Below are positions 1 to 64,000 of a DNA stretch of 64,000 nt, one piece after another. Both the position numbers and the translations under genes were made by a program. Under the pieces are notes generated by a model, which had not been told where the DNA came from, did no database searches, and saw only the letters and a program-made list of their open reading frames with translations. The stretch comes from Clostridia bacterium (lineage in GTDB: Bacteria > Bacillota > Clostridia > Oscillospirales > Acutalibacteraceae), in contig JAFWAC010000032.1 in assembly GCA_017507805.1 (NCBI GenBank), positions 1-64,000 of the forward strand, written 5' to 3'. Positions within the stretch are counted from its first letter, which is position 1; each line of letters starts with the position of its first letter.

Positions 1-2
1 CA

Positions 3-338
3 TTGAACTTGACAGAGATCACCGCAACATTACATTCTCTCGTAGATTTCAGCGAAGCAACGCTTAACCACGATGTAATCAAGAAGTTTGTATATATGGT
101 GACACCGACTTCTGACACCTCTTTTCATTGGTATGTTAATTTGAGTGGAAACACCAAGGCAAGAGCCACATACACGGTAGAGGGACGGAAAAAGAAGAAC
201 GTTATCAAGTTAGAGGAAATCGAGGAGATTTCCTCGTTACATAGGAAAGAGAACGAGGATGCAACAGTCCTCATTCAAAACCCCCTTATATTTGCCTTGC
301 TTCACAGGCTGCAATTAAGGATAACAAATAATTGTTGA
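3..338 (+). CDS. C-terminal fragment of a probable site-specific serine recombinase
   Basis: The reading frame is open to the left edge, so this is the tail of a longer protein; the TTG at 3 is only the first in-frame start-like codon. The 111 visible residues contain 'VIKKFVYMVTPTSDTSFHWYVNL', split here as VIKKFVYMVTP then SFHWYVNL, which resembles the segment after the zinc ribbon of large serine recombinases, where a conserved helix precedes a short beta hairpin with Phe/Trp. The catalytic domain would lie outside the window, so function cannot be proved. A strong terminator follows at 416-446. The following genes look accessory, which fits the edge of an integrated element. It could also be another DNA-binding protein tail. 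Confidence 0.45.
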   Translation: MNLTEITATLHSLVDFSEATLNHDVIKKFVYMVTPTSDTSFHWYVNLSGNTKARATYTVEGRKKKNVIKLEEIEEISSLHRKENEDATVLIQNPLIFALLHRLQLRITNNC

Positions 339-415
339 CTTTTGTTATGGGACAAAGTGTTTTAGCGTGAACACTTAAATTAAAACTACCTTGATTCCCT
401 GCAAAAACTAAAATT

Positions 416-446
416 ATCCGCCCGACTTACTTCGGGCGGATTTTTG
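416..446 (+). terminator. Rho-independent terminator after the recombinase tail
   Basis: A perfect 10-bp stem (ATCCGCCCGA at 416-425, TCGGGCGGAT at 432-441) with a 6-nt loop is followed by a T run on the plus strand. It lies between convergent genes, and the A-rich left flank means it could also stop the minus-strand regulator. Confidence 0.85.
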
Positions 447-450
447 CTCT

Positions 451-693
451 TTAACATTCCTCAATATTTTCGCGTTTAAATATATTTGATGAGAAAAAGT
501 CCTCAAGGCTTATTTCCAAGCCATCACAAATTTCGTATATTATTCTAAGCTTCATACTTGGGTAGGAACATTTCATAATTGTGCTTAGCGTTGACTGCGG
601 AACGCCCGTTTTTAAATACAATTGATACTGTGTTATTCCTCGCTCTTTGCAAAGCTCTTTTATTCTGTATGCAACCGCTTCATTTAATTTCAT
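451..693 (-). CDS. XRE/Cro-CI family HTH transcriptional regulator
   Basis: An 80-residue single-domain DNA-binding protein. The helix-turn-helix is seen as ITQYQLYLKTGVPQSTLSTI followed by a conserved Arg/Ile helix and the usual 'GLEISLEDFF' ending. A start 7 codons further upstream exists, but the ATG at 693 has AAGGTGAT at a good distance and begins MKLNEAVAYRI, so it is preferred. It is divergent from a small Cys-rich gene and sits beside the recombinase tail, as regulators of mobile elements often do. The target is unknown; the divergent gene and itself are the natural guesses. Confidence 0.85.
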   Translation of the reverse strand: MKLNEAVAYRIKELCKERGITQYQLYLKTGVPQSTLSTIMKCSYPSMKLRIIYEICDGLEISLEDFFSSNIFKRENIEEC

Positions 694-773
694 TATTATC
701 ACCTTATACTTCATTTGCTCGATAACTCTATGAATAAGTATAGGTAAATACAGATTTAAAATACTTCGTGTAC

Positions 774-802
774 TTGATATTTGATAGAATTTGTGTTAAA
801 AT
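774..802 (+). promoter_or_regulatory. Sigma-A promoter for the small Cys-rich gene
   Basis: TTGATA (774-779), 17-bp spacer, TAAAAT (797-802). The predicted transcription start falls almost on the ribosome-binding site GAGGTGA at 810-816, so the leader would be very short. Confidence 0.6.
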
Positions 803-820
803 CATTTTTGAGGTGATTTT

Positions 821-991
821 ATGACCAAATTATCTTGTGAAAACGAATTTTGCATATACCAAAAAAATGGAAATTGTATTTTTGAGAGCGTACAGCTTGA
901 TATACAAGGAAACTGCGTAGATTGTATATATATTAATATTGAAAAAGATATTTTGAATAACTTGAAAGAGAAACTTTTGAGAGATTTATAG
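821..991 (+). CDS. Small Cys-rich protein of unknown function (56 aa)
   Basis: A short gene with an ATG at 821 and GAGGTGA 4-5 nt upstream. The 56-residue product has five cysteines arranged C-x4-C-x7-C-x12-C-x2-C (residues 6, 11, 19, 32, 35), then a charged helical tail (EKDILNNLKEKLLRDL). The cysteine spacing recalls small metal-binding clostridial proteins of the DUF1540 kind, but I cannot assign it to a named family. It has its own promoter and RBS and lies between the XRE regulator and the DUF6273 gene, so it is probably real. Metal binding is inference. Confidence 0.65.
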   Translation: MTKLSCENEFCIYQKNGNCIFESVQLDIQGNCVDCIYINIEKDILNNLKEKLLRDL

Positions 992-1037
992 GATTTTGCA
1001 TTATAACACATTATATAAAAGATAATTCCATTCGTTG

Positions 1038-1066
1038 TTGACATAAAAAAAGACTTGTGATATACT
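1038..1066 (+). promoter_or_regulatory. Strong sigma-A promoter for the DUF6273 gene
   Basis: TTGACA (1038-1043), 17-bp spacer, TATACT (1061-1066); start of transcription expected near 1073, about 25 nt before the ATG at 1098. Confidence 0.75.
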
Positions 1067-1097
1067 CAAAACATTAATTATAAAGGAAAATGAATAT

Positions 1098-1985
1098 ATG
1101 GAAAATCGAATAATGAATGTGATGGTAAGAGATTTAAAAATGGGACAATCCGAGATTGTTAAGGTGATGGGAAAAGGAGACCGTTTAAAAAGAGGTTTTT
1201 ATTACGGTAAAACAGGTGAGTTCTTTTTTAATTACAGCAAAAATGAATACATAGAAATAATGGAATGGATAAATGATTATTTAGTAGGTCACGGTCTGCA
1301 AGAAAAAGTGTTTTTAGATCCTACAAACTATGAAACAAGTTTTAATGATTTTAATTATTTCTTTTTAGATAAATCCATTTCTTGTTATATGGAGGAGGAA
1401 GAAATTCGCCGTAAAACAACTAAAAAAATTGACGAAAAAGAAAACATCTTTCCTGAGACAATCGAGTTTGGAGCATTTTATCAGTCGACCGCTGATGTAA
1501 AAGAACCTGTTGAATGGATAGTGTTAAAAAAAGAAAATAATAAAATGCTTCTTTTAAGCGAAAAATGTCTTTACTGTATGAGCTATAACGAAAGTTCAGA
1601 ATGGGAACAGGAATGGAATAAAAGCGATATTAAAGAATGGCTTAACGGATTTTTTTACAACTGTGCTTTCAGCAATGATGATAAAATGCGTATAGTCGAA
1701 GACACGGATGTTAATGCTAATGTTTTTATTTTATCTGAGCGTGATGTTAAAAAATATATAACAGACCAAAAATATGATACTAAAGCCAAGCCTACAAAAT
1801 ATGCAATTGAAAGCGGCGCGCGAGTATGTGGGGAAGGATTTGCTTGGTGGTGGTTGGCATGGCACACATCAAATATCTTTTTGCCCAATGTCCCGATAGT
1901 CGGTGTTAGCGGAAGTATGGGCTTAAGAGTTGGCAGTAATCAAAACGGCATCTGTGTCCGGCCTGCTATTTGGGTAAAAAAATAA
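1098..1985 (+). CDS. DUF6273 domain protein
   Basis: A 295-residue soluble protein with no signal peptide. Residues about 1-110 form an unrecognised N-terminal part. Residues about 120-295 match what I know as DUF6273: an early 'GAFYQ..VEWIVL' strand pair, 'LLLSEKCL', a 'W..SDIKEWLNG.F' helix, a Trp-rich stretch (WWWLAWHTS) and the ending VRPAIWVK. This C-terminal part resembles the formylglycine-generating/C-type-lectin-like fold that often presents ligand-binding loops. Function is unknown. ATG at 1098 is preceded by AAAGGA. It has its own promoter and terminator, so it is monocistronic. Confidence 0.75.
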   Translation: MENRIMNVMVRDLKMGQSEIVKVMGKGDRLKRGFYYGKTGEFFFNYSKNEYIEIMEWINDYLVGHGLQEKVFLDPTNYETSFNDFNYFFLDKSISCYMEEEEIRRKTTKKIDEKENIFPETIEFGAFYQSTADVKEPVEWIVLKKENNKMLLLSEKCLYCMSYNESSEWEQEWNKSDIKEWLNGFFYNCAFSNDDKMRIVEDTDVNANVFILSERDVKKYITDQKYDTKAKPTKYAIESGARVCGEGFAWWWLAWHTSNIFLPNVPIVGVSGSMGLRVGSNQNGICVRPAIWVKK

Positions 1986-2000
1986 TTTATAGTACGAATA

Positions 2001-2037
2001 AAATCATTCTCACCAAATTTTGGTGAGAATGATTTTT
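2001..2037. terminator. Bidirectional terminator between convergent genes
   Basis: A near-perfect 17-bp inverted repeat (2001-2017 and 2019-2035) centred on AAATTT, flanked by A and T runs, serves both the plus-strand DUF6273 gene and the minus-strand propeller gene. Confidence 0.85.
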
Positions 2038-2058
2038 CATTAATCTATGTCTTTGTGT

Positions 2059-3237
2059 TTATAAATACTTCTCGAGAGTGAATTCTGCTAAACGGATATG
2101 CCTTCTTGCTACAGTATAAGACAAGGCAAGCTCGCATTTATTATAGTATTGAATAAACGGATAAAAACAGCTTGTATGCATTTTCGCCTGCAATACAACC
2201 TTACTGTTCTTAATATCGGTTGTATCAATCTCAACAATACCTAAGTGCTCACGGTCAATCGGTGCGTGAAATAAAAATAATTTACCGTTATAAAATATAA
2301 AATCCGAACGCGATTGACAGTCATATATCTCGACAGGCGTTTCCCAACGATTTGTATTCAGGTTGTAAGCTGTCAAAAATCCGCATTTATTCGTATCCTG
2401 TTGTCTCACAAAATAATAAACCTTATCGTTTAACACATATGTTGCGTTTTCCCATTTGGAATCATTTATAAAATCCGGCTGTGATACATATTCCCAGGTT
2501 ACAAGGTCACTACTCTTAATGATACAGGTGAAATCGCCACTGTATGTGCCGGAATAATAGTATATTGTTCCGTTTTCATTTCTTGCAGAAAGCTTTTGCA
2601 TAATCCCAATATCCGAGTACATTTTTTTACATGGGATTTCGTTTTCGGCAAGCGCTGTTTTAATACCGCTAATTGAAAAATCGTTTGTAATGCTTCCAAC
2701 CTTAAATCTGTTCACGCCAACCTCACCAACGGTTTTGGTAGGTATGTCAAAAGGACAGTAAAATCGGTAGTAGTTTCCATCGGTGCTTGCCGTCCACATA
2801 ATATAAAGGGTGTCACTGTCTTTCTGCATAAGAATGGTATCATATACCATATCGATAACCTTTCCGTCAACAATGTCTCCTGCGGTTTGCAAATCAATAA
2901 ATGTTTTATTATCAATATCATTTTTTGGTGCAAAAACCAAACGCGCGGTTTGATTATTCGGGTCTTCGGAAGGCTCCTTTGTGTTGGCATAATAGGTCAT
3001 ATAGACGGTATCTTCAACGACTATAAATGTCGAAACATGAGCCATTTTATCACCCGGTTTTTCAAAATCGGATACAAAGCGCTCAGTTATTTCTTTAGCA
3101 AATGCCTCTCCCTTGAGCAGAGTCTCTTTGCTCACATCAGAGGTTATAGTTTTGGCTACATCTTTAATAGGTGCGCCCTCACTTATAATTAGTTGTTTTT
3201 CGGTGATAATGTCCTTGCTGAAAATGTTATTTCCCAT
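2059..3237 (-). CDS. Predicted cytoplasmic beta-propeller protein (sialidase/GH43-like)
   Basis: 392 residues, no signal peptide. The sequence is almost all beta, with repeated blade-like motifs such as DTLYIMWTAS, GTIYYYSGTYSGDF, SSDLVTWEYVS, DKVYYFVRQQ and GKLFLFHAP. The 'SSDLVTWEYV' element is typical of five-bladed glycosidase propellers (GH43 and relatives) and of sialidase-like BNR proteins. I cannot place the catalytic acids, so family and substrate are open. ATG at 3237 follows AAAGGAGT. It overlaps the upstream ygjV-like gene by 11 bp, so the two are co-transcribed. Nearby GH78 and AraC genes suggest a sugar-related role, which is inference. Confidence 0.6.
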   Translation of the reverse strand: MGNNIFSKDIITEKQLIISEGAPIKDVAKTITSDVSKETLLKGEAFAKEITERFVSDFEKPGDKMAHVSTFIVVEDTVYMTYYANTKEPSEDPNNQTARLVFAPKNDIDNKTFIDLQTAGDIVDGKVIDMVYDTILMQKDSDTLYIMWTASTDGNYYRFYCPFDIPTKTVGEVGVNRFKVGSITNDFSISGIKTALAENEIPCKKMYSDIGIMQKLSARNENGTIYYYSGTYSGDFTCIIKSSDLVTWEYVSQPDFINDSKWENATYVLNDKVYYFVRQQDTNKCGFLTAYNLNTNRWETPVEIYDCQSRSDFIFYNGKLFLFHAPIDREHLGIVEIDTTDIKNSKVVLQAKMHTSCFYPFIQYYNKCELALSYTVARRHIRLAEFTLEKYL

Positions 3238-3742
3238 TGTTATGCACTCCTTTGTTTTTTATAAAAAATATTATAATAGATAAAATGGCAATACTTTCGG
3301 TTATGATGCCTATGTAGGATGATACAAATATATCGTAAACTAAAAATGCGCATGATACCGGTATGGAAATAAGCTTTGTTAGTCTCGGATTGTTTAACCA
3401 CAGCGAAACAGTTACAAAGGAGGAGGCAGTTATCGGTAGAATATCAAACCAAGATTTGAAAGAAATTATACCGAGCGACCAATTAATCATTATAAATAGA
3501 ATTGGCCAAAATACAGAGCTTGCCCATTTTTTTGAATTTCTATTTATAAAAACAACTTCTCTGAAAATTCCGACAAAATTCGGTATCATACCTGCAGTAG
3601 CGCCGAGAAAGAAATAGTGCGCTACCCAAGAAATATCGGTTATAAGCTTAGCAATAATTAAATTTTTTCTGCTTTTTTGTTGGTAACTCAGAAAAAGAGC
3701 TGTCATCGCTCCAATACCAAAGATATGTGATAATATTCTCAT
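3227..3742 (-). CDS. ygjV: YgjV family inner-membrane protein
   Basis: 171 residues, very hydrophobic, with about five or six membrane segments. The opening 'LSHIFGIGAMTALFLSYQQ' and the central 'KLITDISWVAHYFFLGA' match the YgjV/Imp-YgjV family, whose function is not established. It is the first gene of a two-gene minus-strand operon and overlaps the propeller gene by 11 bp. GGTGAT precedes the ATG. Its promoter (TTTACA-17-TATAAT, 3782-3810 on the minus strand) overlaps the promoter of the divergent AraC gene. Confidence 0.75.
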   Translation of the reverse strand: MRILSHIFGIGAMTALFLSYQQKSRKNLIIAKLITDISWVAHYFFLGATAGMIPNFVGIFREVVFINRNSKKWASSVFWPILFIMINWSLGIISFKSWFDILPITASSFVTVSLWLNNPRLTKLISIPVSCAFLVYDIFVSSYIGIITESIAILSIIIFFIKNKGVHNNGK

Positions 3743-3754
3743 TTAATCACCGCA

Positions 3755-3783
3755 TTGACACTTTTGATTTCTTGTGTTAATAT
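3755..3783 (+). promoter_or_regulatory. Promoter of the AraC-family gene
   Basis: TTGACA (3755-3760), 17-bp spacer, TAATAT (3778-3783). Its -10 box overlaps the -10 box of the divergent ygjV promoter, so the two cannot be occupied together. Confidence 0.75.
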
Positions 3784-3810
3784 TATATTGTAATTAATTT
3801 TGTGTGTAAA
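3782..3810 (-). promoter_or_regulatory. Promoter of the ygjV-propeller operon
   Basis: Read on the minus strand: TTTACA (3805-3810), 17-bp spacer, TATAAT (3782-3787). Confidence 0.65.
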
Positions 3811-3859
3811 TGCCCTATTTTGGATATTATTAGCACTATATTGGTTTGAGGTGTGCAAG

Positions 3860-4672
3860 ATGCTTGGCACAAGATATGAAAATTATAATGATTTAACAGG
3901 GAAATTGCCGTTTATTTTAAATTGCGATTTAGAAAGAACTCCTTTTAATTACAGCCGTGAACAAAATTGGCACGAGAATATAGAAATACAGCTTTGCACG
4001 GCAGGGAAGGGGTTTGTTTTATTAAACGGTGAAAAGCACGATTTTTGCGAAAATGATATTGTCGTTGTTAATTCTAATGTAATTCACTATACACATACCG
4101 AAGCAAGGCTTACATATTCCTGTATTATTATAAGCACTGAATTTTGTCGGCAAATGAATTTTGATTATTCCTCGGTTTACTTTTCTCCTTTGATAAAAAA
4201 CGAAAGTATTGTTGACCTGTTCTTGCAAATTGTCAAAGAATATAATAGCCCTGACACCGTCTTGCGAGTGCCAAGGCTCAATAAGCTTCTGCTTGAATTA
4301 CTTATAGAATTAAGCTCCTCTTATATTGAGGCGGTAAAACCCATATATGTTGAGAGTAAAGCTTCGCTTGCGGTGAAGCAAGCCATTGCTTTTATTCGTG
4401 AAAATTACAACCGAAAAATATCTTTAGACGATATTTCAAGGATTGTTTTATTTGATAAATATGCCTTGTGCCGTGAATTTAAGAAAATTACCGGACAGAC
4501 AATAGTTGAAAATATAAATAGATATCGTTGTCTAAAGGCGGCGGAATATATAAAAAAAGGATATCCGGTATATGAAGCGGCAAGACTTTGCGGATTTGAA
4601 AATTTTTCTTTTTTTACAAAAACATTTAAAAAATATATGAGCAAGCTACCCTCAAAATGCAAATTGGAATAA
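3860..4672 (+). CDS. AraC family transcriptional regulator with cupin-type sensor
   Basis: 270 residues. Residues about 20-150 are an AraC-type sugar-sensing cupin ('LNGEKHDFCENDIVVVNSN', then 'VIHYTH'). Residues about 170-270 carry the double HTH, with ISLDDISRIVLFDKYALC and, in the second HTH, 'YEAARLCGFENFSFFTKTFKK', which ends short of the usual P-x-x-Y/R. A longer in-frame start at 3800 exists, but GAGGTG at 3848-3853 places the start at ATG 3860. It is convergent with the GH78-HAD operon and divergent from ygjV, so either may be its target. The effector is unknown. Confidence 0.85.
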   Translation: MLGTRYENYNDLTGKLPFILNCDLERTPFNYSREQNWHENIEIQLCTAGKGFVLLNGEKHDFCENDIVVVNSNVIHYTHTEARLTYSCIIISTEFCRQMNFDYSSVYFSPLIKNESIVDLFLQIVKEYNSPDTVLRVPRLNKLLLELLIELSSSYIEAVKPIYVESKASLAVKQAIAFIRENYNRKISLDDISRIVLFDKYALCREFKKITGQTIVENINRYRCLKAAEYIKKGYPVYEAARLCGFENFSFFTKTFKKYMSKLPSKCKLE

Positions 4673-4715
4673 AATAACACCCGATATTGTTTTCAAGCAA
4701 TTATCGGGTGTTATT
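4673..4715. terminator. Shared terminator of the AraC gene and the GH78 operon
   Basis: A 14-bp stem (4673-4686 with 4702-4715, core ACACCCGATA/TATCGGGTGT) with an ATTG/CAAT inner stem lies exactly between the convergent stops, followed by a modest T-rich stretch. Confidence 0.7.
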
Positions 4716-4723
4716 GCGTTTTG

Positions 4724-6934
4724 TTACTGACAGTTAAAATTAAAAGAATTTTCTCCTTCGGCAAGAGGGAATTCTTGACCGTTGTATTTGAAAATTGCAG
4801 TTATATTTTTAGGAATAACAATTTTAAAGCTGACAGCGCCGTTTTCTTTTACATAGCTTACAGAAATTTCTCCGTTAGGTGTTTTAATACTACCTGACAT
4901 TTGATTAAACATAGAAACAGCTTGCGGTTCGATCAAAACAGAGGAGTATCCCGCAGTGAAGGGATTTTGGCGGATTCCCAAAAGATATTCGAAAATGTAT
5001 GCCACCGGAGCTCCGAACATCGGGTGATTATGAGACCGGCTTCGGTTACTGTCCCAATATTCATGAAATGTTGTGGCGCCGTTTTGCCGCCAATGCTCAA
5101 AGCCCTGCTCTCCGTCATGGGTGAGGAGGTTGACAGCTAATTCACTGTCACCGTTTTCAAACAGCACACGGGTAAGAATGTCGGTTGCAAAAATTCCCGT
5201 ATCATAGTAACCGAGTTTTTTGTAATAATCCACCATGTTTGAGTAGGTTGTGTCATCACCTAAATTTAAGTCTACAGCATAGGCGTTTGCACCCTGCACA
5301 TTCATTATAAAGTTTCCGTCAAAGGTATTGAAATATGCTGAATTTATGGCTTTTTTGCGCTGTTCGGCTTTTTCTCTGTATTCAGTAACATCCTCCTCTT
5401 TACCGATTATCTGTGCGATTTCGCATAGACGGTTTAAGGATTTAACCATAAAATATGTATTAACCATAGGTGCAGGGAGAATGACCTGCTGGTTATGGTA
5501 GGTTATATCCTTTTCGGGATAAAGGATATTAGGTCCGCACCAATCGCCTAAGCACCAATCACCCTCCTTATCACTTGTAACAAGGCCGAACTCGGAATGT
5601 GCTTCAAGATAGTCGATGTAACGGCGCATATTTCGGTAATATTTTTTGAGAATTTGAGCGTCACCGAAATGACGGTATAATTGATATGGTACTTCAACAA
5701 TCGCACATCCCCAGCCACCCGGACCGCCGCCGCTGTGAATGTAGGGAGCAGTGTACTGAATATGTCCGCTTAAAGAATCCTGACTGTCGGCAATATCCTG
5801 TAACCATTTCTCGTAAAAAGCCTTTGCATCAAATATTGACAAAACAGCATTGCAGGTGAGCTGTCCGTCTCCTGTGTAACCTCTGCGCTCCAAATGCGGA
5901 CAATCTGAAGGATGACCGATATGCATATTGCAAAGCATGGTATTGATAAAAGTGTTATAAATCCAATTAAGTGTTTCGTTATCGCAGTGAAAGGTTGAGG
6001 AAACGGAAATATCCGCGTGAATTATTTTGACACCAAGGGGAGTGGCATTGCCCTCGACCTCAAAATATCTGAAACCGTACCAAGTAAATTCGGGTTGAAT
6101 CAGCCGCACTTTTCCGTCAGAAATAACAGTGTATTTTTGATTGTGCGAATGAGATGCGTCAAGGTTACCTGTAGCTGAGATTTCTTCCGAAAATTCAACT
6201 TGAACCGTTTCACCCGATGCCGCGTTAAGCTCTAAAACAGGATATCCTGTAATATTTCGTCCGCAATCGTATAAAACGCGGTTTCCGTCCCTTTTCAGCT
6301 CTTTAATGGGGATCGTTTTAATTAGTGCGTCTGCAGGGCAATCGGTCTCACAGTATTCCGTATCAAGAGCTTCGCACAGGGTAGCATATTCCCAATTTGT
6401 GTCATCATATTCAGGGGAGAGACAATCATCCAAATCCATATAGTTGTGGCATTCATATTCAGTCAGGTAATAATCATTAATATGTCCTTTTCTGATTTTA
6501 CAGCTTTGATCGGATACAAAGCCACACTCACCGTTTTCTGTGTTGACAGATATGGAGTATATAGCTTTTGGCATTCCAAAAACCCTGTCGGGATGACAAT
6601 ACCAACCACCGCCGTAATAGATTGCAATAGTGTTGTCTCCGTTGAGAACAAAAGGCGTAATATCAAAATGCGGCACATAAACTCTGTGCCCGGAAAATAC
6701 TTCATCCTTCGGATATTTGCTGCCCTCATACTCAGAGGAAAGCGGTAAAAATGTGTCCGGATTAATACATTGTCCGTTAATATAACATTTGAAAAAACCT
6801 AATCCCAGCACATTAAGTGAGGCGGATTTTATATCACTGACATAAAAGTGACCGCGTAATACGGAAAAAGATTTAGCAGTGCATTCGTTATCGCATACCC
6901 ATTTAGCATCTTTAAAAAAGTATTCTTGTTTCAC
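4724..6934 (-). CDS. GH78 alpha-L-rhamnosidase
   Basis: 736 residues, no signal peptide, so probably cytoplasmic. An N-terminal beta-sandwich ('NGQCINPDTFLPLSSEYEG', 'YVPHFDITPFVLNGDNTIAI', 'GGGWY') precedes an (alpha/alpha)6 barrel with the GH78 hallmark 'DCPHLERRGYTGDGQ' near residue 340; the Glu there is the likely general acid in this family. A C-terminal beta-sandwich ends the protein. The frame stays open 40 codons further, into the HAD gene, but a GTG at 6934 has a perfect AGGAGG 7 nt upstream and is the better start. It follows the HAD gene by 67 bp, probably in the same operon. Hydrolysis of terminal rhamnose from short imported oligosaccharides is the expected role. Confidence 0.88.
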   Translation of the reverse strand: MKQEYFFKDAKWVCDNECTAKSFSVLRGHFYVSDIKSASLNVLGLGFFKCYINGQCINPDTFLPLSSEYEGSKYPKDEVFSGHRVYVPHFDITPFVLNGDNTIAIYYGGGWYCHPDRVFGMPKAIYSISVNTENGECGFVSDQSCKIRKGHINDYYLTEYECHNYMDLDDCLSPEYDDTNWEYATLCEALDTEYCETDCPADALIKTIPIKELKRDGNRVLYDCGRNITGYPVLELNAASGETVQVEFSEEISATGNLDASHSHNQKYTVISDGKVRLIQPEFTWYGFRYFEVEGNATPLGVKIIHADISVSSTFHCDNETLNWIYNTFINTMLCNMHIGHPSDCPHLERRGYTGDGQLTCNAVLSIFDAKAFYEKWLQDIADSQDSLSGHIQYTAPYIHSGGGPGGWGCAIVEVPYQLYRHFGDAQILKKYYRNMRRYIDYLEAHSEFGLVTSDKEGDWCLGDWCGPNILYPEKDITYHNQQVILPAPMVNTYFMVKSLNRLCEIAQIIGKEEDVTEYREKAEQRKKAINSAYFNTFDGNFIMNVQGANAYAVDLNLGDDTTYSNMVDYYKKLGYYDTGIFATDILTRVLFENGDSELAVNLLTHDGEQGFEHWRQNGATTFHEYWDSNRSRSHNHPMFGAPVAYIFEYLLGIRQNPFTAGYSSVLIEPQAVSMFNQMSGSIKTPNGEISVSYVKENGAVSFKIVIPKNITAIFKYNGQEFPLAEGENSFNFNCQ

Positions 6935-7001
6935 GCTGTTTCCTCCTGTTTTTTCAGCAGAGTATCCGTTTTCTAATTCTTTTGCAGTATTAAAAGCTTT
7001 T

Positions 7002-7823
7002 TCACAATACAAAAATTCCTCGGTCAAGACCGTCAACAATAGCGGCAATGGCATGCTCGTTGTTGCTTACGGTTATATAATCTGCTGCGGATTTTGCTTC
7101 ACTGACCGCATTTGCAACCGCAAAGCCTAATTTTGCCTGCCGAAGCATTGAAACATCGTTGTTATAATCTCCAACTGCAATTGTTTTTTCAGGACTGATA
7201 CCAAATAGCTCTGCCATTTTGTAAAGAGCCGCGCCTTTGCTTACTCCTTTAGGCAATATCTCATAGAGCCTGCTTTCTGAACGGATAAAATCGTAGCTAT
7301 AAGCATCCGGATGACTGTTAAGTAAAGCACTAAGCGCCAGAATTTGTTTTTCCTCGTGGTGGGCAAAAAGAATTTTTAAAAGCGGTTCTTTTAGCTCCTC
7401 GTATGCACAGGTGATTTTCGATACACCCGTTACGGCGCGGAAATGTTCTAAGGCAGGATTGTCCTTGTTAAAATATATTTCTTTTTCGGTATTAAACTGT
7501 ATACCAATTTCTGGAAGCTGTGCATCAACATGCTTAACAATGTCTAAAACATCATTTGGAAGAATTTTTCTCCAAATATATTTTTCTTTAAATGGGTCGT
7601 AAATACCGCCACCGTTAACACATCCAAAGGGAGCATTGGGCTTTATGATGCCGTAGATTTCCTTGGATATTTTCGGCACTCTTCCGGTGATGAAAGTAAA
7701 AAGTCCGCCTTCTGATTTAAAATACTCTATTGCATCGAGATTTTCTTTTGACACCGTTTTGTTGTCAGAATATAGCGTTCCGTCAAGGTCGGTGCAAAAA
7801 AGCATACACTCAAACCTTTTCAC
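7002..7823 (-). CDS. Cof-type HAD-IIB sugar phosphatase
   Basis: 273 residues. HAD motif I is 'CTDLDGTLYS' near the N-terminus, motif II 'ITGR', the motif III Lys lies in 'PKGVSKGAALYKM', and motif IV is 'GDYNNDVSM'. The C2-type cap between motifs II and III marks the Cof/YidA class, which dephosphorylates small phosphosugars. A TTG 6 codons upstream exists, but AAAGGAAG points to GTG at 7823. It heads the operon with the GH78 gene. A TATAAT-like -10 box is visible upstream without a convincing -35, which would suit activator control. Confidence 0.85.
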   Translation of the reverse strand: MKRFECMLFCTDLDGTLYSDNKTVSKENLDAIEYFKSEGGLFTFITGRVPKISKEIYGIIKPNAPFGCVNGGGIYDPFKEKYIWRKILPNDVLDIVKHVDAQLPEIGIQFNTEKEIYFNKDNPALEHFRAVTGVSKITCAYEELKEPLLKILFAHHEEKQILALSALLNSHPDAYSYDFIRSESRLYEILPKGVSKGAALYKMAELFGISPEKTIAVGDYNNDVSMLRQAKLGFAVANAVSEAKSAADYITVSNNEHAIAAIVDGLDRGIFVL

Positions 7824-8026
7824 ACACTTACTTCCTTTCAATTATATGAGCTGATAATTAAAACCTGACCTTAAAATCGAAAGCCTCGACAGATCAGGTC
7901 TTGACACTTAAAAAACCAGTAGCTTAACCGACTAACATTCTTTTTACCGCTTTTTAAAACTTAATCCGAAAACCCATACAGCGTTTATTTTATACGCACA
8001 TCGAACGTCTTATAAAAGAGTATGTA

Positions 8027-8080
8027 ACAAAAATTTACGCCCACAAGGATGAGATTATCATCACTGGGGGGCGTAAATTT
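8027..8080 (-). terminator. Terminator of the initiator tRNA gene
   Basis: On the minus strand a 12-bp stem (8069-8080 with 8031-8042, AAATTTACGCCC/GGGCGTAAATTT) is followed by a T run. The 26-nt loop contains its own small hairpin (GATGAGATTATCATC). Confidence 0.8.
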
Positions 8081-8083
8081 GAT

Positions 8084-8159
<76 letters not shown>

Positions 8160-8179
8160 GTGTTTCTTATTGCAATATT

Positions 8180-8208
8180 ATTATACACAAAAGAGGTGGG
8201 TATTGCAA
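8180..8208 (-). promoter_or_regulatory. Promoter of initiator tRNA-Met
   Basis: On the minus strand: TTGCAA (8203-8208), 17-bp spacer, TATAAT (8180-8185); transcription would start about 10-15 nt before the tRNA. Confidence 0.75.
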
Positions 8209-8277
8209 CCTTTTTTTGAAAAAATTTTTATTTTTTTTAAAAAAGCTCCTTTTGTATAAAAAATATCCGATTTAAAA

Positions 8278-8691
8278 TTATTTTTTGTTACATTCGCGGC
8301 ATAAACCGTACAGCACACTGCCGTGGCATTTCAAATCAAAGTCATGGCTGTGCTTTAAATGAGACCTAAGCTCATCCATGAAACCGCAATTAAGATGAAT
8401 AAGCTTTCCGCAGCTTACACATTGAATATGAATATGCTCCTCGCATGAGGATTGCTCCCTGACAAGCTGATATAGCGATTTTTGACCGTTTTCACCGGTG
8501 AATTTTATAACCTTTTTTTCAAGGGTTAGCTTATTAAGATAGCGATAAACCGTTGTGAAGTTGACAGAAATACCGTTTAAACGGAGATATTCAAGTATAT
8601 CACCAACAGAAACGGTTGTATTAATATTTGCTTTTAAATAGTTTAAAATATATTGTCTTGATTTAGTGTTATAGCTTTGTTTTTCGGTCAA
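8278..8691 (-). CDS. zur: Fur family metalloregulator, probably zinc-responsive (Zur)
   Basis: 137 residues. An N-terminal winged helix (residues 1-80, 'VSVGDILEYLRLNGISV', 'TTVYRYLNKL') precedes the Fur dimerisation and metal domain with HIHIQCVSCGKL and a C-terminal CRECNKK; the two CxxC pairs form the structural zinc site of Fur/Zur proteins. The start is TTG at 8691, preceded by GAGGTG. It is divergent from a zinc-type ABC importer and its own -35 box overlaps one of two matching palindromes, so it likely represses both itself and the importer when zinc is plentiful. The choice of Zur over Fur rests on this context. Confidence 0.85.
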   Translation of the reverse strand: MTEKQSYNTKSRQYILNYLKANINTTVSVGDILEYLRLNGISVNFTTVYRYLNKLTLEKKVIKFTGENGQKSLYQLVREQSSCEEHIHIQCVSCGKLIHLNCGFMDELRSHLKHSHDFDLKCHGSVLYGLCRECNKK

Positions 8692-8714
8692 TTTTTCGCA
8701 CCTCTTTTAAATCC

Positions 8715-8742
8715 ATTATACCTATTATTTGAAAAAATGCAA
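8715..8742 (-). promoter_or_regulatory. Promoter of zur
   Basis: On the minus strand: TTGCAT (8737-8742), 16-bp spacer, TATAAT (8715-8720). The -35 lies inside the operator at 8739-8751, which predicts autorepression. Confidence 0.7.
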
Positions 8743-8751
8743 GTGATTTGC
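8739..8751. promoter_or_regulatory. Zur-type operator 1
   Basis: GCAAGTGATTTGC, an imperfect 13-bp palindrome centred on G. It covers the zur -35 box and sits just upstream of the znuA -35 box. Confidence 0.75.
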
Positions 8752-8759
8752 TTTTTTTC

Positions 8760-8788
8760 TTGACAGGATGTGGGCATGGTATTAAAAT
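8760..8788 (+). promoter_or_regulatory. Promoter of the zinc importer operon
   Basis: TTGACA (8760-8765), 17-bp spacer, TAAAAT (8783-8788). It lies between the two operators, and it rules out the in-frame ATG at 8770 as the start of znuA. Confidence 0.75.
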
Positions 8789-8795
8789 ATAAAAT

Positions 8796-8808
8796 GCAAA
8801 TGATTTGC
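8796..8808. promoter_or_regulatory. Zur-type operator 2
   Basis: GCAAATGATTTGC, a perfect 13-bp palindrome around a central G, differing from operator 1 by one base. It covers the predicted transcription start of the importer operon. Confidence 0.8.
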
Positions 8809-8826
8809 GATTTTGCATTAAAGGGT

Positions 8827-9702
8827 ATGATTGATATAAAATTTTTAAATGCTTTTCTTTTGTTTTGCTTAACCATGATTTTGATTTTAACATTTACCGC
8901 CTGTAACGGTGTAGATGTATCGAGAGGGAATAATAAGAGGATAATTGCCGTTTCAATTGTTCCACAAGCCGCCTTTGTTGAAAAGGTTTGCGGTGATGAG
9001 CTTGAGGTTGTGACTATGATACCCTCGGGCGCGTCACCTGAAACCTATGAGCCGACACCTGCTCAATTACAAAAGCTTGAGAGTGCAGAGCTTTATTTTT
9101 CAATAGGTGTTCCGTCTGAGAATAATATTCTTTCTGCAGTTAAAAGCGGAACCGAGGTTATTGATTTGCATACAAAGCTTGCCGATATATATTCCGAGCT
9201 CGAAATTGACGGCGGCAGAGACCCTCATATATGGCTTTCGCCTAAGCGGGTTATAGCTATGGTTAGAGAAATTTGCAACTCTGTCTCAAAGCTTTATCCC
9301 CAAAAAGCAGATGCTTTTCTATTAAATGCAGAAGAATATATCTTAGAATTACAAAACCTTGATACTGAAATCAAGGCAATGTTTGAACAAAGCGGCACTA
9401 CCGATTTTTTGGTTTTTCATCCTGCCTTCGGATATTTTGCCGATGAATATGGGCTTACCATGCACGCATTGGAGGAGCATGGTAAGGAAGCATCTGCAAA
9501 ACAGCTTGCAAAAACGGTTGAGCTTGCCAAAGAAAAGGATATTAAGGTTATTTTCTATCAGGCAGAGGCTTCCGTAAAACAGGCGGAAGCCTTTGCGGAG
9601 GAAATAAACGGTAAGGCGGTTTTGCTTGAGCCGTTAGCGTACAATTACATTGAAAATCTTAGAAAAATGGCTGTTGCGGTTTCGGGAGAGAGTATGCAAT
9701 GA
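8827..9702 (+). CDS. znuA: Zinc ABC transporter solute-binding lipoprotein (ZnuA/AdcA type)
   Basis: 291 residues from ATG 8827, chosen because the promoter -10 box and an operator lie just upstream, inside any longer reading. A hydrophobic signal ends in FTAC (Cys26), an acceptable lipobox, so the protein is membrane anchored outside the cell. Cluster A-I features are seen: 'SIVPQAAFVEKVCGDE', 'PHIWLSPKR', 'FHPAFGYFADEYGL' and 'EEHGKE', supplying the His and Glu/Asp metal ligands. The His-rich loop of many zinc proteins is missing, so manganese cannot be excluded, but the Zur-type neighbour favours zinc. Its stop overlaps the ATPase start by 4 bp. Confidence 0.9.
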   Translation: MIDIKFLNAFLLFCLTMILILTFTACNGVDVSRGNNKRIIAVSIVPQAAFVEKVCGDELEVVTMIPSGASPETYEPTPAQLQKLESAELYFSIGVPSENNILSAVKSGTEVIDLHTKLADIYSELEIDGGRDPHIWLSPKRVIAMVREICNSVSKLYPQKADAFLLNAEEYILELQNLDTEIKAMFEQSGTTDFLVFHPAFGYFADEYGLTMHALEEHGKEASAKQLAKTVELAKEKDIKVIFYQAEASVKQAEAFAEEINGKAVLLEPLAYNYIENLRKMAVAVSGESMQ

Positions 9703-10436
9703 ATAGTGCGATTTCTGTAAAAAATCTTTCTGTATCCTATAAGGGTGTGGAAGCGATTAATGATATTTCTTTGGAAATTAATAAGGGAGAATTTGTTTGT
9801 ATTATCGGTCCTAACGGCGGTGGCAAGACTACTTTTCTTAACGCTGTTTTAGGCTTTTTAAAGCCTAATTGCGGAGGAATAGAGATATTTGGCGGAAATA
9901 TAAAAAAAGCCCGTTCTGTAATGAGCTATGTTCCGCAAACGGCAGTAATAGACCGTAGCTTTCCTATAACTGTTATTGAAACGGTTATGACTGCTTTTTT
10001 AAGGTCGGGCTTGCATCCGTTTAAGCTTTACAAAAAAGCCGAAAGAGAGAGGGCTTTAACCGTTTTGCAAAAGGTGGGGCTTGATAGCCTTGCTCAAAGG
10101 CAAATTTCCGAGCTTTCCGGTGGTGAATTTCAGCGGCTTTTGATTGCAAGGGCTTTGGCGGCAAATCCGCAGATATTGTTATTGGATGAGCCGACCGCAA
10201 ATATAGATGCCGCGTCTGCCGATAAAATATTTGAAATTTTAGCGGAAATTAATTTATCGGGTGTTACCGTTGTTACGGTTACGCACGACCTCTCGGTGGC
10301 GGTTTCTGCCGCAAGCAGGTTGGTTTGCATAAATCGTGAGCTCGTTTACTGTGGGAGCCCCGAGCTTACGGATGAGATAATTAAGGCGATGTACGGCAGA
10401 CAAATTAACCTGAACGGGGGATACACCGATGCTTAA
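9699..10436 (+). CDS. znuC: Zinc ABC transporter ATPase (ZnuC/AdcC type)
   Basis: 245 residues. Walker A is GPNGGGKTTF (about residue 37), the signature LSGGEFQR and Walker B LLLDEPTANID follow, then the switch His in VTHDL. It couples ATP hydrolysis to import through the adjoining permease. The start overlaps znuA (ATGA) and the end overlaps znuB by 8 bp, so the three are translationally coupled. Confidence 0.92.
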   Translation: MNSAISVKNLSVSYKGVEAINDISLEINKGEFVCIIGPNGGGKTTFLNAVLGFLKPNCGGIEIFGGNIKKARSVMSYVPQTAVIDRSFPITVIETVMTAFLRSGLHPFKLYKKAERERALTVLQKVGLDSLAQRQISELSGGEFQRLLIARALAANPQILLLDEPTANIDAASADKIFEILAEINLSGVTVVTVTHDLSVAVSAASRLVCINRELVYCGSPELTDEIIKAMYGRQINLNGGYTDA

Positions 10437-11241
10437 CGCAATTTTAGAATACAGTTTTTTACAAAATGCAATTTTAGCAGGTCTTTTGTCGAGCATAATT
10501 TGCGGTGTTATCGGTGTTATTATAGTTGAGAAAAAGCTGCTGATGATGGGTGGCGGCATAGCACACACAGCATACGGCGGTGTTGGTTTAGGGTATCTGT
10601 TAGGCTTTGAGCCTGTTTTGGGTGCAGGTGCTTTTTCGGTTGCGGCAGCGTTGCTTATAGGCTTTATCCGCAGAAAAAACAGTGGTTACACCGATGTTAT
10701 AATTTCTTTGCTATGGTCCCTTGGGATGGCATTGGGAATTGCATTTGTAGGATTGATGCCGGGCTATCCACCTGATATTAATTCCTATCTTTTCGGCAAT
10801 ATTTTATCGGTTACTAAGGGCGATATTTATATAATCCTTTCAATAACAGCCGTTGTTCTTTTCTCAATAATGGCTTTTTTCAACGATTGGAAGGCGTTTT
10901 TGTTTGATAGCCGTTTTTCTGAGATAGCAGGACTTAAGACAAATTTTCTTGAATACTTTTTACTCGTTACAGTTGCCTTAAGCGTGGTTGCTTTAATTAG
11001 GGTTGTGGGTATAATTCTTGCAATAGCCTTGCTTTCCGCACCTGCCGCGTGTGCGGGCTTGCTTGTAAAAAGCCTTAAAAACAGAATGGTAGTAGCTTCG
11101 GTGCTGAGCTTTGTTTTTTGCTTTGCAGGACTTTCGGTGTCTTATTATTTGAGTATTCCTTCGGGCGCAGCAATAGTTTTTGTTGCGGTTTTAACATATT
11201 TCATACTTTTAGCTTTGAACAAAATCAAAGGGTCTAATTAA
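10429..11241 (+). CDS. znuB: Zinc ABC transporter permease (ZnuB/AdcB type)
   Basis: 270 residues with about eight membrane segments. 'MMGGGIAHTAYGGVGLGYLLG' is the family's early conserved segment, and 'VVGIILAIALLSAPAACAGL' the cytoplasmic-loop region that contacts the ATPase. It forms the homodimeric channel of the importer. Last gene of the operon, with a strong terminator 6 bp after the stop. Confidence 0.92.
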   Translation: MLNAILEYSFLQNAILAGLLSSIICGVIGVIIVEKKLLMMGGGIAHTAYGGVGLGYLLGFEPVLGAGAFSVAAALLIGFIRRKNSGYTDVIISLLWSLGMALGIAFVGLMPGYPPDINSYLFGNILSVTKGDIYIILSITAVVLFSIMAFFNDWKAFLFDSRFSEIAGLKTNFLEYFLLVTVALSVVALIRVVGIILAIALLSAPAACAGLLVKSLKNRMVVASVLSFVFCFAGLSVSYYLSIPSGAAIVFVAVLTYFILLALNKIKGSN

Positions 11242-11246
11242 ATTTT

Positions 11247-11281
11247 ATACGGCTTCAGCATAGTTCTGAAGCCGTATTTTG
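11247..11281 (+). terminator. Terminator of the zinc importer operon
   Basis: A perfect 12-bp stem (ATACGGCTTCAG 11247-11258, CTGAAGCCGTAT 11266-11277), 7-nt loop, then TTT. Confidence 0.88.
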
Positions 11282-11292
11282 AAATCTGTTAC

Positions 11293-11321
11293 TTGATTTT
11301 ATTGTTATACGGGTATATAAT
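11293..11321 (+). promoter_or_regulatory. Promoter of the ABC exporter
   Basis: TTGATT (11293-11298), 17-bp spacer, TATAAT (11316-11321). Confidence 0.65.
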
Positions 11322-11351
11322 TTAGTTAATAATTTTTAAGAGGAATGGGTT

Positions 11352-13115
11352 ATGTCTAAAGAGAGAAAATATAAATCCTTTGAGCTGTTGAAGCGGTTTT
11401 TACCATATTATAAAAAATACACGCCAACACTCTTAATAGATTTGATATGCGCTTCGCTTACAACGGTTTGCGAAATTGTATTACCTCTTATAATGCGCGA
11501 AATCACAAATGCAGGAATTAACGATATTGCCATTCTTACCGTAAGATATGTTTTGCGGATAGGGCTTTTGTATTTTGTTTTGCGTATAATTGATTCGGCG
11601 GCATATTATTATATGGCGTATGTAGGTCATGTTATGGGTACAAAGATAGAAACAGATATGCGCCGAGACGCCTATGCCCATTTGCATAAGCTATCCGATA
11701 CATATTTTAATAACACAAAGGTCGGGCAGATTATGGGACGCATTACCAACGATTTGTTTGATGTGACCGAGTTTTCTCACCATTGTCCCGAGGAATTTTT
11801 AATCGCAGGCATAAAGGGTATAATTTCCTTTATAATTTTACTGAATATAAATATTCCGTTGACTATTATAATTTTTATTATAATACCGATAATGGTAATT
11901 ATTTGCAAAGGTCTCAATCGCAGAATGCGCGAAACCTTTCGAAATCAAAGGGTTATGATTGGTGAGCTTAATGCACGGATCGAGGATTCTTTATTGGGAC
12001 AAAAGGTTGTTAAAGCCTTTGCTAACGAGGATGTGGAGCGTGCAAAATTTGAGACGGATAACCAAAACTTCTTTTCGATTAAGAAGCTTTCTTATAGATT
12101 TATGGGCGCCTTTTCAACCACAACCCGAATGTTTGACGGTATTATGTATGCAACGGTTGTAATTGCTGGAAGCCTTTTTCTCATAGACGGTCAGATAAAT
12201 GCAGGGGATTTAGTAGCATATCTCTTATATGTTACTACATTTATAGCTACCGTTCGGCGCATAATTGAATTTTCCGAGCAGTTTCAGCGCGGTATGACCG
12301 GTATCGAGCGCTTTTTGCAGATAATGGATGCTGATATTGAAATTTTTGATGAGCCGGATGCCATAGCACTTGAACATCCCAAGGGTGATATTGAATTCAA
12401 AAATGTTTCTTTCGAGTATCCAGATGACCATAACCGAGTGTTTACAGGGCTTAATCTTACTGTGAAAAGCGGTGAGAAAATTGCTTTTGTGGGACCTTCG
12501 GGCGGCGGAAAAACCACACTTTGTAATTTGTTGCCGCGTTTTTATGATGTTACCGATGGTGAAATTCTGCTTGATGGCAAGAACATCAAACAGTACACCC
12601 TAAAAAGTCTTAGGGACAGTATAGGTATGGTTCAACAGGATGTATACCTGTTCTCGGGTACAGTTTACGAAAATATTTCGTACGGTAAGCCCGGCGCATC
12701 ACTTGAGGAGGTAATTGAAGCCGCAAAAAAAGCCGGTGCGCACGAATTTATTAGTGAGCTAAAGGATGGATACGACACCTATGTCGGTGAACGCGGTGTT
12801 AAGCTTTCGGGAGGACAAAAGCAAAGAATAAGCATTGCCCGTGTATTCCTGAAAAATCCGCCGATAATTATTCTTGATGAGGCAACAAGCGCTCTTGATA
12901 ATGAAAGTGAGTTTGCAGTGGCAAAATCGCTTGCAAAGCTGTCCGAGGGCAGAACTACAATAACTATTGCACACCGTCTGTCCACAATCCGCAGGTCTGA
13001 CAGAATTATGGTTTTGACCGATGACGGTATTGTTGAGGAGGGTACACATGAGGAGCTTTTGACACTCAAGGGTATATATTACCGCTTTTATGAAATGGCA
13101 AATGAGCTTAATTGA
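11352..13115 (+). CDS. ABC exporter, fused membrane and ATPase domains
   Basis: 587 residues, the usual half-transporter size. Residues about 1-320 hold six membrane segments of the type IV exporter fold; residues about 340-587 the ATPase with GPSGGGKTT (about 380), VQQDVYLFSGTV (Q-loop region), LSGGQKQRISIARV (about 485), ILDEATSALD and the TIAHRLSTI His switch. It must dimerise; with no partner half-gene beside it, a homodimer is likely. The cargo cannot be told from sequence: lipid, peptide and drug export are all possible. Transcribed alone between its own promoter and terminator. Confidence 0.9.
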   Translation: MSKERKYKSFELLKRFLPYYKKYTPTLLIDLICASLTTVCEIVLPLIMREITNAGINDIAILTVRYVLRIGLLYFVLRIIDSAAYYYMAYVGHVMGTKIETDMRRDAYAHLHKLSDTYFNNTKVGQIMGRITNDLFDVTEFSHHCPEEFLIAGIKGIISFIILLNINIPLTIIIFIIIPIMVIICKGLNRRMRETFRNQRVMIGELNARIEDSLLGQKVVKAFANEDVERAKFETDNQNFFSIKKLSYRFMGAFSTTTRMFDGIMYATVVIAGSLFLIDGQINAGDLVAYLLYVTTFIATVRRIIEFSEQFQRGMTGIERFLQIMDADIEIFDEPDAIALEHPKGDIEFKNVSFEYPDDHNRVFTGLNLTVKSGEKIAFVGPSGGGKTTLCNLLPRFYDVTDGEILLDGKNIKQYTLKSLRDSIGMVQQDVYLFSGTVYENISYGKPGASLEEVIEAAKKAGAHEFISELKDGYDTYVGERGVKLSGGQKQRISIARVFLKNPPIIILDEATSALDNESEFAVAKSLAKLSEGRTTITIAHRLSTIRRSDRIMVLTDDGIVEEGTHEELLTLKGIYYRFYEMANELN

Positions 13116-13142
13116 TATGCTATTGAAATTAACAGATAAAAT

Positions 13143-13172
13143 AGAAAAGCCGCAAAATGCGACTTTTCTTTT
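13143..13172 (+). terminator. Terminator of the ABC exporter
   Basis: Stem AGAAAAGCCGCA (13143-13154) with TGCGACTTTTCT (13158-13169), one mismatch, 3-nt loop, then TTTT-rich sequence. Confidence 0.75.
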
Positions 13173-13214
13173 GGAAAGGCGGCACGAATTCAAACCGCTA
13201 CACATTTAATAAGA

Positions 13215-13502
13215 TTAACGTTCAACCACATCAATAGGAAAATTAAACAGATAAAACGTACTTTTAACAACATCCATTTTTCCGGTTGCTGTTATTCCGT
13301 GTTCTTGCACAATCTTTATAATTTCAATATCAAGTGGATTTTTTTCATAATCCTCTTTAGCTTCGTAAAATAATGGTTGATAAAAATTTCTGTGACGAGA
13401 AAAATCAAATAAAACTGATGATAGCAAAAGCAATACAGCAATAATGCCTAAAGAGAAAATTGCCTTTTCTCCCTTTTTCAGCTTTTTAAACCATTTAGTC
13501 AT
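13215..13502 (-). CDS. Small single-pass membrane protein of unknown function
   Basis: 95 residues. A basic N-terminus (KWFKKLKKGEK) is followed by one membrane segment (about residues 13-33, AIFSLGIIAVLLLLSSVLF) and a 60-residue outer domain. I recognise no family. The orientation would put the C-terminus outside the cell. It stands alone between the exporter and tRNA-Ser, with a weak GGAGAA-like RBS. Confidence 0.6.
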   Translation of the reverse strand: MTKWFKKLKKGEKAIFSLGIIAVLLLLSSVLFDFSRHRNFYQPLFYEAKEDYEKNPLDIEIIKIVQEHGITATGKMDVVKSTFYLFNFPIDVVER

Positions 13503-13667
13503 TTTGTATTATTCTCCTTTGCAGTATTGATTGAGGCGATTAATATTCGTTTCGCTTCAACACATTTGTTAAGTAATTCTTTATCGTTATAATATCCACT
13601 TTCTGATCACTATTACTTATTACTTGCCAAAATCGACTTTTAAGAGAAGAGTGAAAAGTGAATATGT

Positions 13668-13710
13668 AAAAAGTAAAATCGACAAACCTCTGTCGAGATT
13701 TGTCGATTTT
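13668..13710 (-). terminator. Terminator of tRNA-Ser
   Basis: On the minus strand, directly after the tRNA, a 12-bp stem (13699-13710 with 13675-13686, AAAATCGACAAA/TTTGTCGATTTT) with a 12-nt loop is followed by a T-rich stretch. Confidence 0.8.
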
Positions 13711-13801
13711 GGCGGAGAGAGGGGGATTCGAACCCCCGAACGGGTATTAGCCGTTACACGATTTCCAATCGTGCGCCTTAGACCAGCTCAGCCATCTCTC
13801 C
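13710..13801 (-). tRNA. tRNA-Ser (GGA)
   Basis: 92 nt with an encoded CCA. Acceptor GGAGAGA/TCTCTCC, anticodon stem-loop CACGATTGGAAATCGTG giving anticodon GGA, a long variable arm (AACGGCTAATACCCGTT) and T arm GGGGGTTCGAATCCCCC. The long variable arm is typical of serine tRNA. Confidence 0.97.
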
Positions 13802-13815
13802 AAAGGGACCTTGTT

Positions 13816-13844
13816 ATTATAATAGATAACATTTAAAAAATCAA
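13816..13844 (-). promoter_or_regulatory. Promoter of tRNA-Ser
   Basis: On the minus strand: TTGATT (13839-13844), 17-bp spacer, TATAAT (13816-13821). Confidence 0.7.
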
Positions 13845-13913
13845 GTATAAATTTTAAAATAAATCAATTATTTTTAAAAGAGTCAAAAAAATCAGGTAAA
13901 CAGAGGTTTTTAT

Positions 13914-15158
13914 ATGGTAACGGATGTAATTATTATCGGAGGCGGCGCCGCGGGGTTATGTTCAGCGGTTTATTTAAAACAGAAAGCTCCTTCACTTTCG
14001 GTGCGTGTTTTGGAAAGTCTGCCGAGAGTTGGAAAAAAGCTTGCTTTAACAGGTAACGGGCGCTGTAATATTTCTAATAAAAGGATAGAGCTTTCGCGCT
14101 ATCACGGTGAAAATGTGGAATTTTGCCAATATGCGCTCGATAAATATAATATTGCTTTTACACAGGAATTTTTTGAGAAAATTGGTGTGCGCTTTGCCTT
14201 TGAGGGTGACAAGGCTTTTCCCGCCTCCTTTCAGGCGGCATCGGTTGTGGATTGCTTGCGGTTTGCCGCAGAGAACTTAGGGGTTATAATAAACACCGAA
14301 ACCCGTGTAACCAATATACAGATTGCAGGCGGTAAATATCGGGTGGTGGCTGATAAGGTGAGCTTTATGGCAAGCAATATTATAATTGCGGCAGGTCTTT
14401 TATCGGGCGGAGACAGACTTGGCTGTGACGGCACTATGCTGTCCTTGCTCAAAAAGGCAGGCTTTAATACCGTTAAGACCACTCCTGCAATCGTTCAGGT
14501 AAAGACAGCGACAGATGTTGTGAAACAGCTTAAAGGAATAAAAATCAACGCGCTTGCTACCCTGAAATCGGGCAACCGTAAAATTCGTGAGGAATTTGGC
14601 GAGGTGCTTTTCTGCGACTATGGATTGTCAGGCCCGCCGATATTACAGGTTTCCAGAGCTATAATGCGTGAACAAAATAACCTTAAAATAGAGCTTGACT
14701 TAATGCCTGAAATTTCGGAAAATGAGATTTTTGATATGCTCCGGCAAAGAGCAAAAAGACTTTTTTATTTGAAATTAGATGAATTTTTTACGGGGTTGCT
14801 TAATAAGCGTGTCGGTCAGGTGATTTTAAAATCGGTTGGTTGCAGTCTTTCGGACAAGGTGCAAGCCCTTGAAGCAGAAAAAATAAAGAAGCTTGCATTT
14901 CTTATAAAGAATTTCAGCTTCACAGTTACAGGAACAACAGGTTTTATTAATTCGCAGGTGACCGCAGGCGGTATTAATACATTACAGTTTGACCGTGAAA
15001 CTATGATGAGCAAAAGCAATAAGGGACTTTATTGTGTTGGAGAAATTTTGGATATAGACGGTGATTGCGGCGGATTTAATCTGCAGTGGGCATGGTCAAG
15101 TGCATTTTGTGCCGCCGAATCTGTTTTAAAGGAAATGAAATATGCTTCTGATAAATAA
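13914..15158 (+). CDS. HI0933/BaiN-like FAD-dependent oxidoreductase
   Basis: 414 residues. The FAD-binding dinucleotide fold is at the N-terminus (IIIGGGAAGLCSAVYL) and 'GKKLALTGNGRCNISN' is the hallmark of the HI0933-like family, which includes the clostridial BaiN/RdsA proteins. The closing motif 'LDIDGDCGGFNLQWAWSSA' is also characteristic. Substrate is unknown; a reductase of an organic acceptor is usual for relatives. It overlaps the next FAD protein by 17 bp, so the two are co-translated. The ATG at 13914 has AGAGGTTTT upstream. Confidence 0.88.
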   Translation: MVTDVIIIGGGAAGLCSAVYLKQKAPSLSVRVLESLPRVGKKLALTGNGRCNISNKRIELSRYHGENVEFCQYALDKYNIAFTQEFFEKIGVRFAFEGDKAFPASFQAASVVDCLRFAAENLGVIINTETRVTNIQIAGGKYRVVADKVSFMASNIIIAAGLLSGGDRLGCDGTMLSLLKKAGFNTVKTTPAIVQVKTATDVVKQLKGIKINALATLKSGNRKIREEFGEVLFCDYGLSGPPILQVSRAIMREQNNLKIELDLMPEISENEIFDMLRQRAKRLFYLKLDEFFTGLLNKRVGQVILKSVGCSLSDKVQALEAEKIKKLAFLIKNFSFTVTGTTGFINSQVTAGGINTLQFDRETMMSKSNKGLYCVGEILDIDGDCGGFNLQWAWSSAFCAAESVLKEMKYASDK

Positions 15159-16704
15159 TATTAAGCTTCCTCTTTATACTGATTTTGATAACCTTTTACC
15201 AATAGCCGTAAGGGAATTGAAAATTGCTGAAGGCGATATTGCTTTGGTAAGGCTGTATAAAAAATCGGTTGATGCAAGGAAAAGAAATGATATAAGCTTC
15301 TGTTGCTCGCTTTTGGTAGAGCTAAAAGGAGAGGAGAACAGGGTTTTAAAGCATTGCAAAAATGCTCAGCAATATTACGAAAAGCCCTACATTTGGAAAA
15401 AGGCAACTGTAAGACCAAAAAACAGACCTGTTGTTGTTGGCTTTGGTCCGGCAGGTATGTTCGCAGCATTAACCCTTGCAAGGGCAGGACTTTCTCCCAT
15501 TGTCTTTGAACGGGGTTCTCGTGTTGAACAAAGAACCGAGAGGGTGAATTCCTTTTTTAACGGTGGCAAGCTTGACGGTGAGTGTAATGTTCAGTTTGGT
15601 GAGGGCGGCGCAGGTACATTTTCGGACGGCAAGCTCACAACAGGAATAAAAAATTCGCGTTGCAAAACAGTTTTAAAGGAGCTTTACCTTCACGGAGCAA
15701 AGGAAAGCATACTTTATGAAGCAAAGCCGCACATAGGTACAGATGTGCTTGTAAATGTTGTGAAAAGCATCAGAGAGGAAATATTAAGTCTTGGCGGCGA
15801 AATTCATTTTGATACAAGGCTTGACAGTATTACGGTTAGTGACCGAAAAATAATTTCTGTTTGTGCAGGTGGTTTGAAATATCCTTGCGATAAGCTGATT
15901 TTAGCAACAGGACATTCCGCAAGGGATACCTTTTCGATGCTCCTTGAAAACGGCGTTGTTATGGAGCGCAAGCCTTTTTCAATGGGTGTTAGAATAGAGC
16001 ATCTGCAAAAAAATATTAACAGAGCCTTGTATGGCGATTTTGCCGATAGCCCGTATCTTAAGGCGGCTGATTATAAATTGGCGACGCACCTTGAAAACGG
16101 CAGGGGAGTATATACCTTTTGTATGTGCCCCGGCGGTGAGGTTATAAATGCTTCAAGTGAGCAGGGCAAAATTGCGGTCAACGGTATGAGTAACAGTCGG
16201 CGTGACGGTGAAAATGCAAACAGCGCTTTGCTTGTTAATGTTAATCCCGAGGATTTCAAAGGTGAGGGTGTACTCGCAGGCTGTGAATTGCAAAAATGTG
16301 TTGAGCAAGCGGCTTTTAATATAGCCAACGGCAAGGTGCCGATTACAACTGTGGGTAATTTTTTGAATGGTGATGAGCCTGTTTTGACAGAGGTTAAGCC
16401 CACCGTAAAGCCTGAGTATGTTTTTGCTGATTTTTCTGATATTTTCCCTGATTTTATAACCGAAAGCCTAAAAGAGGGAATACGCATTTTTGACAGGAAA
16501 ATCAAAGGCTTTGCCGATGCTTCCGCTGTGCTTACCGCACCCGAAACCCGAAGCTCATCACCCGTGAGAATTTTGCGTAATGAAAATTTTGAAAGCGTTG
16601 CTGTTTCGGGAATTTATCCCTGCGGAGAGGGAGCAGGCTATGCAGGAGGTATCGTTTCTGCCGCGGTGGACGGTATCGCCGTTGCCGAGCAGTTGATTGA
16701 ATGA
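15142..16704 (+). CDS. COG2509-type FAD-dependent dehydrogenase
   Basis: 520 residues. A small N-terminal domain (about 1-85) precedes an FAD fold (PVVVGFGPAGMFAALTLARA, about 95) and the family motif 'GECNVQFGEGGAGTFSDGKL'. The end, 'GIYPCGEGAGYAGGIVSAAV', closes the FAD site. Relatives are widespread in Firmicutes and uncharacterised. It overlaps the HI0933-like gene, with AAAGGAAATGAA supplying the RBS. The pair being coupled suggests a shared redox process, which is inference. Confidence 0.85.
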   Translation: MLLINNIKLPLYTDFDNLLPIAVRELKIAEGDIALVRLYKKSVDARKRNDISFCCSLLVELKGEENRVLKHCKNAQQYYEKPYIWKKATVRPKNRPVVVGFGPAGMFAALTLARAGLSPIVFERGSRVEQRTERVNSFFNGGKLDGECNVQFGEGGAGTFSDGKLTTGIKNSRCKTVLKELYLHGAKESILYEAKPHIGTDVLVNVVKSIREEILSLGGEIHFDTRLDSITVSDRKIISVCAGGLKYPCDKLILATGHSARDTFSMLLENGVVMERKPFSMGVRIEHLQKNINRALYGDFADSPYLKAADYKLATHLENGRGVYTFCMCPGGEVINASSEQGKIAVNGMSNSRRDGENANSALLVNVNPEDFKGEGVLAGCELQKCVEQAAFNIANGKVPITTVGNFLNGDEPVLTEVKPTVKPEYVFADFSDIFPDFITESLKEGIRIFDRKIKGFADASAVLTAPETRSSSPVRILRNENFESVAVSGIYPCGEGAGYAGGIVSAAVDGIAVAEQLIE

Positions 16705-16754
16705 AAAAGAGGTAAAAAATGAAGGTGAACGGGTATTTGGTATAAAATACTAAT

Positions 16755-18374
16755 TTATTGCCTGTTTTTTTCAAACGATGTTATTCTGTCTGCCAGAGCG
16801 CCGAATATTTCACTGCAGGAGGCGGTTTGTTTTCTTGTGTCCTCTGAAAAAATCACCGCCACATACTTCGGGTTTTCTGCCGGGAAAAAGCCGCAAAACC
16901 AACCCTGACAAATTTCAACACCGCTTTCATATCTGCCGGTCTGCGCAGTAGCGGTTTTTCCGGCGGCAGTAACGGTTTTGGGCAGTGCGGATTTTCCTGT
17001 ACCTTCGGTGAGCACTGCCGTAAGATATTCCCTTAAAAGCTTTGCGGTTTCATCGCTCATAACCTTTGTGGGATTGCCTTTATTATAGCTTGTAATACTG
17101 CCATTTTGCAGAGTGCCCTCTACTATCGATGGAATATAGTATTTACCGTCAGAAGCAATTGCACAGTAAAGTGTTAAAATCGAGATTGGTGACAGCAATA
17201 ATTCACCTTGACCGATACTGAAATTTGCAAGCTGTGCTATATTGTCAAGGGTATCTATATCAGGTAGGCTTCCTTTAGCGGTATAAATGCCCTCGCACAG
17301 CTTCAGCTCCTGACCGAAGCGCAGGGAGGAGGCTGTATTATATATATCGCTTTTTCCTACATTAAAGGCTAAGTTGTAGAAGTATGTGTTGCAGGAATTT
17401 GCCAATGCAGACCTCAAATTCAGTAACCCGTGTCCGCTTAAATTATGGCACTTGAAAAAACGGTCGATAATCTCACAGCTTCCTACACAGGTATAGGAAA
17501 AGCTGTTTAATCCTTTTTTTATTGCCGCCACGGCTACACAGGGCTTAAAAACAGAGCCTACATTGTAGGCGTTGATTGCCCGATTAAGCAACGGCGAATT
17601 TTCTCTATCAAGATATTCGGAAATTGCAGTGCTGTCAAACGTGGGCATACTTACACTTGCTCTGATTTTACCGCTTTTAGCCTCTGCAATCACTATTGCT
17701 CCCATTTCTATTTTTTCTGCCGCTTTTTCTGCAATGCTCTGTAAATTAATGTCAAGTGTGGTTACAACTCCGTTTGCTTCGGCGGTGGAATTATTTATGA
17801 TTACAGGCTCAACCCCTTCAAGAATATTTCCCGTACCGCTACATTCATACATAACATAAATCTCGCTATCGGTAGCCAACAGATTGTCGTAAGCGGCTTG
17901 CAATCCCGAAATACCCTTTAATTCGTTGTTCGTGTAGCCGACAAGGTGAATAGAAGGGGTTTGAGGGGTGTTGTGTGTATAAATTTCGGTGCATTTTATT
18001 CCGTCACATTCTATTTTTTCGGGAACCTCGCAGACTATCGGTTTTCCGTCCCTTAGACGCTCAAGCGCATTATTAAGCTCTGTGCCGTCAAGCACACTGC
18101 AAAGCGCTGTGATTGCACGCGGAGTAGGTGAAACAGCGGCGATTATTTTTTTGCTTTGATTTGTAATCGGTACAAGGTTACGGTCAAAAATAGTTCCGCG
18201 TTGTTTTGCTATGGTTATTTTCAAACTGTTTTGTGCTGTTCTTACCTGAGAATAATCCGAGGTTGCGGTTACTGCAACCCGCATTATACAGCTTAAAAAA
18301 AGGAGCATTATCAGAAAGAAGCTAATTGCGCTTCTGCGCGAAAAAACCTTCCAGAAAAGTGAATTGTTATACAA
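16755..18374 (-). CDS. Class B penicillin-binding protein (D,D-transpeptidase)
   Basis: 539 residues. One N-terminal membrane anchor (about 15-32) is followed by 'AKQRGTIFDRN', a PBP dimerisation-domain motif, and a C-terminal transpeptidase. The active-site serine is in SVFK (about 274-277), the second motif is SCN (about 327-329), and the third reads KTA in AGKTATAQTG (about 470). It cross-links peptidoglycan on the outer face of the membrane. At this length and in a spore former it could be an FtsI/PbpB or SpoVD relative; there is no C-terminal PASTA domain. The start is TTG at 18374 after GGAGGGGA. Convergent with the FAD genes. Confidence 0.88.
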   Translation of the reverse strand: MYNNSLFWKVFSRRSAISFFLIMLLFLSCIMRVAVTATSDYSQVRTAQNSLKITIAKQRGTIFDRNLVPITNQSKKIIAAVSPTPRAITALCSVLDGTELNNALERLRDGKPIVCEVPEKIECDGIKCTEIYTHNTPQTPSIHLVGYTNNELKGISGLQAAYDNLLATDSEIYVMYECSGTGNILEGVEPVIINNSTAEANGVVTTLDINLQSIAEKAAEKIEMGAIVIAEAKSGKIRASVSMPTFDSTAISEYLDRENSPLLNRAINAYNVGSVFKPCVAVAAIKKGLNSFSYTCVGSCEIIDRFFKCHNLSGHGLLNLRSALANSCNTYFYNLAFNVGKSDIYNTASSLRFGQELKLCEGIYTAKGSLPDIDTLDNIAQLANFSIGQGELLLSPISILTLYCAIASDGKYYIPSIVEGTLQNGSITSYNKGNPTKVMSDETAKLLREYLTAVLTEGTGKSALPKTVTAAGKTATAQTGRYESGVEICQGWFCGFFPAENPKYVAVIFSEDTRKQTASCSEIFGALADRITSFEKNRQ

Positions 18375-18424
18375 AATAATCCCCTCCGTATAACAAGTAT
18401 TAACAAAAAATTTTAAATAAATTC

Positions 18425-18453
18425 TTGAAATAAACTGTTGAATAATTTATACT
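18425..18453 (+). promoter_or_regulatory. Promoter of the PfkB sugar kinase
   Basis: TTGAAA (18425-18430), 17-bp spacer, TATACT (18448-18453); the leader would be under 15 nt. Confidence 0.7.
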
Positions 18454-18468
18454 GTAAGGGGTGATTTT

Positions 18469-19371
18469 TTGATTTATACGGTTACCTTTAATCCTGCTTT
18501 GGATTATGTTATGAATGTTAAAAATTTCAAAATCGGCAGTACAAACCGTTCGTTTGCTGAGGAAATTCATTTTGGGGGCAAAGGAATAAATGTTTCGGTG
18601 GTTTTAGCCGAGCTTGAAATTGATAATACAGCCCTCGGTTTTGTGGCAGGTTTTACAGGCTGTGAGCTTGAAGCACGCCTGCATAAAAAGGGTATAAATT
18701 GCGATTTTGTAAAGACGCAAAACGGATTTACCCGTATTAATGTTAAGCTAAAGGGTGAATGTGAAACTGAAATTAATGCCAACGGTCCGCAAATTACACA
18801 GGCGGAGCTTGGGCTTTTGTTGGGTAAGCTTGAAAAAATCGGTGCAGGCGATACATTGGTATTGGCAGGCAGTATACCGAGCTGTTTACCTGATGATATT
18901 TATGAGAAAATATTAGATATGCATAGCAACAAGGGTGTAAATTTTGTTGTGGATGCAACCGATAAATTGCTTTTGAATTGCCTTAAATATAAACCGTTTT
19001 TAATAAAGCCTAATCTTTATGAGCTATCACAGCTTGTGGGGAGGACTTTAGAAAATGAAGAGCAGATAATTGCTTCTGCAAGGGAATTAAAGGAAATGGG
19101 CGCTGTTAATGTTTTGGTATCCCTCGGGGCTGACGGCGCGATTTTAGTAGATGAATACAACACCGTACACAAAGCGCCCCCACATAGAATAACAGCCATA
19201 AACACAGTGGGCGCAGGAGATAGTGTGGTGGCAGGGTTTTTGGCGGGTTGCAAAAGGTCTTACGACTTTGCCTTACGGCTTGGCAATGCGGCAGGTGCGG
19301 CAACGGCAGGAAAGCCCGGTCTTGCCACAGCTTGCGATATTAAAAAACTGTTAAATCAAACTTCCCTTTAA
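18469..19371 (+). CDS. 1-phosphofructokinase / tagatose-6-phosphate kinase family (PfkB)
   Basis: 300 residues. The ribokinase-like fold shows TFNPALDYVM at the N-terminus, the glycine motif 'HFGGKGINVS', KPNLYEL, and the catalytic 'INTVGAGDSVVAGF' with the base Asp near residue 250. It phosphorylates a sugar phosphate, most likely fructose-1-phosphate or tagatose-6-phosphate; sequence alone does not separate these, and no PTS genes adjoin. TTG at 18469 is preceded by AAGGGGTGA. Confidence 0.85.
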   Translation: MIYTVTFNPALDYVMNVKNFKIGSTNRSFAEEIHFGGKGINVSVVLAELEIDNTALGFVAGFTGCELEARLHKKGINCDFVKTQNGFTRINVKLKGECETEINANGPQITQAELGLLLGKLEKIGAGDTLVLAGSIPSCLPDDIYEKILDMHSNKGVNFVVDATDKLLLNCLKYKPFLIKPNLYELSQLVGRTLENEEQIIASARELKEMGAVNVLVSLGADGAILVDEYNTVHKAPPHRITAINTVGAGDSVVAGFLAGCKRSYDFALRLGNAAGAATAGKPGLATACDIKKLLNQTSL

Positions 19372-19434
19372 CAAAAACAGCTTTTTTTCGTAAAATATAA
19401 TGTATTTGATTTATTTTACGGAGGATTGCTAAGT

Positions 19435-20124
19435 ATGAGGAAAAGGCGCAATTATCGCCCGAGACACAAGAGGGTATTAATTTTAACTGCACTGTTGCTG
19501 TGCGTCAGTATATTGCTTGCGGTATGCTTTTGTAAAATGCAGCCTGTTATTATGAGGTATGCTGTAAGCGTGGCGGAAACAATAATGCTCAATTCTGCAA
19601 ATGATGCAGTAATCAGAATTTTAGACGAAAATGATATTTCTTATAATGATATAGTCCGCCTTACCTCTAACAGTGACGGGTATGTCACAAGTCTCGAAAT
19701 TGATATATATCAGGTCAATAATCTTAAAAGCCGAATTTCAAATACGGTTTCGCAGATTATTGAGGAAAGAGAATTTTATGAGGTTTTAATTCCTGTCGGT
19801 ACATTTCTCGGCAATACATATACCACAGGCTTGGGACCGCGCATAAAATTTAATATGCAGCTCACAACCACTGCCTTTGTAAATTTCAGCCACGAATTCA
19901 AGGCGGCAGGTATTAATCAGGTTTTGCATATAATTATGGTGGATATGAAAATAAATGGCAGTTTGATTATTGTCGGGTATAATAAGGGTATATCGGTGGA
20001 AACCTCGGCAATAGCGGCGCAGACGGTAATAGTCGGCAAATCGCCCGATGCGTTCACAAATGTTATTGAGGAAGAAACCGATAACACCGCAGGTCTTATA
20101 AATGATTACGGTGCAATATCGTAA
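19435..20124 (+). CDS. yunB: Sporulation protein YunB
   Basis: 229 residues from ATG 19435. A basic N-terminus and one membrane segment (about 11-34) precede an extracytoplasmic domain with 'IPVGTFLGNTYTTGLGPRI', the YunB signature. YunB is made in the mother cell under SigE in Bacillus and is needed for normal spores; its mechanism is unknown. It is here evidence that the organism sporulates. GGAGG lies 10 nt before the ATG; an in-frame TTG at 19426 sits too close to it. ligA follows 9 bp later. Confidence 0.88.
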   Translation: MRKRRNYRPRHKRVLILTALLLCVSILLAVCFCKMQPVIMRYAVSVAETIMLNSANDAVIRILDENDISYNDIVRLTSNSDGYVTSLEIDIYQVNNLKSRISNTVSQIIEEREFYEVLIPVGTFLGNTYTTGLGPRIKFNMQLTTTAFVNFSHEFKAAGINQVLHIIMVDMKINGSLIIVGYNKGISVETSAIAAQTVIVGKSPDAFTNVIEEETDNTAGLINDYGAIS

Positions 20125-22107
<1,983 letters not shown>

Positions 22108-22110
22108 CTA

Positions 22111-22139
22111 TTGACTTTTTTTGTATAGTGTTATAAAAT
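22111..22139 (+). promoter_or_regulatory. Promoter of ribU
   Basis: TTGACT (22111-22116), 17-bp spacer, TAAAAT (22134-22139); transcription would begin at the foot of the FMN aptamer. Confidence 0.7.
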
Positions 22140-22145
22140 GTTTTT

Positions 22146-22255
22146 GTCTTCAGGGCGAGGTGCAATTCCTCACCGGCGGTATAGCCCGCGAGCCGTCAAA
22201 AACGGTTGATTTGGTGAAACTCCAAGGCCGACAGTTAAAGTCTGGATGGAAGAAG
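22146..22255 (+). promoter_or_regulatory. FMN riboswitch (RFN element)
   Basis: All conserved blocks are present: GAGGTGCAATTCCTCACCGG, 'CGGTATAGCCCGCGAGCC', 'TTGGTGAAACTCCAAGGCCG', 'ACAGTTAAAGTCTGGATGG' and the closing GAAGA that pairs with TCTTC at the start (P1). It binds FMN and controls the riboflavin transporter gene downstream, through the terminator at 22273-22309. Confidence 0.97.
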
Positions 22256-22272
22256 TGTATCTTTTGCAAATC

Positions 22273-22309
22273 ATCCCTGTCGTATTGCGCGATAGGGATT
22301 TTTGTTTTT
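22273..22309 (+). terminator. Expression-platform terminator of the FMN riboswitch
   Basis: A 10-bp stem (ATCCCTGTCG 22273-22282, CGATAGGGAT 22290-22299, one wobble) is followed by TTTTTGTTTTT. FMN binding should allow it to form and stop transcription before ribU. Confidence 0.85.
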
Positions 22310-22322
22310 GGGAGTGATTTTT

Positions 22323-22928
22323 ATGTATAAGAACAAAATTAAAAAAATCTCACTGTGTGCTGTTTTCGGTGCAATGGGATTTGTGCTTATGTTGCTTGAA
22401 TTTCCTTTGCCGTTTATTATTCCAAGCTTTGTGAAGTTCGATTTTTCGGAAATTCCGGCAATAATTGCCGCATTTGCCTATGGTCCGCTTTACGGAATTC
22501 TTGTTTGCGCCGTTAAAAACGCTTTGCACCTTTTTGTGACGACCTCTGCAGGTGTTGGTGAGCTTTCAAATTTCATTATGGGTGCCATTTTTGTTGGCGC
22601 GGCAGGAATAATATATAAATTTAACCATACGCGAAAGGGAGCGCTTGTAGGCTCGCTTGTGGGGGCAACGGTGATGGCCGTAATAAGTGTGTTTACTAAT
22701 TATTTTGTTGTATATCCTGCGTTTGTGGTACTGTACGGTCTGCCGTTGGAAGCTATTATCGGTATGTATAAAGATTTGTTGCCTTTTGCAGACAGTCTTT
22801 TCAAGGCACTTGTTATATTCAATCTCCCATTTAATCTCTTTAAAGGAATTATCGATGCTGCAATCTGCTTCGCAATTTATAAAAGAATTTCCCCACTTTT
22901 AAAGAAATTAGGCAGTAAGGTAGAATAA
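22323..22928 (+). CDS. ribU: Riboflavin ECF transporter S component RibU
   Basis: 201 residues, about six membrane segments. 'FVKFDFSEIPAIIAAFAYGP' and the 'AVKNALHLF' segment are the riboflavin-specific signature of RibU. It captures riboflavin outside and hands it to the shared EcfAA'T module encoded elsewhere. ATG 22323 follows GGAGTGA; an in-frame ATG at 22302 lies in the terminator T run. The FMN riboswitch upstream confirms the substrate. Confidence 0.95.
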   Translation: MYKNKIKKISLCAVFGAMGFVLMLLEFPLPFIIPSFVKFDFSEIPAIIAAFAYGPLYGILVCAVKNALHLFVTTSAGVGELSNFIMGAIFVGAAGIIYKFNHTRKGALVGSLVGATVMAVISVFTNYFVVYPAFVVLYGLPLEAIIGMYKDLLPFADSLFKALVIFNLPFNLFKGIIDAAICFAIYKRISPLLKKLGSKVE

Positions 22929-22964
22929 TTTGCAAGAAAATACATAAAAACCAAAAAATTCAAC

Positions 22965-22992
22965 TTGACAATCGCGTAGAATGTGATAAAAT
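22965..22992 (+). promoter_or_regulatory. Promoter of the SAM riboswitch-metK unit
   Basis: TTGACA (22965-22970), 16-bp spacer, TAAAAT (22987-22992) with an upstream TG making an extended -10. Confidence 0.7.
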
Positions 22993-23014
22993 AAATTTGC
23001 AAATTAAATATTTT

Positions 23015-23112
23015 CCTTATCAAGAGTGGTGGAGGGAACCGGCCCTGTGAAGCCCGGCAACCTGAGATTTTTCTCAAGGTGCCAAATCCGGCGGATTATC
23101 CGAAAGATGAGG
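23015..23112 (+). promoter_or_regulatory. SAM-I riboswitch (S-box)
   Basis: The S-box consensus is clear: CTTATCAAGAGTGGTGGAGG, 'GGGAACCGGCCCTGTGAAGC', 'CCGGCAACC', a 'GAGATTTTTCTC' hairpin, 'AAGGTGCCAAATCC' and a closing GATGAGG that pairs with CCTTATC. S-adenosylmethionine binding should promote the terminator at 23120-23150 and reduce metK expression. Confidence 0.97.
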
Positions 23113-23119
23113 TTTTTTG

Positions 23120-23150
23120 ACCGCTTCTTTTGCAAGCGGTTTTTATTTTT
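23120..23150 (+). terminator. Expression-platform terminator of the SAM riboswitch
   Basis: ACCGCTT (23120-23126) pairs with AAGCGGT (23134-23140), followed by TTTTATTTTT. The strand just before it (GAGGTTTTTT) can join an alternative antiterminator. Confidence 0.85.
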
Positions 23151-23163
23151 AGGAGGAAGTTAA

Positions 23164-24345
23164 ATGTCAAAGATACTTTTCACATCAGAATCAGTAACAG
23201 AGGGGCATCCCGATAAGGTGTGTGACTGTATATCGGATGCTGTGCTTGATGCAATTTTGGCTCAGGATAAAAATGCCCGCGTTGCCTGCGAAACCTTTTG
23301 CACCACAGGATGTGTAACCGTTATGGGCGAAATTACTACCACAGCTAATGTTGATATACCGCAAATTGTCAGAGATACAGTGTGCAAAATCGGTTATAAC
23401 GGTGCGGATGCTTGCTTTGACGGTAATACCTGCGCTGTTTTAACCTCGCTTGATAAGCAGTCGCCTGATATTGCCTTGGGTGTTGATAATTCGCTTGAGT
23501 TTAAGGACGGCGAGGCAGATGCTTATAACCTCAACGGAGCAGGCGACCAAGGTATGATGTTCGGTTATGCCTGCAACGAAACACCCGAGCTTATGCCCCT
23601 TGCAATATCCCTTGCCCATAAAATGGCTAAAAGACTTACAGATGTCCGTAAATCGGGTGAGCTTTCATATCTTAAGCCGGACGGTAAAACTCAGGTTACG
23701 GTTGAGTACACCGATGGTATTCCCACAAGGGTAGATGCTGTTGTTGTTTCCTCACAGCATAGCGCTGAGGTTGAGCTCGAGACACTTCGTGCGGATATAT
23801 TGGAAAGGGTTATCCGTCCAATAATCCCAACCGAGCTTTTTGATAAAGATACTAAGATATATATCAATCCAACAGGTCGTTTTGTTGTAGGTGGTCCTCA
23901 GGGAGATACAGGGCTGACAGGCAGAAAAATAATCGTTGATACCTATGGCGGCTATGCAAGACACGGCGGCGGAGCTTTTTCGGGTAAGGACCCAACAAAG
24001 GTTGACCGCAGTGCCGCTTATGCCGCAAGGTATGTTGCTAAGAATGTGGTTGCGGCAGGTCTTGCTTCTAAGTGTGAAATTCAGTTAGCTTATGCAATAG
24101 GAGTGGCGAAACCTGTTTCCGTAATGGTGGATACCTTCGGTACAGGTGTTGTTTCGGATGAAAAGCTCTCAGCCGCAGTTACCAAGGTTTTCGACCTTCG
24201 CCCTGCCGCTATTATCGATGCCCTTTCGCTCCGTAATCCTATCTACCGTCAAACTGCGGCATACGGTCACATGGGTAGAACAGATATTGATTTACCTTGG
24301 GAAAAAATCGATAAAGCGGCGGATTTAAAAGAAGCTTTGCAATAA
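23164..24345 (+). CDS. metK: S-adenosylmethionine synthetase MetK
   Basis: 393 residues, usual size. '[20 protein letters not shown]' supplies the ATP/methionine site near the N-terminus, '[12 protein letters not shown]' the P-loop-like motif and '[19 protein letters not shown]' the phosphate site. It makes SAM from methionine and ATP. Controlled by the SAM-I riboswitch, so the product limits its own synthesis. RBS AGGAGG at 23151-23156. Confidence 0.98.
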
Positions 24346-24370
24346 AATTTTATAATTTGGGTGTTTTTAA

Positions 24371-25198
24371 ATGTTTGTAATTTTGGATAAAAAGGTTTTA
24401 AATGAACAGGTAACTTGGCTTACCTTGGACGCTCCGTTTATTGCCCGAAAGGTACAACCCGGTCAATTTGTGATTATCAGAATAGACGAAAAGGGTGAAC
24501 GCATACCCCTTACTGTTGCTGATTTCAATGCCGAAAAGGGAACGGTTTCGATTGTTTTTCAGGCAGTTGGCTTCACAACGAAAAAATTGGCGGCTATGAG
24601 TGTGGGTGACAGTATTCTCGATTGTGTCGGTCCGTTGGGCTGCCCAACGAATTTCGCCAGTCCCAAAAAGGCGATTGTGATAGGTGGCGGTGTTGGTTGC
24701 GCTATCGCTTACCCACAAGCAAAGGCTTTGAAAAATATGGGTGTTGAAACTACCGTTATAACCGGCTTCAGAAATCGCGACATTGTAATTCTTGAACAGG
24801 AAATGCGCAACGCTTCTGATAGCTATTATGTTACTACCGATGACGGTAGCTACGGCGAAAAAGGCTTTGTTACCGATGTGCTCAAAAGACTTATAGCGGC
24901 AGAAAAGTACGATTTGGTAATCGCTATAGGTCCTGTACCTATGATGAAATTCGTTGCTGAAACCACCCGTACTTACGGTATACGAACAATAGTAAGCCTT
25001 AATCCTATTATGATTGACGGTACGGGTATGTGTGGTGGCTGTCGCGTTATTGTTGACGGTCAGACTAAATTTGCTTGTGTTGACGGCCCTGATTTTGACG
25101 GACACAAGGTTGATTTTGATTCTCTTATGAGGCGAAACGGCTTATACCGTAACGAGGAAGATCATGCGTGCAGAATGGAGGGTGCTGTAAATGGCTGA
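24371..25198 (+). CDS. nfnA: NfnA: small subunit of electron-bifurcating transhydrogenase
   Basis: 275 residues. A ferredoxin-reductase-like FAD domain (about 1-95) and NAD-binding domain (GGGVGCAIAYPQAKAL) precede a C-terminal 2Fe-2S motif DGTGMCGGCRV with a later FACVDGPDFDGH; in NfnA this cluster uses three Cys and one Asp, and all are present. With NfnB it couples NADH and reduced ferredoxin to NADP reduction by flavin bifurcation. It overlaps nfnB by 8 bp. The same fold occurs in PyrK, but the partner gene identifies it as NfnA (older name SudB). Confidence 0.92.
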   Translation: MFVILDKKVLNEQVTWLTLDAPFIARKVQPGQFVIIRIDEKGERIPLTVADFNAEKGTVSIVFQAVGFTTKKLAAMSVGDSILDCVGPLGCPTNFASPKKAIVIGGGVGCAIAYPQAKALKNMGVETTVITGFRNRDIVILEQEMRNASDSYYVTTDDGSYGEKGFVTDVLKRLIAAEKYDLVIAIGPVPMMKFVAETTRTYGIRTIVSLNPIMIDGTGMCGGCRVIVDGQTKFACVDGPDFDGHKVDFDSLMRRNGLYRNEEDHACRMEGAVNG

Positions 25199-26579
25199 TA
25201 TGTCTCCATATAAAATCAAAATGCCCGAGCAGGAGCCTTACGTCCGCAATAAGAATTTTGATGAGGTTTCTTTTGGCTATACCGCCGAAATGGCGATTGC
25301 TGAGGCTAACCGCTGTCTTAACTGCAAAAATAAGCCATGCGTTTCAGGCTGTCCCGTTCATGTGAGAATACCGGAATTTATTGCTTTGGTAGCCTCGGGT
25401 GATTTTTTGGGTGCTTATGAAATAATTAATCAAACTAACTCTTTTCCGGCTGTTTGCGGTAGGGTTTGCCCTCAGGAAAGACAGTGCGAGGGCAAGTGTG
25501 TAAGAGGTATAAAAGGCGAGAGTGTGGCAATTGGCAGACTTGAGCGCTTCGTGGCTGATTATTATATGCAAAACGGCAGTAAAGGTGTTAAGATAGCACC
25601 TGCTAACGGTAAAAAGGTTGCGGTTATAGGTGCAGGTCCTGCCGGACTTACCTGTGCAGGCGACCTTGCCCGAAAGGGATACAAGGTCACGGTCTTTGAA
25701 GCCTTTCATACTGCCGGCGGCGTTTTGGTTTACGGTATACCCGAATTCAGACTTCCTAAAAAAATAGTGGCATCGGAAATTGACGGCTTAAAGAAAATGG
25801 GCGTTGAAATTCTTACCGATATGGTAATCGGTAAGGTGCTTTCGGTTGATGAAATAATCGAAATGGGATATGAGGCAGTTTTCATAGGCTCAGGCGCGGG
25901 GCTTCCCATGTTCATGGGAATAGAAGGAGAAAACAGCTTGGGTGTTTACTCTGCTAATGAGTTTTTAACAAGAATTAACCTTATGAAGGCTTATCTTGAC
26001 GATTACGATACTCCCATAAGAAAATCAAGGTCAGTAGCTGTTGTGGGCGGCGGTAATGTTGCAATGGATGCCGCGCGTTGCGCGAAGCGGCTTGGTGCTG
26101 AGCATGTATATATAATTTACCGCAGGGGCGAAGCTGAAATGCCGGCGCGTAGGGAAGAAATTCACCACGCCAAGGAGGAGGAAATTGATTTTAAGCTTCT
26201 TTGCAATCCTACACGCATAATCAGTGATGAAACGGGTGCAGTTACACATATTGAATGTATTGAGATGCAGTTGGGTGAGCCTGATGCCAGCGGCAGAAGA
26301 AGCCCTGAGGTGGTTCCGAATTCGGAATTTATATTAGAGGTCGACACGGTTATTATGGCTTTGGGTACATCTCCAAACCCATTAATCCGTCAGACCACAG
26401 CAGGTCTCGAAACAAACCGCAAGGGTTGCTTTGTGGTTGATGAAAATCTTAAAACCACAAAGGCCGGTGTTTATGCCGGCGGCGATGCCGTTACCGGTGC
26501 TGCCACAGTAATTCTTGCAATGGGCGCAGGTAAGTCTGCTGCAAGGTCAATTGATGAGTATTTAACCCAAAAGCAATAG
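25191..26579 (+). CDS. nfnB: NfnB: large subunit of electron-bifurcating transhydrogenase
   Basis: 462 residues, often annotated gltA (glutamate synthase small chain-like). The N-terminal region has two 4Fe-4S motifs (CLNCKNKPCVSGCPVH, about 43, and CGRVCPQERQCEGKCVRG, about 89). An FAD fold (GAGPAGLTCAGDLARKG, about 148) and an NADP fold (VVGGGNVAMDAARCAKRLGA, about 284) follow, then 'GVYAGGDAVTGAATVI' near the end. No large glutamate synthase subunit adjoins; pairing with nfnA marks the bifurcating complex. It supplies NADPH from NADH and ferredoxin in anaerobes. Confidence 0.92.
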   Translation: MADMSPYKIKMPEQEPYVRNKNFDEVSFGYTAEMAIAEANRCLNCKNKPCVSGCPVHVRIPEFIALVASGDFLGAYEIINQTNSFPAVCGRVCPQERQCEGKCVRGIKGESVAIGRLERFVADYYMQNGSKGVKIAPANGKKVAVIGAGPAGLTCAGDLARKGYKVTVFEAFHTAGGVLVYGIPEFRLPKKIVASEIDGLKKMGVEILTDMVIGKVLSVDEIIEMGYEAVFIGSGAGLPMFMGIEGENSLGVYSANEFLTRINLMKAYLDDYDTPIRKSRSVAVVGGGNVAMDAARCAKRLGAEHVYIIYRRGEAEMPARREEIHHAKEEEIDFKLLCNPTRIISDETGAVTHIECIEMQLGEPDASGRRSPEVVPNSEFILEVDTVIMALGTSPNPLIRQTTAGLETNRKGCFVVDENLKTTKAGVYAGGDAVTGAATVILAMGAGKSAARSIDEYLTQKQ

Positions 26580-26592
26580 ACTCAAATTCCGT

Positions 26593-26656
26593 AAATAAAT
26601 AGGCTGTCGCACAAAGATAAATTGTCTTTCTGCAACAGCCTAAATCATTTATTTAT
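26593..26656 (+). terminator. Hairpin ending the metK-nfnAB unit
   Basis: A long imperfect hairpin: AAATAAAT (26593-26600) with ATTTATTT (26647-26654), AGGCTGTCGCA with TGCAACAGCCT, and an inner AAAGA/TCTTT. The final T run is weak, so termination efficiency is uncertain. Confidence 0.6.
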
Positions 26657-26727
26657 CTGCCGAAACCTTTTCCTCCGTGCTTATAAGAAATTTTCGTAAA
26701 TTTTTTATTATTTGAGCAATTCGCTGC

Positions 26728-26756
26728 TTGAAAAAAGAACCGATTTATGATACAAT
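26728..26756 (+). promoter_or_regulatory. Promoter of the miaB-led gene run
   Basis: TTGAAA (26728-26733), 17-bp spacer, TACAAT (26751-26756). No further clear promoter was seen before tktC at 42.8 kb, though internal ones may exist. Confidence 0.7.
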
Positions 26757-26786
26757 AAATTGATTATTTTGATAGGAGGTTTTGTC

Positions 26787-28193
26787 TTGTCGTTCGGACA
26801 TTGTGATAATGCCGTCTTAACCGAACAGCTCACCTTTGCAAAAAGGGTAAAGGACAGGCTTTATAAAAGCTTCGGGCACATACCGTTGGCGTGTGTAATA
26901 ACCTTTGGCTGTCAACAAAATGTGAGTGATTCGGAGCATCTTAAGGGCTTGCTTTGCGAAATGGGATACTCTCTTACGGATGACACGGAAAAGGCGGATT
27001 TCATAATTTTTAATACCTGTGCAGTGCGTGAACACGCAGAGGACAGGGTATATGGCAATATTGGCAGAGTTAAACAGCTTAAAAAGGACAATCCTGCCTT
27101 GATTGCCGCTGTTTGCGGCTGTATGGCACAGCAGGAAACGGTTGCCGAGAAAATCAAAAAAAGCTATCCTTATATTGATATTGTTTTCGGAACTCAGGTT
27201 TCCCACAGATTGCCCGAATTTATATATAAACGACTTTGTGGCTCACCACGTATTTTTGAATTAAAACAGGATAACGGCGATATTATAGAAAATGTTCCCG
27301 TAAAGCGTGACGGTAAGCTTAAAGGCTGGCTTCCGATAATGTACGGATGCAATAATTTTTGCACATATTGTATTGTGCCCTATGTCAGAGGCAGAGAGCG
27401 CTCACGCGACCCTGAAAAAATTCTTGAGGAAGCCCGTGCTATGGTTGCGGCAGGCTATAAGGATATAACTCTTTTGGGGCAAAATGTCAATTCCTACGGT
27501 AAGGGTTGTACACACGGTGTTACCTTTGCTGAGCTTTTGCGCCGTATCAATGATATTGAGGGAGAATTTCGCATAAGATTTATGACTTCCCACCCAAAGG
27601 ATTGTACTGTTGAACTTCTTGACACTATAAGGGACTGTAAAAAAATCAGCCGTCATTTGCATTTACCATTTCAAAGCGGCAGTGACAGGATTTTAAAGCT
27701 CATGAACCGCCATTATGACCGTAAAGGTTATCTTGAGCTTATTAAGGCGTCTAAAGAGCGAATTCCCGATTTAGCGCTTACAAGTGATATTATTGTCGGC
27801 TTTCCGGGTGAGACCTATGAGGATTTTAAAGAAACATTGTCCTTGGTAGAGCAGGTGAGGTTTACCTCTCTTTTCACCTTTATTTATTCACCTCGCGGCG
27901 GTACGCCTGCCGCTATAATGGAGGATCCCGTTTCCCGAAAGGAAAAGGGCGAATGGTTTGATGAGCTTTTAAGGCTTCAGGAGGGAATTGCCTCCGAAAA
28001 TATAAAAGCGCTTCTCGGCAAAACCTTTCGTGTTTTGTGTGATGATTTCGGCTCCGCAGAGGGCTTGATGTCCGGACACACAGCCGGCACGGCAGTTGTT
28101 GAGTTTGAGGGCGACAGTTCGCTTTTAGGCGAATTTTTGGATGTGGAAATAACATCCTATGAAAATGTATTCAAAGGAAAAATCATTAATTGA
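26787..28193 (+). CDS. miaB: MiaB, tRNA A37 methylthiotransferase
   Basis: 468 residues from TTG 26787, chosen because AGGAGG lies exactly 7 nt upstream. The N-terminal UPF0004 domain has the three Cys of the auxiliary cluster (FGCQQN, NTCAVREHAED, CGCMAQQ). The radical SAM motif is CNNFCTYC, and a TRAM domain ends the protein. It adds methylthio to i6A37 of tRNA; MiaA, which makes the i6A, is encoded in the same run at 33879. ylbF follows after 14 bp. Confidence 0.95.
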   Translation: MSFGHCDNAVLTEQLTFAKRVKDRLYKSFGHIPLACVITFGCQQNVSDSEHLKGLLCEMGYSLTDDTEKADFIIFNTCAVREHAEDRVYGNIGRVKQLKKDNPALIAAVCGCMAQQETVAEKIKKSYPYIDIVFGTQVSHRLPEFIYKRLCGSPRIFELKQDNGDIIENVPVKRDGKLKGWLPIMYGCNNFCTYCIVPYVRGRERSRDPEKILEEARAMVAAGYKDITLLGQNVNSYGKGCTHGVTFAELLRRINDIEGEFRIRFMTSHPKDCTVELLDTIRDCKKISRHLHLPFQSGSDRILKLMNRHYDRKGYLELIKASKERIPDLALTSDIIVGFPGETYEDFKETLSLVEQVRFTSLFTFIYSPRGGTPAAIMEDPVSRKEKGEWFDELLRLQEGIASENIKALLGKTFRVLCDDFGSAEGLMSGHTAGTAVVEFEGDSSLLGEFLDVEITSYENVFKGKIIN

Positions 28194-28207
28194 AAGAGGT
28201 ATTTAAA

Positions 28208-28612
28208 ATGGATGTAATTGAACAGGTTAGGATTTTGGGTAAGGCAATTCAGCAGGATGCGCGTTTTATCCGCTATGCTAAGGCACGCCTTGAAAATGAC
28301 AATAATTCAGAGCTTCAGGCAGCTATCGGACAGTTTAATATTATCCGTATGGAGCTTGACCGTGAGGTTGGCAGCGAGGAAAAAAATGAGGAAAAGGTAA
28401 AGGAGCTTAACGAAAAGCTTCGTTCTGTTTACGGTGAAATTATGGCATCTCCTGCAATGGTGGAGTACAATACCGCAAAGGCTGAGCTTGATATTATGGT
28501 AAACGAAATAAACACAGTGATTTCAAAAAGTCTTGATGGAGAGGACCCTGAAACCTGTGATACTCAGGCGGCTTGCACAGGTAGCTGCTCAACCTGCGGC
28601 GGCTGTCACTAA
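28208..28612 (+). CDS. ylbF: YlbF/YmcA family protein with a Cys-rich tail
   Basis: 134 residues from ATG 28208 (AGAGGT upstream; an in-frame TTG at 28190 overlaps miaB and lacks an RBS). Residues 1-110 are the all-helical YlbF/YmcA domain. The C-terminus carries C-x5-C-x3-C-x2-C-x2-C-H in about 20 residues. In Bacillus, YlbF, YmcA and YaaT form a complex carrying iron-sulfur clusters that affects RNase Y and Spo0A phosphorylation; the tail is a plausible cluster ligand. Its place between miaB and mutS is common in clostridia. Confidence 0.85.
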   Translation: MDVIEQVRILGKAIQQDARFIRYAKARLENDNNSELQAAIGQFNIIRMELDREVGSEEKNEEKVKELNEKLRSVYGEIMASPAMVEYNTAKAELDIMVNEINTVISKSLDGEDPETCDTQAACTGSCSTCGGCH

Positions 28613-28637
28613 TCTATAACCCGAAAGGATGTTAAAA

Positions 28638-31238
28638 ATGGCGGAGCTGTCACCTATGATGCGGCAATACCTTGAAATCAAGGAAGCTAATGAGGATAGC
28701 ATTCTTTTTTTCAGGGTGGGCGACTTTTATGAAATGTTTTTTGATGATGCTAAGGCTGTATCCGAGGAGTTAGACCTTGTACTGACAGGTAAGGATTGCG
28801 GCTTGGAGGAGCGCGCCCCTATGTGCGGTGTGCCATATCATAGCTGTGACGCTTATATTGCCCGTTTGGTTGCCAATGGGCATAAGGTGGCAATCTGCGA
28901 ACAGACGGAAAATCCTGCAACTGCCAAGGGAATTGTCAAGCGGGAGGTTGTCAGAATTATTACCCCCGGTACCGTTATAGAGGATTCTATGCTCGAGGAG
29001 GGCAAAAACAACTATCTTGCAGCAGTGGCAATTGTCGATAAATCTGTTGGTATATGTTTTACAGATGCTTCCACGGGTGAATGCTATGTTTCACAGCTCC
29101 CTGACGAGGCAATAGAGCAAAATATTATTGAGGAGCTGTCGCGCTTCAGACCGCGCGAACTGCTCTTTGACGAAAAGCTTCTCAAGCAGATGAAGGATTT
29201 ATCTCAATATCTTGAGATACAGTTTGGCGACACAGTGACCTTCAGACAAGCGGATAGCTTTTGCAGTATAAATACCGAGCATAAAATTTTATCGCATTTT
29301 AATGTTATCAGCACCGAAAATTTAGGATTTCCGTCCGGAAGTGCGATTTCTGCGGCATTGGGTGCGGTGATTGAATATCTTTATGAAACGGGTATTTCCG
29401 GCAATTTTTCTGTAAACAAAGTAGAAGTGTATACAGAAAACCAATATATGCGCCTTGATATGACTGCGGTTCGTAATCTTGAACTGTTAGAAACTATGCG
29501 TTCCAAATCAAAAAAAGGCTCGCTTTTATGGGTACTTGATAAAACAAAAACCGCAATGGGTAAGCGATTGTTGCGAAGCTGGATAACAATGCCATTGATG
29601 AACATTGCCCTAATCAATCTTCGTCAAAATGCAATCGATGAGCTTTGTTCAAACACAATTATGTGCGGTGAATTGGCAGAGCATCTTTGCGGAGTGCGTG
29701 ATATTGAGAGAATTATGACCAAGGTTGTGTATGGCACCGCCTCGGCAAGAGATCTTATTACAATAGCCGATACTGCCCAAAAATTCCCCTTGATTAAAGG
29801 TCTGCTTTCGAGTGCTAAGTGCCGTTTGCTTAACGAAATCAATTCTTCGGTTGATGAAATGACCGATATTAAGGAATTGATTTTTTCTGCGATTGAAGAA
29901 AATCCGCCACCCACTGTCCGTGAGGGCGGAATTATAAAGAAAGGTTATAACGCAGAGCTCGATTCAATGCGTAATATCTTAGATAACAGCACCAATATCT
30001 TAACGGAAATAGAACAGCGTGAACGTGAGCGTACCGGTATAAAAACGCTTAAGGTGCGTTATAACAAGGTTTTCGGTTATTATATTGAGGTAACTAATTC
30101 TTTTCTCGACCGTGTGCCTTCCGATTATATACGCAAGCAAACGCTTACGAATAACGAACGCTTTATAACCGAGGAATTAAAGAGCATAGAGCATAGAGTT
30201 CTTACTGCAAAGGATTCCTCTTGCCTGCTTGAATATGAGCTCTTTGACCAAATCCGAAAGACGGCGGCTGATGAGCTTGTGCGTTTCCAAAAAACTGCTA
30301 CAGCGCTTGCCAAGCTTGATGTTTTATGCTCATTGGCATATATTTCTGCCGTTAATAATTACTGCCGTCCTTTGGTTAATAACAGCGGAACGGTAAATAT
30401 AATAAACGGCAGACATCCGGTTGTTGAACAGGTGATAAAAACTCCATTTGTTGCAAATGATACCTATCTCACCATGAAGGATGACCGTTGCGCAATAATT
30501 ACAGGTCCTAACATGGCAGGTAAGTCTACATATATGCGTCAAACCGCATTGATTGCTATAATGGCACAAATCGGATGCTTTGTTCCTGCACAGTCGGCTG
30601 AAATCGGATTAATTGATGCGGTGTTTACCCGTGTCGGAGCATCGGACGATTTGGCATCCGGTCAGTCTACATTTATGGTGGAAATGAGCGAGGTTGCAGA
30701 TATAATTAAAAATGCAACAAAAAACAGTCTGCTAATTCTTGATGAAATCGGCAGAGGCACATCAACCTTTGACGGTATGTCCATTGCGCGTGCGGTTTTG
30801 GAATATGTAGCAGATAAGCGCAGATTAGGCGCAAAAACACTTTTTGCAACCCATTACCATGAGCTTACAGCTATGGAAAATGAGCTGCAGGGTGTTAAAA
30901 ATTATAATATTGCTGTTAAAAAACGCGGCGATAACATCACATTTCTGCGCCGTATTGTAAAAGGCTGTGCTGACCAAAGCTACGGTATTGAAGTGGCAAA
31001 GCTCAGCGGAATACCAAATTCTGTTATTGAACGCGCAAAGGAAATTCTCAAAAAGACCGAACAAGAAGGCATTGTAACATATAAAACATCTGCCGCACCC
31101 GAAATGCAGATGCCGTTAGAAATGCAGGGTGCGCAGGATATTTTACATGAGCTTCAGAGCGTAGATATCAACACACTGACTCCCATTGAAGCAATGCAAA
31201 TTCTTTTTGATATTTGTAATAAAGCAAAATCAATTTAG
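28638..31238 (+). CDS. mutS: DNA mismatch repair protein MutS
   Basis: 866 residues, usual length. The mismatch-binding N-terminus has the Phe-x-Glu of 'RVGDFYEMF' (about 33-36). Connector, lever and clamp domains follow, then the ATPase with GPNMAGKSTYMRQ (about 624) and 'LLILDEIGRGTSTFDGMSIA'. It detects mispairs and recruits MutL, encoded 0.7 kb downstream. ATG 28638 is preferred over 28629 because AAAGGATG precedes it at proper distance. Confidence 0.97.
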   Translation: MAELSPMMRQYLEIKEANEDSILFFRVGDFYEMFFDDAKAVSEELDLVLTGKDCGLEERAPMCGVPYHSCDAYIARLVANGHKVAICEQTENPATAKGIVKREVVRIITPGTVIEDSMLEEGKNNYLAAVAIVDKSVGICFTDASTGECYVSQLPDEAIEQNIIEELSRFRPRELLFDEKLLKQMKDLSQYLEIQFGDTVTFRQADSFCSINTEHKILSHFNVISTENLGFPSGSAISAALGAVIEYLYETGISGNFSVNKVEVYTENQYMRLDMTAVRNLELLETMRSKSKKGSLLWVLDKTKTAMGKRLLRSWITMPLMNIALINLRQNAIDELCSNTIMCGELAEHLCGVRDIERIMTKVVYGTASARDLITIADTAQKFPLIKGLLSSAKCRLLNEINSSVDEMTDIKELIFSAIEENPPPTVREGGIIKKGYNAELDSMRNILDNSTNILTEIEQRERERTGIKTLKVRYNKVFGYYIEVTNSFLDRVPSDYIRKQTLTNNERFITEELKSIEHRVLTAKDSSCLLEYELFDQIRKTAADELVRFQKTATALAKLDVLCSLAYISAVNNYCRPLVNNSGTVNIINGRHPVVEQVIKTPFVANDTYLTMKDDRCAIITGPNMAGKSTYMRQTALIAIMAQIGCFVPAQSAEIGLIDAVFTRVGASDDLASGQSTFMVEMSEVADIIKNATKNSLLILDEIGRGTSTFDGMSIARAVLEYVADKRRLGAKTLFATHYHELTAMENELQGVKNYNIAVKKRGDNITFLRRIVKGCADQSYGIEVAKLSGIPNSVIERAKEILKKTEQEGIVTYKTSAAPEMQMPLEMQGAQDILHELQSVDINTLTPIEAMQILFDICNKAKSI

Positions 31239-31251
31239 AGAGGCGAAAATA

Positions 31252-31932
31252 ATGAAAATCAGGTTTTTAGGTACAGGTGCGGCTGATTGGGGGCTTAATG
31301 ATACCGATTGTAACGGTGCAAACAGATTTTTCAGCTCTGCACTTATTGACGGTGAGCTTTTAATCGATCCGGGACCTCATGTCTTTCTTTCGGCTGAAAA
31401 GTACGGTATTGATTTGTCCGGAATACGGTATATAATTAACACCCATCCGCACAAGGACCATTTTAATGAGGAAACCGTGGAAAAGCTGTGCGGTGCAGGA
31501 GCAGTGTTTACCGAATTTACGGCAGAAAACATTAAGGAGCTGGGCGGTTATAAAATCTCTGCCTTCGCCGCAAACCACGGTACCTGTGTGGGTGCTGTGC
31601 ATTTTATAATCGAAAAGCAGGATAAAAAGCTGTTTTACGGACTTGATAGCGCATGGCTGTTATACGATGAGGTTGCGGCAATTAAGAAAATCGGCGTAGA
31701 TATGGCGGTGCTCGATGCTACTATAGGTGATGTTGACGGAGACTACCGTATATTTGAGCATAATAATCTCGCAATGGTTGAGGAAATCAAAAAAACACTT
31801 TCTCCCTTTGTTAAATGCTTTGTTATAAGCCATATGGCAAGAACACTCCATACCGATCACGAAGCATTAAGCCGCAGGGCGCAAAGCGCGGGCTTGATTG
31901 CCGCATACGATAATTTTGAGATTGAAATATAA
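31252..31932 (+). CDS. MBL-fold metallo-hydrolase
   Basis: 226 residues from ATG 31252 (GAGAGGCG upstream). The metallo-beta-lactamase motif is THPHKDHF (about 65), with later metal His in 'NHGT' and 'FVISHMARTLHTDH'. The glycine-rich opening 'RFLGTGAADW' is of the PhnP/RNase Z-like group, which includes phosphodiesterases. Substrate unknown. It lies between mutS and mutL, with 13 and 34 bp gaps. Confidence 0.82.
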   Translation: MKIRFLGTGAADWGLNDTDCNGANRFFSSALIDGELLIDPGPHVFLSAEKYGIDLSGIRYIINTHPHKDHFNEETVEKLCGAGAVFTEFTAENIKELGGYKISAFAANHGTCVGAVHFIIEKQDKKLFYGLDSAWLLYDEVAAIKKIGVDMAVLDATIGDVDGDYRIFEHNNLAMVEEIKKTLSPFVKCFVISHMARTLHTDHEALSRRAQSAGLIAAYDNFEIEI

Positions 31933-31966
31933 TATATAGCCAAAAAAATTATAAGGAGGGAATACT

Positions 31967-33907
31967 GTGCCGAAAATTAATTTACTTGATAAAGCTGTAG
32001 CAGAGCTTATAGCTGCAGGTGAGGTTGTTGAAAGACCGGCTTCTGTTATTAAAGAATTGGTTGAAAATTCAATAGATGCAGGCGCTGATATAATTACCGT
32101 TGAAATCCAGCGCGGCGGAATCACATATATCAGGGTTACAGATAACGGATGCGGTATTTCCTTTGAGGATGTCCCCATTGCATTTCTGCGTCATGCTACA
32201 AGTAAAATCAAAACCGATACCGACCTTGACTCTATTGCAACACTTGGATTTCGCGGCGAAGCTTTGGCAGCGGTATCGTCTGTTGCAAGAGTTGAAATGC
32301 TTACCGCCACAGCGAATAGCGCTGTAGGGACACATTATAGAATTGAAGGCGGTCAGGAATGCGGCTATGAGGAAGCAGGTTGCCCAAAGGGAACAACCAT
32401 AACAATAAAGGATTTATTTTATAACACACCTGCCCGTATGAAGTTTTTAAAAAAGGATGTTTCGGAGGCAAATGCCTGTGCGGCTGTTATTGACCGCATA
32501 GCCCTTTCGCATCCGGAGGTTTCCTTTAAGTTCATAAGGGACGGCAAGCTGACACTTACAACATCGGGAAACGGTGATATTAAAGGCACTGTTTACAGTG
32601 TTTTGGGCAGAGAATTTTCAGCTACACTTATTGATGTAGATTCCGAGATAGAGGGGATTGCTGTTACCGGTCTTACCTGCAAGCCGATTGCCTGCAGACC
32701 AACCCGTAATAATCAGCTCACATTTTTAAACGGCAGACTTGTCCGTTCGGGTACTGTAGTTGCCGCCGCTGAGCAGGCATATAAAAACAGCGCCATGATT
32801 GGCAAATTTCCCGGTTTCGTGCTTTATTTAACCGTTCCTTACGATACTGTTGATGTCAATGTTCATCCTGCTAAAACAGAGGTTCGTTTTTCGGACGAAA
32901 AGCGGGTTTTTAATGCGGTTTACGGTGCAGTAAAAGCCGCAATCACTGCTAAGGATACAAGACCTGAGGTTAAGCTTAGTAAGCCGACCTTCAGTCCGTT
33001 TCAACATGTTACTGTCGATGAATACCGTCAGCAACGGATTGATGGTGAAGAAACGGTTGCCGAGAGGATTTATAAAACATCCTCACCGCCTCAAAGAAAT
33101 GACAGCGTATTGGGTTTCCGTCAGGATGGTGATATCAGCTTCAGGGATAAATTTTCTTATACCGCTGTGCATACTGATGATAAATCCGAAATTCGGCAGG
33201 AGGAAAAAACATTTTCACCCCGGGAGCATCCCCCAAAAAGTGATATAACAAATGTTTCTGCCGCTGATGAGTCTCCTGTGTCAGTAACAAAACAAGTTTC
33301 TGCTAAGGTTGATGTTATTATAGAAAAAGAACCCGAGGAAGCTCCTGTTATTAAAGTTATAGGCGAGGCTTTTTCAACTTATATTGTTGCTGAGATGGGT
33401 GACAGTATTTTTATGATCGATAAGCACGCCGCCCACGAAAGAATTCTTTTTAATAAGCTTTCAAAGGAGCGAAGGGTTGAAATGCAAACCTTGCTCACAC
33501 CTATTTCGGTCACACTTGCTAAAGAAGAATATGATGTTCTTACTCAAAACACCGAGTTATTGCTTGCGAACGGCTTTGAAATAGAGGATTTCGGCAATTC
33601 AGCGGTTGCTGTAAGGGCAATTCCGTCTTTTCTTACAGGGGAAAACTTAGCTTCGTTGCTTTCGGAAATTGCTTCAAGCCTTTTAAATACCCGAACAGTA
33701 CGAACTGAACGCGAGGAACATATACTGCATTCTATTGCTTGCAGGGCGGCAATTAAAGCCGGACAGAACACCAGCTTGCTTGAAATGCAGAGATTGGCAG
33801 AAAAGGTTCTCACATCGCAAGAAATTATGTATTGTCCGCACGGGAGACCTGTGGCATTTGAAATAAAAAAAAGGGAGCTTGAAAAGCAGTTTGGCAGAAT
33901 ACAGTAA
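31967..33907 (+). CDS. mutL: DNA mismatch repair protein MutL with endonuclease motifs
   Basis: 646 residues from GTG 31967 after AAGGAGGG. The GHKL ATPase has 'ELVENSIDAGAD', 'DNGCGI' and 'GFRGEALAA'. A variable linker (about 330-455) leads to the C-terminal domain with DKHAAHER (about 485) and CPHGRP (about 624), the metal-dependent nicking motifs found in MutL of species that lack MutH. It nicks the strand to be repaired after MutS signals a mismatch. It overlaps the miaA reading frame by about 29 bp. Confidence 0.95.
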   Translation: MPKINLLDKAVAELIAAGEVVERPASVIKELVENSIDAGADIITVEIQRGGITYIRVTDNGCGISFEDVPIAFLRHATSKIKTDTDLDSIATLGFRGEALAAVSSVARVEMLTATANSAVGTHYRIEGGQECGYEEAGCPKGTTITIKDLFYNTPARMKFLKKDVSEANACAAVIDRIALSHPEVSFKFIRDGKLTLTTSGNGDIKGTVYSVLGREFSATLIDVDSEIEGIAVTGLTCKPIACRPTRNNQLTFLNGRLVRSGTVVAAAEQAYKNSAMIGKFPGFVLYLTVPYDTVDVNVHPAKTEVRFSDEKRVFNAVYGAVKAAITAKDTRPEVKLSKPTFSPFQHVTVDEYRQQRIDGEETVAERIYKTSSPPQRNDSVLGFRQDGDISFRDKFSYTAVHTDDKSEIRQEEKTFSPREHPPKSDITNVSAADESPVSVTKQVSAKVDVIIEKEPEEAPVIKVIGEAFSTYIVAEMGDSIFMIDKHAAHERILFNKLSKERRVEMQTLLTPISVTLAKEEYDVLTQNTELLLANGFEIEDFGNSAVAVRAIPSFLTGENLASLLSEIASSLLNTRTVRTEREEHILHSIACRAAIKAGQNTSLLEMQRLAEKVLTSQEIMYCPHGRPVAFEIKKRELEKQFGRIQ

Positions 33908-34835
33908 AAAAACGAAAGCGGTATTTGTTGTTGGACCCACCGCTTCCGGAAAAACAGAATTAGGTATTCATATCGCAAAGCATTTTAACGGTGAAATTGT
34001 ATCGGCAGATTCTATGCAGATATATAATGGCATTCATATTGCCTCGGCGGCACCTGATGTTGAGGAAATGCAAGGGATACCGCATCATCTGTTAGAGTTT
34101 CTTGAGACTGATGATGTTTTTTCGGTGGCAGATTATGTTAAGCTTGCACGACAGTGTATTGCGGATATTGCAGACCGCGGTAAGCTTCCGGTTATAGTTG
34201 GCGGTACAGGGCTTTATATTAATTCTCTTATCGATAATACTGAGTTTGTTGAGGAAGCTGTGGATTTAACACTCCGCAATCGCTTGGAAAAGCGTTTTGA
34301 GCTTTTGGGCGGCGAAATGATGCTCGATGAATTGTCAGAAATCGATAAAGAAACTGCCAAAAGACTTCATCCTAATGACCGCCGCCGTATAATCAGAGCG
34401 TTTGAAATTTATTACAGTACAGGAAAGACCGTTACTGAGCAAAATTTGCTTTCTCACAGCACTCCTTCCTTTGTTGAACCCTTGATTTTAGGTATAACCT
34501 TTCAAAACAGAGCGCTTTTATATGAGCGTATAAACAGACGGGTTGATCTTATGCTTGAAAGAGGCTTGTTGGATGAGGCAAGGCAGACCTTAAACAGGGT
34601 TGGCGGTTCCGGTGCTTTTCAGGCGATTGGACACAAAGAGCTTTACTGTTATTTAAAGGGTGAATGCTCCTTAGCGGAGGCTTCTGAGCTGTTAAAGCAA
34701 CAAACCAGGCGTTATGCCAAAAGACAGCTGACTTGGTTCAGACGGGATGATAGAATAAATTGGATATATGCCGATCACGATAATCCGTCAGAAAAGGGAA
34801 TAGAATTAGTAAATGAATTTTTAAAGGAGGAGTGA
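33879..34835 (+). CDS. miaA: MiaA, tRNA dimethylallyltransferase
   Basis: 318 residues. The P-loop GPTASGKTELG is near the N-terminus, followed by 'SADSMQIYNG', 'GGTGLYINSL' and the 'QQTRRYAKRQLTWFRRD' tRNA-contact segment. It transfers dimethylallyl to A37 of tRNA, the substrate of MiaB in the same run. The start is uncertain: TTG 33879 (used here) is too close to GGGAG and TTG 33891 is somewhat far; both overlap mutL. Confidence 0.94.
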   Translation: MKSSLAEYSKKTKAVFVVGPTASGKTELGIHIAKHFNGEIVSADSMQIYNGIHIASAAPDVEEMQGIPHHLLEFLETDDVFSVADYVKLARQCIADIADRGKLPVIVGGTGLYINSLIDNTEFVEEAVDLTLRNRLEKRFELLGGEMMLDELSEIDKETAKRLHPNDRRRIIRAFEIYYSTGKTVTEQNLLSHSTPSFVEPLILGITFQNRALLYERINRRVDLMLERGLLDEARQTLNRVGGSGAFQAIGHKELYCYLKGECSLAEASELLKQQTRRYAKRQLTWFRRDDRINWIYADHDNPSEKGIELVNEFLKEE

Positions 34836-34837
34836 AA

Positions 34838-36034
34838 ATGAAAGGCTCATCGGTTTTAAAAGGATTTTTAGTTGTTGTTGCTTTGATTTTTGTAATCAAC
34901 CAGGTTGTTTCATCGGTTTACAGTCCTGTGAAGACCGATAGTGCCGTATTTTACACCTCAACAGATGGTTTTAACATCACGGGAATAATAATCCGTAACG
35001 AAACACTCGTCAATTATGACGGTGACGGTGTTATGCATTTTGTTATATCAGACGGCAACCGTGTTGCTAAAAACGGCGTTATCGCAAATGTTTATAACAA
35101 TGAAAATGCTTCTATTACTGCCTCGCAAACCGAGCTTATCAGAAAAAGAATTAAGGATATTGAGGATATATTAAGCTACAATGATGTTGAGGCTGTAAAT
35201 CTCGACCTTATTAATGCCCGAATTGAAGAGCGTGTCAATGATTTAATAATTACTGCCGGTACGGGAGATTACTATAACATTCAGGAGTGCGCACAGGAGC
35301 TTTTATCGGCTTTTAACCGCAGACAGGCAGCATTGGGCGATACGGAAAATTTTTCTGCAGAGCTTCAAAGCCTGACAGCACAGCTTTCCACCTCATTACC
35401 ATCACCTGAAAAACAAATTTTTTCAGAGCAATCCGGATATTTTGTATCTAAAACAGACGGATATGAGCAGGTTTTAACAACAACTGATTTAACCGCTATA
35501 ACACCTGAATTTTTATCCTCTGCCAAGGCTGTAGAATATTCTGATGCGGTGGTTGGAAAGATTGTTTCTGACTATGAATGGTATATTGCGGCAGAGGTTT
35601 CCATAAACGAATCTATGAATTTTAAGGAGGGTGAAGGCTTGAAGCTTACAACCTCTGTAACCACTTCGCCGGAGCTTTCGGTAACCGTTAAAAAAATAAA
35701 TATATCCGAAACCTCCTCAAATGCTGTTTTGATTTTTGCCTGTAATGAGATGAACAGTGAGCTTGCTTCGATGAGAAGCGGTCCGATGACGGTGGTTAAA
35801 GCGGAATATAGCGGATTAAAAATTCCCAAAAGAGCTTTGCGTGTGGTTGATTCCGTAAGAGGTGTTTATGTTCTTAACGGTATGCAGATTAGCTTCGTAC
35901 CAATAGAAATATTATATTCTAATGATAGCTATATAATTTGTGAAAAACAAACCGAAAACGGTAATGTTTTAAAGCTTTATGACCGTGTAGTTGTGAAAGG
36001 GAGAAATCTTTATGATGGAAAGATTGTCAGTTGA
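34838..36034 (+). CDS. HlyD-like membrane-fusion protein in the division cluster
   Basis: 398 residues. AAAGGAGG places the start at ATG 34838, ahead of GTG 34832. An N-terminal membrane segment (about 7-27) is followed by a HlyD/biotinyl-lipoyl-like beta domain, a helical hairpin (about 90-190, 'TELIRKRIKDIEDIL'), and a further beta region ending 'YDRVVVKGRNLYDGKIV', typical of membrane-fusion adaptors. No transporter partner adjoins. Its position between miaA and ylmE-sepF suggests an envelope or septum role. It overlaps ylmE by 23 bp. Confidence 0.75.
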   Translation: MKGSSVLKGFLVVVALIFVINQVVSSVYSPVKTDSAVFYTSTDGFNITGIIIRNETLVNYDGDGVMHFVISDGNRVAKNGVIANVYNNENASITASQTELIRKRIKDIEDILSYNDVEAVNLDLINARIEERVNDLIITAGTGDYYNIQECAQELLSAFNRRQAALGDTENFSAELQSLTAQLSTSLPSPEKQIFSEQSGYFVSKTDGYEQVLTTTDLTAITPEFLSSAKAVEYSDAVVGKIVSDYEWYIAAEVSINESMNFKEGEGLKLTTSVTTSPELSVTVKKINISETSSNAVLIFACNEMNSELASMRSGPMTVVKAEYSGLKIPKRALRVVDSVRGVYVLNGMQISFVPIEILYSNDSYIICEKQTENGNVLKLYDRVVVKGRNLYDGKIVS

Positions 36035-36716
36035 AAGCTTTGATAAAAGCTATGCCGATATATGCCAAAGGCTCAAAATTGCCGCGGAAAAATCGTCACG
36101 CAGTTTTGAAAACATCATTCTCCTTGCTGCCACCAAAACGGTTGCGCCCGAGATGATTAATTATGCAATTACCAAAGGAATTAAATATATCGGGGAAAAC
36201 CGTGTTCAGGAGCTTTTGCAAAAGGAAAAGGATATCTTGCCTGTTACAAGACATTTTATCGGACATTTGCAGACGAATAAGGTTAAGGATATAATCGATA
36301 AGGTGGATATGATTCACTCGGTTGATTCATTAAAGCTTGCCAATGAAATTTCGCGTCAAGCGATAAAGAAAAATAAAAATATCGATGTTTTGCTGGAGGT
36401 TAATATTGCCAATGAAGCTTCTAAATGGGGGTTTGCACCGAGCGAGGTATCCGAATATGTAGAAAAAATTGCGACTTTGGACAATATTTCCGTAAAAGGA
36501 CTTATGGCAATACCGCCCGTTTGCAACAGCGGTGAAGAAAATCGTAAATATTTTTGCGAAATGTATAAACTGTTTATTGACATACGCACTAAAAAAATAG
36601 ATAATAGTAGTATGGATATTCTTTCAATGGGAATGTCTGATGATTTTGACATTGCTGTTGAGGAAGGCGCAAATCTTGTCCGTTTGGGAACAGCCCTGTT
36701 CGGCAGACGGCTTTAA
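36012..36716 (+). CDS. ylmE: YggS/YlmE family PLP-binding protein
   Basis: 234 residues. The single TIM-barrel PLP protein shows the Lys of 'LLAATKTV' (about residue 38), 'YIGENRVQELLQK', 'FIGHLQTNK' and 'LSMGMSDDF...EEGANLVRLGTALFG'. The family (PLPBP/YggS) controls pyridoxal phosphate homeostasis. In Firmicutes it lies upstream of sepF as here. ATG 36012 follows AAAGGGAG; overlaps the HlyD-like gene. Confidence 0.94.
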   Translation: MMERLSVESFDKSYADICQRLKIAAEKSSRSFENIILLAATKTVAPEMINYAITKGIKYIGENRVQELLQKEKDILPVTRHFIGHLQTNKVKDIIDKVDMIHSVDSLKLANEISRQAIKKNKNIDVLLEVNIANEASKWGFAPSEVSEYVEKIATLDNISVKGLMAIPPVCNSGEENRKYFCEMYKLFIDIRTKKIDNSSMDILSMGMSDDFDIAVEEGANLVRLGTALFGRRL

Positions 36717-36742
36717 ATAAAAAATATAAAGGAGCTTTTAAA

Positions 36743-37219
36743 ATGGGACTTTTAGAAAAAATAAAAAACATCCTCACAATTCCTGAGGAGGACGAGTATG
36801 AGGAGGAGTTCGAGGATAGGGAGGAAATAGAAGCAAAGAAAAAATCCCCTTCCTCTGAGGTAGCACCGCAAAGGCGTCCTGAGCCTGCCGCAAGGGTTGT
36901 CGGCGGAGGAAAGGCGGGTAAAACCGTCAGCTTCAATCCGGCGCAGATGCAGGTTGTGCTTGTAAAGCCTGAAAGATATGATGATGTCACTTCGATTGCT
37001 GACCATCTCAATGACAGAAAAACAGTTGTTTTAAATCTTGAAGCGGCTGACAGGGAGCTTTCGCGCAGAATTGTTGACTTTTTAAGCGGCGCAACCTATG
37101 CTAATCACGGAAATATGCGTAAGGTTTCCAAAGGAACCTTTCTTATCGTTCCCAACGGCGTTGATATGATGGGTGAATTGATGCTTGAGGACTTTGAAGA
37201 AAGTCACATGTATTTTTAA
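36743..37219 (+). CDS. sepF: Cell division protein SepF
   Basis: 158 residues. An N-terminal amphipathic membrane-targeting helix (MGLLEKIKNIL) is followed by an acidic linker and the SepF core (about 70-158) with 'VVLVKPERYDDVTSIADHL' and 'DRKTVVLNLE...RIVDFLSGATYA'. SepF bundles FtsZ and ties it to the membrane. RBS AAAGGAGC. Its stop shares one base with the ylmH start. Confidence 0.95.
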   Translation: MGLLEKIKNILTIPEEDEYEEEFEDREEIEAKKKSPSSEVAPQRRPEPAARVVGGGKAGKTVSFNPAQMQVVLVKPERYDDVTSIADHLNDRKTVVLNLEAADRELSRRIVDFLSGATYANHGNMRKVSKGTFLIVPNGVDMMGELMLEDFEESHMYF

Positions 37220-37953
37220 TGGATACAGAGCTTCTTGTAGCAAGAATTAAGGATACTGCCGATATTTGCGATAAAACACAGAAACCGAAATTTCTTGGAT
37301 TTCTTTCTGCCGAAGAGGCTGTTTTAGCTGAAAGACTGCTAAAAACCTCAATTGTATCTTTCAAGCTTTTCGGCGGATATGAGGATGCACAGCGTGTGAT
37401 GCTCGGATGCTTTCCCGATTGGGTGGAAAACCGAAAATTTCCTATCACTCCAATCACCTTCACATATCGCCCGGTTGACACTTTAAGCCACCGTGATTTT
37501 TTAGGAAGTCTTATGGCTTTAGGTCTTAAAAGAGAGGCGGTTGGCGATATACTGATAGAGCAGGGAAAAGCTGTTGTTTTTGTAACTGATGAGGTTGCCG
37601 ATTATATTATAAATCAAATCCAAAAAATCGGCAGAACAGGTGTCATATCGCAGCTCGGATACTGTTCACCTTTGCCGCAAGCCGGTGTGCTTGCAGAGTT
37701 TTCGGACACAATTGCTTCCGAAAGACTTGATTGTGTTATTTCGGCGCTTTGCAAAATTTCCCGCGGTGCGGCTGTTGAAAAAATATCCGAGGGTTATGTT
37801 CGGGTTAATTCGGTTTTGTGTGAAAAGATTACCAGAACGGTTGTAGAAGGCGATGTAATAACTGTTCGCGGCAACGGAAAATTCGTTGCCGATTCGCTGT
37901 CTGATAAAACAAAAAAGAACCGTATTGTCTTTAAATACAGAAAATACATATAG
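37219..37953 (+). CDS. ylmH: YlmH family S4-domain RNA-binding protein
   Basis: 244 residues. An N-terminal YlmH domain ('FLGFLSAEEAVLAERLL', 'FPITPITFTYRP', 'LSHRDFLGSLMALGLKREAV') precedes an S4 domain (about 175-240, 'LDCVISALCKISRGAAVEKI'). In Bacillus YlmH acts on stalled ribosomes in quality control. It sits in the conserved sepF-ylmH-divIVA order, overlapping sepF by 1 bp. Confidence 0.9.
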   Translation: MDTELLVARIKDTADICDKTQKPKFLGFLSAEEAVLAERLLKTSIVSFKLFGGYEDAQRVMLGCFPDWVENRKFPITPITFTYRPVDTLSHRDFLGSLMALGLKREAVGDILIEQGKAVVFVTDEVADYIINQIQKIGRTGVISQLGYCSPLPQAGVLAEFSDTIASERLDCVISALCKISRGAAVEKISEGYVRVNSVLCEKITRTVVEGDVITVRGNGKFVADSLSDKTKKNRIVFKYRKYI

Positions 37954-37968
37954 AGGTGGTTTGTAATT

Positions 37969-38739
37969 ATGCTTAATGCGGCCGAAATTAAAAATATCCG
38001 TTTTTCAAAAAGTGTCGGCGGATATAAACAGGAAGAGGTTGAAATCTTTCTTGACAAGGTTGTAGCAGATTATGCAATGTTTGAGAGAACGGTTAAGGAT
38101 TTCCAACAAAAAATTGAGGAAATCACTAAGGAAAATGAGGAACTGAAGGCATCACAAAGCAGTATTCAAAATGTTTTGTTAAGTGCACAGCGCCTTGCTG
38201 ACCGCATTGTGAATGAAGCAAAGGAAAAGAGTGAGGAAATAATCCGTAACGCAGAGGCAAATATTTCTGTAATAACCGCCCGTGAAAAGGAGCTTTCTGC
38301 AACCTTTGAATTAAAAGCACAGGATAGAAAGAATGCTTTAGAAAAAGAGCTTGCCGATATGGTTAATAATGCAAAGGTAAAGGCTGAAAGTATTACTGCC
38401 GCAGCAGAGGACAGTGTTGCCCGTCAACAGCTTTTATACGATAAGCTTAAAATGGAAATTGCCGCTTTTAAGGCTGGGGTCACTGCAAAATACAAGGAAC
38501 ATCTCGAAATTTTGAGTACAATACCTGACTCTGTTCCTATGGACCCGAAGCGTATGGCTGAAGTGGTTGCCACCACCTTGGAAAAGGAACCAAAGGCGGA
38601 GGAGTTTATTAAGCCCACAACATCAGCGGAAAAGGAAGCTTCCTCCCAAAAGAATTTTTTTGATGAACCCAAAGAAGAAAAAGACTTCGGATTTAAGGTA
38701 GAGAATACCGATGCTTCCGATGACGAATGGGAAGATTAA
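37969..38739 (+). CDS. divIVA: DivIVA-domain protein
   Basis: 256 residues. The N-terminal lipid-binding domain is seen in 'IRFSKSVGGYKQEEVEIFLD', followed by a long coiled coil (about 35-180) and an acidic tail. DivIVA proteins mark curved membrane at poles and septa and recruit division or sporulation partners. Larger than Bacillus DivIVA because of the tail. RBS AGAGGTGG at 37952-37959. Confidence 0.9.
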   Translation: MLNAAEIKNIRFSKSVGGYKQEEVEIFLDKVVADYAMFERTVKDFQQKIEEITKENEELKASQSSIQNVLLSAQRLADRIVNEAKEKSEEIIRNAEANISVITAREKELSATFELKAQDRKNALEKELADMVNNAKVKAESITAAAEDSVARQQLLYDKLKMEIAAFKAGVTAKYKEHLEILSTIPDSVPMDPKRMAEVVATTLEKEPKAEEFIKPTTSAEKEASSQKNFFDEPKEEKDFGFKVENTDASDDEWED

Positions 38740-38754
38740 CAGGGGAGATAAGCT

Positions 38755-39273
38755 TTGATTTCGTGTGTTTTCGCTTTGATTTGCTCGGTTATAGTTCTGC
38801 TCTTAGATCAGCTCACAAAAGCGTATGTTGCCGCTGAGTTCACTTTGGGACAGTCTGCTGAGCTTATAAACGGATTTGTTGAGCTTAGCTATATTCACAA
38901 TCGCGGCGCGGCTTGGGGAATATTCAACGGCAATACTTTTTTCCTTTTAGCAATTACTGCAGTTACTATGATAGTATGCATTATTTTTTTGATAAAAACA
39001 GGCTTTAAAAAACCACTGCTTTTTTGGGCAGTGTCTTTGGTGATTTCAGGCGGTTTGGGAAATTTGATTGACCGAATTTTCAGAAACGGAAATGTTATTG
39101 ATTTCTTTCATTTTGAATTTTGGCCGCAGTTTCCCGTGTTCAATGTTGCTGATTGTGCAATTGTTATCGGCGCAGGCTTGCTTCTGCTTTATTTTGTCAT
39201 TGATGCAATAACAGAGTATAAGAATAAAGACAACGCCGAAAAAACGGAGCTTTCTGAAAATGCAGATAGTTGA
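38755..39273 (+). CDS. lspA: Lipoprotein signal peptidase LspA
   Basis: 172 residues, four membrane segments. Conserved 'LLDQLTKAYV', 'YIHNRGAAWGIF', 'GGLGNLIDRI', and the catalytic Asp pair in 'NVIDFFHF' and 'FNVADCAIV'. It removes signal peptides from lipoproteins such as those encoded at 8827, 43009 and 57972. The start is TTG 38755, 7 nt after GGGGAG. Overlaps rluD by 14 bp. Confidence 0.96.
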   Translation: MISCVFALICSVIVLLLDQLTKAYVAAEFTLGQSAELINGFVELSYIHNRGAAWGIFNGNTFFLLAITAVTMIVCIIFLIKTGFKKPLLFWAVSLVISGGLGNLIDRIFRNGNVIDFFHFEFWPQFPVFNVADCAIVIGAGLLLLYFVIDAITEYKNKDNAEKTELSENADS

Positions 39274-40168
39274 GGAGATTTTTAACGGTGACGAGCTTAC
39301 AAGGCTTGATGCTTTTATTCCGCAATTTACCGAGCTTTCCCGTTCGCGTGCGGCAGAGCTGATTGAGACGGGAAATGTTACTGTAAACGGCAGCAAAGCT
39401 TCGAAAAAGCTAAAGCTTCATAACGGCGATAAGGTGAAGGTTGTTATTCCCCGACCGCAAGAATATACTGCTATACCTGAAAATATTCCGCTTGATATAG
39501 TGTATGAGGATGATTTTCTCCTTGTTGTTAATAAGCCGAAGGGTATGGTTGTTCATCCTGCGGCAGGAAATTATGACGGAACGCTTGTAAATGCTCTTAT
39601 GTATCATTGCGGGGCTTCCTTGTCCGGTATCAACGGTGTGATGCGCCCGGGAATAGTACATAGAATTGATAAAAATACCAGCGGTCTTTTAATGGTTGCA
39701 AAAAACGATTATTCCCACAACTCATTGGCTTTACAAATCAAGGAACATTCCTTCACGCGTGAATATGCCGCAGTGGTTTACGGTAATTTAAAAAACGATG
39801 AGGGTACTATAAATGCTCCGATAGGCAGACATCCAGTAAAGCGAAAGCAAATGGCTGTTGTGTCAAGCGGGGGCAGGGATGCCGTTACTCATTATAAGGT
39901 TGTCGAAAGGCTTAACGGTTTTACATATACAAATTTGCGCCTTGAAACCGGAAGAACACATCAGATAAGGGTACATATGGCATATATCGGACATCCTGTA
40001 GCAGGTGATGATGTCTACGGGCCTAAAAGGGTTATTACCGAGCTTTGCGGTCAATGCTTGCATGCTCAAAAAATCGGTTTTGTTCATCCTGATAGTAAGC
40101 AGTATATGGAATTCACTTCTTCCTTACCGAACTATTTTGTTAATTTTTTAAATAGGAGTAGAATTTAA
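39260..40168 (+). CDS. rluD: RluD family 23S rRNA pseudouridine synthase
   Basis: 302 residues. An N-terminal S4 domain (about 12-70) precedes the catalytic domain with 'VVNKPKGMVVHPAAGN' and HRIDKNTSGLL; Asp137 is the catalytic residue. It converts uridines in 23S rRNA to pseudouridine. Its stop shares a base with the next ATG. Confidence 0.94.
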   Translation: MQIVEEIFNGDELTRLDAFIPQFTELSRSRAAELIETGNVTVNGSKASKKLKLHNGDKVKVVIPRPQEYTAIPENIPLDIVYEDDFLLVVNKPKGMVVHPAAGNYDGTLVNALMYHCGASLSGINGVMRPGIVHRIDKNTSGLLMVAKNDYSHNSLALQIKEHSFTREYAAVVYGNLKNDEGTINAPIGRHPVKRKQMAVVSSGGRDAVTHYKVVERLNGFTYTNLRLETGRTHQIRVHMAYIGHPVAGDDVYGPKRVITELCGQCLHAQKIGFVHPDSKQYMEFTSSLPNYFVNFLNRSRI

Positions 40169-40998
40169 TGGGAATATTTAGCGGTTGCTTATTAGCAAGT
40201 GATATTGACGGTACTTTAATGAATAACGGATACATTAATCCTAAGAATATTGAGAGGATTAAATATTTTGTAGAAAACGGCGGCTGCTTTGTTCTTTGCA
40301 CCGGTAGAAGCTTAGGTGCCATTAATATGGTTATTGAAAAGATAGATTGTATTTCCTATGCTATTGTTTTGAACGGCTGTGCAATTTATGATTTTAATAA
40401 AAATAAGCCGGTTTTTGAAAACTTTGTTCCCGAAAAGGATTATAAAATAGCAGAGCATGTTATTCAAAGTGGTATTAATGTGGGAATAGAGGCCCATGTA
40501 AGCGGCGAGGTTTTTAATCTTAAGGTTACTCAGGAAACAATCGACCATCAAGCTTATGAATGGCTTAAAAGTAAGGATGTCTCGTTTAAAGAGGCATGCA
40601 AATATAAATGGAATAAGGTGCTTTATGCCTTTGACAATGCTGAGGATGCCGAAAAAATCAAAAAGCTTATTTCTGAACAAAAGACCGATTGCTTTTTCCT
40701 TGACACCTGTGCTGTGATTGACGGTCACCTCAGAAATTATTACGAGCAGTTACCCAAAGGTGTTTCTAAAGACAAGGCGCTTTTGCAATTGGCGAAGCTT
40801 TTAGGTATAAAGAGGGAACGGGTTTTTGCTGCAGGGGATTATTTTAATGATATTGAAATGTTAAAAACGGCTCATGTTTCCGCTGTCCCTATGGATTCTC
40901 CTGATGAGGTTAAGCAATGTGCAGATTATTTAACTGTATCTTGCGATGACGGGGCGGTAGCCGATTTTATAGATTATTTAGGTAAATTATTGTCGTAA
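40168..40998 (+). CDS. Cof-type HAD-IIB phosphatase
   Basis: 276 residues. Motif I 'ASDIDGTLMN', motif II 'LCTGRS', motif III Lys in 'PKGVSKDKAL', motif IV 'GDYFNDIEM'. Same class as the HAD at 7002, with a C2 cap. Probably dephosphorylates a small sugar phosphate; substrate unknown. Coupled to rluD and followed by the transketolase genes, which may hint at a sugar-phosphate substrate. Confidence 0.86.
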   Translation: MGIFSGCLLASDIDGTLMNNGYINPKNIERIKYFVENGGCFVLCTGRSLGAINMVIEKIDCISYAIVLNGCAIYDFNKNKPVFENFVPEKDYKIAEHVIQSGINVGIEAHVSGEVFNLKVTQETIDHQAYEWLKSKDVSFKEACKYKWNKVLYAFDNAEDAEKIKKLISEQKTDCFFLDTCAVIDGHLRNYYEQLPKGVSKDKALLQLAKLLGIKRERVFAAGDYFNDIEMLKTAHVSAVPMDSPDEVKQCADYLTVSCDDGAVADFIDYLGKLLS

Positions 40999-41031
40999 AA
41001 AAGCGGCATTTAATATGAAAGGATGGAAAAG

Positions 41032-41868
41032 ATGGACAGTGCAGTTAAAAAGGAATTACAGGTCACTGCTTGTAAGGTAAGAATGGGCATTATCGAAGGG
41101 GTACATGCCGCAAAATCCGGTCATCCGGGCGGCTCACTTTCTTGTGCAGATATTTTAACCTATCTTTATTTCAAGCATATGAATGTTGATTCTCAAAATC
41201 CCAAAAAGGAGGATAGGGACCGTTTTGTTCTCTCAAAGGGACATGCGGCGCCTGCTTTGTATTCTGTTTTGGCACATCGCGGTTATTTTGATACAGAGCT
41301 GCTTAACACCTTGCGTCAACCCGAAAGTATTTTACAGGGTCACCCCGATATGAAGCATATACCCGGAGTTGATATGTCATCCGGTTCTTTGGGACAGGGC
41401 ATTTCAGCAGCGGTAGGGATGGCTCTTTCGGCTAAGCATTTCGGTGACACCTATAATGTGTATTCGGTTTTGGGTGACGGTGAAATAGAGGAAGGTCAGG
41501 TTTGGGAGGCTGCTATGTTTGCCGCAAACAAGGGACTTTCTAATTTGACCGTATTTGTTGATTTGAATAATCTTCAGATTGACGGTACTATTGATGAGGT
41601 AAACTCCGCAAAGCCCGTGGATAAAAAGTTTGAAGCCTTTAATTGGCATACAATTGTGATTGACGGTCATGATTTTGAGCAAATTGAAGCCGCCCTGAAA
41701 GAGGCTGCTGCTATTGACAAGCCGGTTGCAATTATCGCTAACACCGTTAAGGGTAAAGGTGTTTCTTACATGGAAAATGCAGTTGGTTGGCATGGCTCTG
41801 CTCCTAATGATGAGTTGTATGAGCAGGCAATGGCAGAGCTTAAAAATGCTCTTGCTGAGCTTCAATAA
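41032..41868 (+). CDS. Transketolase, N-terminal (TPP-binding) half
   Basis: 278 residues from ATG 41032 (AAAGG 9 nt upstream; ATG 41023 is too close). It has 'GHPGGSLSCADILTYLYFKH' and the thiamine diphosphate motif GDGEIEEGQVWEAA ending in VDLNN. Transketolase is split into two proteins in many Firmicutes and archaea; the other half is next. Together they move two-carbon units in the non-oxidative pentose phosphate pathway. Confidence 0.94.
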   Translation: MDSAVKKELQVTACKVRMGIIEGVHAAKSGHPGGSLSCADILTYLYFKHMNVDSQNPKKEDRDRFVLSKGHAAPALYSVLAHRGYFDTELLNTLRQPESILQGHPDMKHIPGVDMSSGSLGQGISAAVGMALSAKHFGDTYNVYSVLGDGEIEEGQVWEAAMFAANKGLSNLTVFVDLNNLQIDGTIDEVNSAKPVDKKFEAFNWHTIVIDGHDFEQIEAALKEAAAIDKPVAIIANTVKGKGVSYMENAVGWHGSAPNDELYEQAMAELKNALAELQ

Positions 41869-41882
41869 GGAGGAAATGCAAA

Positions 41883-42830
41883 ATGTCAGAAATTAAAAAG
41901 GTTGCAACAAGAGCAGGCTTTGGTACAGCCCTGGTTGAATTGGGCGCTAAAAGAGATGACTTTGTTGTGTTGGATGCAGACCTTGCAGCGGCAACACAAA
42001 CCGGAATGTTCAAAAAAGCATTCCCGGAAAGATTTTATGATTGCGGTATCGCAGAACAAAATATGATGGGTATTGCCGCAGGTATTGCCGCAACAGGAAA
42101 AAAGGTGATTTGCAGCTCCTTTGCAATGTTTGCTGCAGGACGCGCTTACGAGCAGGTTAGAAATTCTGTCGGCTATCCTCACCTTAATGTTATAATCGGA
42201 GCTACCCATGCCGGTATTTCTGTTGGCGAAGATGGTGCTACACATCAATGCTGTGAGGATATTGCGCTTATGCGTACCATCCCCGGAATGACAATTATCA
42301 ATCCTGCCGATGAAACCGAAGCAAAGTTAGCTGTTGAAGCTGCTTTAGAGGTTGACGGTCCTGTTTATATGCGTTTTGGTCGCCTTGCCGTTCCGGTTAT
42401 TTTTGGTGATGATTATAAGTTTGAAATCGGTAAGGGCGTTGAGCTTAAGGACGGTACTGATGTTACAATTATCGCTACCGGTCTTATGGTTGACGAAGCA
42501 ATGCAGGCTTATGAGCTGTTGAAGCAGGAGGGTATAAGCGCACGCATTATTAATATGCATACCATAAAGCCTTTGGATAAAGAAATAGTATTCAAGGCGG
42601 CTAAAGAAACAGGTGCTATCGTAACCGCAGAGGAGCATTCTGTAATCGGCGGTCTCGGCAGTGCAGTAAGTGAGGTTTTAGCTGAGGAATATCCCGTTCC
42701 GGTTGTAAAGCTTGGCGTTTACGATGTATTCGGTCATTCCGGTCCGGCACCTAAATTACTTGACGAGTTCGGTTTAAGAGCAGTAAACATTGTTGAAAAA
42801 GCAAAAAAAGCTATCGCAATGAAAAAATAA
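41883..42830 (+). CDS. Transketolase, C-terminal half
   Basis: 315 residues. The pyrimidine-binding domain has 'FYDCGIAEQNMMGIAAGIA' with the conserved Glu that activates thiamine diphosphate, then the C-terminal domain ('HTIKPLDKEIV', 'TAEEHSVIGGLGSAVSEVLA'). RBS AAGGAGG, 14 bp after the first half. Last gene of the long run. Confidence 0.94.
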   Translation: MSEIKKVATRAGFGTALVELGAKRDDFVVLDADLAAATQTGMFKKAFPERFYDCGIAEQNMMGIAAGIAATGKKVICSSFAMFAAGRAYEQVRNSVGYPHLNVIIGATHAGISVGEDGATHQCCEDIALMRTIPGMTIINPADETEAKLAVEAALEVDGPVYMRFGRLAVPVIFGDDYKFEIGKGVELKDGTDVTIIATGLMVDEAMQAYELLKQEGISARIINMHTIKPLDKEIVFKAAKETGAIVTAEEHSVIGGLGSAVSEVLAEEYPVPVVKLGVYDVFGHSGPAPKLLDEFGLRAVNIVEKAKKAIAMKK

Positions 42831-42884
42831 TATATATAAGAATAAACCGTAAGGTATTACGGGTTGTACTCTTAAGGACATTAA

Positions 42885-42921
42885 AAAAGGATGTGTAGAA
42901 ATTCTACACATCCTTTTAATT
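42885..42921 (+). terminator. Terminator closing the miaB-tktC run
   Basis: A perfect 16-bp inverted repeat (42885-42900 with 42902-42917, AAAAGGATGTGTAGAA and its complement) followed by TTTTAATTTT. It also faces the convergent lipoprotein gene. The 140 bp to 43009 hold nothing else I can identify. Confidence 0.85.
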
Positions 42922-43008
42922 TTGTCTCATACCGTAACAAACAGGGAAAATACACACCTCTATTTCCACTTGTTATGTGAACCTAAAACCATTAAAATAC
43001 TTATTCTT

Positions 43009-43503
43009 TTATATGTCGTTGTGGAAGTAATATAGGGTTTGAGTTTGTGTGTCAAAAAAGTAAATATCATAATACACAAGCGAAGAGGTTTTTGTTCCAT
43101 CATCCCAAGTAGTAGTTGATTTTTTAGATTCTATATAAAAGTAATCCTCATTATCAATAACGGTTCTATCAAAATAATAGTTTACAACAATTTCGCATGA
43201 AGCGTCATCTTCTTGAAAAGTTTCAATCCAAGATTCAAAATCGTCTAAATGCTCGTTAATTTCATTTAAATCAGATTCGCTTATTTGAGTAAAGTATTTA
43301 TTTTCTGCAAAATCTACGGAATCATAATGATACTTTGCATAAACAGTATAGTCCTGAAATTCTCCTTGCGTGTAAAATACGCTGTCTTTATATTTGCCCA
43401 ATGATTTTAAAACCCCACGCTTTGGTGCTGTACACGCAGAAAGAGATATTACAATCACAAAAATACAAAGGCTAACAATTGCGTTTTTTGTTAAATATTT
43501 CAT
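43009..43503 (-). CDS. Small lipoprotein of unknown function
   Basis: 164 residues. The signal peptide ends in LSAC with Cys24 as the lipidation site, so LspA would process it and leave it on the outer face of the membrane. The rest is acidic and Tyr-rich ('[18 protein letters not shown]', '[20 protein letters not shown]') and matches no family I recognise. It is last in the AraC-GH36 operon, 19 bp after the GH36 stop; a sugar-related role is only inference. Confidence 0.7.
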
Positions 43504-43522
43504 AGTAAAATTTTCCTATTAT

Positions 43523-45652
43523 TTAACCGTCAATTTCGAGTTTTTTTAAATATATGCTTGTAGCAGTATATTGAGACATTGGTCTTACCTTAAGGGTGTT
43601 GCCGTTTTTTGAAATTACTGTATTGTAGAACTCCGCGGCAACGCTGTAGCCTGACGGTATCGGAATACAGATTTCTGTTTTACACGGATTTTTAAAAGCA
43701 TGAGCTATTACAAGAATTTCATCCTTACCTTGTCTCACTGCCACCTGCGTTCCTTCGGCGTGACGCATTGAAGCACTGCGATTACCGTAAATGCGGGTGG
43801 TTCCTTTCATTAAAATGTTGTGAAGCTTATTATAGTAATCGATTCCGTTTTCGAAAATTTCCCATTGCTCGTCTGTAAGCTCTGTTATATCACCTGACAT
43901 ACAAAGCCTTCCGAAAAATGCACCGCAAAGAGAATAAATTTCACGCTCGGTTGTATCGTCATTGTGTAATACCGACCATAAAAGCTCCTGACGAGGTAGC
44001 ATAAGATTATGAAGATTTGCCGCGATGTAGGGTATTTCCTTACATTCGTGTGCATCTGTTGCAGAGGTAACACCTGTAAGCCCCATCATAAGCGGTTCTG
44101 CTCTATGACCTCCCGAAGCGCAGTTTTCTATTACAATATCGGGGATTTCCTGTTTAATTTTTCGGAAAAAGTCACAAACTGCACTTAAATGGCTGTTAAG
44201 TCCCGCACCTAAGCTGTCATCACCGTCACAGCCGATGCCGATACTACCGTTATAATCCACCTTAAGGTAGCCAAAGCCACAAACTTTTAAAAGACCGATA
44301 ACATGCTCTGTAAGGTGATTTATAACCTCAGGTTTTCTTAAATCCCAGAATTTCCTCCAACCTGCACAATTAATAACAATACCGTGTTTTTTAAGGAAAA
44401 GATCTTCGTGAGTATCATAAAGAGGGCATTTAAGTGTGACACATTCAAAATCAAACCAAATTCCGGGCACCATACCTAAAGCTCTTATTTGGTCGCAAAG
44501 AGCTTTCATATCGGGGAATATTTTTTTATCAATTTCCCAAATTCCGTTACCCTGCTGTGCGTTGTAGCACCCTTCGCTCCAACCGGCATCGATTACCATA
44601 TATTTTATTCCGCGGTTTTTAAGTGCTTCTGCATAGGTAAGCATTTTTTCTTGGGTGGGGAAGCCCCATGATGTGCAATATTCGTTATATTGCACTGCAA
44701 AAAGCTCAGCTTCGCCATAGGCATCGCAAGGAATGTTGTAAAGCTGTGTAATTCGGGAGCAAGCATCCTCCAAATCAATATCGGAGGTGCTTATATATGC
44801 CTCCGGAGAGACAAGTTTTTCTCCGGGTGACACATTTTTAAACCAACTGCCAAATTCTGCATCGGCATAGCCGCCGGAAAAAGAGAGGGTGTCAGAAAGA
44901 CGGGTAAGCTCCATTTGCCAAGAACCGTTGTGTGCAAGAGAAGCTGCCCAGAAAACACCTTGCTCACTGTCCTCAACAGCCGCTGTTGGGAAATATTTTG
45001 TGGTTGGGTGACTTCCAATCGAACCGAATTTTTCATTTGGTCTGAAGCAATGCAACCACGGTTTTTCAAGTCCTAACTGCTCTATGGTAGATACATTATG
45101 TCTGCCCTCTAAGCTCCAACCGCCGTGAAAACGGTGCAGCTTTATTTTACCTGTCATATCACCCTCAGAGAAAGGGGAGAGGTTATCAAGTGAAAAGCTC
45201 GATAATAACTCAACACAGAAATTCCTGTCGCTTTCATTTTTAAACTCGGTTTTAACTTTAAAGGCATCAAAGCCTTTTCTGTATTCGAGTGTATGTGTTA
45301 CGCTGTATCCCTCGTCAGAACGCATAATTGTAATAACGATACAGTTGTTTTCGCTTTCCTCTAAGCTTTGGCTAATAAACTTCAGCCTTTCAAGATTTTC
45401 CGCAAGCTTTAATGTGTTGCCGTTGGCAGGTCCGCTGTGGTGATGACTTAAATGCACCTGTGCTATTGACCCCGTAACCCATTGACGGCTGAAATCAGCA
45501 CGCGGATTTACCTCTGTGATATTAGGCAATTCCCAACTTTTAGCAAGCTTGATTTCTTTTTTTTCGGGGACAAGGTGCATAATCACCTTGTCTTCATCGT
45601 CTATTATATAAATAACTACTGTATCGCCGAATTTATATCTTTTTGTCTGCAT
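43523..45652 (-). CDS. GH36 alpha-galactosidase
   Basis: 709 residues, no signal peptide. An N-terminal beta-sandwich (about 1-310) precedes a TIM barrel with 'YMVIDAGWSEGCY' (about 356), the nucleophile Asp in LKVDYNGSIGIG (about 467), 'ENCASGGHR' and the acid/base Asp in SATDAHE (about 531). A C-terminal beta domain follows. It removes terminal alpha-galactose from imported oligosaccharides such as raffinose-type sugars. ATG follows GGGAGGAAAA. Co-transcribed with the AraC gene 26 bp upstream. Confidence 0.9.
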   Translation of the reverse strand: MQTKRYKFGDTVVIYIIDDEDKVIMHLVPEKKEIKLAKSWELPNITEVNPRADFSRQWVTGSIAQVHLSHHHSGPANGNTLKLAENLERLKFISQSLEESENNCIVITIMRSDEGYSVTHTLEYRKGFDAFKVKTEFKNESDRNFCVELLSSFSLDNLSPFSEGDMTGKIKLHRFHGGWSLEGRHNVSTIEQLGLEKPWLHCFRPNEKFGSIGSHPTTKYFPTAAVEDSEQGVFWAASLAHNGSWQMELTRLSDTLSFSGGYADAEFGSWFKNVSPGEKLVSPEAYISTSDIDLEDACSRITQLYNIPCDAYGEAELFAVQYNEYCTSWGFPTQEKMLTYAEALKNRGIKYMVIDAGWSEGCYNAQQGNGIWEIDKKIFPDMKALCDQIRALGMVPGIWFDFECVTLKCPLYDTHEDLFLKKHGIVINCAGWRKFWDLRKPEVINHLTEHVIGLLKVCGFGYLKVDYNGSIGIGCDGDDSLGAGLNSHLSAVCDFFRKIKQEIPDIVIENCASGGHRAEPLMMGLTGVTSATDAHECKEIPYIAANLHNLMLPRQELLWSVLHNDDTTEREIYSLCGAFFGRLCMSGDITELTDEQWEIFENGIDYYNKLHNILMKGTTRIYGNRSASMRHAEGTQVAVRQGKDEILVIAHAFKNPCKTEICIPIPSGYSVAAEFYNTVISKNGNTLKVRPMSQYTATSIYLKKLEIDG

Positions 45653-45678
45653 AAATTTTCCTCCCTATAGTAAATATT

Positions 45679-46440
45679 TTAAAAATGTTTTCTGTATTCT
45701 GATGGTAGATAACCTGTTACTTTTTTAAAATATTTGGAAAAATGATTGTAATCATTAAAGCCGCAAAGCTCACTGATTTTAACTAACGATAAATCACCGC
45801 TTTGTAAATAATTTTGTGCCAAAAGTATGCGTTCCTTCATTATAACATCATATATGCTGGTGTTAAGCTCCTGCTTGAAAAGATTACAGCAATAGGATGG
45901 CGACAGCGATACCTGTTCCGCTACATCGCGCAGTGAGATGCGTTCTGTATAATGCTCGGAAATGTATTTCAACATAATTTTTAAATGCGGATTTATGTAG
46001 TTGTTTTTAAGACGCTCCCGTAGATATGCAATTATAAGACTTATACAAATACTTGTTTGTTCATCATAATATTGCCGCAATGGGAGAAAATGTGTTCCTC
46101 CAAATATATTCTCCAAAACATGGTATATGTCTCTGAGCTCCGAGGTAAAACAGTTTTCGAGATAATCAGGCAAATCAATGTTACCGTCATAAAAGAAATT
46201 AAGACTGTAATAATGCGTTTGCGTGTCAGAACGCTTGAACAGAACCCGATGATCTCCGGGGCGTATCAAAATACCGTTTCCGGATGATATTGTGTAATGC
46301 TTATCGTTGATTTTATAAAAAAATTCGCCTTTTATTACGAAAGTGAGATCGTAATAGTTGATATAATCATCCAAAGATAGCGATGGAGTTGTTTTGTAAT
46401 TTCTGTGGGTGTAAAGCCTTAGCTTATAATCATTCGACAA
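45679..46440 (-). CDS. AraC family transcriptional regulator
   Basis: 253 residues. An N-terminal cupin (about 15-100, 'GEFFYKINDKHYTISSGNGI') and a C-terminal double HTH with 'ISLRDVAEQVSLSPSYCCNL' and 'KISELCGFNDYNHFSKYFKK'. The start is TTG 46440 after GGGAGTGA. It heads the operon with the alpha-galactosidase, so it probably responds to a galactoside and may also act on the divergent secreted-protein gene. The leader contains an AGCGGT/ACCGCC hairpin. Confidence 0.87.
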   Translation of the reverse strand: MSNDYKLRLYTHRNYKTTPSLSLDDYINYYDLTFVIKGEFFYKINDKHYTISSGNGILIRPGDHRVLFKRSDTQTHYYSLNFFYDGNIDLPDYLENCFTSELRDIYHVLENIFGGTHFLPLRQYYDEQTSICISLIIAYLRERLKNNYINPHLKIMLKYISEHYTERISLRDVAEQVSLSPSYCCNLFKQELNTSIYDVIMKERILLAQNYLQSGDLSLVKISELCGFNDYNHFSKYFKKVTGYLPSEYRKHF

Positions 46441-46492
46441 AAAATCACTCCCGTTCCGGCATGGGCGGTTTCACCGCTTAAAGCTCAGGAGC

Positions 46493-46521
46493 ATTATAGC
46501 AAGATTTTACTTTTATGTCAA
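46493..46521 (-). promoter_or_regulatory. Consensus promoter of the AraC-GH36 operon
   Basis: On the minus strand: TTGACA (46516-46521), 17-bp spacer, TATAAT (46493-46498), a perfect sigma-A match. Confidence 0.8.
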
Positions 46522-46907
46522 GCATTATAATATAGTTTTGAAAATGATTTTTAGTGTATTTTTTGCGTAAAATCATTAATTTATAAGAAAAATTTACACT
46601 TCAAATATTGTAAATAGATAAATTTTACCCCTAATTCCAATATTTCACTAAAATTTAACAAAATGTCGTTTTAGTGGCAAGAAATCGTAAGATTACACTA
46701 ATATGGCGCATTTTGCATAAGATTATTCGATTGACAAAAACCTATATAATACATTACAATTTTAATGTAGGAAATTATCGATGAGTAAGGCTGAAAAAAC
46801 TCCTAAATTCCGATTTTTACAAATGTTCAGGTTTTCAAAATAAATTTAAAGGGAGTGATAGGTTTTAATTTCTCAGCAACTCTAAATTAAGAAAGGAAGA
46901 ATTATCT
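46522..46907. other. AT-rich intergenic region before the secreted GH29-like gene
   Basis: The 467-bp gap between the divergent genes begins with the minus-strand promoter and AraC leader. The rest is AT-rich, has no convincing ORF on either strand, and contains the plus-strand promoter at 46731-46760 plus a leader of about 140 nt in which I see no known riboswitch. Confidence 0.6.
46731..46760 (+). promoter_or_regulatory. Promoter of the secreted GH29-like gene
   Basis: TTGACA (46731-46736), 18-bp spacer, TACAAT (46755-46760). Confidence 0.6.
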
Positions 46908-49900
46908 ATGAAGCAAACAATCAAAAAATTATTGACTTTAGCATTAAGCCTTGCAATCGTGCTTTCGGCAATGGTGTTTGCAGTACCGGCTCAGGCTATA
47001 AGCCAAGACACAGCCACAGATTTTATGGCAGGTAATTACGGTATATTCATGCATTATTTACCCTCCGGTGATGCCAAGACTGACCTCGAAGCCTGGAATG
47101 AGCAGGTTGCAAGCTTTAATGTGGATACCGTGGCAATGCAGGCACACGAGGCAGGCGCCAAATGGGTTACAATTACATTAACCCAATCCAACGGTTTTTA
47201 TTGTATACCTATGGATGACGAAGCTATTGTGGAAGCCTTTGGCGGCAACTATGGTGTAGACGCAGAAAACGATTTGGTATTAAAACTCTATGAAGCACTT
47301 TCGGAATACGGTATTAAGCTTATGCTTTATTGGATACCAGGTGCACCTTCAGGCGAGGATGAGGTCGCTGTCTCTATTGCAACAAGCCTTGGCGCTACCG
47401 AAAAAGCCTCTGACGGTAACTATGTACTTAACGATACAACTGTTGAAAAAATGAGCACTGTTATGGAGGTTGTTTCAAGACGTTACGGCGATATGGTTGC
47501 CGGCTGGTGGATAGATTCCTGCTACGAAAGAGTAGGCTTTAGTGAGGATTATGCCAATCTGGAGGCTGCTGCCTTGCGTGCGGGTAACCCTGATGCAGTT
47601 ATTGCATTTAACAGCGGTATAAGCGGTGACAAGCCCGAGGATGTTCGTTATGCTTGTGAAAGCTATGCTGCCGGTGAAATCTGCAATTACGGCAATCTTG
47701 ACACAGTTAGCATTTATGATTATTCTGCAACAGGCCGTTGGACACCTAAGGGCTACCAAAAACATTATCTTACCTTCTTGGGCGAGAATTGGGGAGACTC
47801 CAATGCGGAGCGCTATGACACAAACGAGCTTGTTGCTCATGTGACCGAAAATCTTTTAAAGAAGGGCTGTGCACTTTCTTTGGATGTAGGTTGCGGTACT
47901 AACGGTACTTTTGACCCCGAACAGCTTAATCAGGTTGTTGCAATTAACACTGCTATGAACAGCAACCCTGAGCTTGGATTTGATTTTGAAAACGGTCAGA
48001 ACTTAATGGGCGTTGTTTCGAATGTTTATGAAGGTAAAGACCATTATTCCAATGACAGCGCTTATGTTCAGCTTAGCACCGAGGACGAAGCACTTAACGG
48101 AAAAGCTTCTCTAAAGATATTACCCTCGGAAGGCAACAGCCGTACAGATATCCTGGTTGCACATTCTTACCTTACAGAGGGTGCGCCTAACCGCTTGAAT
48201 ATTAAGGGTAACACTGATTTTTCTAAGTCTGATTTTACCAATCTTTCGGGTATTATGATGCGCGTTAAGATTGAAAACGATACTGCTACCTCAAATCATT
48301 CGATTGGTTTTTATTTATCTCAAACAGGCTTATCGCATCTAACTGTATTAGGTAATAAAATGGTGCTTTACAATGCAGACGGCAGCAAATTTAATGTTTA
48401 TGATAAGGCATTGCCTGCCGGCTTTGACGGTTTCGTATTTATTCCTTTCAAAAATGCTCACAGCATTCATGAGTTTGAGCCGGGTAAGGCATATTCCAAT
48501 TATACAAACAACCCAGATGTTATGGTTGATTTTGCAAAGGATTATAAGCTGGACATCCGTCTCAATTCTTCAAATTGGAACGGTGCTACCGTTTTAATTG
48601 ACGATGTTAATTACTATTACGGTGAGAACGATGCGGATGCATGGAATACAATGCGTGCTTTAGGTTATGATATTACTCAGGCAGAGCAACCCGAAGTTTA
48701 TTCATTCCCGCTTAACGGTGAAAATCTCTGGAAGCCGATTCCTTCTACAATGTTAATTGCCAAAACCGTTACAACCGGTGGTGTTGCAGGTTGGCCTAAA
48801 TATAATAATCTGCCTTCCATCCTAACAAACGATCCTGATGAGGTTTTGAATGGCAATGTTTCTATGAAAATTTCTGTTGATATCAATAGCTTTAATTGGA
48901 CGGGTCTCAACTCTATTGCTGCTTTAAAGGTCACTACCGATCCTTTTACCGTTGCCGGTGTAGAAGCTCTTTCGACAGAAAAAATTAAATCAGCTGCTTC
49001 TAATAAATATGCTTATTTAAAGCTTAGGATTAAAATTCCTGCTACTAATAGTGCATTATCTTTTTATCCCATTATTGAACAAAACGGAAATCGTTTTGTT
49101 ATTGAAGAAAATATATTGGCATATAATGCGGACGGTTCTGTGAATTCAAGTGTAATCCTTAATTCCGGCGGTCCTGTTAGCTTGCCTTCCGGCTTTGACG
49201 GTTATTTGTATGCACCTATTTACAGTATTAAAGCTGCGGATTTCAATGATTATACATATACTCCCACCGGAAGTCCTGTATATCAGTCAGATGCTACTGC
49301 ACCTGACCTCGATCAGAATTTTGAGCTTCGTTTCCAATTTTCTACATCAAGCACAACAGGAGATCTTAATGTAGCAAACATCTATTTTGATGATATTGAT
49401 GTGGTTTACGGTACAGGTACTGATTTGCCGTATAACTTTGACGATTTCTCAAAAACAACTCCTACCGTATACGGTCAAGTTACTAAAACATGGGGCTATC
49501 CTCCAATAAACAATATTAGCTATCTGACAAGTGAAAATGCTCTTAACGGTCAAGCTTCTATTAAGGTTGATATTCAAAATCTTTATAAATCTGAAAATTC
49601 ATCCTACTATTACTATAATGCCGTTAAATTTGCAAATGTACCTGCTGTTACAGATGATGGTATAGCAGGCGTTATGTATAGATTGAAGCTTGAAAATGAT
49701 ACTAATACCGAAACACACCGCATGTATTTAGTTTTGACACAATCAGAAATGGCTGAAACCTGTGTTGGCGGTAATGCTATAAAGCTTTATGATGCAGAGG
49801 GCAACGCCCTTGTTAAAGGCACTGATTATACAACCGATGTCCTTGGTGTTGATATTCCTATCGGCTTTGACGGTTTTGTATTTGTTCCTTATAAGAATTT

Positions 49901-51005
49901 CTATAACAGAACACAAAACGGAAAGCCTGTAGTTGATATTTCTGCCGAACACAATTTAGAGCTTTGGTTCTGGGGTACTAACACTGCAACAGATGGTGTT
50001 TATAAATGGCAGAATGTTGATGCGTTGATTGATGATGTCAGCTATTATTCTGTTGCTGATGCAGATGCCGGTCTTACCGATGTTGACGTCTGGAACGCAA
50101 TGAAAAGCTTAGGCTATGATATTATGAAGGCTCAACAGCCTGCTTCCTATTCCATTCCTCTCGATTTCGAGGGCTTTGAAGCTCCGTTTAATAAGGTTAC
50201 CTCTTGGTATAGCAAGGGAACAGACGGTAATTACGGTCAGTATTATACAAAATATGATTTTGTTGGCGGAGAATCTGCGCTTTCCGGTAAGGCTTCCTTG
50301 AAGGTAACTGCCGGCGCAAGTGATGCTTATAATGCAGAAGGCAGAAACTTTATAAGAGCTGAAACCACACAGGCTGTATTTAACGGTATTCCTTCGCTTG
50401 ACAAAGAAACGCTTTCACTTGCCAACACGAATTTTGCTTATATTACTATGCGTGTTAAGGTGCCCTTTGGCGGAGACGGCTATAGCTTCCAGCTTTTCTT
50501 AAATCAGACAGGTGTTACTCAAAACGGTATGTGTGCTACACACGGCTATACTGCCGAGGGTGTTTATACTCAGTTCGTTACCGATGACGGTGTGACAACA
50601 TTGCCCTCAGGCTTTGACGGTACTATCTATATTCCGGTAGCAAACGCAACCGCAAGAACTGAGCTTACCGATGAAAGCGGTAATAAATATCGTCCTACCT
50701 ATAGAAAGAGCGCTGAGTATATGGTTGACCTTACACAGCAATTTAAGCTTTCTATAAATCTTCAGGATACCGATTGGGAAGGAAAGTCACTTATCATAGA
50801 TGATATAACTCTTGAAATTGACGGTGTAATGGGCGATATCAACGGTGACGGTTCAGCAAACGGTGCTGATTTGGTAATTGTTTCAAATCATATTTTAGGT
50901 ATTGACAGAAGCTACGGTGTTGCTTGTGATATTACAGGCGAGGGTGCTGTTAATATTATTGATCTTATCCGTTTGAAGAAAATTATTGCGAACATTGCCT
51001 CATAA
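46908..51005 (+). CDS. Secreted modular protein: GH29-like domain, four repeats, dockerin
   Basis: 1365 residues. Sec signal ending PAQA (about 30). Residues about 35-350 resemble a GH29 alpha-L-fucosidase barrel ('YGIFMHYLPSGD', 'AHEAGAKWVTITLTQSNGFY', 'GWWIDSCYE' with a candidate nucleophile Asp), but the family's K-H-H-D-G-F motif reads TQSNGF, so activity may differ. Four beta-rich repeats of about 240 residues (from about 355, 598, 841, 1081) share 'LNGKASLK', 'GFDGFVFIPF' and 'LIDDVNYY'. Residues about 1309-1365 are a type I dockerin with two calcium loops (DINGDGSANGAD, DITGEGAVNIID), so it should dock on a cohesin scaffold. RBS AAAGGAAG. Confidence 0.8.
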   Translation: MKQTIKKLLTLALSLAIVLSAMVFAVPAQAISQDTATDFMAGNYGIFMHYLPSGDAKTDLEAWNEQVASFNVDTVAMQAHEAGAKWVTITLTQSNGFYCIPMDDEAIVEAFGGNYGVDAENDLVLKLYEALSEYGIKLMLYWIPGAPSGEDEVAVSIATSLGATEKASDGNYVLNDTTVEKMSTVMEVVSRRYGDMVAGWWIDSCYERVGFSEDYANLEAAALRAGNPDAVIAFNSGISGDKPEDVRYACESYAAGEICNYGNLDTVSIYDYSATGRWTPKGYQKHYLTFLGENWGDSNAERYDTNELVAHVTENLLKKGCALSLDVGCGTNGTFDPEQLNQVVAINTAMNSNPELGFDFENGQNLMGVVSNVYEGKDHYSNDSAYVQLSTEDEALNGKASLKILPSEGNSRTDILVAHSYLTEGAPNRLNIKGNTDFSKSDFTNLSGIMMRVKIENDTATSNHSIGFYLSQTGLSHLTVLGNKMVLYNADGSKFNVYDKALPAGFDGFVFIPFKNAHSIHEFEPGKAYSNYTNNPDVMVDFAKDYKLDIRLNSSNWNGATVLIDDVNYYYGENDADAWNTMRALGYDITQAEQPEVYSFPLNGENLWKPIPSTMLIAKTVTTGGVAGWPKYNNLPSILTNDPDEVLNGNVSMKISVDINSFNWTGLNSIAALKVTTDPFTVAGVEALSTEKIKSAASNKYAYLKLRIKIPATNSALSFYPIIEQNGNRFVIEENILAYNADGSVNSSVILNSGGPVSLPSGFDGYLYAPIYSIKAADFNDYTYTPTGSPVYQSDATAPDLDQNFELRFQFSTSSTTGDLNVANIYFDDIDVVYGTGTDLPYNFDDFSKTTPTVYGQVTKTWGYPPINNISYLTSENALNGQASIKVDIQNLYKSENSSYYYYNAVKFANVPAVTDDGIAGVMYRLKLENDTNTETHRMYLVLTQSEMAETCVGGNAIKLYDAEGNALVKGTDYTTDVLGVDIPIGFDGFVFVPYKNFYNRTQNGKPVVDISAEHNLELWFWGTNTATDGVYKWQNVDALIDDVSYYSVADADAGLTDVDVWNAMKSLGYDIMKAQQPASYSIPLDFEGFEAPFNKVTSWYSKGTDGNYGQYYTKYDFVGGESALSGKASLKVTAGASDAYNAEGRNFIRAETTQAVFNGIPSLDKETLSLANTNFAYITMRVKVPFGGDGYSFQLFLNQTGVTQNGMCATHGYTAEGVYTQFVTDDGVTTLPSGFDGTIYIPVANATARTELTDESGNKYRPTYRKSAEYMVDLTQQFKLSINLQDTDWEGKSLIIDDITLEIDGVMGDINGDGSANGADLVIVSNHILGIDRSYGVACDITGEGAVNIIDLIRLKKIIANIAS
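47970..50830 (+). repeat. Four internal protein repeats of about 240 residues
   Basis: Units begin near residues 355, 598, 841 and 1081 of the GH29-like protein. Each holds an 'ALNGKASLKI'-type strand, a 'LPSGFDGFVFIPF'-type strand and a closing 'LIDDVNYY' strand; three end with a helix of 'AWNTMRALGYDI' type. They look like carbohydrate-binding beta-sandwiches and recur in the gene at 62397. Confidence 0.75.
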
Positions 51006-51021
51006 TTTTAATTGACTGATA

Positions 51022-51055
51022 GTGTAGGGATCGGTGGAAACACCGTTCCCTACAC
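51022..51055. repeat. Intergenic palindrome, REP-like
   Basis: GTGTAGGGATCGGTG (51022-51036) pairs with CACCGTTCCCTACAC (51041-51055), one mismatch, with a GAAA loop. No T run follows, so a simple terminator is unlikely; similar TGTAGGG palindromes are scattered in related gut clostridia. It could also be an mRNA 3' stabiliser. Confidence 0.6.
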
Positions 51056-51177
51056 GCGCTGAATTATGGGGGATTACGATTTCAGTATTTAATTAAAAAA
51101 ATAAAATTATACAAGAGTGTTATCTTGTGTTACTTTATTTTTTTAATCAATGTATTTTGATTTTTTCGGAGGCTGTT

Positions 51178-54003
51178 ATGAAAAAATATATTAAAGCTTT
51201 TTTGTGCTTGGTTTTATCTGCCGGTATTGTTGTTGGGCAGACATTTAATGCATCTGCTCAGATAATAAGTGTTGAAATCAGCCAAAAAGAGGAGTATACG
51301 GCATACACTGTATATTCTGAAAAGGCAGTAGAAAACAATTCGGGTAAGGGTATTTCTCTCACGGCCGAACAGCTTGCCGAAAAATCGGACGGGGTTGAAA
51401 TTCTTGAAAATTATAAGGATTTGAACGGCAAATCAATAAATACACCGGAGGGCAGCACTGTCAGCTGGAAGGCTGATGTGACAGAGGGTTGGTACACAAT
51501 GAGAATTACCTACTATCTGTCGGAAAGCCGTTCTAATTATGCCCAAAGAAAAATTTTAATAAATGGTGAAGTTCCTTTTGAGGAAGCCGCAAATATCAAC
51601 CTTTACTGCGCTTTTATCGATGAAAAAGGAATAATTACCGACTATTACGGTAACGATATTCGCTCAACTCAGGTTATTAGCCCAATGTGGCTGACAACCG
51701 ATATTTACGACAAGGTACAATACAGAACTACACCGTTGAAATTTTATTTAAAGAATGGCGATCTTGTAACTCTTGATGCCGTTACTGAGGATTTGATTAT
51801 TAGTACCGTTGAGCTTTTACCATACTGTGAGCTTAAAACCTACAGTGAGGTATCTGCTGAGTATGAGCAATCGGGTTATTTGGAAGCTAAAAATGTTTGT
51901 GATATTTATCAGGCAGAAGCTCCTAATTATAAAACCGATCCCACCGTTTTACCCGCAACCGATAACAATGCCTCCACAGTACCTCAGGACAGCTATCTTA
52001 TAAAGCTTAACAAAATAAGTGGCGGTAATTGGAAAAGCTCGGGACAAAAGCTTTGCTGGAAAATTTATGTTCCAAAAGCCGGTCTTTACAATATCACGCT
52101 TAAGACAAAGCAAAGCTCTGACAGAGGTACATATTCTACAAGACGCTTGTATATCAACGGCGAAGTGCCTTTCAGTGAGGCTAACTGTATAAAATTCCTT
52201 TATTCGAGGAATTGGGAAAATATCACCTTGGGCGCTGACGGAAATCCTTGGCTTTTCTACCTGAAGGAAGGGGAAAACACCATTGAGCTTGAGGCAACCT
52301 TGGGTGATATGGGTGTTGTTTTGCAGGAAGCAAGCGATATTCTTGAGGAGCTTAATAAAATATACCGTGAGCTTCTTGTGGTTACAGGCTCCACACCTGA
52401 CAAATACCGCAATTATAACCTTGATAAGCTTTTACCCGATACCTTGAGCAATATCGCAGTTCAAAAAGACCGTCTTAACAATGTTTTAAATGCCATTTAT
52501 GAAATAACAGGCAAAAAAGGCAGCAATCTTTCGATTTTCAGTACCATTATCAATCAGCTTGATGAATTTTGTAAAGACGATGAAAAAATTCCTACCGGTT
52601 TTGAGTATTATAAGACCAACATCGGTTCCTTCGGAACATGGATTACAAGTGCTCTGTCACAGCCCTTGGACTTGGATTATATTGTTGTAAGCAGTCCTGA
52701 AAAAGAGCTTCCGAAGGCACAGGTAAATGTCTTTAAAAAATTCACAAGCTGGCTCACATCTTTTATTGCCTCCTTTGTTGTTGATTATGACAGTATAGGT
52801 AATATGACCGAAAACACAAAAAAGCCTATCACTGTCTGGATGACCTCCGGCAGAGATCAAATGCAAATATTAAAGGTGCTTATTCAAAATTCATTTATAC
52901 AGCAAACCGGTATTAATGTTAAGCTTGAAAATGTTGAAGCCGGTGCTATTTTAAAGGCTATTGCTGCGAATAACGGTCCTGATGTGCTTATTGGCGCAAG
53001 TGTTTCTGACCCTGTAAACTATGCGCTTAGAAATGCGGCATATAATCTTAATAAGTTTGAGGATATTGATGAGGTTACTGCACGCTTCTACGATGAAAAT
53101 TTAGTTCCTTTAAGCTTTGGCGGTGGCTTGTTTGCTTTACCCGAAACGCTCACCTTTGACATTATGTTTTACAGAACTGATATAATGAACGAGCTTGGAA
53201 TTTCTATTCCTGAAACATGGGATGATGTGACCGAGGTAATATCAATTCTGCAAAAGAATAATATGACCTTTGGTTTACCGGTGGCAGATATTGTCGGTAC
53301 ATACGCAACCTTTCTTTATCAGCACGGTGGAGAGCTTTATAACGAGGACGGAAGCCTTTGCCTGCTTACAGAGCTTGTGAATACAGAAGCCTTCAATATG
53401 CTTACAAACTATTTTGATAATTATTCCTTGGAGCTTTCATATAATCTTGTAAACCGCTTCAGAACGGGTGAAATCCCGATAGCCATAGCTGATATCGCAA
53501 CCTATAACAATCTTATGGTTTCAGCGCCTGAAATTGAGGGCTTGTGGGGAATAGCTCTGTTGCCCGGAATAAAACAGGATGACGGAAGTATCAACCGCAC
53601 AGGATATGTAACCACAACAAGCAGTATGGTGCTTAACGGTACGGATATGCCCAACGAAGCCTATGAGTTCATAAAATGGTGGACAACTGACGAGATTCAG
53701 TCAGAATTCGGTACAGAGCTTGAAAGCATATTAGGTCCGTCATCAAGATACCTTACCGCGAACAAAAAGGCTTTTGAAGCACTTCCTTGGAATGAGGCAG
53801 AGCTTCAGGTTATCGACACACAGCTTTCTGCTGCTAAGGCTGTTCCACAGGTGCCCGGAAGCTATTACATTGCCCGTCATCTCAACAACGCTTTCCGTGC
53901 TATTGTAATTTCGGGCGAGGATTTAAGAGACACTCTTTCAAAATATAATGAAACAATCAATGCAGAGCTAAAAACCAAACGCCAAGAGTTTGATTTGGAT
54001 TAA
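51178..54003 (+). CDS. ABC sugar-binding protein fused to two carbohydrate-binding-like modules
   Basis: 941 residues from ATG 51178 (CGGAGG upstream). A Sec signal ends near NASAQ (about 30), without a lipobox Cys. Two related beta modules follow (about 40-220 and 235-400), each with a 'RRLYINGEVPFSEA' or 'RKILINGEVPFEEA' strand as in CBM6/35-type folds. A helical linker (about 400-545) leads to a family 1 solute-binding domain (about 547-941: 'FALPETLTFDIMFYRTDIMN', 'PETWDDVTEVI', 'AYEFIKWWTTDEIQSEFG'). It should deliver a glycan fragment to the permeases encoded next. Most binding proteins are about 400 residues and lipid anchored. Confidence 0.82.
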   Translation: MKKYIKAFLCLVLSAGIVVGQTFNASAQIISVEISQKEEYTAYTVYSEKAVENNSGKGISLTAEQLAEKSDGVEILENYKDLNGKSINTPEGSTVSWKADVTEGWYTMRITYYLSESRSNYAQRKILINGEVPFEEAANINLYCAFIDEKGIITDYYGNDIRSTQVISPMWLTTDIYDKVQYRTTPLKFYLKNGDLVTLDAVTEDLIISTVELLPYCELKTYSEVSAEYEQSGYLEAKNVCDIYQAEAPNYKTDPTVLPATDNNASTVPQDSYLIKLNKISGGNWKSSGQKLCWKIYVPKAGLYNITLKTKQSSDRGTYSTRRLYINGEVPFSEANCIKFLYSRNWENITLGADGNPWLFYLKEGENTIELEATLGDMGVVLQEASDILEELNKIYRELLVVTGSTPDKYRNYNLDKLLPDTLSNIAVQKDRLNNVLNAIYEITGKKGSNLSIFSTIINQLDEFCKDDEKIPTGFEYYKTNIGSFGTWITSALSQPLDLDYIVVSSPEKELPKAQVNVFKKFTSWLTSFIASFVVDYDSIGNMTENTKKPITVWMTSGRDQMQILKVLIQNSFIQQTGINVKLENVEAGAILKAIAANNGPDVLIGASVSDPVNYALRNAAYNLNKFEDIDEVTARFYDENLVPLSFGGGLFALPETLTFDIMFYRTDIMNELGISIPETWDDVTEVISILQKNNMTFGLPVADIVGTYATFLYQHGGELYNEDGSLCLLTELVNTEAFNMLTNYFDNYSLELSYNLVNRFRTGEIPIAIADIATYNNLMVSAPEIEGLWGIALLPGIKQDDGSINRTGYVTTTSSMVLNGTDMPNEAYEFIKWWTTDEIQSEFGTELESILGPSSRYLTANKKAFEALPWNEAELQVIDTQLSAAKAVPQVPGSYYIARHLNNAFRAIVISGEDLRDTLSKYNETINAELKTKRQEFDLD

Positions 54004-54021
54004 AGGAGGAGGCACAATATT

Positions 54022-54954
54022 ATGAACGGTAATTTAAAGGCCTTGTCCTTTAAGGAAAAAATGAAATATCAGTTAGACCTTGCCAAAAAGAATTATGATT
54101 GCTATTTGTTTTTGGCGCCATTTGGATTGTTATTTATTGCATTTGTGGTAATGCCGGTTTTTATTTCGATATTCTTTGGGTTTACGGATTATAACCTTCT
54201 TGAAGCGCCGGGATTTGTCGGTCTGCAAAACTATCAGAAGCTTTTGGTAAACGATGAAATATTTACACAGGCTTTTCGTAACACGATGATTATTGCTGTT
54301 GTTGTGGGACCGTTGGGATATTTTGCTTCTCTTATGATTGCGTGGCAGATAAACGAGCTCAATAATGTTCTGCGTGCAATAATGGTAACTATTATGTATG
54401 CTCCGTCTATTTCCGGCGGTGCGATTGTAATCTGGCAATATATTTTCAGCAACGATTCCTACGGCTATATAAACAGCTTTTTAATGAGCTGGGGCTTTAT
54501 TCAGGAGCCGATACAATTTTTATCCGATACCAAGTATATGCTTACGATTGTTATTATTGTAATGGTATGGATGAGCTTGGGCGCCGGATTTCTTTCCTTT
54601 GTTGCCGGTCTTAAAACTGTGGATAAAAGCCAATATGAAGCAGGTTATATTGACGGTATAAACAGTCGCTGGCAAGAGCTTTGGTTTATAACCCTTCCGT
54701 CAATGAAACCGCAATTGATGTTCGGTGCGGTTATGAGCATTACAAATGCTTTTTCTGCCGGTGCTGTTTCTACCCAGATGTTCGGTTCACCAAGCACCGA
54801 TTATGCGGCACATACAATTATTAATCACTTGGAAGACTACGGCGGTGTTCGTTTCGAGCTTGGCTATGCATGCACAATAGCTACCGTGTTATTTGTTATG
54901 ATGATTGCTATTAACGAAATCATACAAAGGCTCTTAAATAAGGTGGGCAGTTAA
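54022..54954 (+). CDS. Sugar ABC transporter permease (first pair, MalF/UgpA type)
   Basis: 310 residues, six membrane segments. The inner loop that docks the ATPase is 'EAGYIDGINSRWQELWFITLP' in two parts (EAGYIDGINSR and WQELWFITLP), matching EAA-x3-G. AAAGGAGGAGG precedes the ATG. Pairs with the next gene, which starts 2 bp after its stop. Confidence 0.92.
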   Translation: MNGNLKALSFKEKMKYQLDLAKKNYDCYLFLAPFGLLFIAFVVMPVFISIFFGFTDYNLLEAPGFVGLQNYQKLLVNDEIFTQAFRNTMIIAVVVGPLGYFASLMIAWQINELNNVLRAIMVTIMYAPSISGGAIVIWQYIFSNDSYGYINSFLMSWGFIQEPIQFLSDTKYMLTIVIIVMVWMSLGAGFLSFVAGLKTVDKSQYEAGYIDGINSRWQELWFITLPSMKPQLMFGAVMSITNAFSAGAVSTQMFGSPSTDYAAHTIINHLEDYGGVRFELGYACTIATVLFVMMIAINEIIQRLLNKVGS

Positions 54955-54956
54955 TA

Positions 54957-55841
54957 ATGGCTAAAAATAAAGAAAAAAAGTTAAAGCGGATATCCCGTGC
55001 CGGTCTTGCAAGGTCGGTAGGAGGCAGTGTATTTAATTTTTTGGTACTCTGCGTTATCGCGGCTTTTATGGTACTGCCGCTATTATATGTAGTCAGTAAT
55101 GCTTTCAAGCCGTTGGATGAAATCTTTGTATATCCGCCGAGACTTTATGTAATTAATCCTACAATTGATAATTTCACCAATCTGGCATCACTTATGTCAT
55201 CATCTTGGATACCTTTTTCAAGATATATCTTTAACTCGGTATTCATTACCGCTGTTGCAACCTTTTTGCAGATAATATTTGCTTCTATGGCGGCTTATGT
55301 GCTCGAAAAGCGTGAGTTTCCGGGCAGAAAAATATTCTTTAAGCTTGTAGTCACCTCGCTTATGTTCAGCACTGCGGTTACTGCTATACCAAACTACATA
55401 ATTATGAACAGCTTAGGTATAGTTAATACATATTTCGCACTAATTTTACCGGCCGCGGCGTCCTCAATGGGGCTTTATCTCATGAAGCAGTTTATGACAA
55501 CAAGTATTCCTAATGCCGTATTGGAGGCTGCCCGTGTTGACGGCGCAAATGAATTTCTGATATTTTGGCGGATAGTTATGCCACTTGTAAAGCCTGCTTG
55601 GCTTACACTTATAATTTTTGCCTTTCAATCTATTTGGGCAACAACAGGTAACGGTCTTATTTACAGTGAAACCATGAAGCCTTTGAATTATGCGTTAAAT
55701 CAGGTTGTAACCGGAGGTATTTCGCGCACAGGCTCAGCAGCTGCTGTAGCATTTATAATGCTTTTACCGCCTTTGACCGTATTTATAATTTCACAAAGTA
55801 ATATTCTCAATACCATGGCATCGTCCGGTATTAAGGAATAA
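54957..55841 (+). CDS. Sugar ABC transporter permease (first pair, MalG/UgpE type)
   Basis: 294 residues, six membrane segments. EAA loop 'EAARVDGANEFLIFWRIVMP'. It forms a heterodimeric channel with the upstream permease. No ATPase follows, so a multi-use MsmK/UgpC-type ATPase from elsewhere is expected. Confidence 0.92.
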   Translation: MAKNKEKKLKRISRAGLARSVGGSVFNFLVLCVIAAFMVLPLLYVVSNAFKPLDEIFVYPPRLYVINPTIDNFTNLASLMSSSWIPFSRYIFNSVFITAVATFLQIIFASMAAYVLEKREFPGRKIFFKLVVTSLMFSTAVTAIPNYIIMNSLGIVNTYFALILPAAASSMGLYLMKQFMTTSIPNAVLEAARVDGANEFLIFWRIVMPLVKPAWLTLIIFAFQSIWATTGNGLIYSETMKPLNYALNQVVTGGISRTGSAAAVAFIMLLPPLTVFIISQSNILNTMASSGIKE

Positions 55842-55860
55842 TCGTAGGGAGGATTAAGGC

Positions 55861-57936
55861 TTGAAAAAAACAGTTCGTATTTTGGGTGTGTTGCTTGCCG
55901 TTATTTGCTTGATTTCTGCTTTTACATACACAGCAACGGCTAAAACCCCGAATAACAGCTTTACCTACGATTTGGAAAACAATGCGATTTCTGCACCCCA
56001 AGCGGCAGAATTTTGCCTTAATATAACCGGCGAGGAGTTAGGGATTGGCAGCTTTTCCGAGCCGACAGATGTTTTCAGCGACACGCAGGGCAGACTTTAT
56101 ATTGTTGATAAAGGTAATTCCCGTATTGTTATAACCGATGTTCACGGCAGACTTCTTAAGATTCTCGATTCCTTCAATAATAACGGCACAACCGATAAGC
56201 TTAATTTACCCGAGGGTATTACAGTTACCGAAGCAGGGGATATCTATATTTGTGATACAGGGAATTTCCGTTTAGTTCACTTAAATCCCGATTATAGCCT
56301 TAAAAGGATAATTAAAGCTCCTACTGCTGCGGTTTTAGGTGAGGAATTTGAATTTACCCCTGTTAAAATTGCGGTCGATAAGCTTAACCGTATTTATGTT
56401 GTTTCCAGAAATTTCAATTCCGGTATTATAGAGCTTAATAAGGAAGGCGTTTTTAATGAAATATACGGCTCTATTAAGGTTACCTACAGTGTAACGGATA
56501 TATTGTGGAATATGGTTTCAACCAAAGCACAGAAGGAACGCTCGATTGCTTTGGTGCCTAACGAATATAGCAGTGTTTGTGTTGATGAAAATAATTTTGT
56601 TTATGCCTGCTCTGCATATTACGATTCTACTTCGAGTTCTTCTGGCTCTGTCAAAAAGCTTAACGCACTTGGCAATAATGTTCTTGACGGTGTTCCCGAT
56701 GAATCAATAAACCGTAATGTAAAAGGTACATATATCGGTCCTGAAACCTATGTTGATATATGCTCGATGGGTAACGAAATTTACGGTTTGCTTGATAACA
56801 CCCGCGGCAGAATATTTGTTTACAATAACGATGGCGATATGCTCTTTGAATTTGGCGGTAAGGGTATTTATAATACAACCTTCGGTACGGTGGCTGCCAT
56901 CAGCTACTCGAACGGATATTTTTACATTGCCGACTCCCGAAACGATTTTATTTCTGTGTTTGCTCTTACCGATTATGCAAAGCTGTTTTTAAGTGCTGCA
57001 GAATACCATAGCATTGGAGATTATGAAGCTGAAAATTCAGTTTGGGAAGAAATTTATAAGCTAAACAATAACAGTATTTGTGCTATCAGGAATTTCGGCA
57101 GGGTAAATTACCGCGAAGGTGATTATATCGAAGCAATGAAATATTTTAAGCTTGCGAATGACCGCAAAGCTTATTCGGAAGCCTTTGAAAAACAGAGAAA
57201 AATCGTTATAAACGATAATTTTACCCTCATATTCATATCATCAATCGTTATTGTGATTTTGATTATATGCTTTATGGTTTATAAGTCAAAGCATAAAAAA
57301 GAATTTGAAAATAAACAATCCTACAGGGCAACTCTCAGTTATTCAACAAAGGTCATTTTCAGACCGATAAGCGGATTTTGGGATATGAAACGGGAGCGTT
57401 ACGGTAGCACCGCCGCCGCTGTAACAATACTTTCGGTCGTAACCCTGATGTATGCACTTTACAGTAGTCTGGAAGGCTTCATATTTACAAGCGGTACAAA
57501 ATCCGCAAGCTTTGTTATGGGTTTAATTACTGTTCTGTTGCCGTTTTTCCTTTTTATAATGTGCAATTGGTGTGTATCTAACCTTATGGACGGAGAGGGA
57601 AGCTTTAAATATATTTTTATGGGCACTTCTTACGCCCTGACACCTATGATTTTTATATTGCCGGTGTTACTTGTAATGTCAAGGGTTATGACTATGGCTG
57701 AGGACAGTGTATATACCCTGGTTATCGGTATAATGCTTTTATGGGTTGCATATTTAATAATTTGCTCTAATATGCAAATCCATTCTTATTCAATGAGCAA
57801 AACCGTTTTGGTTTTGGTGATAACCTTACTTGTTATGGTTATAGTGATTTTCCTTGCAATGCTTATTTTTGCACTCGCACAAAAGGTAGTGGGAGTTGCA
57901 GTTGATATGTATAACGAGCTGTATCTGCGGTTTTAG
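55861..57936 (+). CDS. NHL-propeller/TPR/Yip1-domain membrane protein
   Basis: 691 residues, start TTG 55861 after GGGAGG. Signal-like N-terminus, then an extracytoplasmic beta-propeller of NHL-type repeats (about 40-365: 'GRLYIVDKGNSRIVITD', 'GDIYICDTGNFRLVHLN', 'GYFYIADSRNDFISVF'). A short TPR-like helical stretch (about 375-440, 'YREGDYIEAMKYFKLAND') leads to a membrane segment (about 454-474) and a C-terminal Yip1-like domain with about five segments. The function is unknown. Its place between the two permease pairs suggests a scaffold or sensor for the transporter. Confidence 0.78.
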   Translation: MKKTVRILGVLLAVICLISAFTYTATAKTPNNSFTYDLENNAISAPQAAEFCLNITGEELGIGSFSEPTDVFSDTQGRLYIVDKGNSRIVITDVHGRLLKILDSFNNNGTTDKLNLPEGITVTEAGDIYICDTGNFRLVHLNPDYSLKRIIKAPTAAVLGEEFEFTPVKIAVDKLNRIYVVSRNFNSGIIELNKEGVFNEIYGSIKVTYSVTDILWNMVSTKAQKERSIALVPNEYSSVCVDENNFVYACSAYYDSTSSSSGSVKKLNALGNNVLDGVPDESINRNVKGTYIGPETYVDICSMGNEIYGLLDNTRGRIFVYNNDGDMLFEFGGKGIYNTTFGTVAAISYSNGYFYIADSRNDFISVFALTDYAKLFLSAAEYHSIGDYEAENSVWEEIYKLNNNSICAIRNFGRVNYREGDYIEAMKYFKLANDRKAYSEAFEKQRKIVINDNFTLIFISSIVIVILIICFMVYKSKHKKEFENKQSYRATLSYSTKVIFRPISGFWDMKRERYGSTAAAVTILSVVTLMYALYSSLEGFIFTSGTKSASFVMGLITVLLPFFLFIMCNWCVSNLMDGEGSFKYIFMGTSYALTPMIFILPVLLVMSRVMTMAEDSVYTLVIGIMLLWVAYLIICSNMQIHSYSMSKTVLVLVITLLVMVIVIFLAMLIFALAQKVVGVAVDMYNELYLRF

Positions 57937-57971
57937 TTTGCAGACTGATTTTACGGGAGGTTTTTAAAAGG

Positions 57972-60515
57972 ATGAAAAAAAGAATATTAAGTCTTATATT
58001 CATTTTTGCCCTGTGCTTATCAGGCTGCGGCGGCAATGCTTCGGTTGCTTCACGAGACGAAAACTGTGTCTATGTTGAAAACGGTACTGCAAAAAACGAT
58101 ATAACCGCAACCGAAATGACGGTTGTGGCTGAAAATAACAGATTGAGGCTTAGCATAAATTATAATACTACCGATATTGAAGTTTTGGATAAAACTTCGG
58201 GACATTCCTGGAGAAGTAATGCTGTGAACCATAAAAGTGCAGCCATCGGTAATGTTTTGGAAATTACCTATTTGAATTCATCGGGTAAGGTGGCTACCAT
58301 GAATTCTATGGACGATAGCATTAAGAAAGGTCAGTTTACCGTATCTGAAATTGAAAACGGTGTATATGTAAAGTATTCGTTCGGTGATATTATTTCCAAT
58401 ATAATCTATCCAACATATATTTCTGCCGAACGGTTTAATGAATTTCTTGAAAAAATGTCTAAACGACAGCAAGCGATAGTTGGTCCCCTATATATTCATT
58501 TAGCAGATGGAATTTACAGTGACGAAATGTATGCCGATTTTCTTGAGCAGTATCCTTATGCGAAGGGAAAGGATGCTTATGTTTTAAGAGAAGGTGAGCT
58601 TTTATCCAATGTTAAGAAGCAGATAACCACCGCATTTTCGGACGCAGGATACACAGAGGAGGATTTAAAAAAGGATTCCGCAGAATTCGGTGTTGACTCA
58701 ACAGTCGGCACTACCACAAACATACAGTTTAATGTCGGTGTTGAATACACCTTGAATAACGAAGGACTCTTAGTGCGGTGTCCGAAAGAGGATATTTTCT
58801 GGACCGACTCTGTCAACGGCATTGAAAAGCTTTCTTTGTTGCCGTATTTCGGGGTACCATCGCTCGGTGACGAAGGTTATTTCCTGATTCCTGACGGCTC
58901 AGGCTCAATTATGAGCTTTTATAACGGAACAGAAGCTGCCGGTCAAACTCTTACAATGTCGGTATATGGCGAAAATCTTTCTGTAAATGCGAATGAGAAA
59001 ATTTATAACAGCGAGCAGGTTATTTTGCCGATTTACGGTATAAAAACCAATAACAGCGCAGTATTGGCAATAATTGAAAACGGTGATGCCATTTCGGATA
59101 TTAATGCAGTTTCCGGTACAGACTCATTAGCCGCGCGTATATGGTCAAGCTTTAATTTACTTGATACTCAGTTAGTTTATGCAAAATCCCTTTCTACCAA
59201 GAATACAAATATTGCAAATGCATCATATACGATGGAACAGGCAACTGCTTACGAGGGTGATATTGCTGTAAGATATAATTTCTTATCCGGCGATAACGCA
59301 AATTATACCGGTATGGCAAAGGTATATTCTAATTACCTTTTCGGTGATAAAAAGACTAAGTCTAATCAAATTCCGCTTTATCTTGATGTAATCCATGCTG
59401 TGGATTATACCGAGGTCGCTGTTGGATTTTCCCGTGATGTTGTAAGTACAATCACAACCTTTGAACAGACAGAAAAAATTTCTGATGCGTTGAAAAATGC
59501 CGGCATTGAAAGACAGAATATTATTTTGTCCGGTTGGCAAAAAAACGGTTTGAGAACAGGTTATGCCGATAATATTAAAATACTTTCCGATGCCGGCGGA
59601 AAAAAAGGATTACTTTCTTTAATCGAAAATTTGAATAACGGTAATATAAATGTGTTTCCTGACCTTGATGTTCAGCTAACATATAAATCTGCACTCGGCA
59701 GTAATATAAAGAAATCTTTAGTTTCCAGAAGTCTTGTGCAACAGATTGCAAAGCTCAATTCGTTTAATTTATCAACATTCCAAAAGAAGGATTATATTGC
59801 TTATGTGATGACTCCTGAATATACTGCCGATAATATAAAGAAAATTCCGGAATTACTTTCAGATTATGGCTTATCATCTGTTTCGTTAAGATATTTGGGT
59901 AAATACAACATCCCTGATTATGATGACGGTGATGTTGTGGACCGTCAAGAAGCCTCTGTGATTATTGCCAAGGCTTTGAATGAAAGCAAAGAAAAATATT
60001 CAAGTATTCTAACCCAAACGGGCAACGCCTATACGGCACCTTTTATGAGCGATATAATTAAGTTGCCGCTTTATAGCAAACGGTATAACAACACCGTGGA
60101 AATCCCCTTTACCGCAATGGTTTACAACGGTCATGTCAATTTTTCCGGAAAGGCGCTTAATCTTAACGGCGGAACTCAAAAAGACCTTTTAAAACTTATT
60201 GAATCGAATGCAGGATTGCTTTACTCTGTATCTTGGGAAAGAGACAGCAATCTTACAGACAGTGAATTTCATGAATATTATTCCATTTGCTTTGAGGATT
60301 TAAAGGATGTAATAATACAAAATTATGAATATGTTTCCAATGCATTGTCTGATGTTTACGGTCGGTCTGTGGCTAACCACGAGATTTTACAAACCAATGT
60401 TGTCAAGGTAACTTATGAAAACGGAGTATATTTTATAATTAATTATAATGAATATGCCGTTAATGTACTTGGTACTGAGGTTGCGGCAAACAGCTATGTA
60501 AAGGGAGGTAATTAA
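57972..60515 (+). CDS. DUF5696 lipoprotein
   Basis: 847 residues. Lipobox LSGC with Cys19. The body matches what I know as DUF5696: N-terminal beta region ('LRLSINYNTTDIEVLDKTSG', 'HSWRSN'), then 'GYFLIPDGSGSIMSFYNG', and a long C-terminal alpha/beta region that may be a TIM barrel ('LYLDVIHAVDYTE', 'ILSGWQKNGLRTG'). The PDGSG motif recalls glycosidase N-terminal sandwiches of the GH101/GH31 kind, so a surface glycosidase or glycan-binding protein is possible. RBS GGGAGG. It directly precedes the second permease pair, where a binding protein would be expected. Confidence 0.75.
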   Translation: MKKRILSLIFIFALCLSGCGGNASVASRDENCVYVENGTAKNDITATEMTVVAENNRLRLSINYNTTDIEVLDKTSGHSWRSNAVNHKSAAIGNVLEITYLNSSGKVATMNSMDDSIKKGQFTVSEIENGVYVKYSFGDIISNIIYPTYISAERFNEFLEKMSKRQQAIVGPLYIHLADGIYSDEMYADFLEQYPYAKGKDAYVLREGELLSNVKKQITTAFSDAGYTEEDLKKDSAEFGVDSTVGTTTNIQFNVGVEYTLNNEGLLVRCPKEDIFWTDSVNGIEKLSLLPYFGVPSLGDEGYFLIPDGSGSIMSFYNGTEAAGQTLTMSVYGENLSVNANEKIYNSEQVILPIYGIKTNNSAVLAIIENGDAISDINAVSGTDSLAARIWSSFNLLDTQLVYAKSLSTKNTNIANASYTMEQATAYEGDIAVRYNFLSGDNANYTGMAKVYSNYLFGDKKTKSNQIPLYLDVIHAVDYTEVAVGFSRDVVSTITTFEQTEKISDALKNAGIERQNIILSGWQKNGLRTGYADNIKILSDAGGKKGLLSLIENLNNGNINVFPDLDVQLTYKSALGSNIKKSLVSRSLVQQIAKLNSFNLSTFQKKDYIAYVMTPEYTADNIKKIPELLSDYGLSSVSLRYLGKYNIPDYDDGDVVDRQEASVIIAKALNESKEKYSSILTQTGNAYTAPFMSDIIKLPLYSKRYNNTVEIPFTAMVYNGHVNFSGKALNLNGGTQKDLLKLIESNAGLLYSVSWERDSNLTDSEFHEYYSICFEDLKDVIIQNYEYVSNALSDVYGRSVANHEILQTNVVKVTYENGVYFIINYNEYAVNVLGTEVAANSYVKGGN

Positions 60516-60517
60516 GG

Positions 60518-61423
60518 GTGAAAAACAAAAAAACGCTTTCCTTTGAAAGAAGACAGGCGAGAAGCGGTTACATATTTTGCCTCCCGTTTATTATAGGTTT
60601 TATTCTGTTTGTGGGCTTCCCACTTATTAAGGTGATTGGATTTAGCTTTCATAATCTATTTGTGGGTACTGTTACTTATGATACAGAATTTGTTGGATTA
60701 GAGCATTATAACAGAATTTTGTTTGTTGATCCTGATTTCAGAAAAACGGTTGTAAGCTCGATAGGCGAGATGTTATTTAATGTTCCTGTTGTAGTAATGT
60801 TCTCGTTTTTTATAGCGAGCTTGCTTAATCAAAGATTTATTGGCAGAACGGTATTCAGAGCAATACTTTTCTTGCCGGTGGTTTTTGCTTCAGGATTAGT
60901 TACCTCGATTACAAGCGGTGACTTTATCAGCAATAATATGCAGAATATCGGCAGCCTTTCGGGTGAGTCGAATGCGATGTTTGCCGGCACCTTTACAGAC
61001 ATATTACTTGAGATGGATATCGGTAACGGAGTTGTTGAGTTTATAGAGGATTTGGTTTCCAGAATTGAGGACATTACTACTATGGCGGCGGTGCCCTCGG
61101 TTATATTTCTTTCGGGTATGCAATCAATTTCTCCAAGCGTTTTTGAAGCGTCTTATATTGAAGGTGCTTCCGGTTGGGACGTGTTTTGGAAAATAACCTT
61201 TCCCATGGTAAGCCCTTTGGTGCTTGTAAATATTGTTTATTGTATCGTAGACTCGTTCACAAGCGCTACAAATACCGCAATTACATCTATACATAATGTA
61301 TTGTTTGTTAATGCAAAGTATGGATTAGGCTCAGCAATGGCTATTTTTTATCTTGCAATTGTCGGTGTCTTTATTGCGGTAGTGTTTGTTTTGATAAGGA
61401 GGTTGGTGTACTATTATGACTAA
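60518..61423 (+). CDS. Sugar ABC transporter permease (second pair, UgpA type)
   Basis: 301 residues, start GTG 60518 after GGGAGG. Six membrane segments and the EAA loop 'EASYIEGASGWDVFWKITFP'. An extra outer stretch of about 50 residues ('ILLEMDIGNGVVEFIEDLVS') lies between segments 3 and 4 and is unusual for the family; it could contact the DUF5696 or propeller protein. Overlaps the next permease by 8 bp. Confidence 0.9.
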   Translation: MKNKKTLSFERRQARSGYIFCLPFIIGFILFVGFPLIKVIGFSFHNLFVGTVTYDTEFVGLEHYNRILFVDPDFRKTVVSSIGEMLFNVPVVVMFSFFIASLLNQRFIGRTVFRAILFLPVVFASGLVTSITSGDFISNNMQNIGSLSGESNAMFAGTFTDILLEMDIGNGVVEFIEDLVSRIEDITTMAAVPSVIFLSGMQSISPSVFEASYIEGASGWDVFWKITFPMVSPLVLVNIVYCIVDSFTSATNTAITSIHNVLFVNAKYGLGSAMAIFYLAIVGVFIAVVFVLIRRLVYYYD

Positions 61424-62369
61424 CACGCAATCTGCCTATAAAGCTTATAATCCTAAGATAGTAAAAACAAAGAAAATTGCAGGTAAAAGTGTTATTTCGA
61501 TACTGAGATTTTTCTTTCTTTTTGGTATCAGCTTCGTAATAATTTATCCTATTTTGTCAATGATTTGCGGCTCTTTTATGTCGGTAGACGATTTGGTTGA
61601 TATTACGGTTAAATATTTCCCCAAAAATTTCACATTTGATAATTATGTAAAAGCGGCAAAAGCGCTGAATTTTCCTGACACATTAATTACATCGGTTATA
61701 ATTTTTGGGATAACCTCATTGCTTCAGGCTTTTTCATGTACCCTTGTGGGTTATGGGCTGGCAAGATTTAAATTCAAGCTTAACGGATTGATTTTTATCT
61801 GTGTAATAATTCAGTTGCTTATTCCGCCTGATACTATAATGCTTACAAGATACATAGAGTTTCGTTATTTTGATTTATTCGGTTTGGGCAATCTATTCGG
61901 TTTAGATTCTATAAATCTGACCTCAACGGCATTACCGTTATATGTTTTGGGTATAACCGGAACGGGACTTAAAAACGGTCTTTTTATATTTATGCTGAGA
62001 CAGTATTTTAAGGGCTTGCCTAAATCGCTTGAAGAAGCTGCGTATGTTGACGGTTGTAATCCGTTCAGAGCATTTGTTTCGATTATGTTACCGTGTGCAA
62101 AAACTATGATGGTGACCATATTCCTGTTTTCCTTTGTTTGGCTTTGGACTGATATGACCGTTGCTCCGACACTTACAACAAGTGATATTTTGGTCAATAT
62201 GACATATATGATAAAATCAACGATGGAGGATAATTCGGGCGGTTTGGTGACCTCTCTGCTTAAAAATTCCGGTGTTGTACTTATAATACTTCCTGTTGTG
62301 ATTGTCTATTTAGTGTGTCAAAAGGCTTTCATTCAAGGTATCGAAAGCTCCGGTATAACCGGAACTTAA
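61416..62369 (+). CDS. Sugar ABC transporter permease (second pair, UgpE type)
   Basis: 317 residues, six membrane segments, EAA loop 'EAAYVDGCNPFRAFVSIMLP'. Partner of the upstream permease. Like the first pair, it has no ATPase gene beside it. Confidence 0.9.
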   Translation: MTNTQSAYKAYNPKIVKTKKIAGKSVISILRFFFLFGISFVIIYPILSMICGSFMSVDDLVDITVKYFPKNFTFDNYVKAAKALNFPDTLITSVIIFGITSLLQAFSCTLVGYGLARFKFKLNGLIFICVIIQLLIPPDTIMLTRYIEFRYFDLFGLGNLFGLDSINLTSTALPLYVLGITGTGLKNGLFIFMLRQYFKGLPKSLEEAAYVDGCNPFRAFVSIMLPCAKTMMVTIFLFSFVWLWTDMTVAPTLTTSDILVNMTYMIKSTMEDNSGGLVTSLLKNSGVVLIILPVVIVYLVCQKAFIQGIESSGITGT

Positions 62370-62396
62370 AATTAATAAGAAAGGTTTGTGAGAAAA

Positions 62397-64000
62397 GTGA
62401 AAATGAATGTGACGCTAAAAAAGCTTATGAGCTGTCCAAAAACGTTACTTGCTGTTTTGTGCGCTTTTTGCGTTTTTTTGAGCTCCGCAATTTATTCTGT
62501 AATAGCTATATCAGCACAGAATGTTGTTCAGCCTGAAAACTATTCACTACCGCTTACATTTGATGAACAGTATAATCCGTTTGTTCAGATTGATAATGTA
62601 TACAGCAATACCGAGCATTGGACTAATAACGGAATAGAGCTTGTCGGCGGTGAAGAAGCACTGAACGGTGAATATTCTTTAAAAATTGAAAATATCCGTT
62701 CAGGTAATACAAGAACTGAGATAAGCTGGGCTAAAATTGAGGGTAACCCCGATTTCAGTACAAATGATTTCACTGCCGTCACAGGTATTATGCTTCGTGT
62801 AAAAATAGAAAACGATGGAAACACAAGCCATAAATTCAGATTGACATTGTCACAATCCGGACTTTCCGGATACACTTGTATGGCAAGGTTGGGTACGCTC
62901 TATAATGCAGACGGTAGCTTCCGTGGCACAATATCAAGTGCAGATGCCGGTCTTGCCGGTGTATTGCCTGCCGGTTTTGACGGCTTTATATTCCTGCCCT
63001 TTGCAGAAGCACGCGGTCAGCATACATGCATTCAAAATGCTTACGATAATTACTCAACAGCTCCGCAACATATGGTTGATCTTTCAGAAAATTATAGAAT
63101 GACTTTTATTATGCTTGAGAACAACTGGGCGGGCTGTGATGTTTATATTGATGATATTTCATATTATTCGGGAACCGAACAAACAGAGCATCTTGATTTA
63201 CTGAAAGCAAAGGGTTATAATATTACTGCTGTTATTCAGCCTGAAAAATACACCTTACCCCTTTCTTTTGAAGATTTATACAATCCTTTTGTTTCGGTTG
63301 ACAATGTATATGACAGCGCCGACCATTGGGTGAATTCGGGTGTCGGTCTTATAAATAACGACAGTGTTTTAAACGGTGAATATTCTCTCAAAATCGATGC
63401 TATCAGAAACGGAAACTCGAGAACTGAGGTTACTTGGGCGAAAATGAAGGGAAATCCCGATTTCAGCAAGACCGATTTTTCAAAGGTCAGCGGTATAATG
63501 CTGCGTCTTAAGATTACAGGCAGCAAAAGTACAGCAGCTTTACCTTTCGCAATCAGGTTAAGGCAGGGAAGTCTGCAAGCCACTTGCCTCGGCAGAGCTG
63601 CAAAGCTTTATGACCTTGACGGTAATGTTGTTGCACATTCCAACAGGGCGCTTTTGGTTAATCTACCGGCTGATTTTGACGGATATGTATTTTTCCCGTT
63701 TAGCGAAGCTCAGAGTATGAATGTTACAGTTCAGGGCTACTATGATAAATATGAAACATATCCGCAGAGCATGGTTGACCTTTCGCAGGATTTCCAGATG
63801 TATTTTTATATGGAAACTAACAGTTGGAGTGGCTGTGAGGTTTATATTGATGATATGGATTACTATAGCGGTAACACTCATATTGACCATATCAATAAGC
63901 TTTTAGAGTTGGGATATGCGCCGACAGCTGTTCCACAGCCCGAAAAATATACATTGCCTCTTACTTTTGAGGAAAAATATAATCCTTTCGTTCAGGTCGA
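62397..64000 (+). CDS. Secreted repeat protein, cut by the window end
   Basis: The frame is open from the start to the right edge (534 residues seen), so the C-terminus is missing. Starts possible are GTG 62388, GTG 62397 and ATG 62403; 62397 gives the best distance from AAGAAAGG. A Sec signal ends near 'AISAQ' (about 45). From there beta-rich repeats of 236 and 233 residues begin at QPENYSLPLTFDEQYNPF (62529), QPEKYTLPLSFEDLYNPF (63237) and QPEKYTLPLTFEEKYNPF (63936). They share 'LNGEYSLKI', 'GFDGFIFLPF' and 'VYIDDISYY' with the repeats of the GH29-like protein. No catalytic domain is visible yet. Confidence 0.78.
   Translation, partial: MKMNVTLKKLMSCPKTLLAVLCAFCVFLSSAIYSVIAISAQNVVQPENYSLPLTFDEQYNPFVQIDNVYSNTEHWTNNGIELVGGEEALNGEYSLKIENIRSGNTRTEISWAKIEGNPDFSTNDFTAVTGIMLRVKIENDGNTSHKFRLTLSQSGLSGYTCMARLGTLYNADGSFRGTISSADAGLAGVLPAGFDGFIFLPFAEARGQHTCIQNAYDNYSTAPQHMVDLSENYRMTFIMLENNWAGCDVYIDDISYYSGTEQTEHLDLLKAKGYNITAVIQPEKYTLPLSFEDLYNPFVSVDNVYDSADHWVNSGVGLINNDSVLNGEYSLKIDAIRNGNSRTEVTWAKMKGNPDFSKTDFSKVSGIMLRLKITGSKSTAALPFAIRLRQGSLQATCLGRAAKLYDLDGNVVAHSNRALLVNLPADFDGYVFFPFSEAQSMNVTVQGYYDKYETYPQSMVDLSQDFQMYFYMETNSWSGCEVYIDDMDYYSGNTHIDHINKLLELGYAPTAVPQPEKYTLPLTFEEKYNPFVQV
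62529..63998 (+). repeat. Tandem protein repeats of about 235 residues
   Basis: Two full units and the start of a third (62529, 63237, 63936; periods 708 and 699 bp). Strong similarity between units, including QPE-x-Y-x-LPL, EY/SLKI and YIDD-x-x-YYSG, indicates recent duplication. Confidence 0.85.

Follow-up and report, generated by a model that had tools for sequence, protein, structure and literature searches.

A conserved gene cassette with two CUT1-type permease pairs, an NHL-Yip1 membrane protein and a DUF5696 protein: a candidate glycan-import system in Clostridia

Glycan uptake in Gram-positive bacteria of the gut, rumen and soil is usually described in terms of a single binding protein and a single pair of permeases, powered by a shared ATPase. 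In Bacteroidota, the SusCD polysaccharide utilisation loci make use of a TonB-dependent SusC channel together with SusD, and their conserved transport core is repeated many times per genome, each time with different enzymes. Among the CUT1 importers, MsmX of Bacillus subtilis is a multitask ATPase (excerpts of PMC5730181 and PMC7658222), and Anaerocellum bescii has an importer, Athe_0595-0598, that goes with MsmK (excerpts of PMC12838199). The Yip1-family protein YknW modulates the assembly of an ABC exporter, YknWXYZ of Bacillus, in which YknX, the extracellular partner, is attached through an N-terminal anchor that is not cleaved off (excerpts of PMC4887032). NagBb and DagB are GH129 or GH129-like enzymes built from a beta-sandwich, a TIM barrel and a C-terminal beta domain (excerpts of PMC5698469 and PMC8106489).

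In the window, that is, the whole stretch of 64,000 nucleotides analysed here, all genes that the earlier note lists for the island can be confirmed; they lie on the + strand in the order given there, as judged from coordinates and Pfam. They encode a secreted dockerin protein with repeated domains (46908..51005), the large binding protein SBP1 (51178..54003), the MalF- and MalG-type permeases P1A (54022..54954) and P1B (54957..55841), a membrane protein with NHL repeats and a Yip1 domain (NHL-Yip1, 55861..57936), a protein matching Pfam DUF5696 with a lipoprotein-like start, LSGC (57972..60515), a second MalF/MalG-type pair, P2A (60518..61423) and P2B (61416..62369), and a repeat protein whose 5' part lies within the window (62388..64000) and which continues to G000:C22:67616. 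The spacing is as tight as had been claimed, with successive gaps of 18, 2, 19, 35, 2, −8 and 18 bases from SBP1 through the repeat protein. The most likely start of SBP1 is the ATG at 51178, which has GGAGG upstream; the longest frame begins at 51127. The full-length repeat protein has 1742 amino acids, with a GH16 match at residues 1489-1642. In a scan of ten proteins against NCBIfam, no family scored above its cut-off.

All four permeases carry the Pfam domain BPD_transp_1 and form MalF/MalG-type pairs of the CUT1 kind; their NCBIfam neighbours are UgpA/UgpE, MalG and GlcT/GlcU, all far under the cut-offs. The EAA loops, as expected for CUT1 importers, are intact in each of the four. D/E, G and P are kept in 49 of 49 aligned sequences for P1A, in 49/49 for P1B and in 66/66 for P2A, and for P2B the D/E and G are kept in 65/65 and the P in 63/65. 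The island has no ATPase gene, in line with the earlier note, and the one MalK/MsmX-type ATPase gene found in the genome (87.6% complete) lies outside the cassette. MalK-type ATPases adjoin some related loci, and on a Paenibacillus cellulosilyticus plasmid ugpC stands directly ahead of the cassette. From these sequences we infer that both channels would be powered by the shared MalK/MsmX-type ATPase of the genome. The locus resembles the MsmX/MsmK importers in its MalF/MalG-type permeases, its oligosaccharide-binding proteins and a single putative partner ATPase encoded elsewhere instead of in the locus. It differs from them in that two permease pairs, an SBP1 of roughly 950 amino acids, NHL-Yip1 and a GH129-fold protein are kept as a set.

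This set recurs. Full-length DUF5696 genes number 13 in the same genome, and each of them is accompanied by SBP1, NHL-Yip1 and the two permease pairs; the gene order is kept in 11 of the 13 cassettes, and the two that are shuffled nevertheless retain every part. The own-genome copies have been inherited as a unit, with r between 0.30 and 0.75 (p <= 0.012) in 21 of 21 Mantel tests. Among 398 genomes sampled from the phylum, DUF5696 scores above the family cut-off in 39 and is full-length in 37 (the own genome included), and NHL-Yip1 and P1A are present in 37/37 of the latter. The co-occurrence of NHL-Yip1 with DUF5696 has a p of about 1e-51, for 398 genomes treated as independent though they are related. 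These searches scored no more than the top 3, 5 or 2 candidates of each genome, which leaves absences slightly uncertain. At least 11 DUF5696 matches, fragments included, are found in 4 of 9 fully counted genomes. A scan anchored on P1A gave at least 586 relatives, and the best 80 named loci, which for that reason lean to close relatives of the P1A in the window, have all seven parts in 65 cases; in 65/65 of these complete loci the order is SBP1, P1A-P1B, NHL-Yip1, DUF5696, P2A-P2B, so that NHL and DUF5696 always lie between the two permease pairs. The remaining 15 run off the locus end. In this count low-scoring matches were accepted as members, and the names of MAGs among the loci may be wrong.

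The neighbourhood survey suggested in the earlier note has therefore given the opposite of genes that seldom occur together elsewhere: with 13 own-genome copies, 37/37 genomes and 65 complete named loci, the set is a real and recurrent one of transporter type. Chance juxtaposition was considered and is ruled out by the copy number, the co-occurrence and the conserved order. We interpret the island as one representative of a conserved group of genes for glycan import, a cassette in which two CUT1-type ABC importers would have a common Yip1-anchored scaffold, one glycan handler and a shared ATPase, a reading that we hold with slightly more than even confidence.

SBP1 matches Pfam SBP_bac_1 and has the make-up of a CUT1 extracytoplasmic oligosaccharide-binding protein. 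It begins with a hydrophobic segment and ends in an oligosaccharide-binding domain, and it also has two beta-sandwich domains and a helical bundle. The earlier note recognised only one binding protein, which holds for the window, according to a profile scan of its frames, but not for the contig, where a homologue resembling the SBP2 of other cassettes is encoded 14.8 kb downstream, beyond the window (G000:C22:77200-78636). This candidate scores 255 bits in an iterated profile that had taken it in, and 121 bits (E 1.3e-37) with the seven-sequence starting profile. It has BLAST matches to other SBP2s with E 8e-17 and 4e-12 and a start, GAGC, that is lipoprotein-like by eye; Pfam gave no match to it even at E <= 1. 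A small, ordinary SBP2 is found in 54 of 63 complete named cassettes, in 45 of them directly after P2B, the position that in the window is occupied by the repeat protein. No SBP2 was found in the fetched stretches around the own-genome cassettes L013, L014 and L016. With SBP2 in 54 of the 63, the proposal that DUF5696 works for the second channel, or else that the two channels handle one substrate in succession, which had followed from assuming a single binding protein, is not supported in that form. DUF5696 as the second binding protein was also considered and rejected, given its GH129-type fold and the fact that a true second binding protein is usual.

The frequent second binding protein also suits a different reading, namely two ordinary, independent CUT1 importers that share an operon since the polysaccharide yields two kinds of product, with NHL-Yip1 and DUF5696 as loosely linked accessories. 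A. bescii indeed has an importer of the standard CUT1 type that goes with two binding proteins and a shared ATPase encoded at a distance (excerpts of PMC12838199), and the P1 module can be separated from the NHL-DUF5696-P2 module. One locus of genome G040 (L208) has SBP1-P1A-P1B without the rest of the cassette, and 19 of 55 DUF5696 loci in other genomes have no SBP1-P1 module in the fetched stretch, some of them being on short contigs. With all candidates scored, there are 4 P1A genes in G062 and 6 in G040, against 11 DUF5696 matches in each, fragments included. Of seven genomes with P1A only, G080, G104 and G154 have it on short contigs and four have members of a divergent family, f18, with no NHL or full DUF5696 nearby; G243 has an NHL fragment only. 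Because the SBP1-P1 module is separable and the P1A and DUF5696 counts are unequal, the channels are not obligate one-to-one partners. However, full independence is difficult to reconcile with the retention of all seven parts even in the two shuffled copies, with the joint presence of DUF5696, NHL-Yip1 and P1A in every genome that has a full-length DUF5696, and with the placement of NHL and DUF5696 between the pairs in all 65 complete loci among the best 80 of at least 586. Also against it is a partial correlation of 0.29 between P1A and P2A that persists in a non-redundant set. We therefore regard independent importers as possible but rather doubtful.

The distance correlations were calculated for 43 loci, where the partial values are 0.62 for P2A-P2B and 0.41 for P1A-P1B, and where DUF5696 is correlated with SBP2 (0.47) and likewise with SBP1 (0.44); NHL-DUF5696 has 0.35. 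In the non-redundant set of 19 loci, which is noisy, NHL-DUF5696 drops to 0.21 and SBP2-P2 to near zero, and NHL-SBP2 (0.37), NHL-P1B (0.36) and P1B-SBP2 (−0.39) match the DUF5696 links in strength. Correlations of this kind can be explained by shared ancestry or by a shared substrate. A more far-reaching version of the cassette reading would unite both permease pairs, two binding proteins, NHL-Yip1 as the scaffold and a GH129-fold handler devoid of catalysis in a single complex with two channels, where a complex glycan is divided between the pores and one ATPase serves both. In Firmicutes and some Spirochaetes such a complex would have been amplified, to 13 copies in the present genome, and would be a modular alternative to the SusCD systems. 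This we put forward only tentatively.

The predicted fold of DUF5696 is of the GH101/GH129 glycosidase type and has the overall GH129 organisation, with a beta-sandwich, a TIM barrel and a C-terminal beta domain as in NagBb and DagB. The profile match to DagB has an E of 3.5e-17. The fold and the partial sequence match to DagB and NagBb raise the option that DUF5696 is an active membrane-anchored exo-alpha-glycosidase of this type, trimming glycans at the channel mouth. Unlike those enzymes, however, it is membrane-anchored among permeases, and acids are mostly absent from the positions mapped as catalytic. In this mapping, based on a weak profile match and strand order, E517 of DagB falls opposite Q682; Asp is found at the beta4-end position in 60 of 117 DUF5696 sequences, and acids at both mapped positions (the beta4-end Asp and D/E at the 682 column) in 20 of 117. 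The copy in the window has Y and Q at these two places. Profile comparison of the catalytic half with GH129 gave only chance matches and no alignable sequence. Since most of the catalytic residues of GH129 are not retained at the positions that align best, we read DUF5696 as a mainly non-catalytic glycan-handling protein, probably so in most copies. On the other hand, D649 is Asp in 101/117 sequences and E744 is Glu in 111/117, so some acidic pair could still work. An active glycosidase is unlikely in our view, though by no means negligible.

The NHL-Yip1 protein was described in the earlier note as NHL-TPR-Yip1. Pfam finds the NHL repeats and the Yip1 membrane domain (PF04893, E 2.4e-12), but no TPR at E <= 0.001, the TPR-like part being visible by eye only. 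Its hydropathy segments are at residues 1-28 and 447-478 with five more within 515-683, and the NHL-repeat domain, which is likely extracytoplasmic, is separated from the Yip1 domain by a single membrane segment; in many relatives NHL and Yip1 are two adjacent genes. The likeness to YknWXYZ lies in the Yip1-family accessory of an ABC transporter, and SBP1 may be anchored in the way described in excerpts for YknX. That system belongs to the MacB-type exporters and includes a membrane-fusion protein, whereas the neighbours of NHL-Yip1 are CUT1-type permeases, and the excerpts of PMC4887032 mention no NHL part for YknW. The exporter precedent for Yip1 might suggest a role of the cassette in the export or assembly of a surface glycan. 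Importer-type permeases with EAA loops, two binding proteins, MalK-type ATPases adjoining related loci and degradative cargo enzymes all speak against this, and we consider it very improbable.

A further option is that NHL-Yip1 and DUF5696 sense glycans, signalling occupancy to a regulator, and take no part in transport. AraC genes adjoin two own-genome cassettes, L014 and L015 (Pfam), and a divergent AraC-type gene, likely the local regulator, was recognised by eye at 45679..46440 (−) in the window; a histidine kinase and a response regulator adjoin the cassette on a Butyrivibrio fibrisolvens plasmid. However, Pfam at E <= 0.001 finds neither a kinase or sigma-factor domain nor any other domain for signalling in NHL-Yip1 or DUF5696 of the window, and both are interleaved with the permeases in the 65 complete loci among the best 80 of at least 586. 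A sensor role is therefore improbable.

The dockerin protein is a cargo enzyme outside the conserved cassette. Its Dockerin_1 domain (Pfam, E 2.6e-08), noted earlier, is confirmed, and a weak GH29-type fucosidase match (Alpha_L_fucos, 25.8 bits against a cut-off of 25.2) has to be added. Another likely cargo enzyme is the gene at 43523..45652 (−), recognised by eye, which we take to be an alpha-galactosidase-like member of GH36. The cargo matches around the window copy are GH29, GH95, GH16, a GDSL esterase and a glucuronyl esterase, from which one might guess at a fucosylated, esterified plant glycan as the substrate. Next to the plasmid-borne cassette of Butyrivibrio fibrisolvens D1 (pNP243) lies a GH43 gene, and arabinoxylan-type substrates are a guess for that copy. 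A promoter-like site, TTGACA-18-TACAAT, lies ahead of the dockerin gene (46731..46760, +) with 11/12 consensus matches; it is weak evidence because the region has 64 such sites where shuffles predict 49.6 (sd 7.5), a modest excess. For terminator-like sites, the count in this region does not exceed chance (12 vs 13.1).

In the glycan-import cassette that we favour, extracellular enzymes, partly cellulosome-borne, would free oligosaccharides, and SBP1 would catch and load these via its extra sugar-binding-like domains. DUF5696 would hold or order the glycan at the membrane, probably without hydrolysis in most copies, and would pass the products to SBP1/P1 and SBP2/P2. NHL-Yip1 would dock the surface proteins onto the permeases, and the single MalK/MsmX-type ATPase of the genome would drive both channels. 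Duplication and divergence would have affected the cassette as a whole, with cargo enzymes particular to each copy.

With its repeated core and copy-specific enzymes the cassette can be likened to the SusCD loci, by analogy only, the difference being ABC import; no SusC or SusD was seen among the products scanned. The earlier note had seen in the island its best candidate for an undescribed uptake system, and in the literature searched, with most subscription papers outside its scope, no paper names DUF5696 or describes the gene set with its DUF5696 partner, which may thus be new. Among papers on Caldicellulosiruptor, the main text of PMC12838199 contains none of the words NHL, Yip1 and DUF, and PMC8579813 contains neither NHL nor Yip1; PMC8605356 mentions GH129 once, in passing.

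The cassette represents a different architecture from the one usually described, in that four permeases go with two binding proteins, an NHL protein anchored through Yip1, and an enzyme fold that is apparently reused in non-catalytic form. For DUF5696 this provides a structural reading and makes the family a marker for predicting glycan loci, and for Yip1-domain proteins, whose known precedent here is an exporter, it points to a possible role in import. The carriers are many bacteria of the gut, rumen and soil, often with numerous copies, and the cassette may be a widespread, unstudied route for the uptake of complex sugars.

All of the genes named in the earlier note were found in the window, in the order and on the single strand it had given, and the cassette (51178–62369) has no ATPase gene. 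From the large binding protein (SBP1) to the repeat protein, the intergenic gaps are only −8 to 35 bases. A strong promoter-like site lies at 46731–46760, ahead of the dockerin gene, and a second, divergent one precedes an AraC-type gene. Because of these sites, which in this region are only slightly commoner than chance, the run from 46908 may be one transcription unit. It continues beyond the window on the same contig, with the repeat protein bearing a GH16 domain and then further genes. Pfam confirms a GH29 gene past the window; two others resemble that part of the window's dockerin protein which is GH29-like, and a GH95, a GDSL esterase, a glucuronyl esterase and Gfo/Idh/MocA oxidoreductases are encoded there as well. 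The dockerin protein (46908–51005) and the GH16-bearing repeat protein (62388–64000 in the window) have tandem domains of an unknown family in common, with 30% identity over 1054 aligned columns.

In the genome itself (2.34 Mb, 87.6% complete), full-length DUF5696 genes number 13, and there is one partial relative besides. All 13 are adjoined by NHL-Yip1 matches, and BLAST against all open frames recovered the complete set in every neighbourhood, in 11 cases in the order SBP1, P1A, P1B (the first permease pair), NHL(-Yip1), DUF5696, P2A, P2B (the second pair). In the other two, where every part is likewise present, the P2 pair is upstream of SBP1 (L012) or P1A is behind P2B (L019). Across the 13 copies, every pair among the seven proteins has correlated distance matrices (r 0.30–0.75; Mantel p ≤ 0.012 for all 21 pairs, 2000 permutations), so the copies have been inherited as units. 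Mean identity among them ranges from 23% for DUF5696 to 47% for P1A. NHL and Yip1 form a single gene in some of these cassettes and two adjacent, sometimes overlapping, genes in others, the division falling between L010, L012, L013, L017 and L019 and the rest; with both forms in one genome, fusion or fission seems to have been repeated. On contig C7, a 617-residue distant DUF5696 relative (L022:12603–14456) matches the GH101 Pfam model, and GH129 below the cut-off; it may be an active enzyme with kinship to the DUF5696 family. This cassette-rich genome also has a cellulosome-like system, with 9 cohesin and 30 dockerin matches overall, and dockerin genes adjoin or stand near several cassettes.

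The earlier note had called for a survey of gene neighbourhoods, and this shows that DUF5696 and NHL-Yip1 do recur together. Among 398 genomes sampled from the phylum, the present one included, DUF5696 is above the family cut-off in 39 and full-length (above 400 bits) in 37. All 37 have NHL-Yip1, which is found in 38 genomes overall, the extra one (G243) being a fragment. They all have P1A too, which exceeds 230 bits in 44 genomes, the next score being 201. The hypergeometric p-values for co-occurrence with DUF5696, with related genomes treated as independent, are 1.9e-51 for NHL-Yip1 and 1.9e-45 for P1A. At 55 DUF5696 places above 400 bits, fetched from the other genomes at up to three per genome, NHL-DUF5696-P2A-P2B is contiguous in 51, and the remaining four (L081, L083, L108, L114) run into contig ends. 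SBP1-P1A-P1B is directly upstream of this core at 30 places, downstream at 6 and outside the fetched stretch at 19.

Seven genomes have P1A only, three being cut by short contigs (G080, G104, G154) and four belonging to one family, f18, whose form diverges. At the f18 loci (L198–L201, in G127, G054, G007 and G093) there is no NHL or full DUF5696 nearby. In G007, P1A-P1B is followed by two MalK-type ATPase genes according to Pfam, and the other three have genes of the same size there, as compared by size only. In all four, the SBP1-like N-terminal part is encoded on its own, as a protein of 377–390 residues.

An independent scan anchored on P1A gave at least 586 relatives, and the counts for named loci rest on the best 80 of these. 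By title they are mostly Clostridia, together with Paenibacillus, Treponema, Acholeplasmataceae and Halanaerobiales. The seven parts are complete in 65 loci, always in the standard order, and in the remaining 15 the last part found stops at most 310 bases from the locus end.

A small ordinary binding protein (SBP2) is present in the fetched stretch of 54 of the 63 named cassettes scored complete, directly behind P2B in 45 and directly ahead of SBP1 in 8; a loose lipobox pattern is seen in 43 of 61 such proteins from named loci. In the window's own genome it adjoins or nearly adjoins 7 of 13 cassettes. It lies further along at the C7 cassette and ca 5 kb ahead (L212) of that at L009, and was not found in the fetched stretches of L013, L014 and L016. 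In the window copy the slot behind P2B is occupied by the repeat protein, and a 478-residue relative of the small binding proteins is encoded on the same contig (G000:C22:77200–78636).

Partial correlations of distances were calculated for those 43 named loci in which no part is missing and SBP2 follows P2B. The values are 0.62 for P2A-P2B, 0.41 for both P1A-P1B and SBP1-P1B, 0.44 for DUF5696-SBP1, 0.47 for DUF5696-SBP2 and 0.35 for NHL-DUF5696, with 95% ranges that exclude zero (500 subsamples, each with 70% of the loci). In this full set it is DUF5696 that is linked with both binding proteins. In a non-redundant set of 19 loci the first five links remain at 0.33–0.64. This smaller set is noisy, since NHL-DUF5696 drops to 0.21 while other links are as large (NHL-SBP2 0.37, NHL-P1B 0.36, NHL-P2A 0.34, P1B-SBP2 −0.39). 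The direct correlation between SBP2 and the P2 permeases is weak (0.13–0.15, and about zero in the 19 loci), an argument against SBP2 being simply paired with P2. A common substrate or ancestry could produce the same pattern.

We now turn to the mechanism. The anatomy supports well the assignment of the permeases, the binding proteins and the ATPase type. The EAA loop is kept in all four permease families, and a single MalK-type ATPase, with OB and TOBE domains, is encoded by the genome, standing alone on contig C15. The reading we adopt is a scaffolded importer with two channels, in which Yip1 would be the membrane part, NHL a docking surface on the outside, DUF5696 the glycan handler and SBP1 and SBP2 the receptors, with a shared ATPase on the inside. 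That these parts form one complex, that NHL serves for docking and that a hand-over takes place is our inference. The main rival is that two separate importers are encoded in one operon. In its favour, the P1 module can be separated: with all candidates scored, G062 and G040 have four and six P1A genes, respectively, compared with 11 matches to DUF5696 in each when fragments are counted, and there are stand-alone cores. These two are among several small genomes with many copies, and G082 has 22 matches on the same count.

Two 'Bacteriophage sp.' deposits from human faeces (MT835587.1 and MT835600.1) each hold a cassette that is complete and includes a small binding protein; they are probably bacterial sequence entered under a phage label. 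In Butyrivibrio fibrisolvens D1, a plasmid carries all parts of the set, accompanied by a GH43, two more binding proteins and a two-component system. On a Paenibacillus cellulosilyticus plasmid (NZ_CP054609.1, 79381–105120), ugpC is directly upstream of the cassette, and behind the cassette come several LLM-class flavin oxidoreductases as well as two small binding proteins. As this stretch has these oxidoreductases and no annotated glycosidase, some cassette copies may import something that is not a plain glycan.

In the literature searched, which covered few subscription papers, DUF5696 is not mentioned, and NHL or Yip1 combined with transporter terms gave nothing on the gene set in the titles and abstract beginnings of the matches listed, or matched no paper. 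The transporter represents a variation on the CUT1 ABC importer, and the gene set as a whole seems undescribed.
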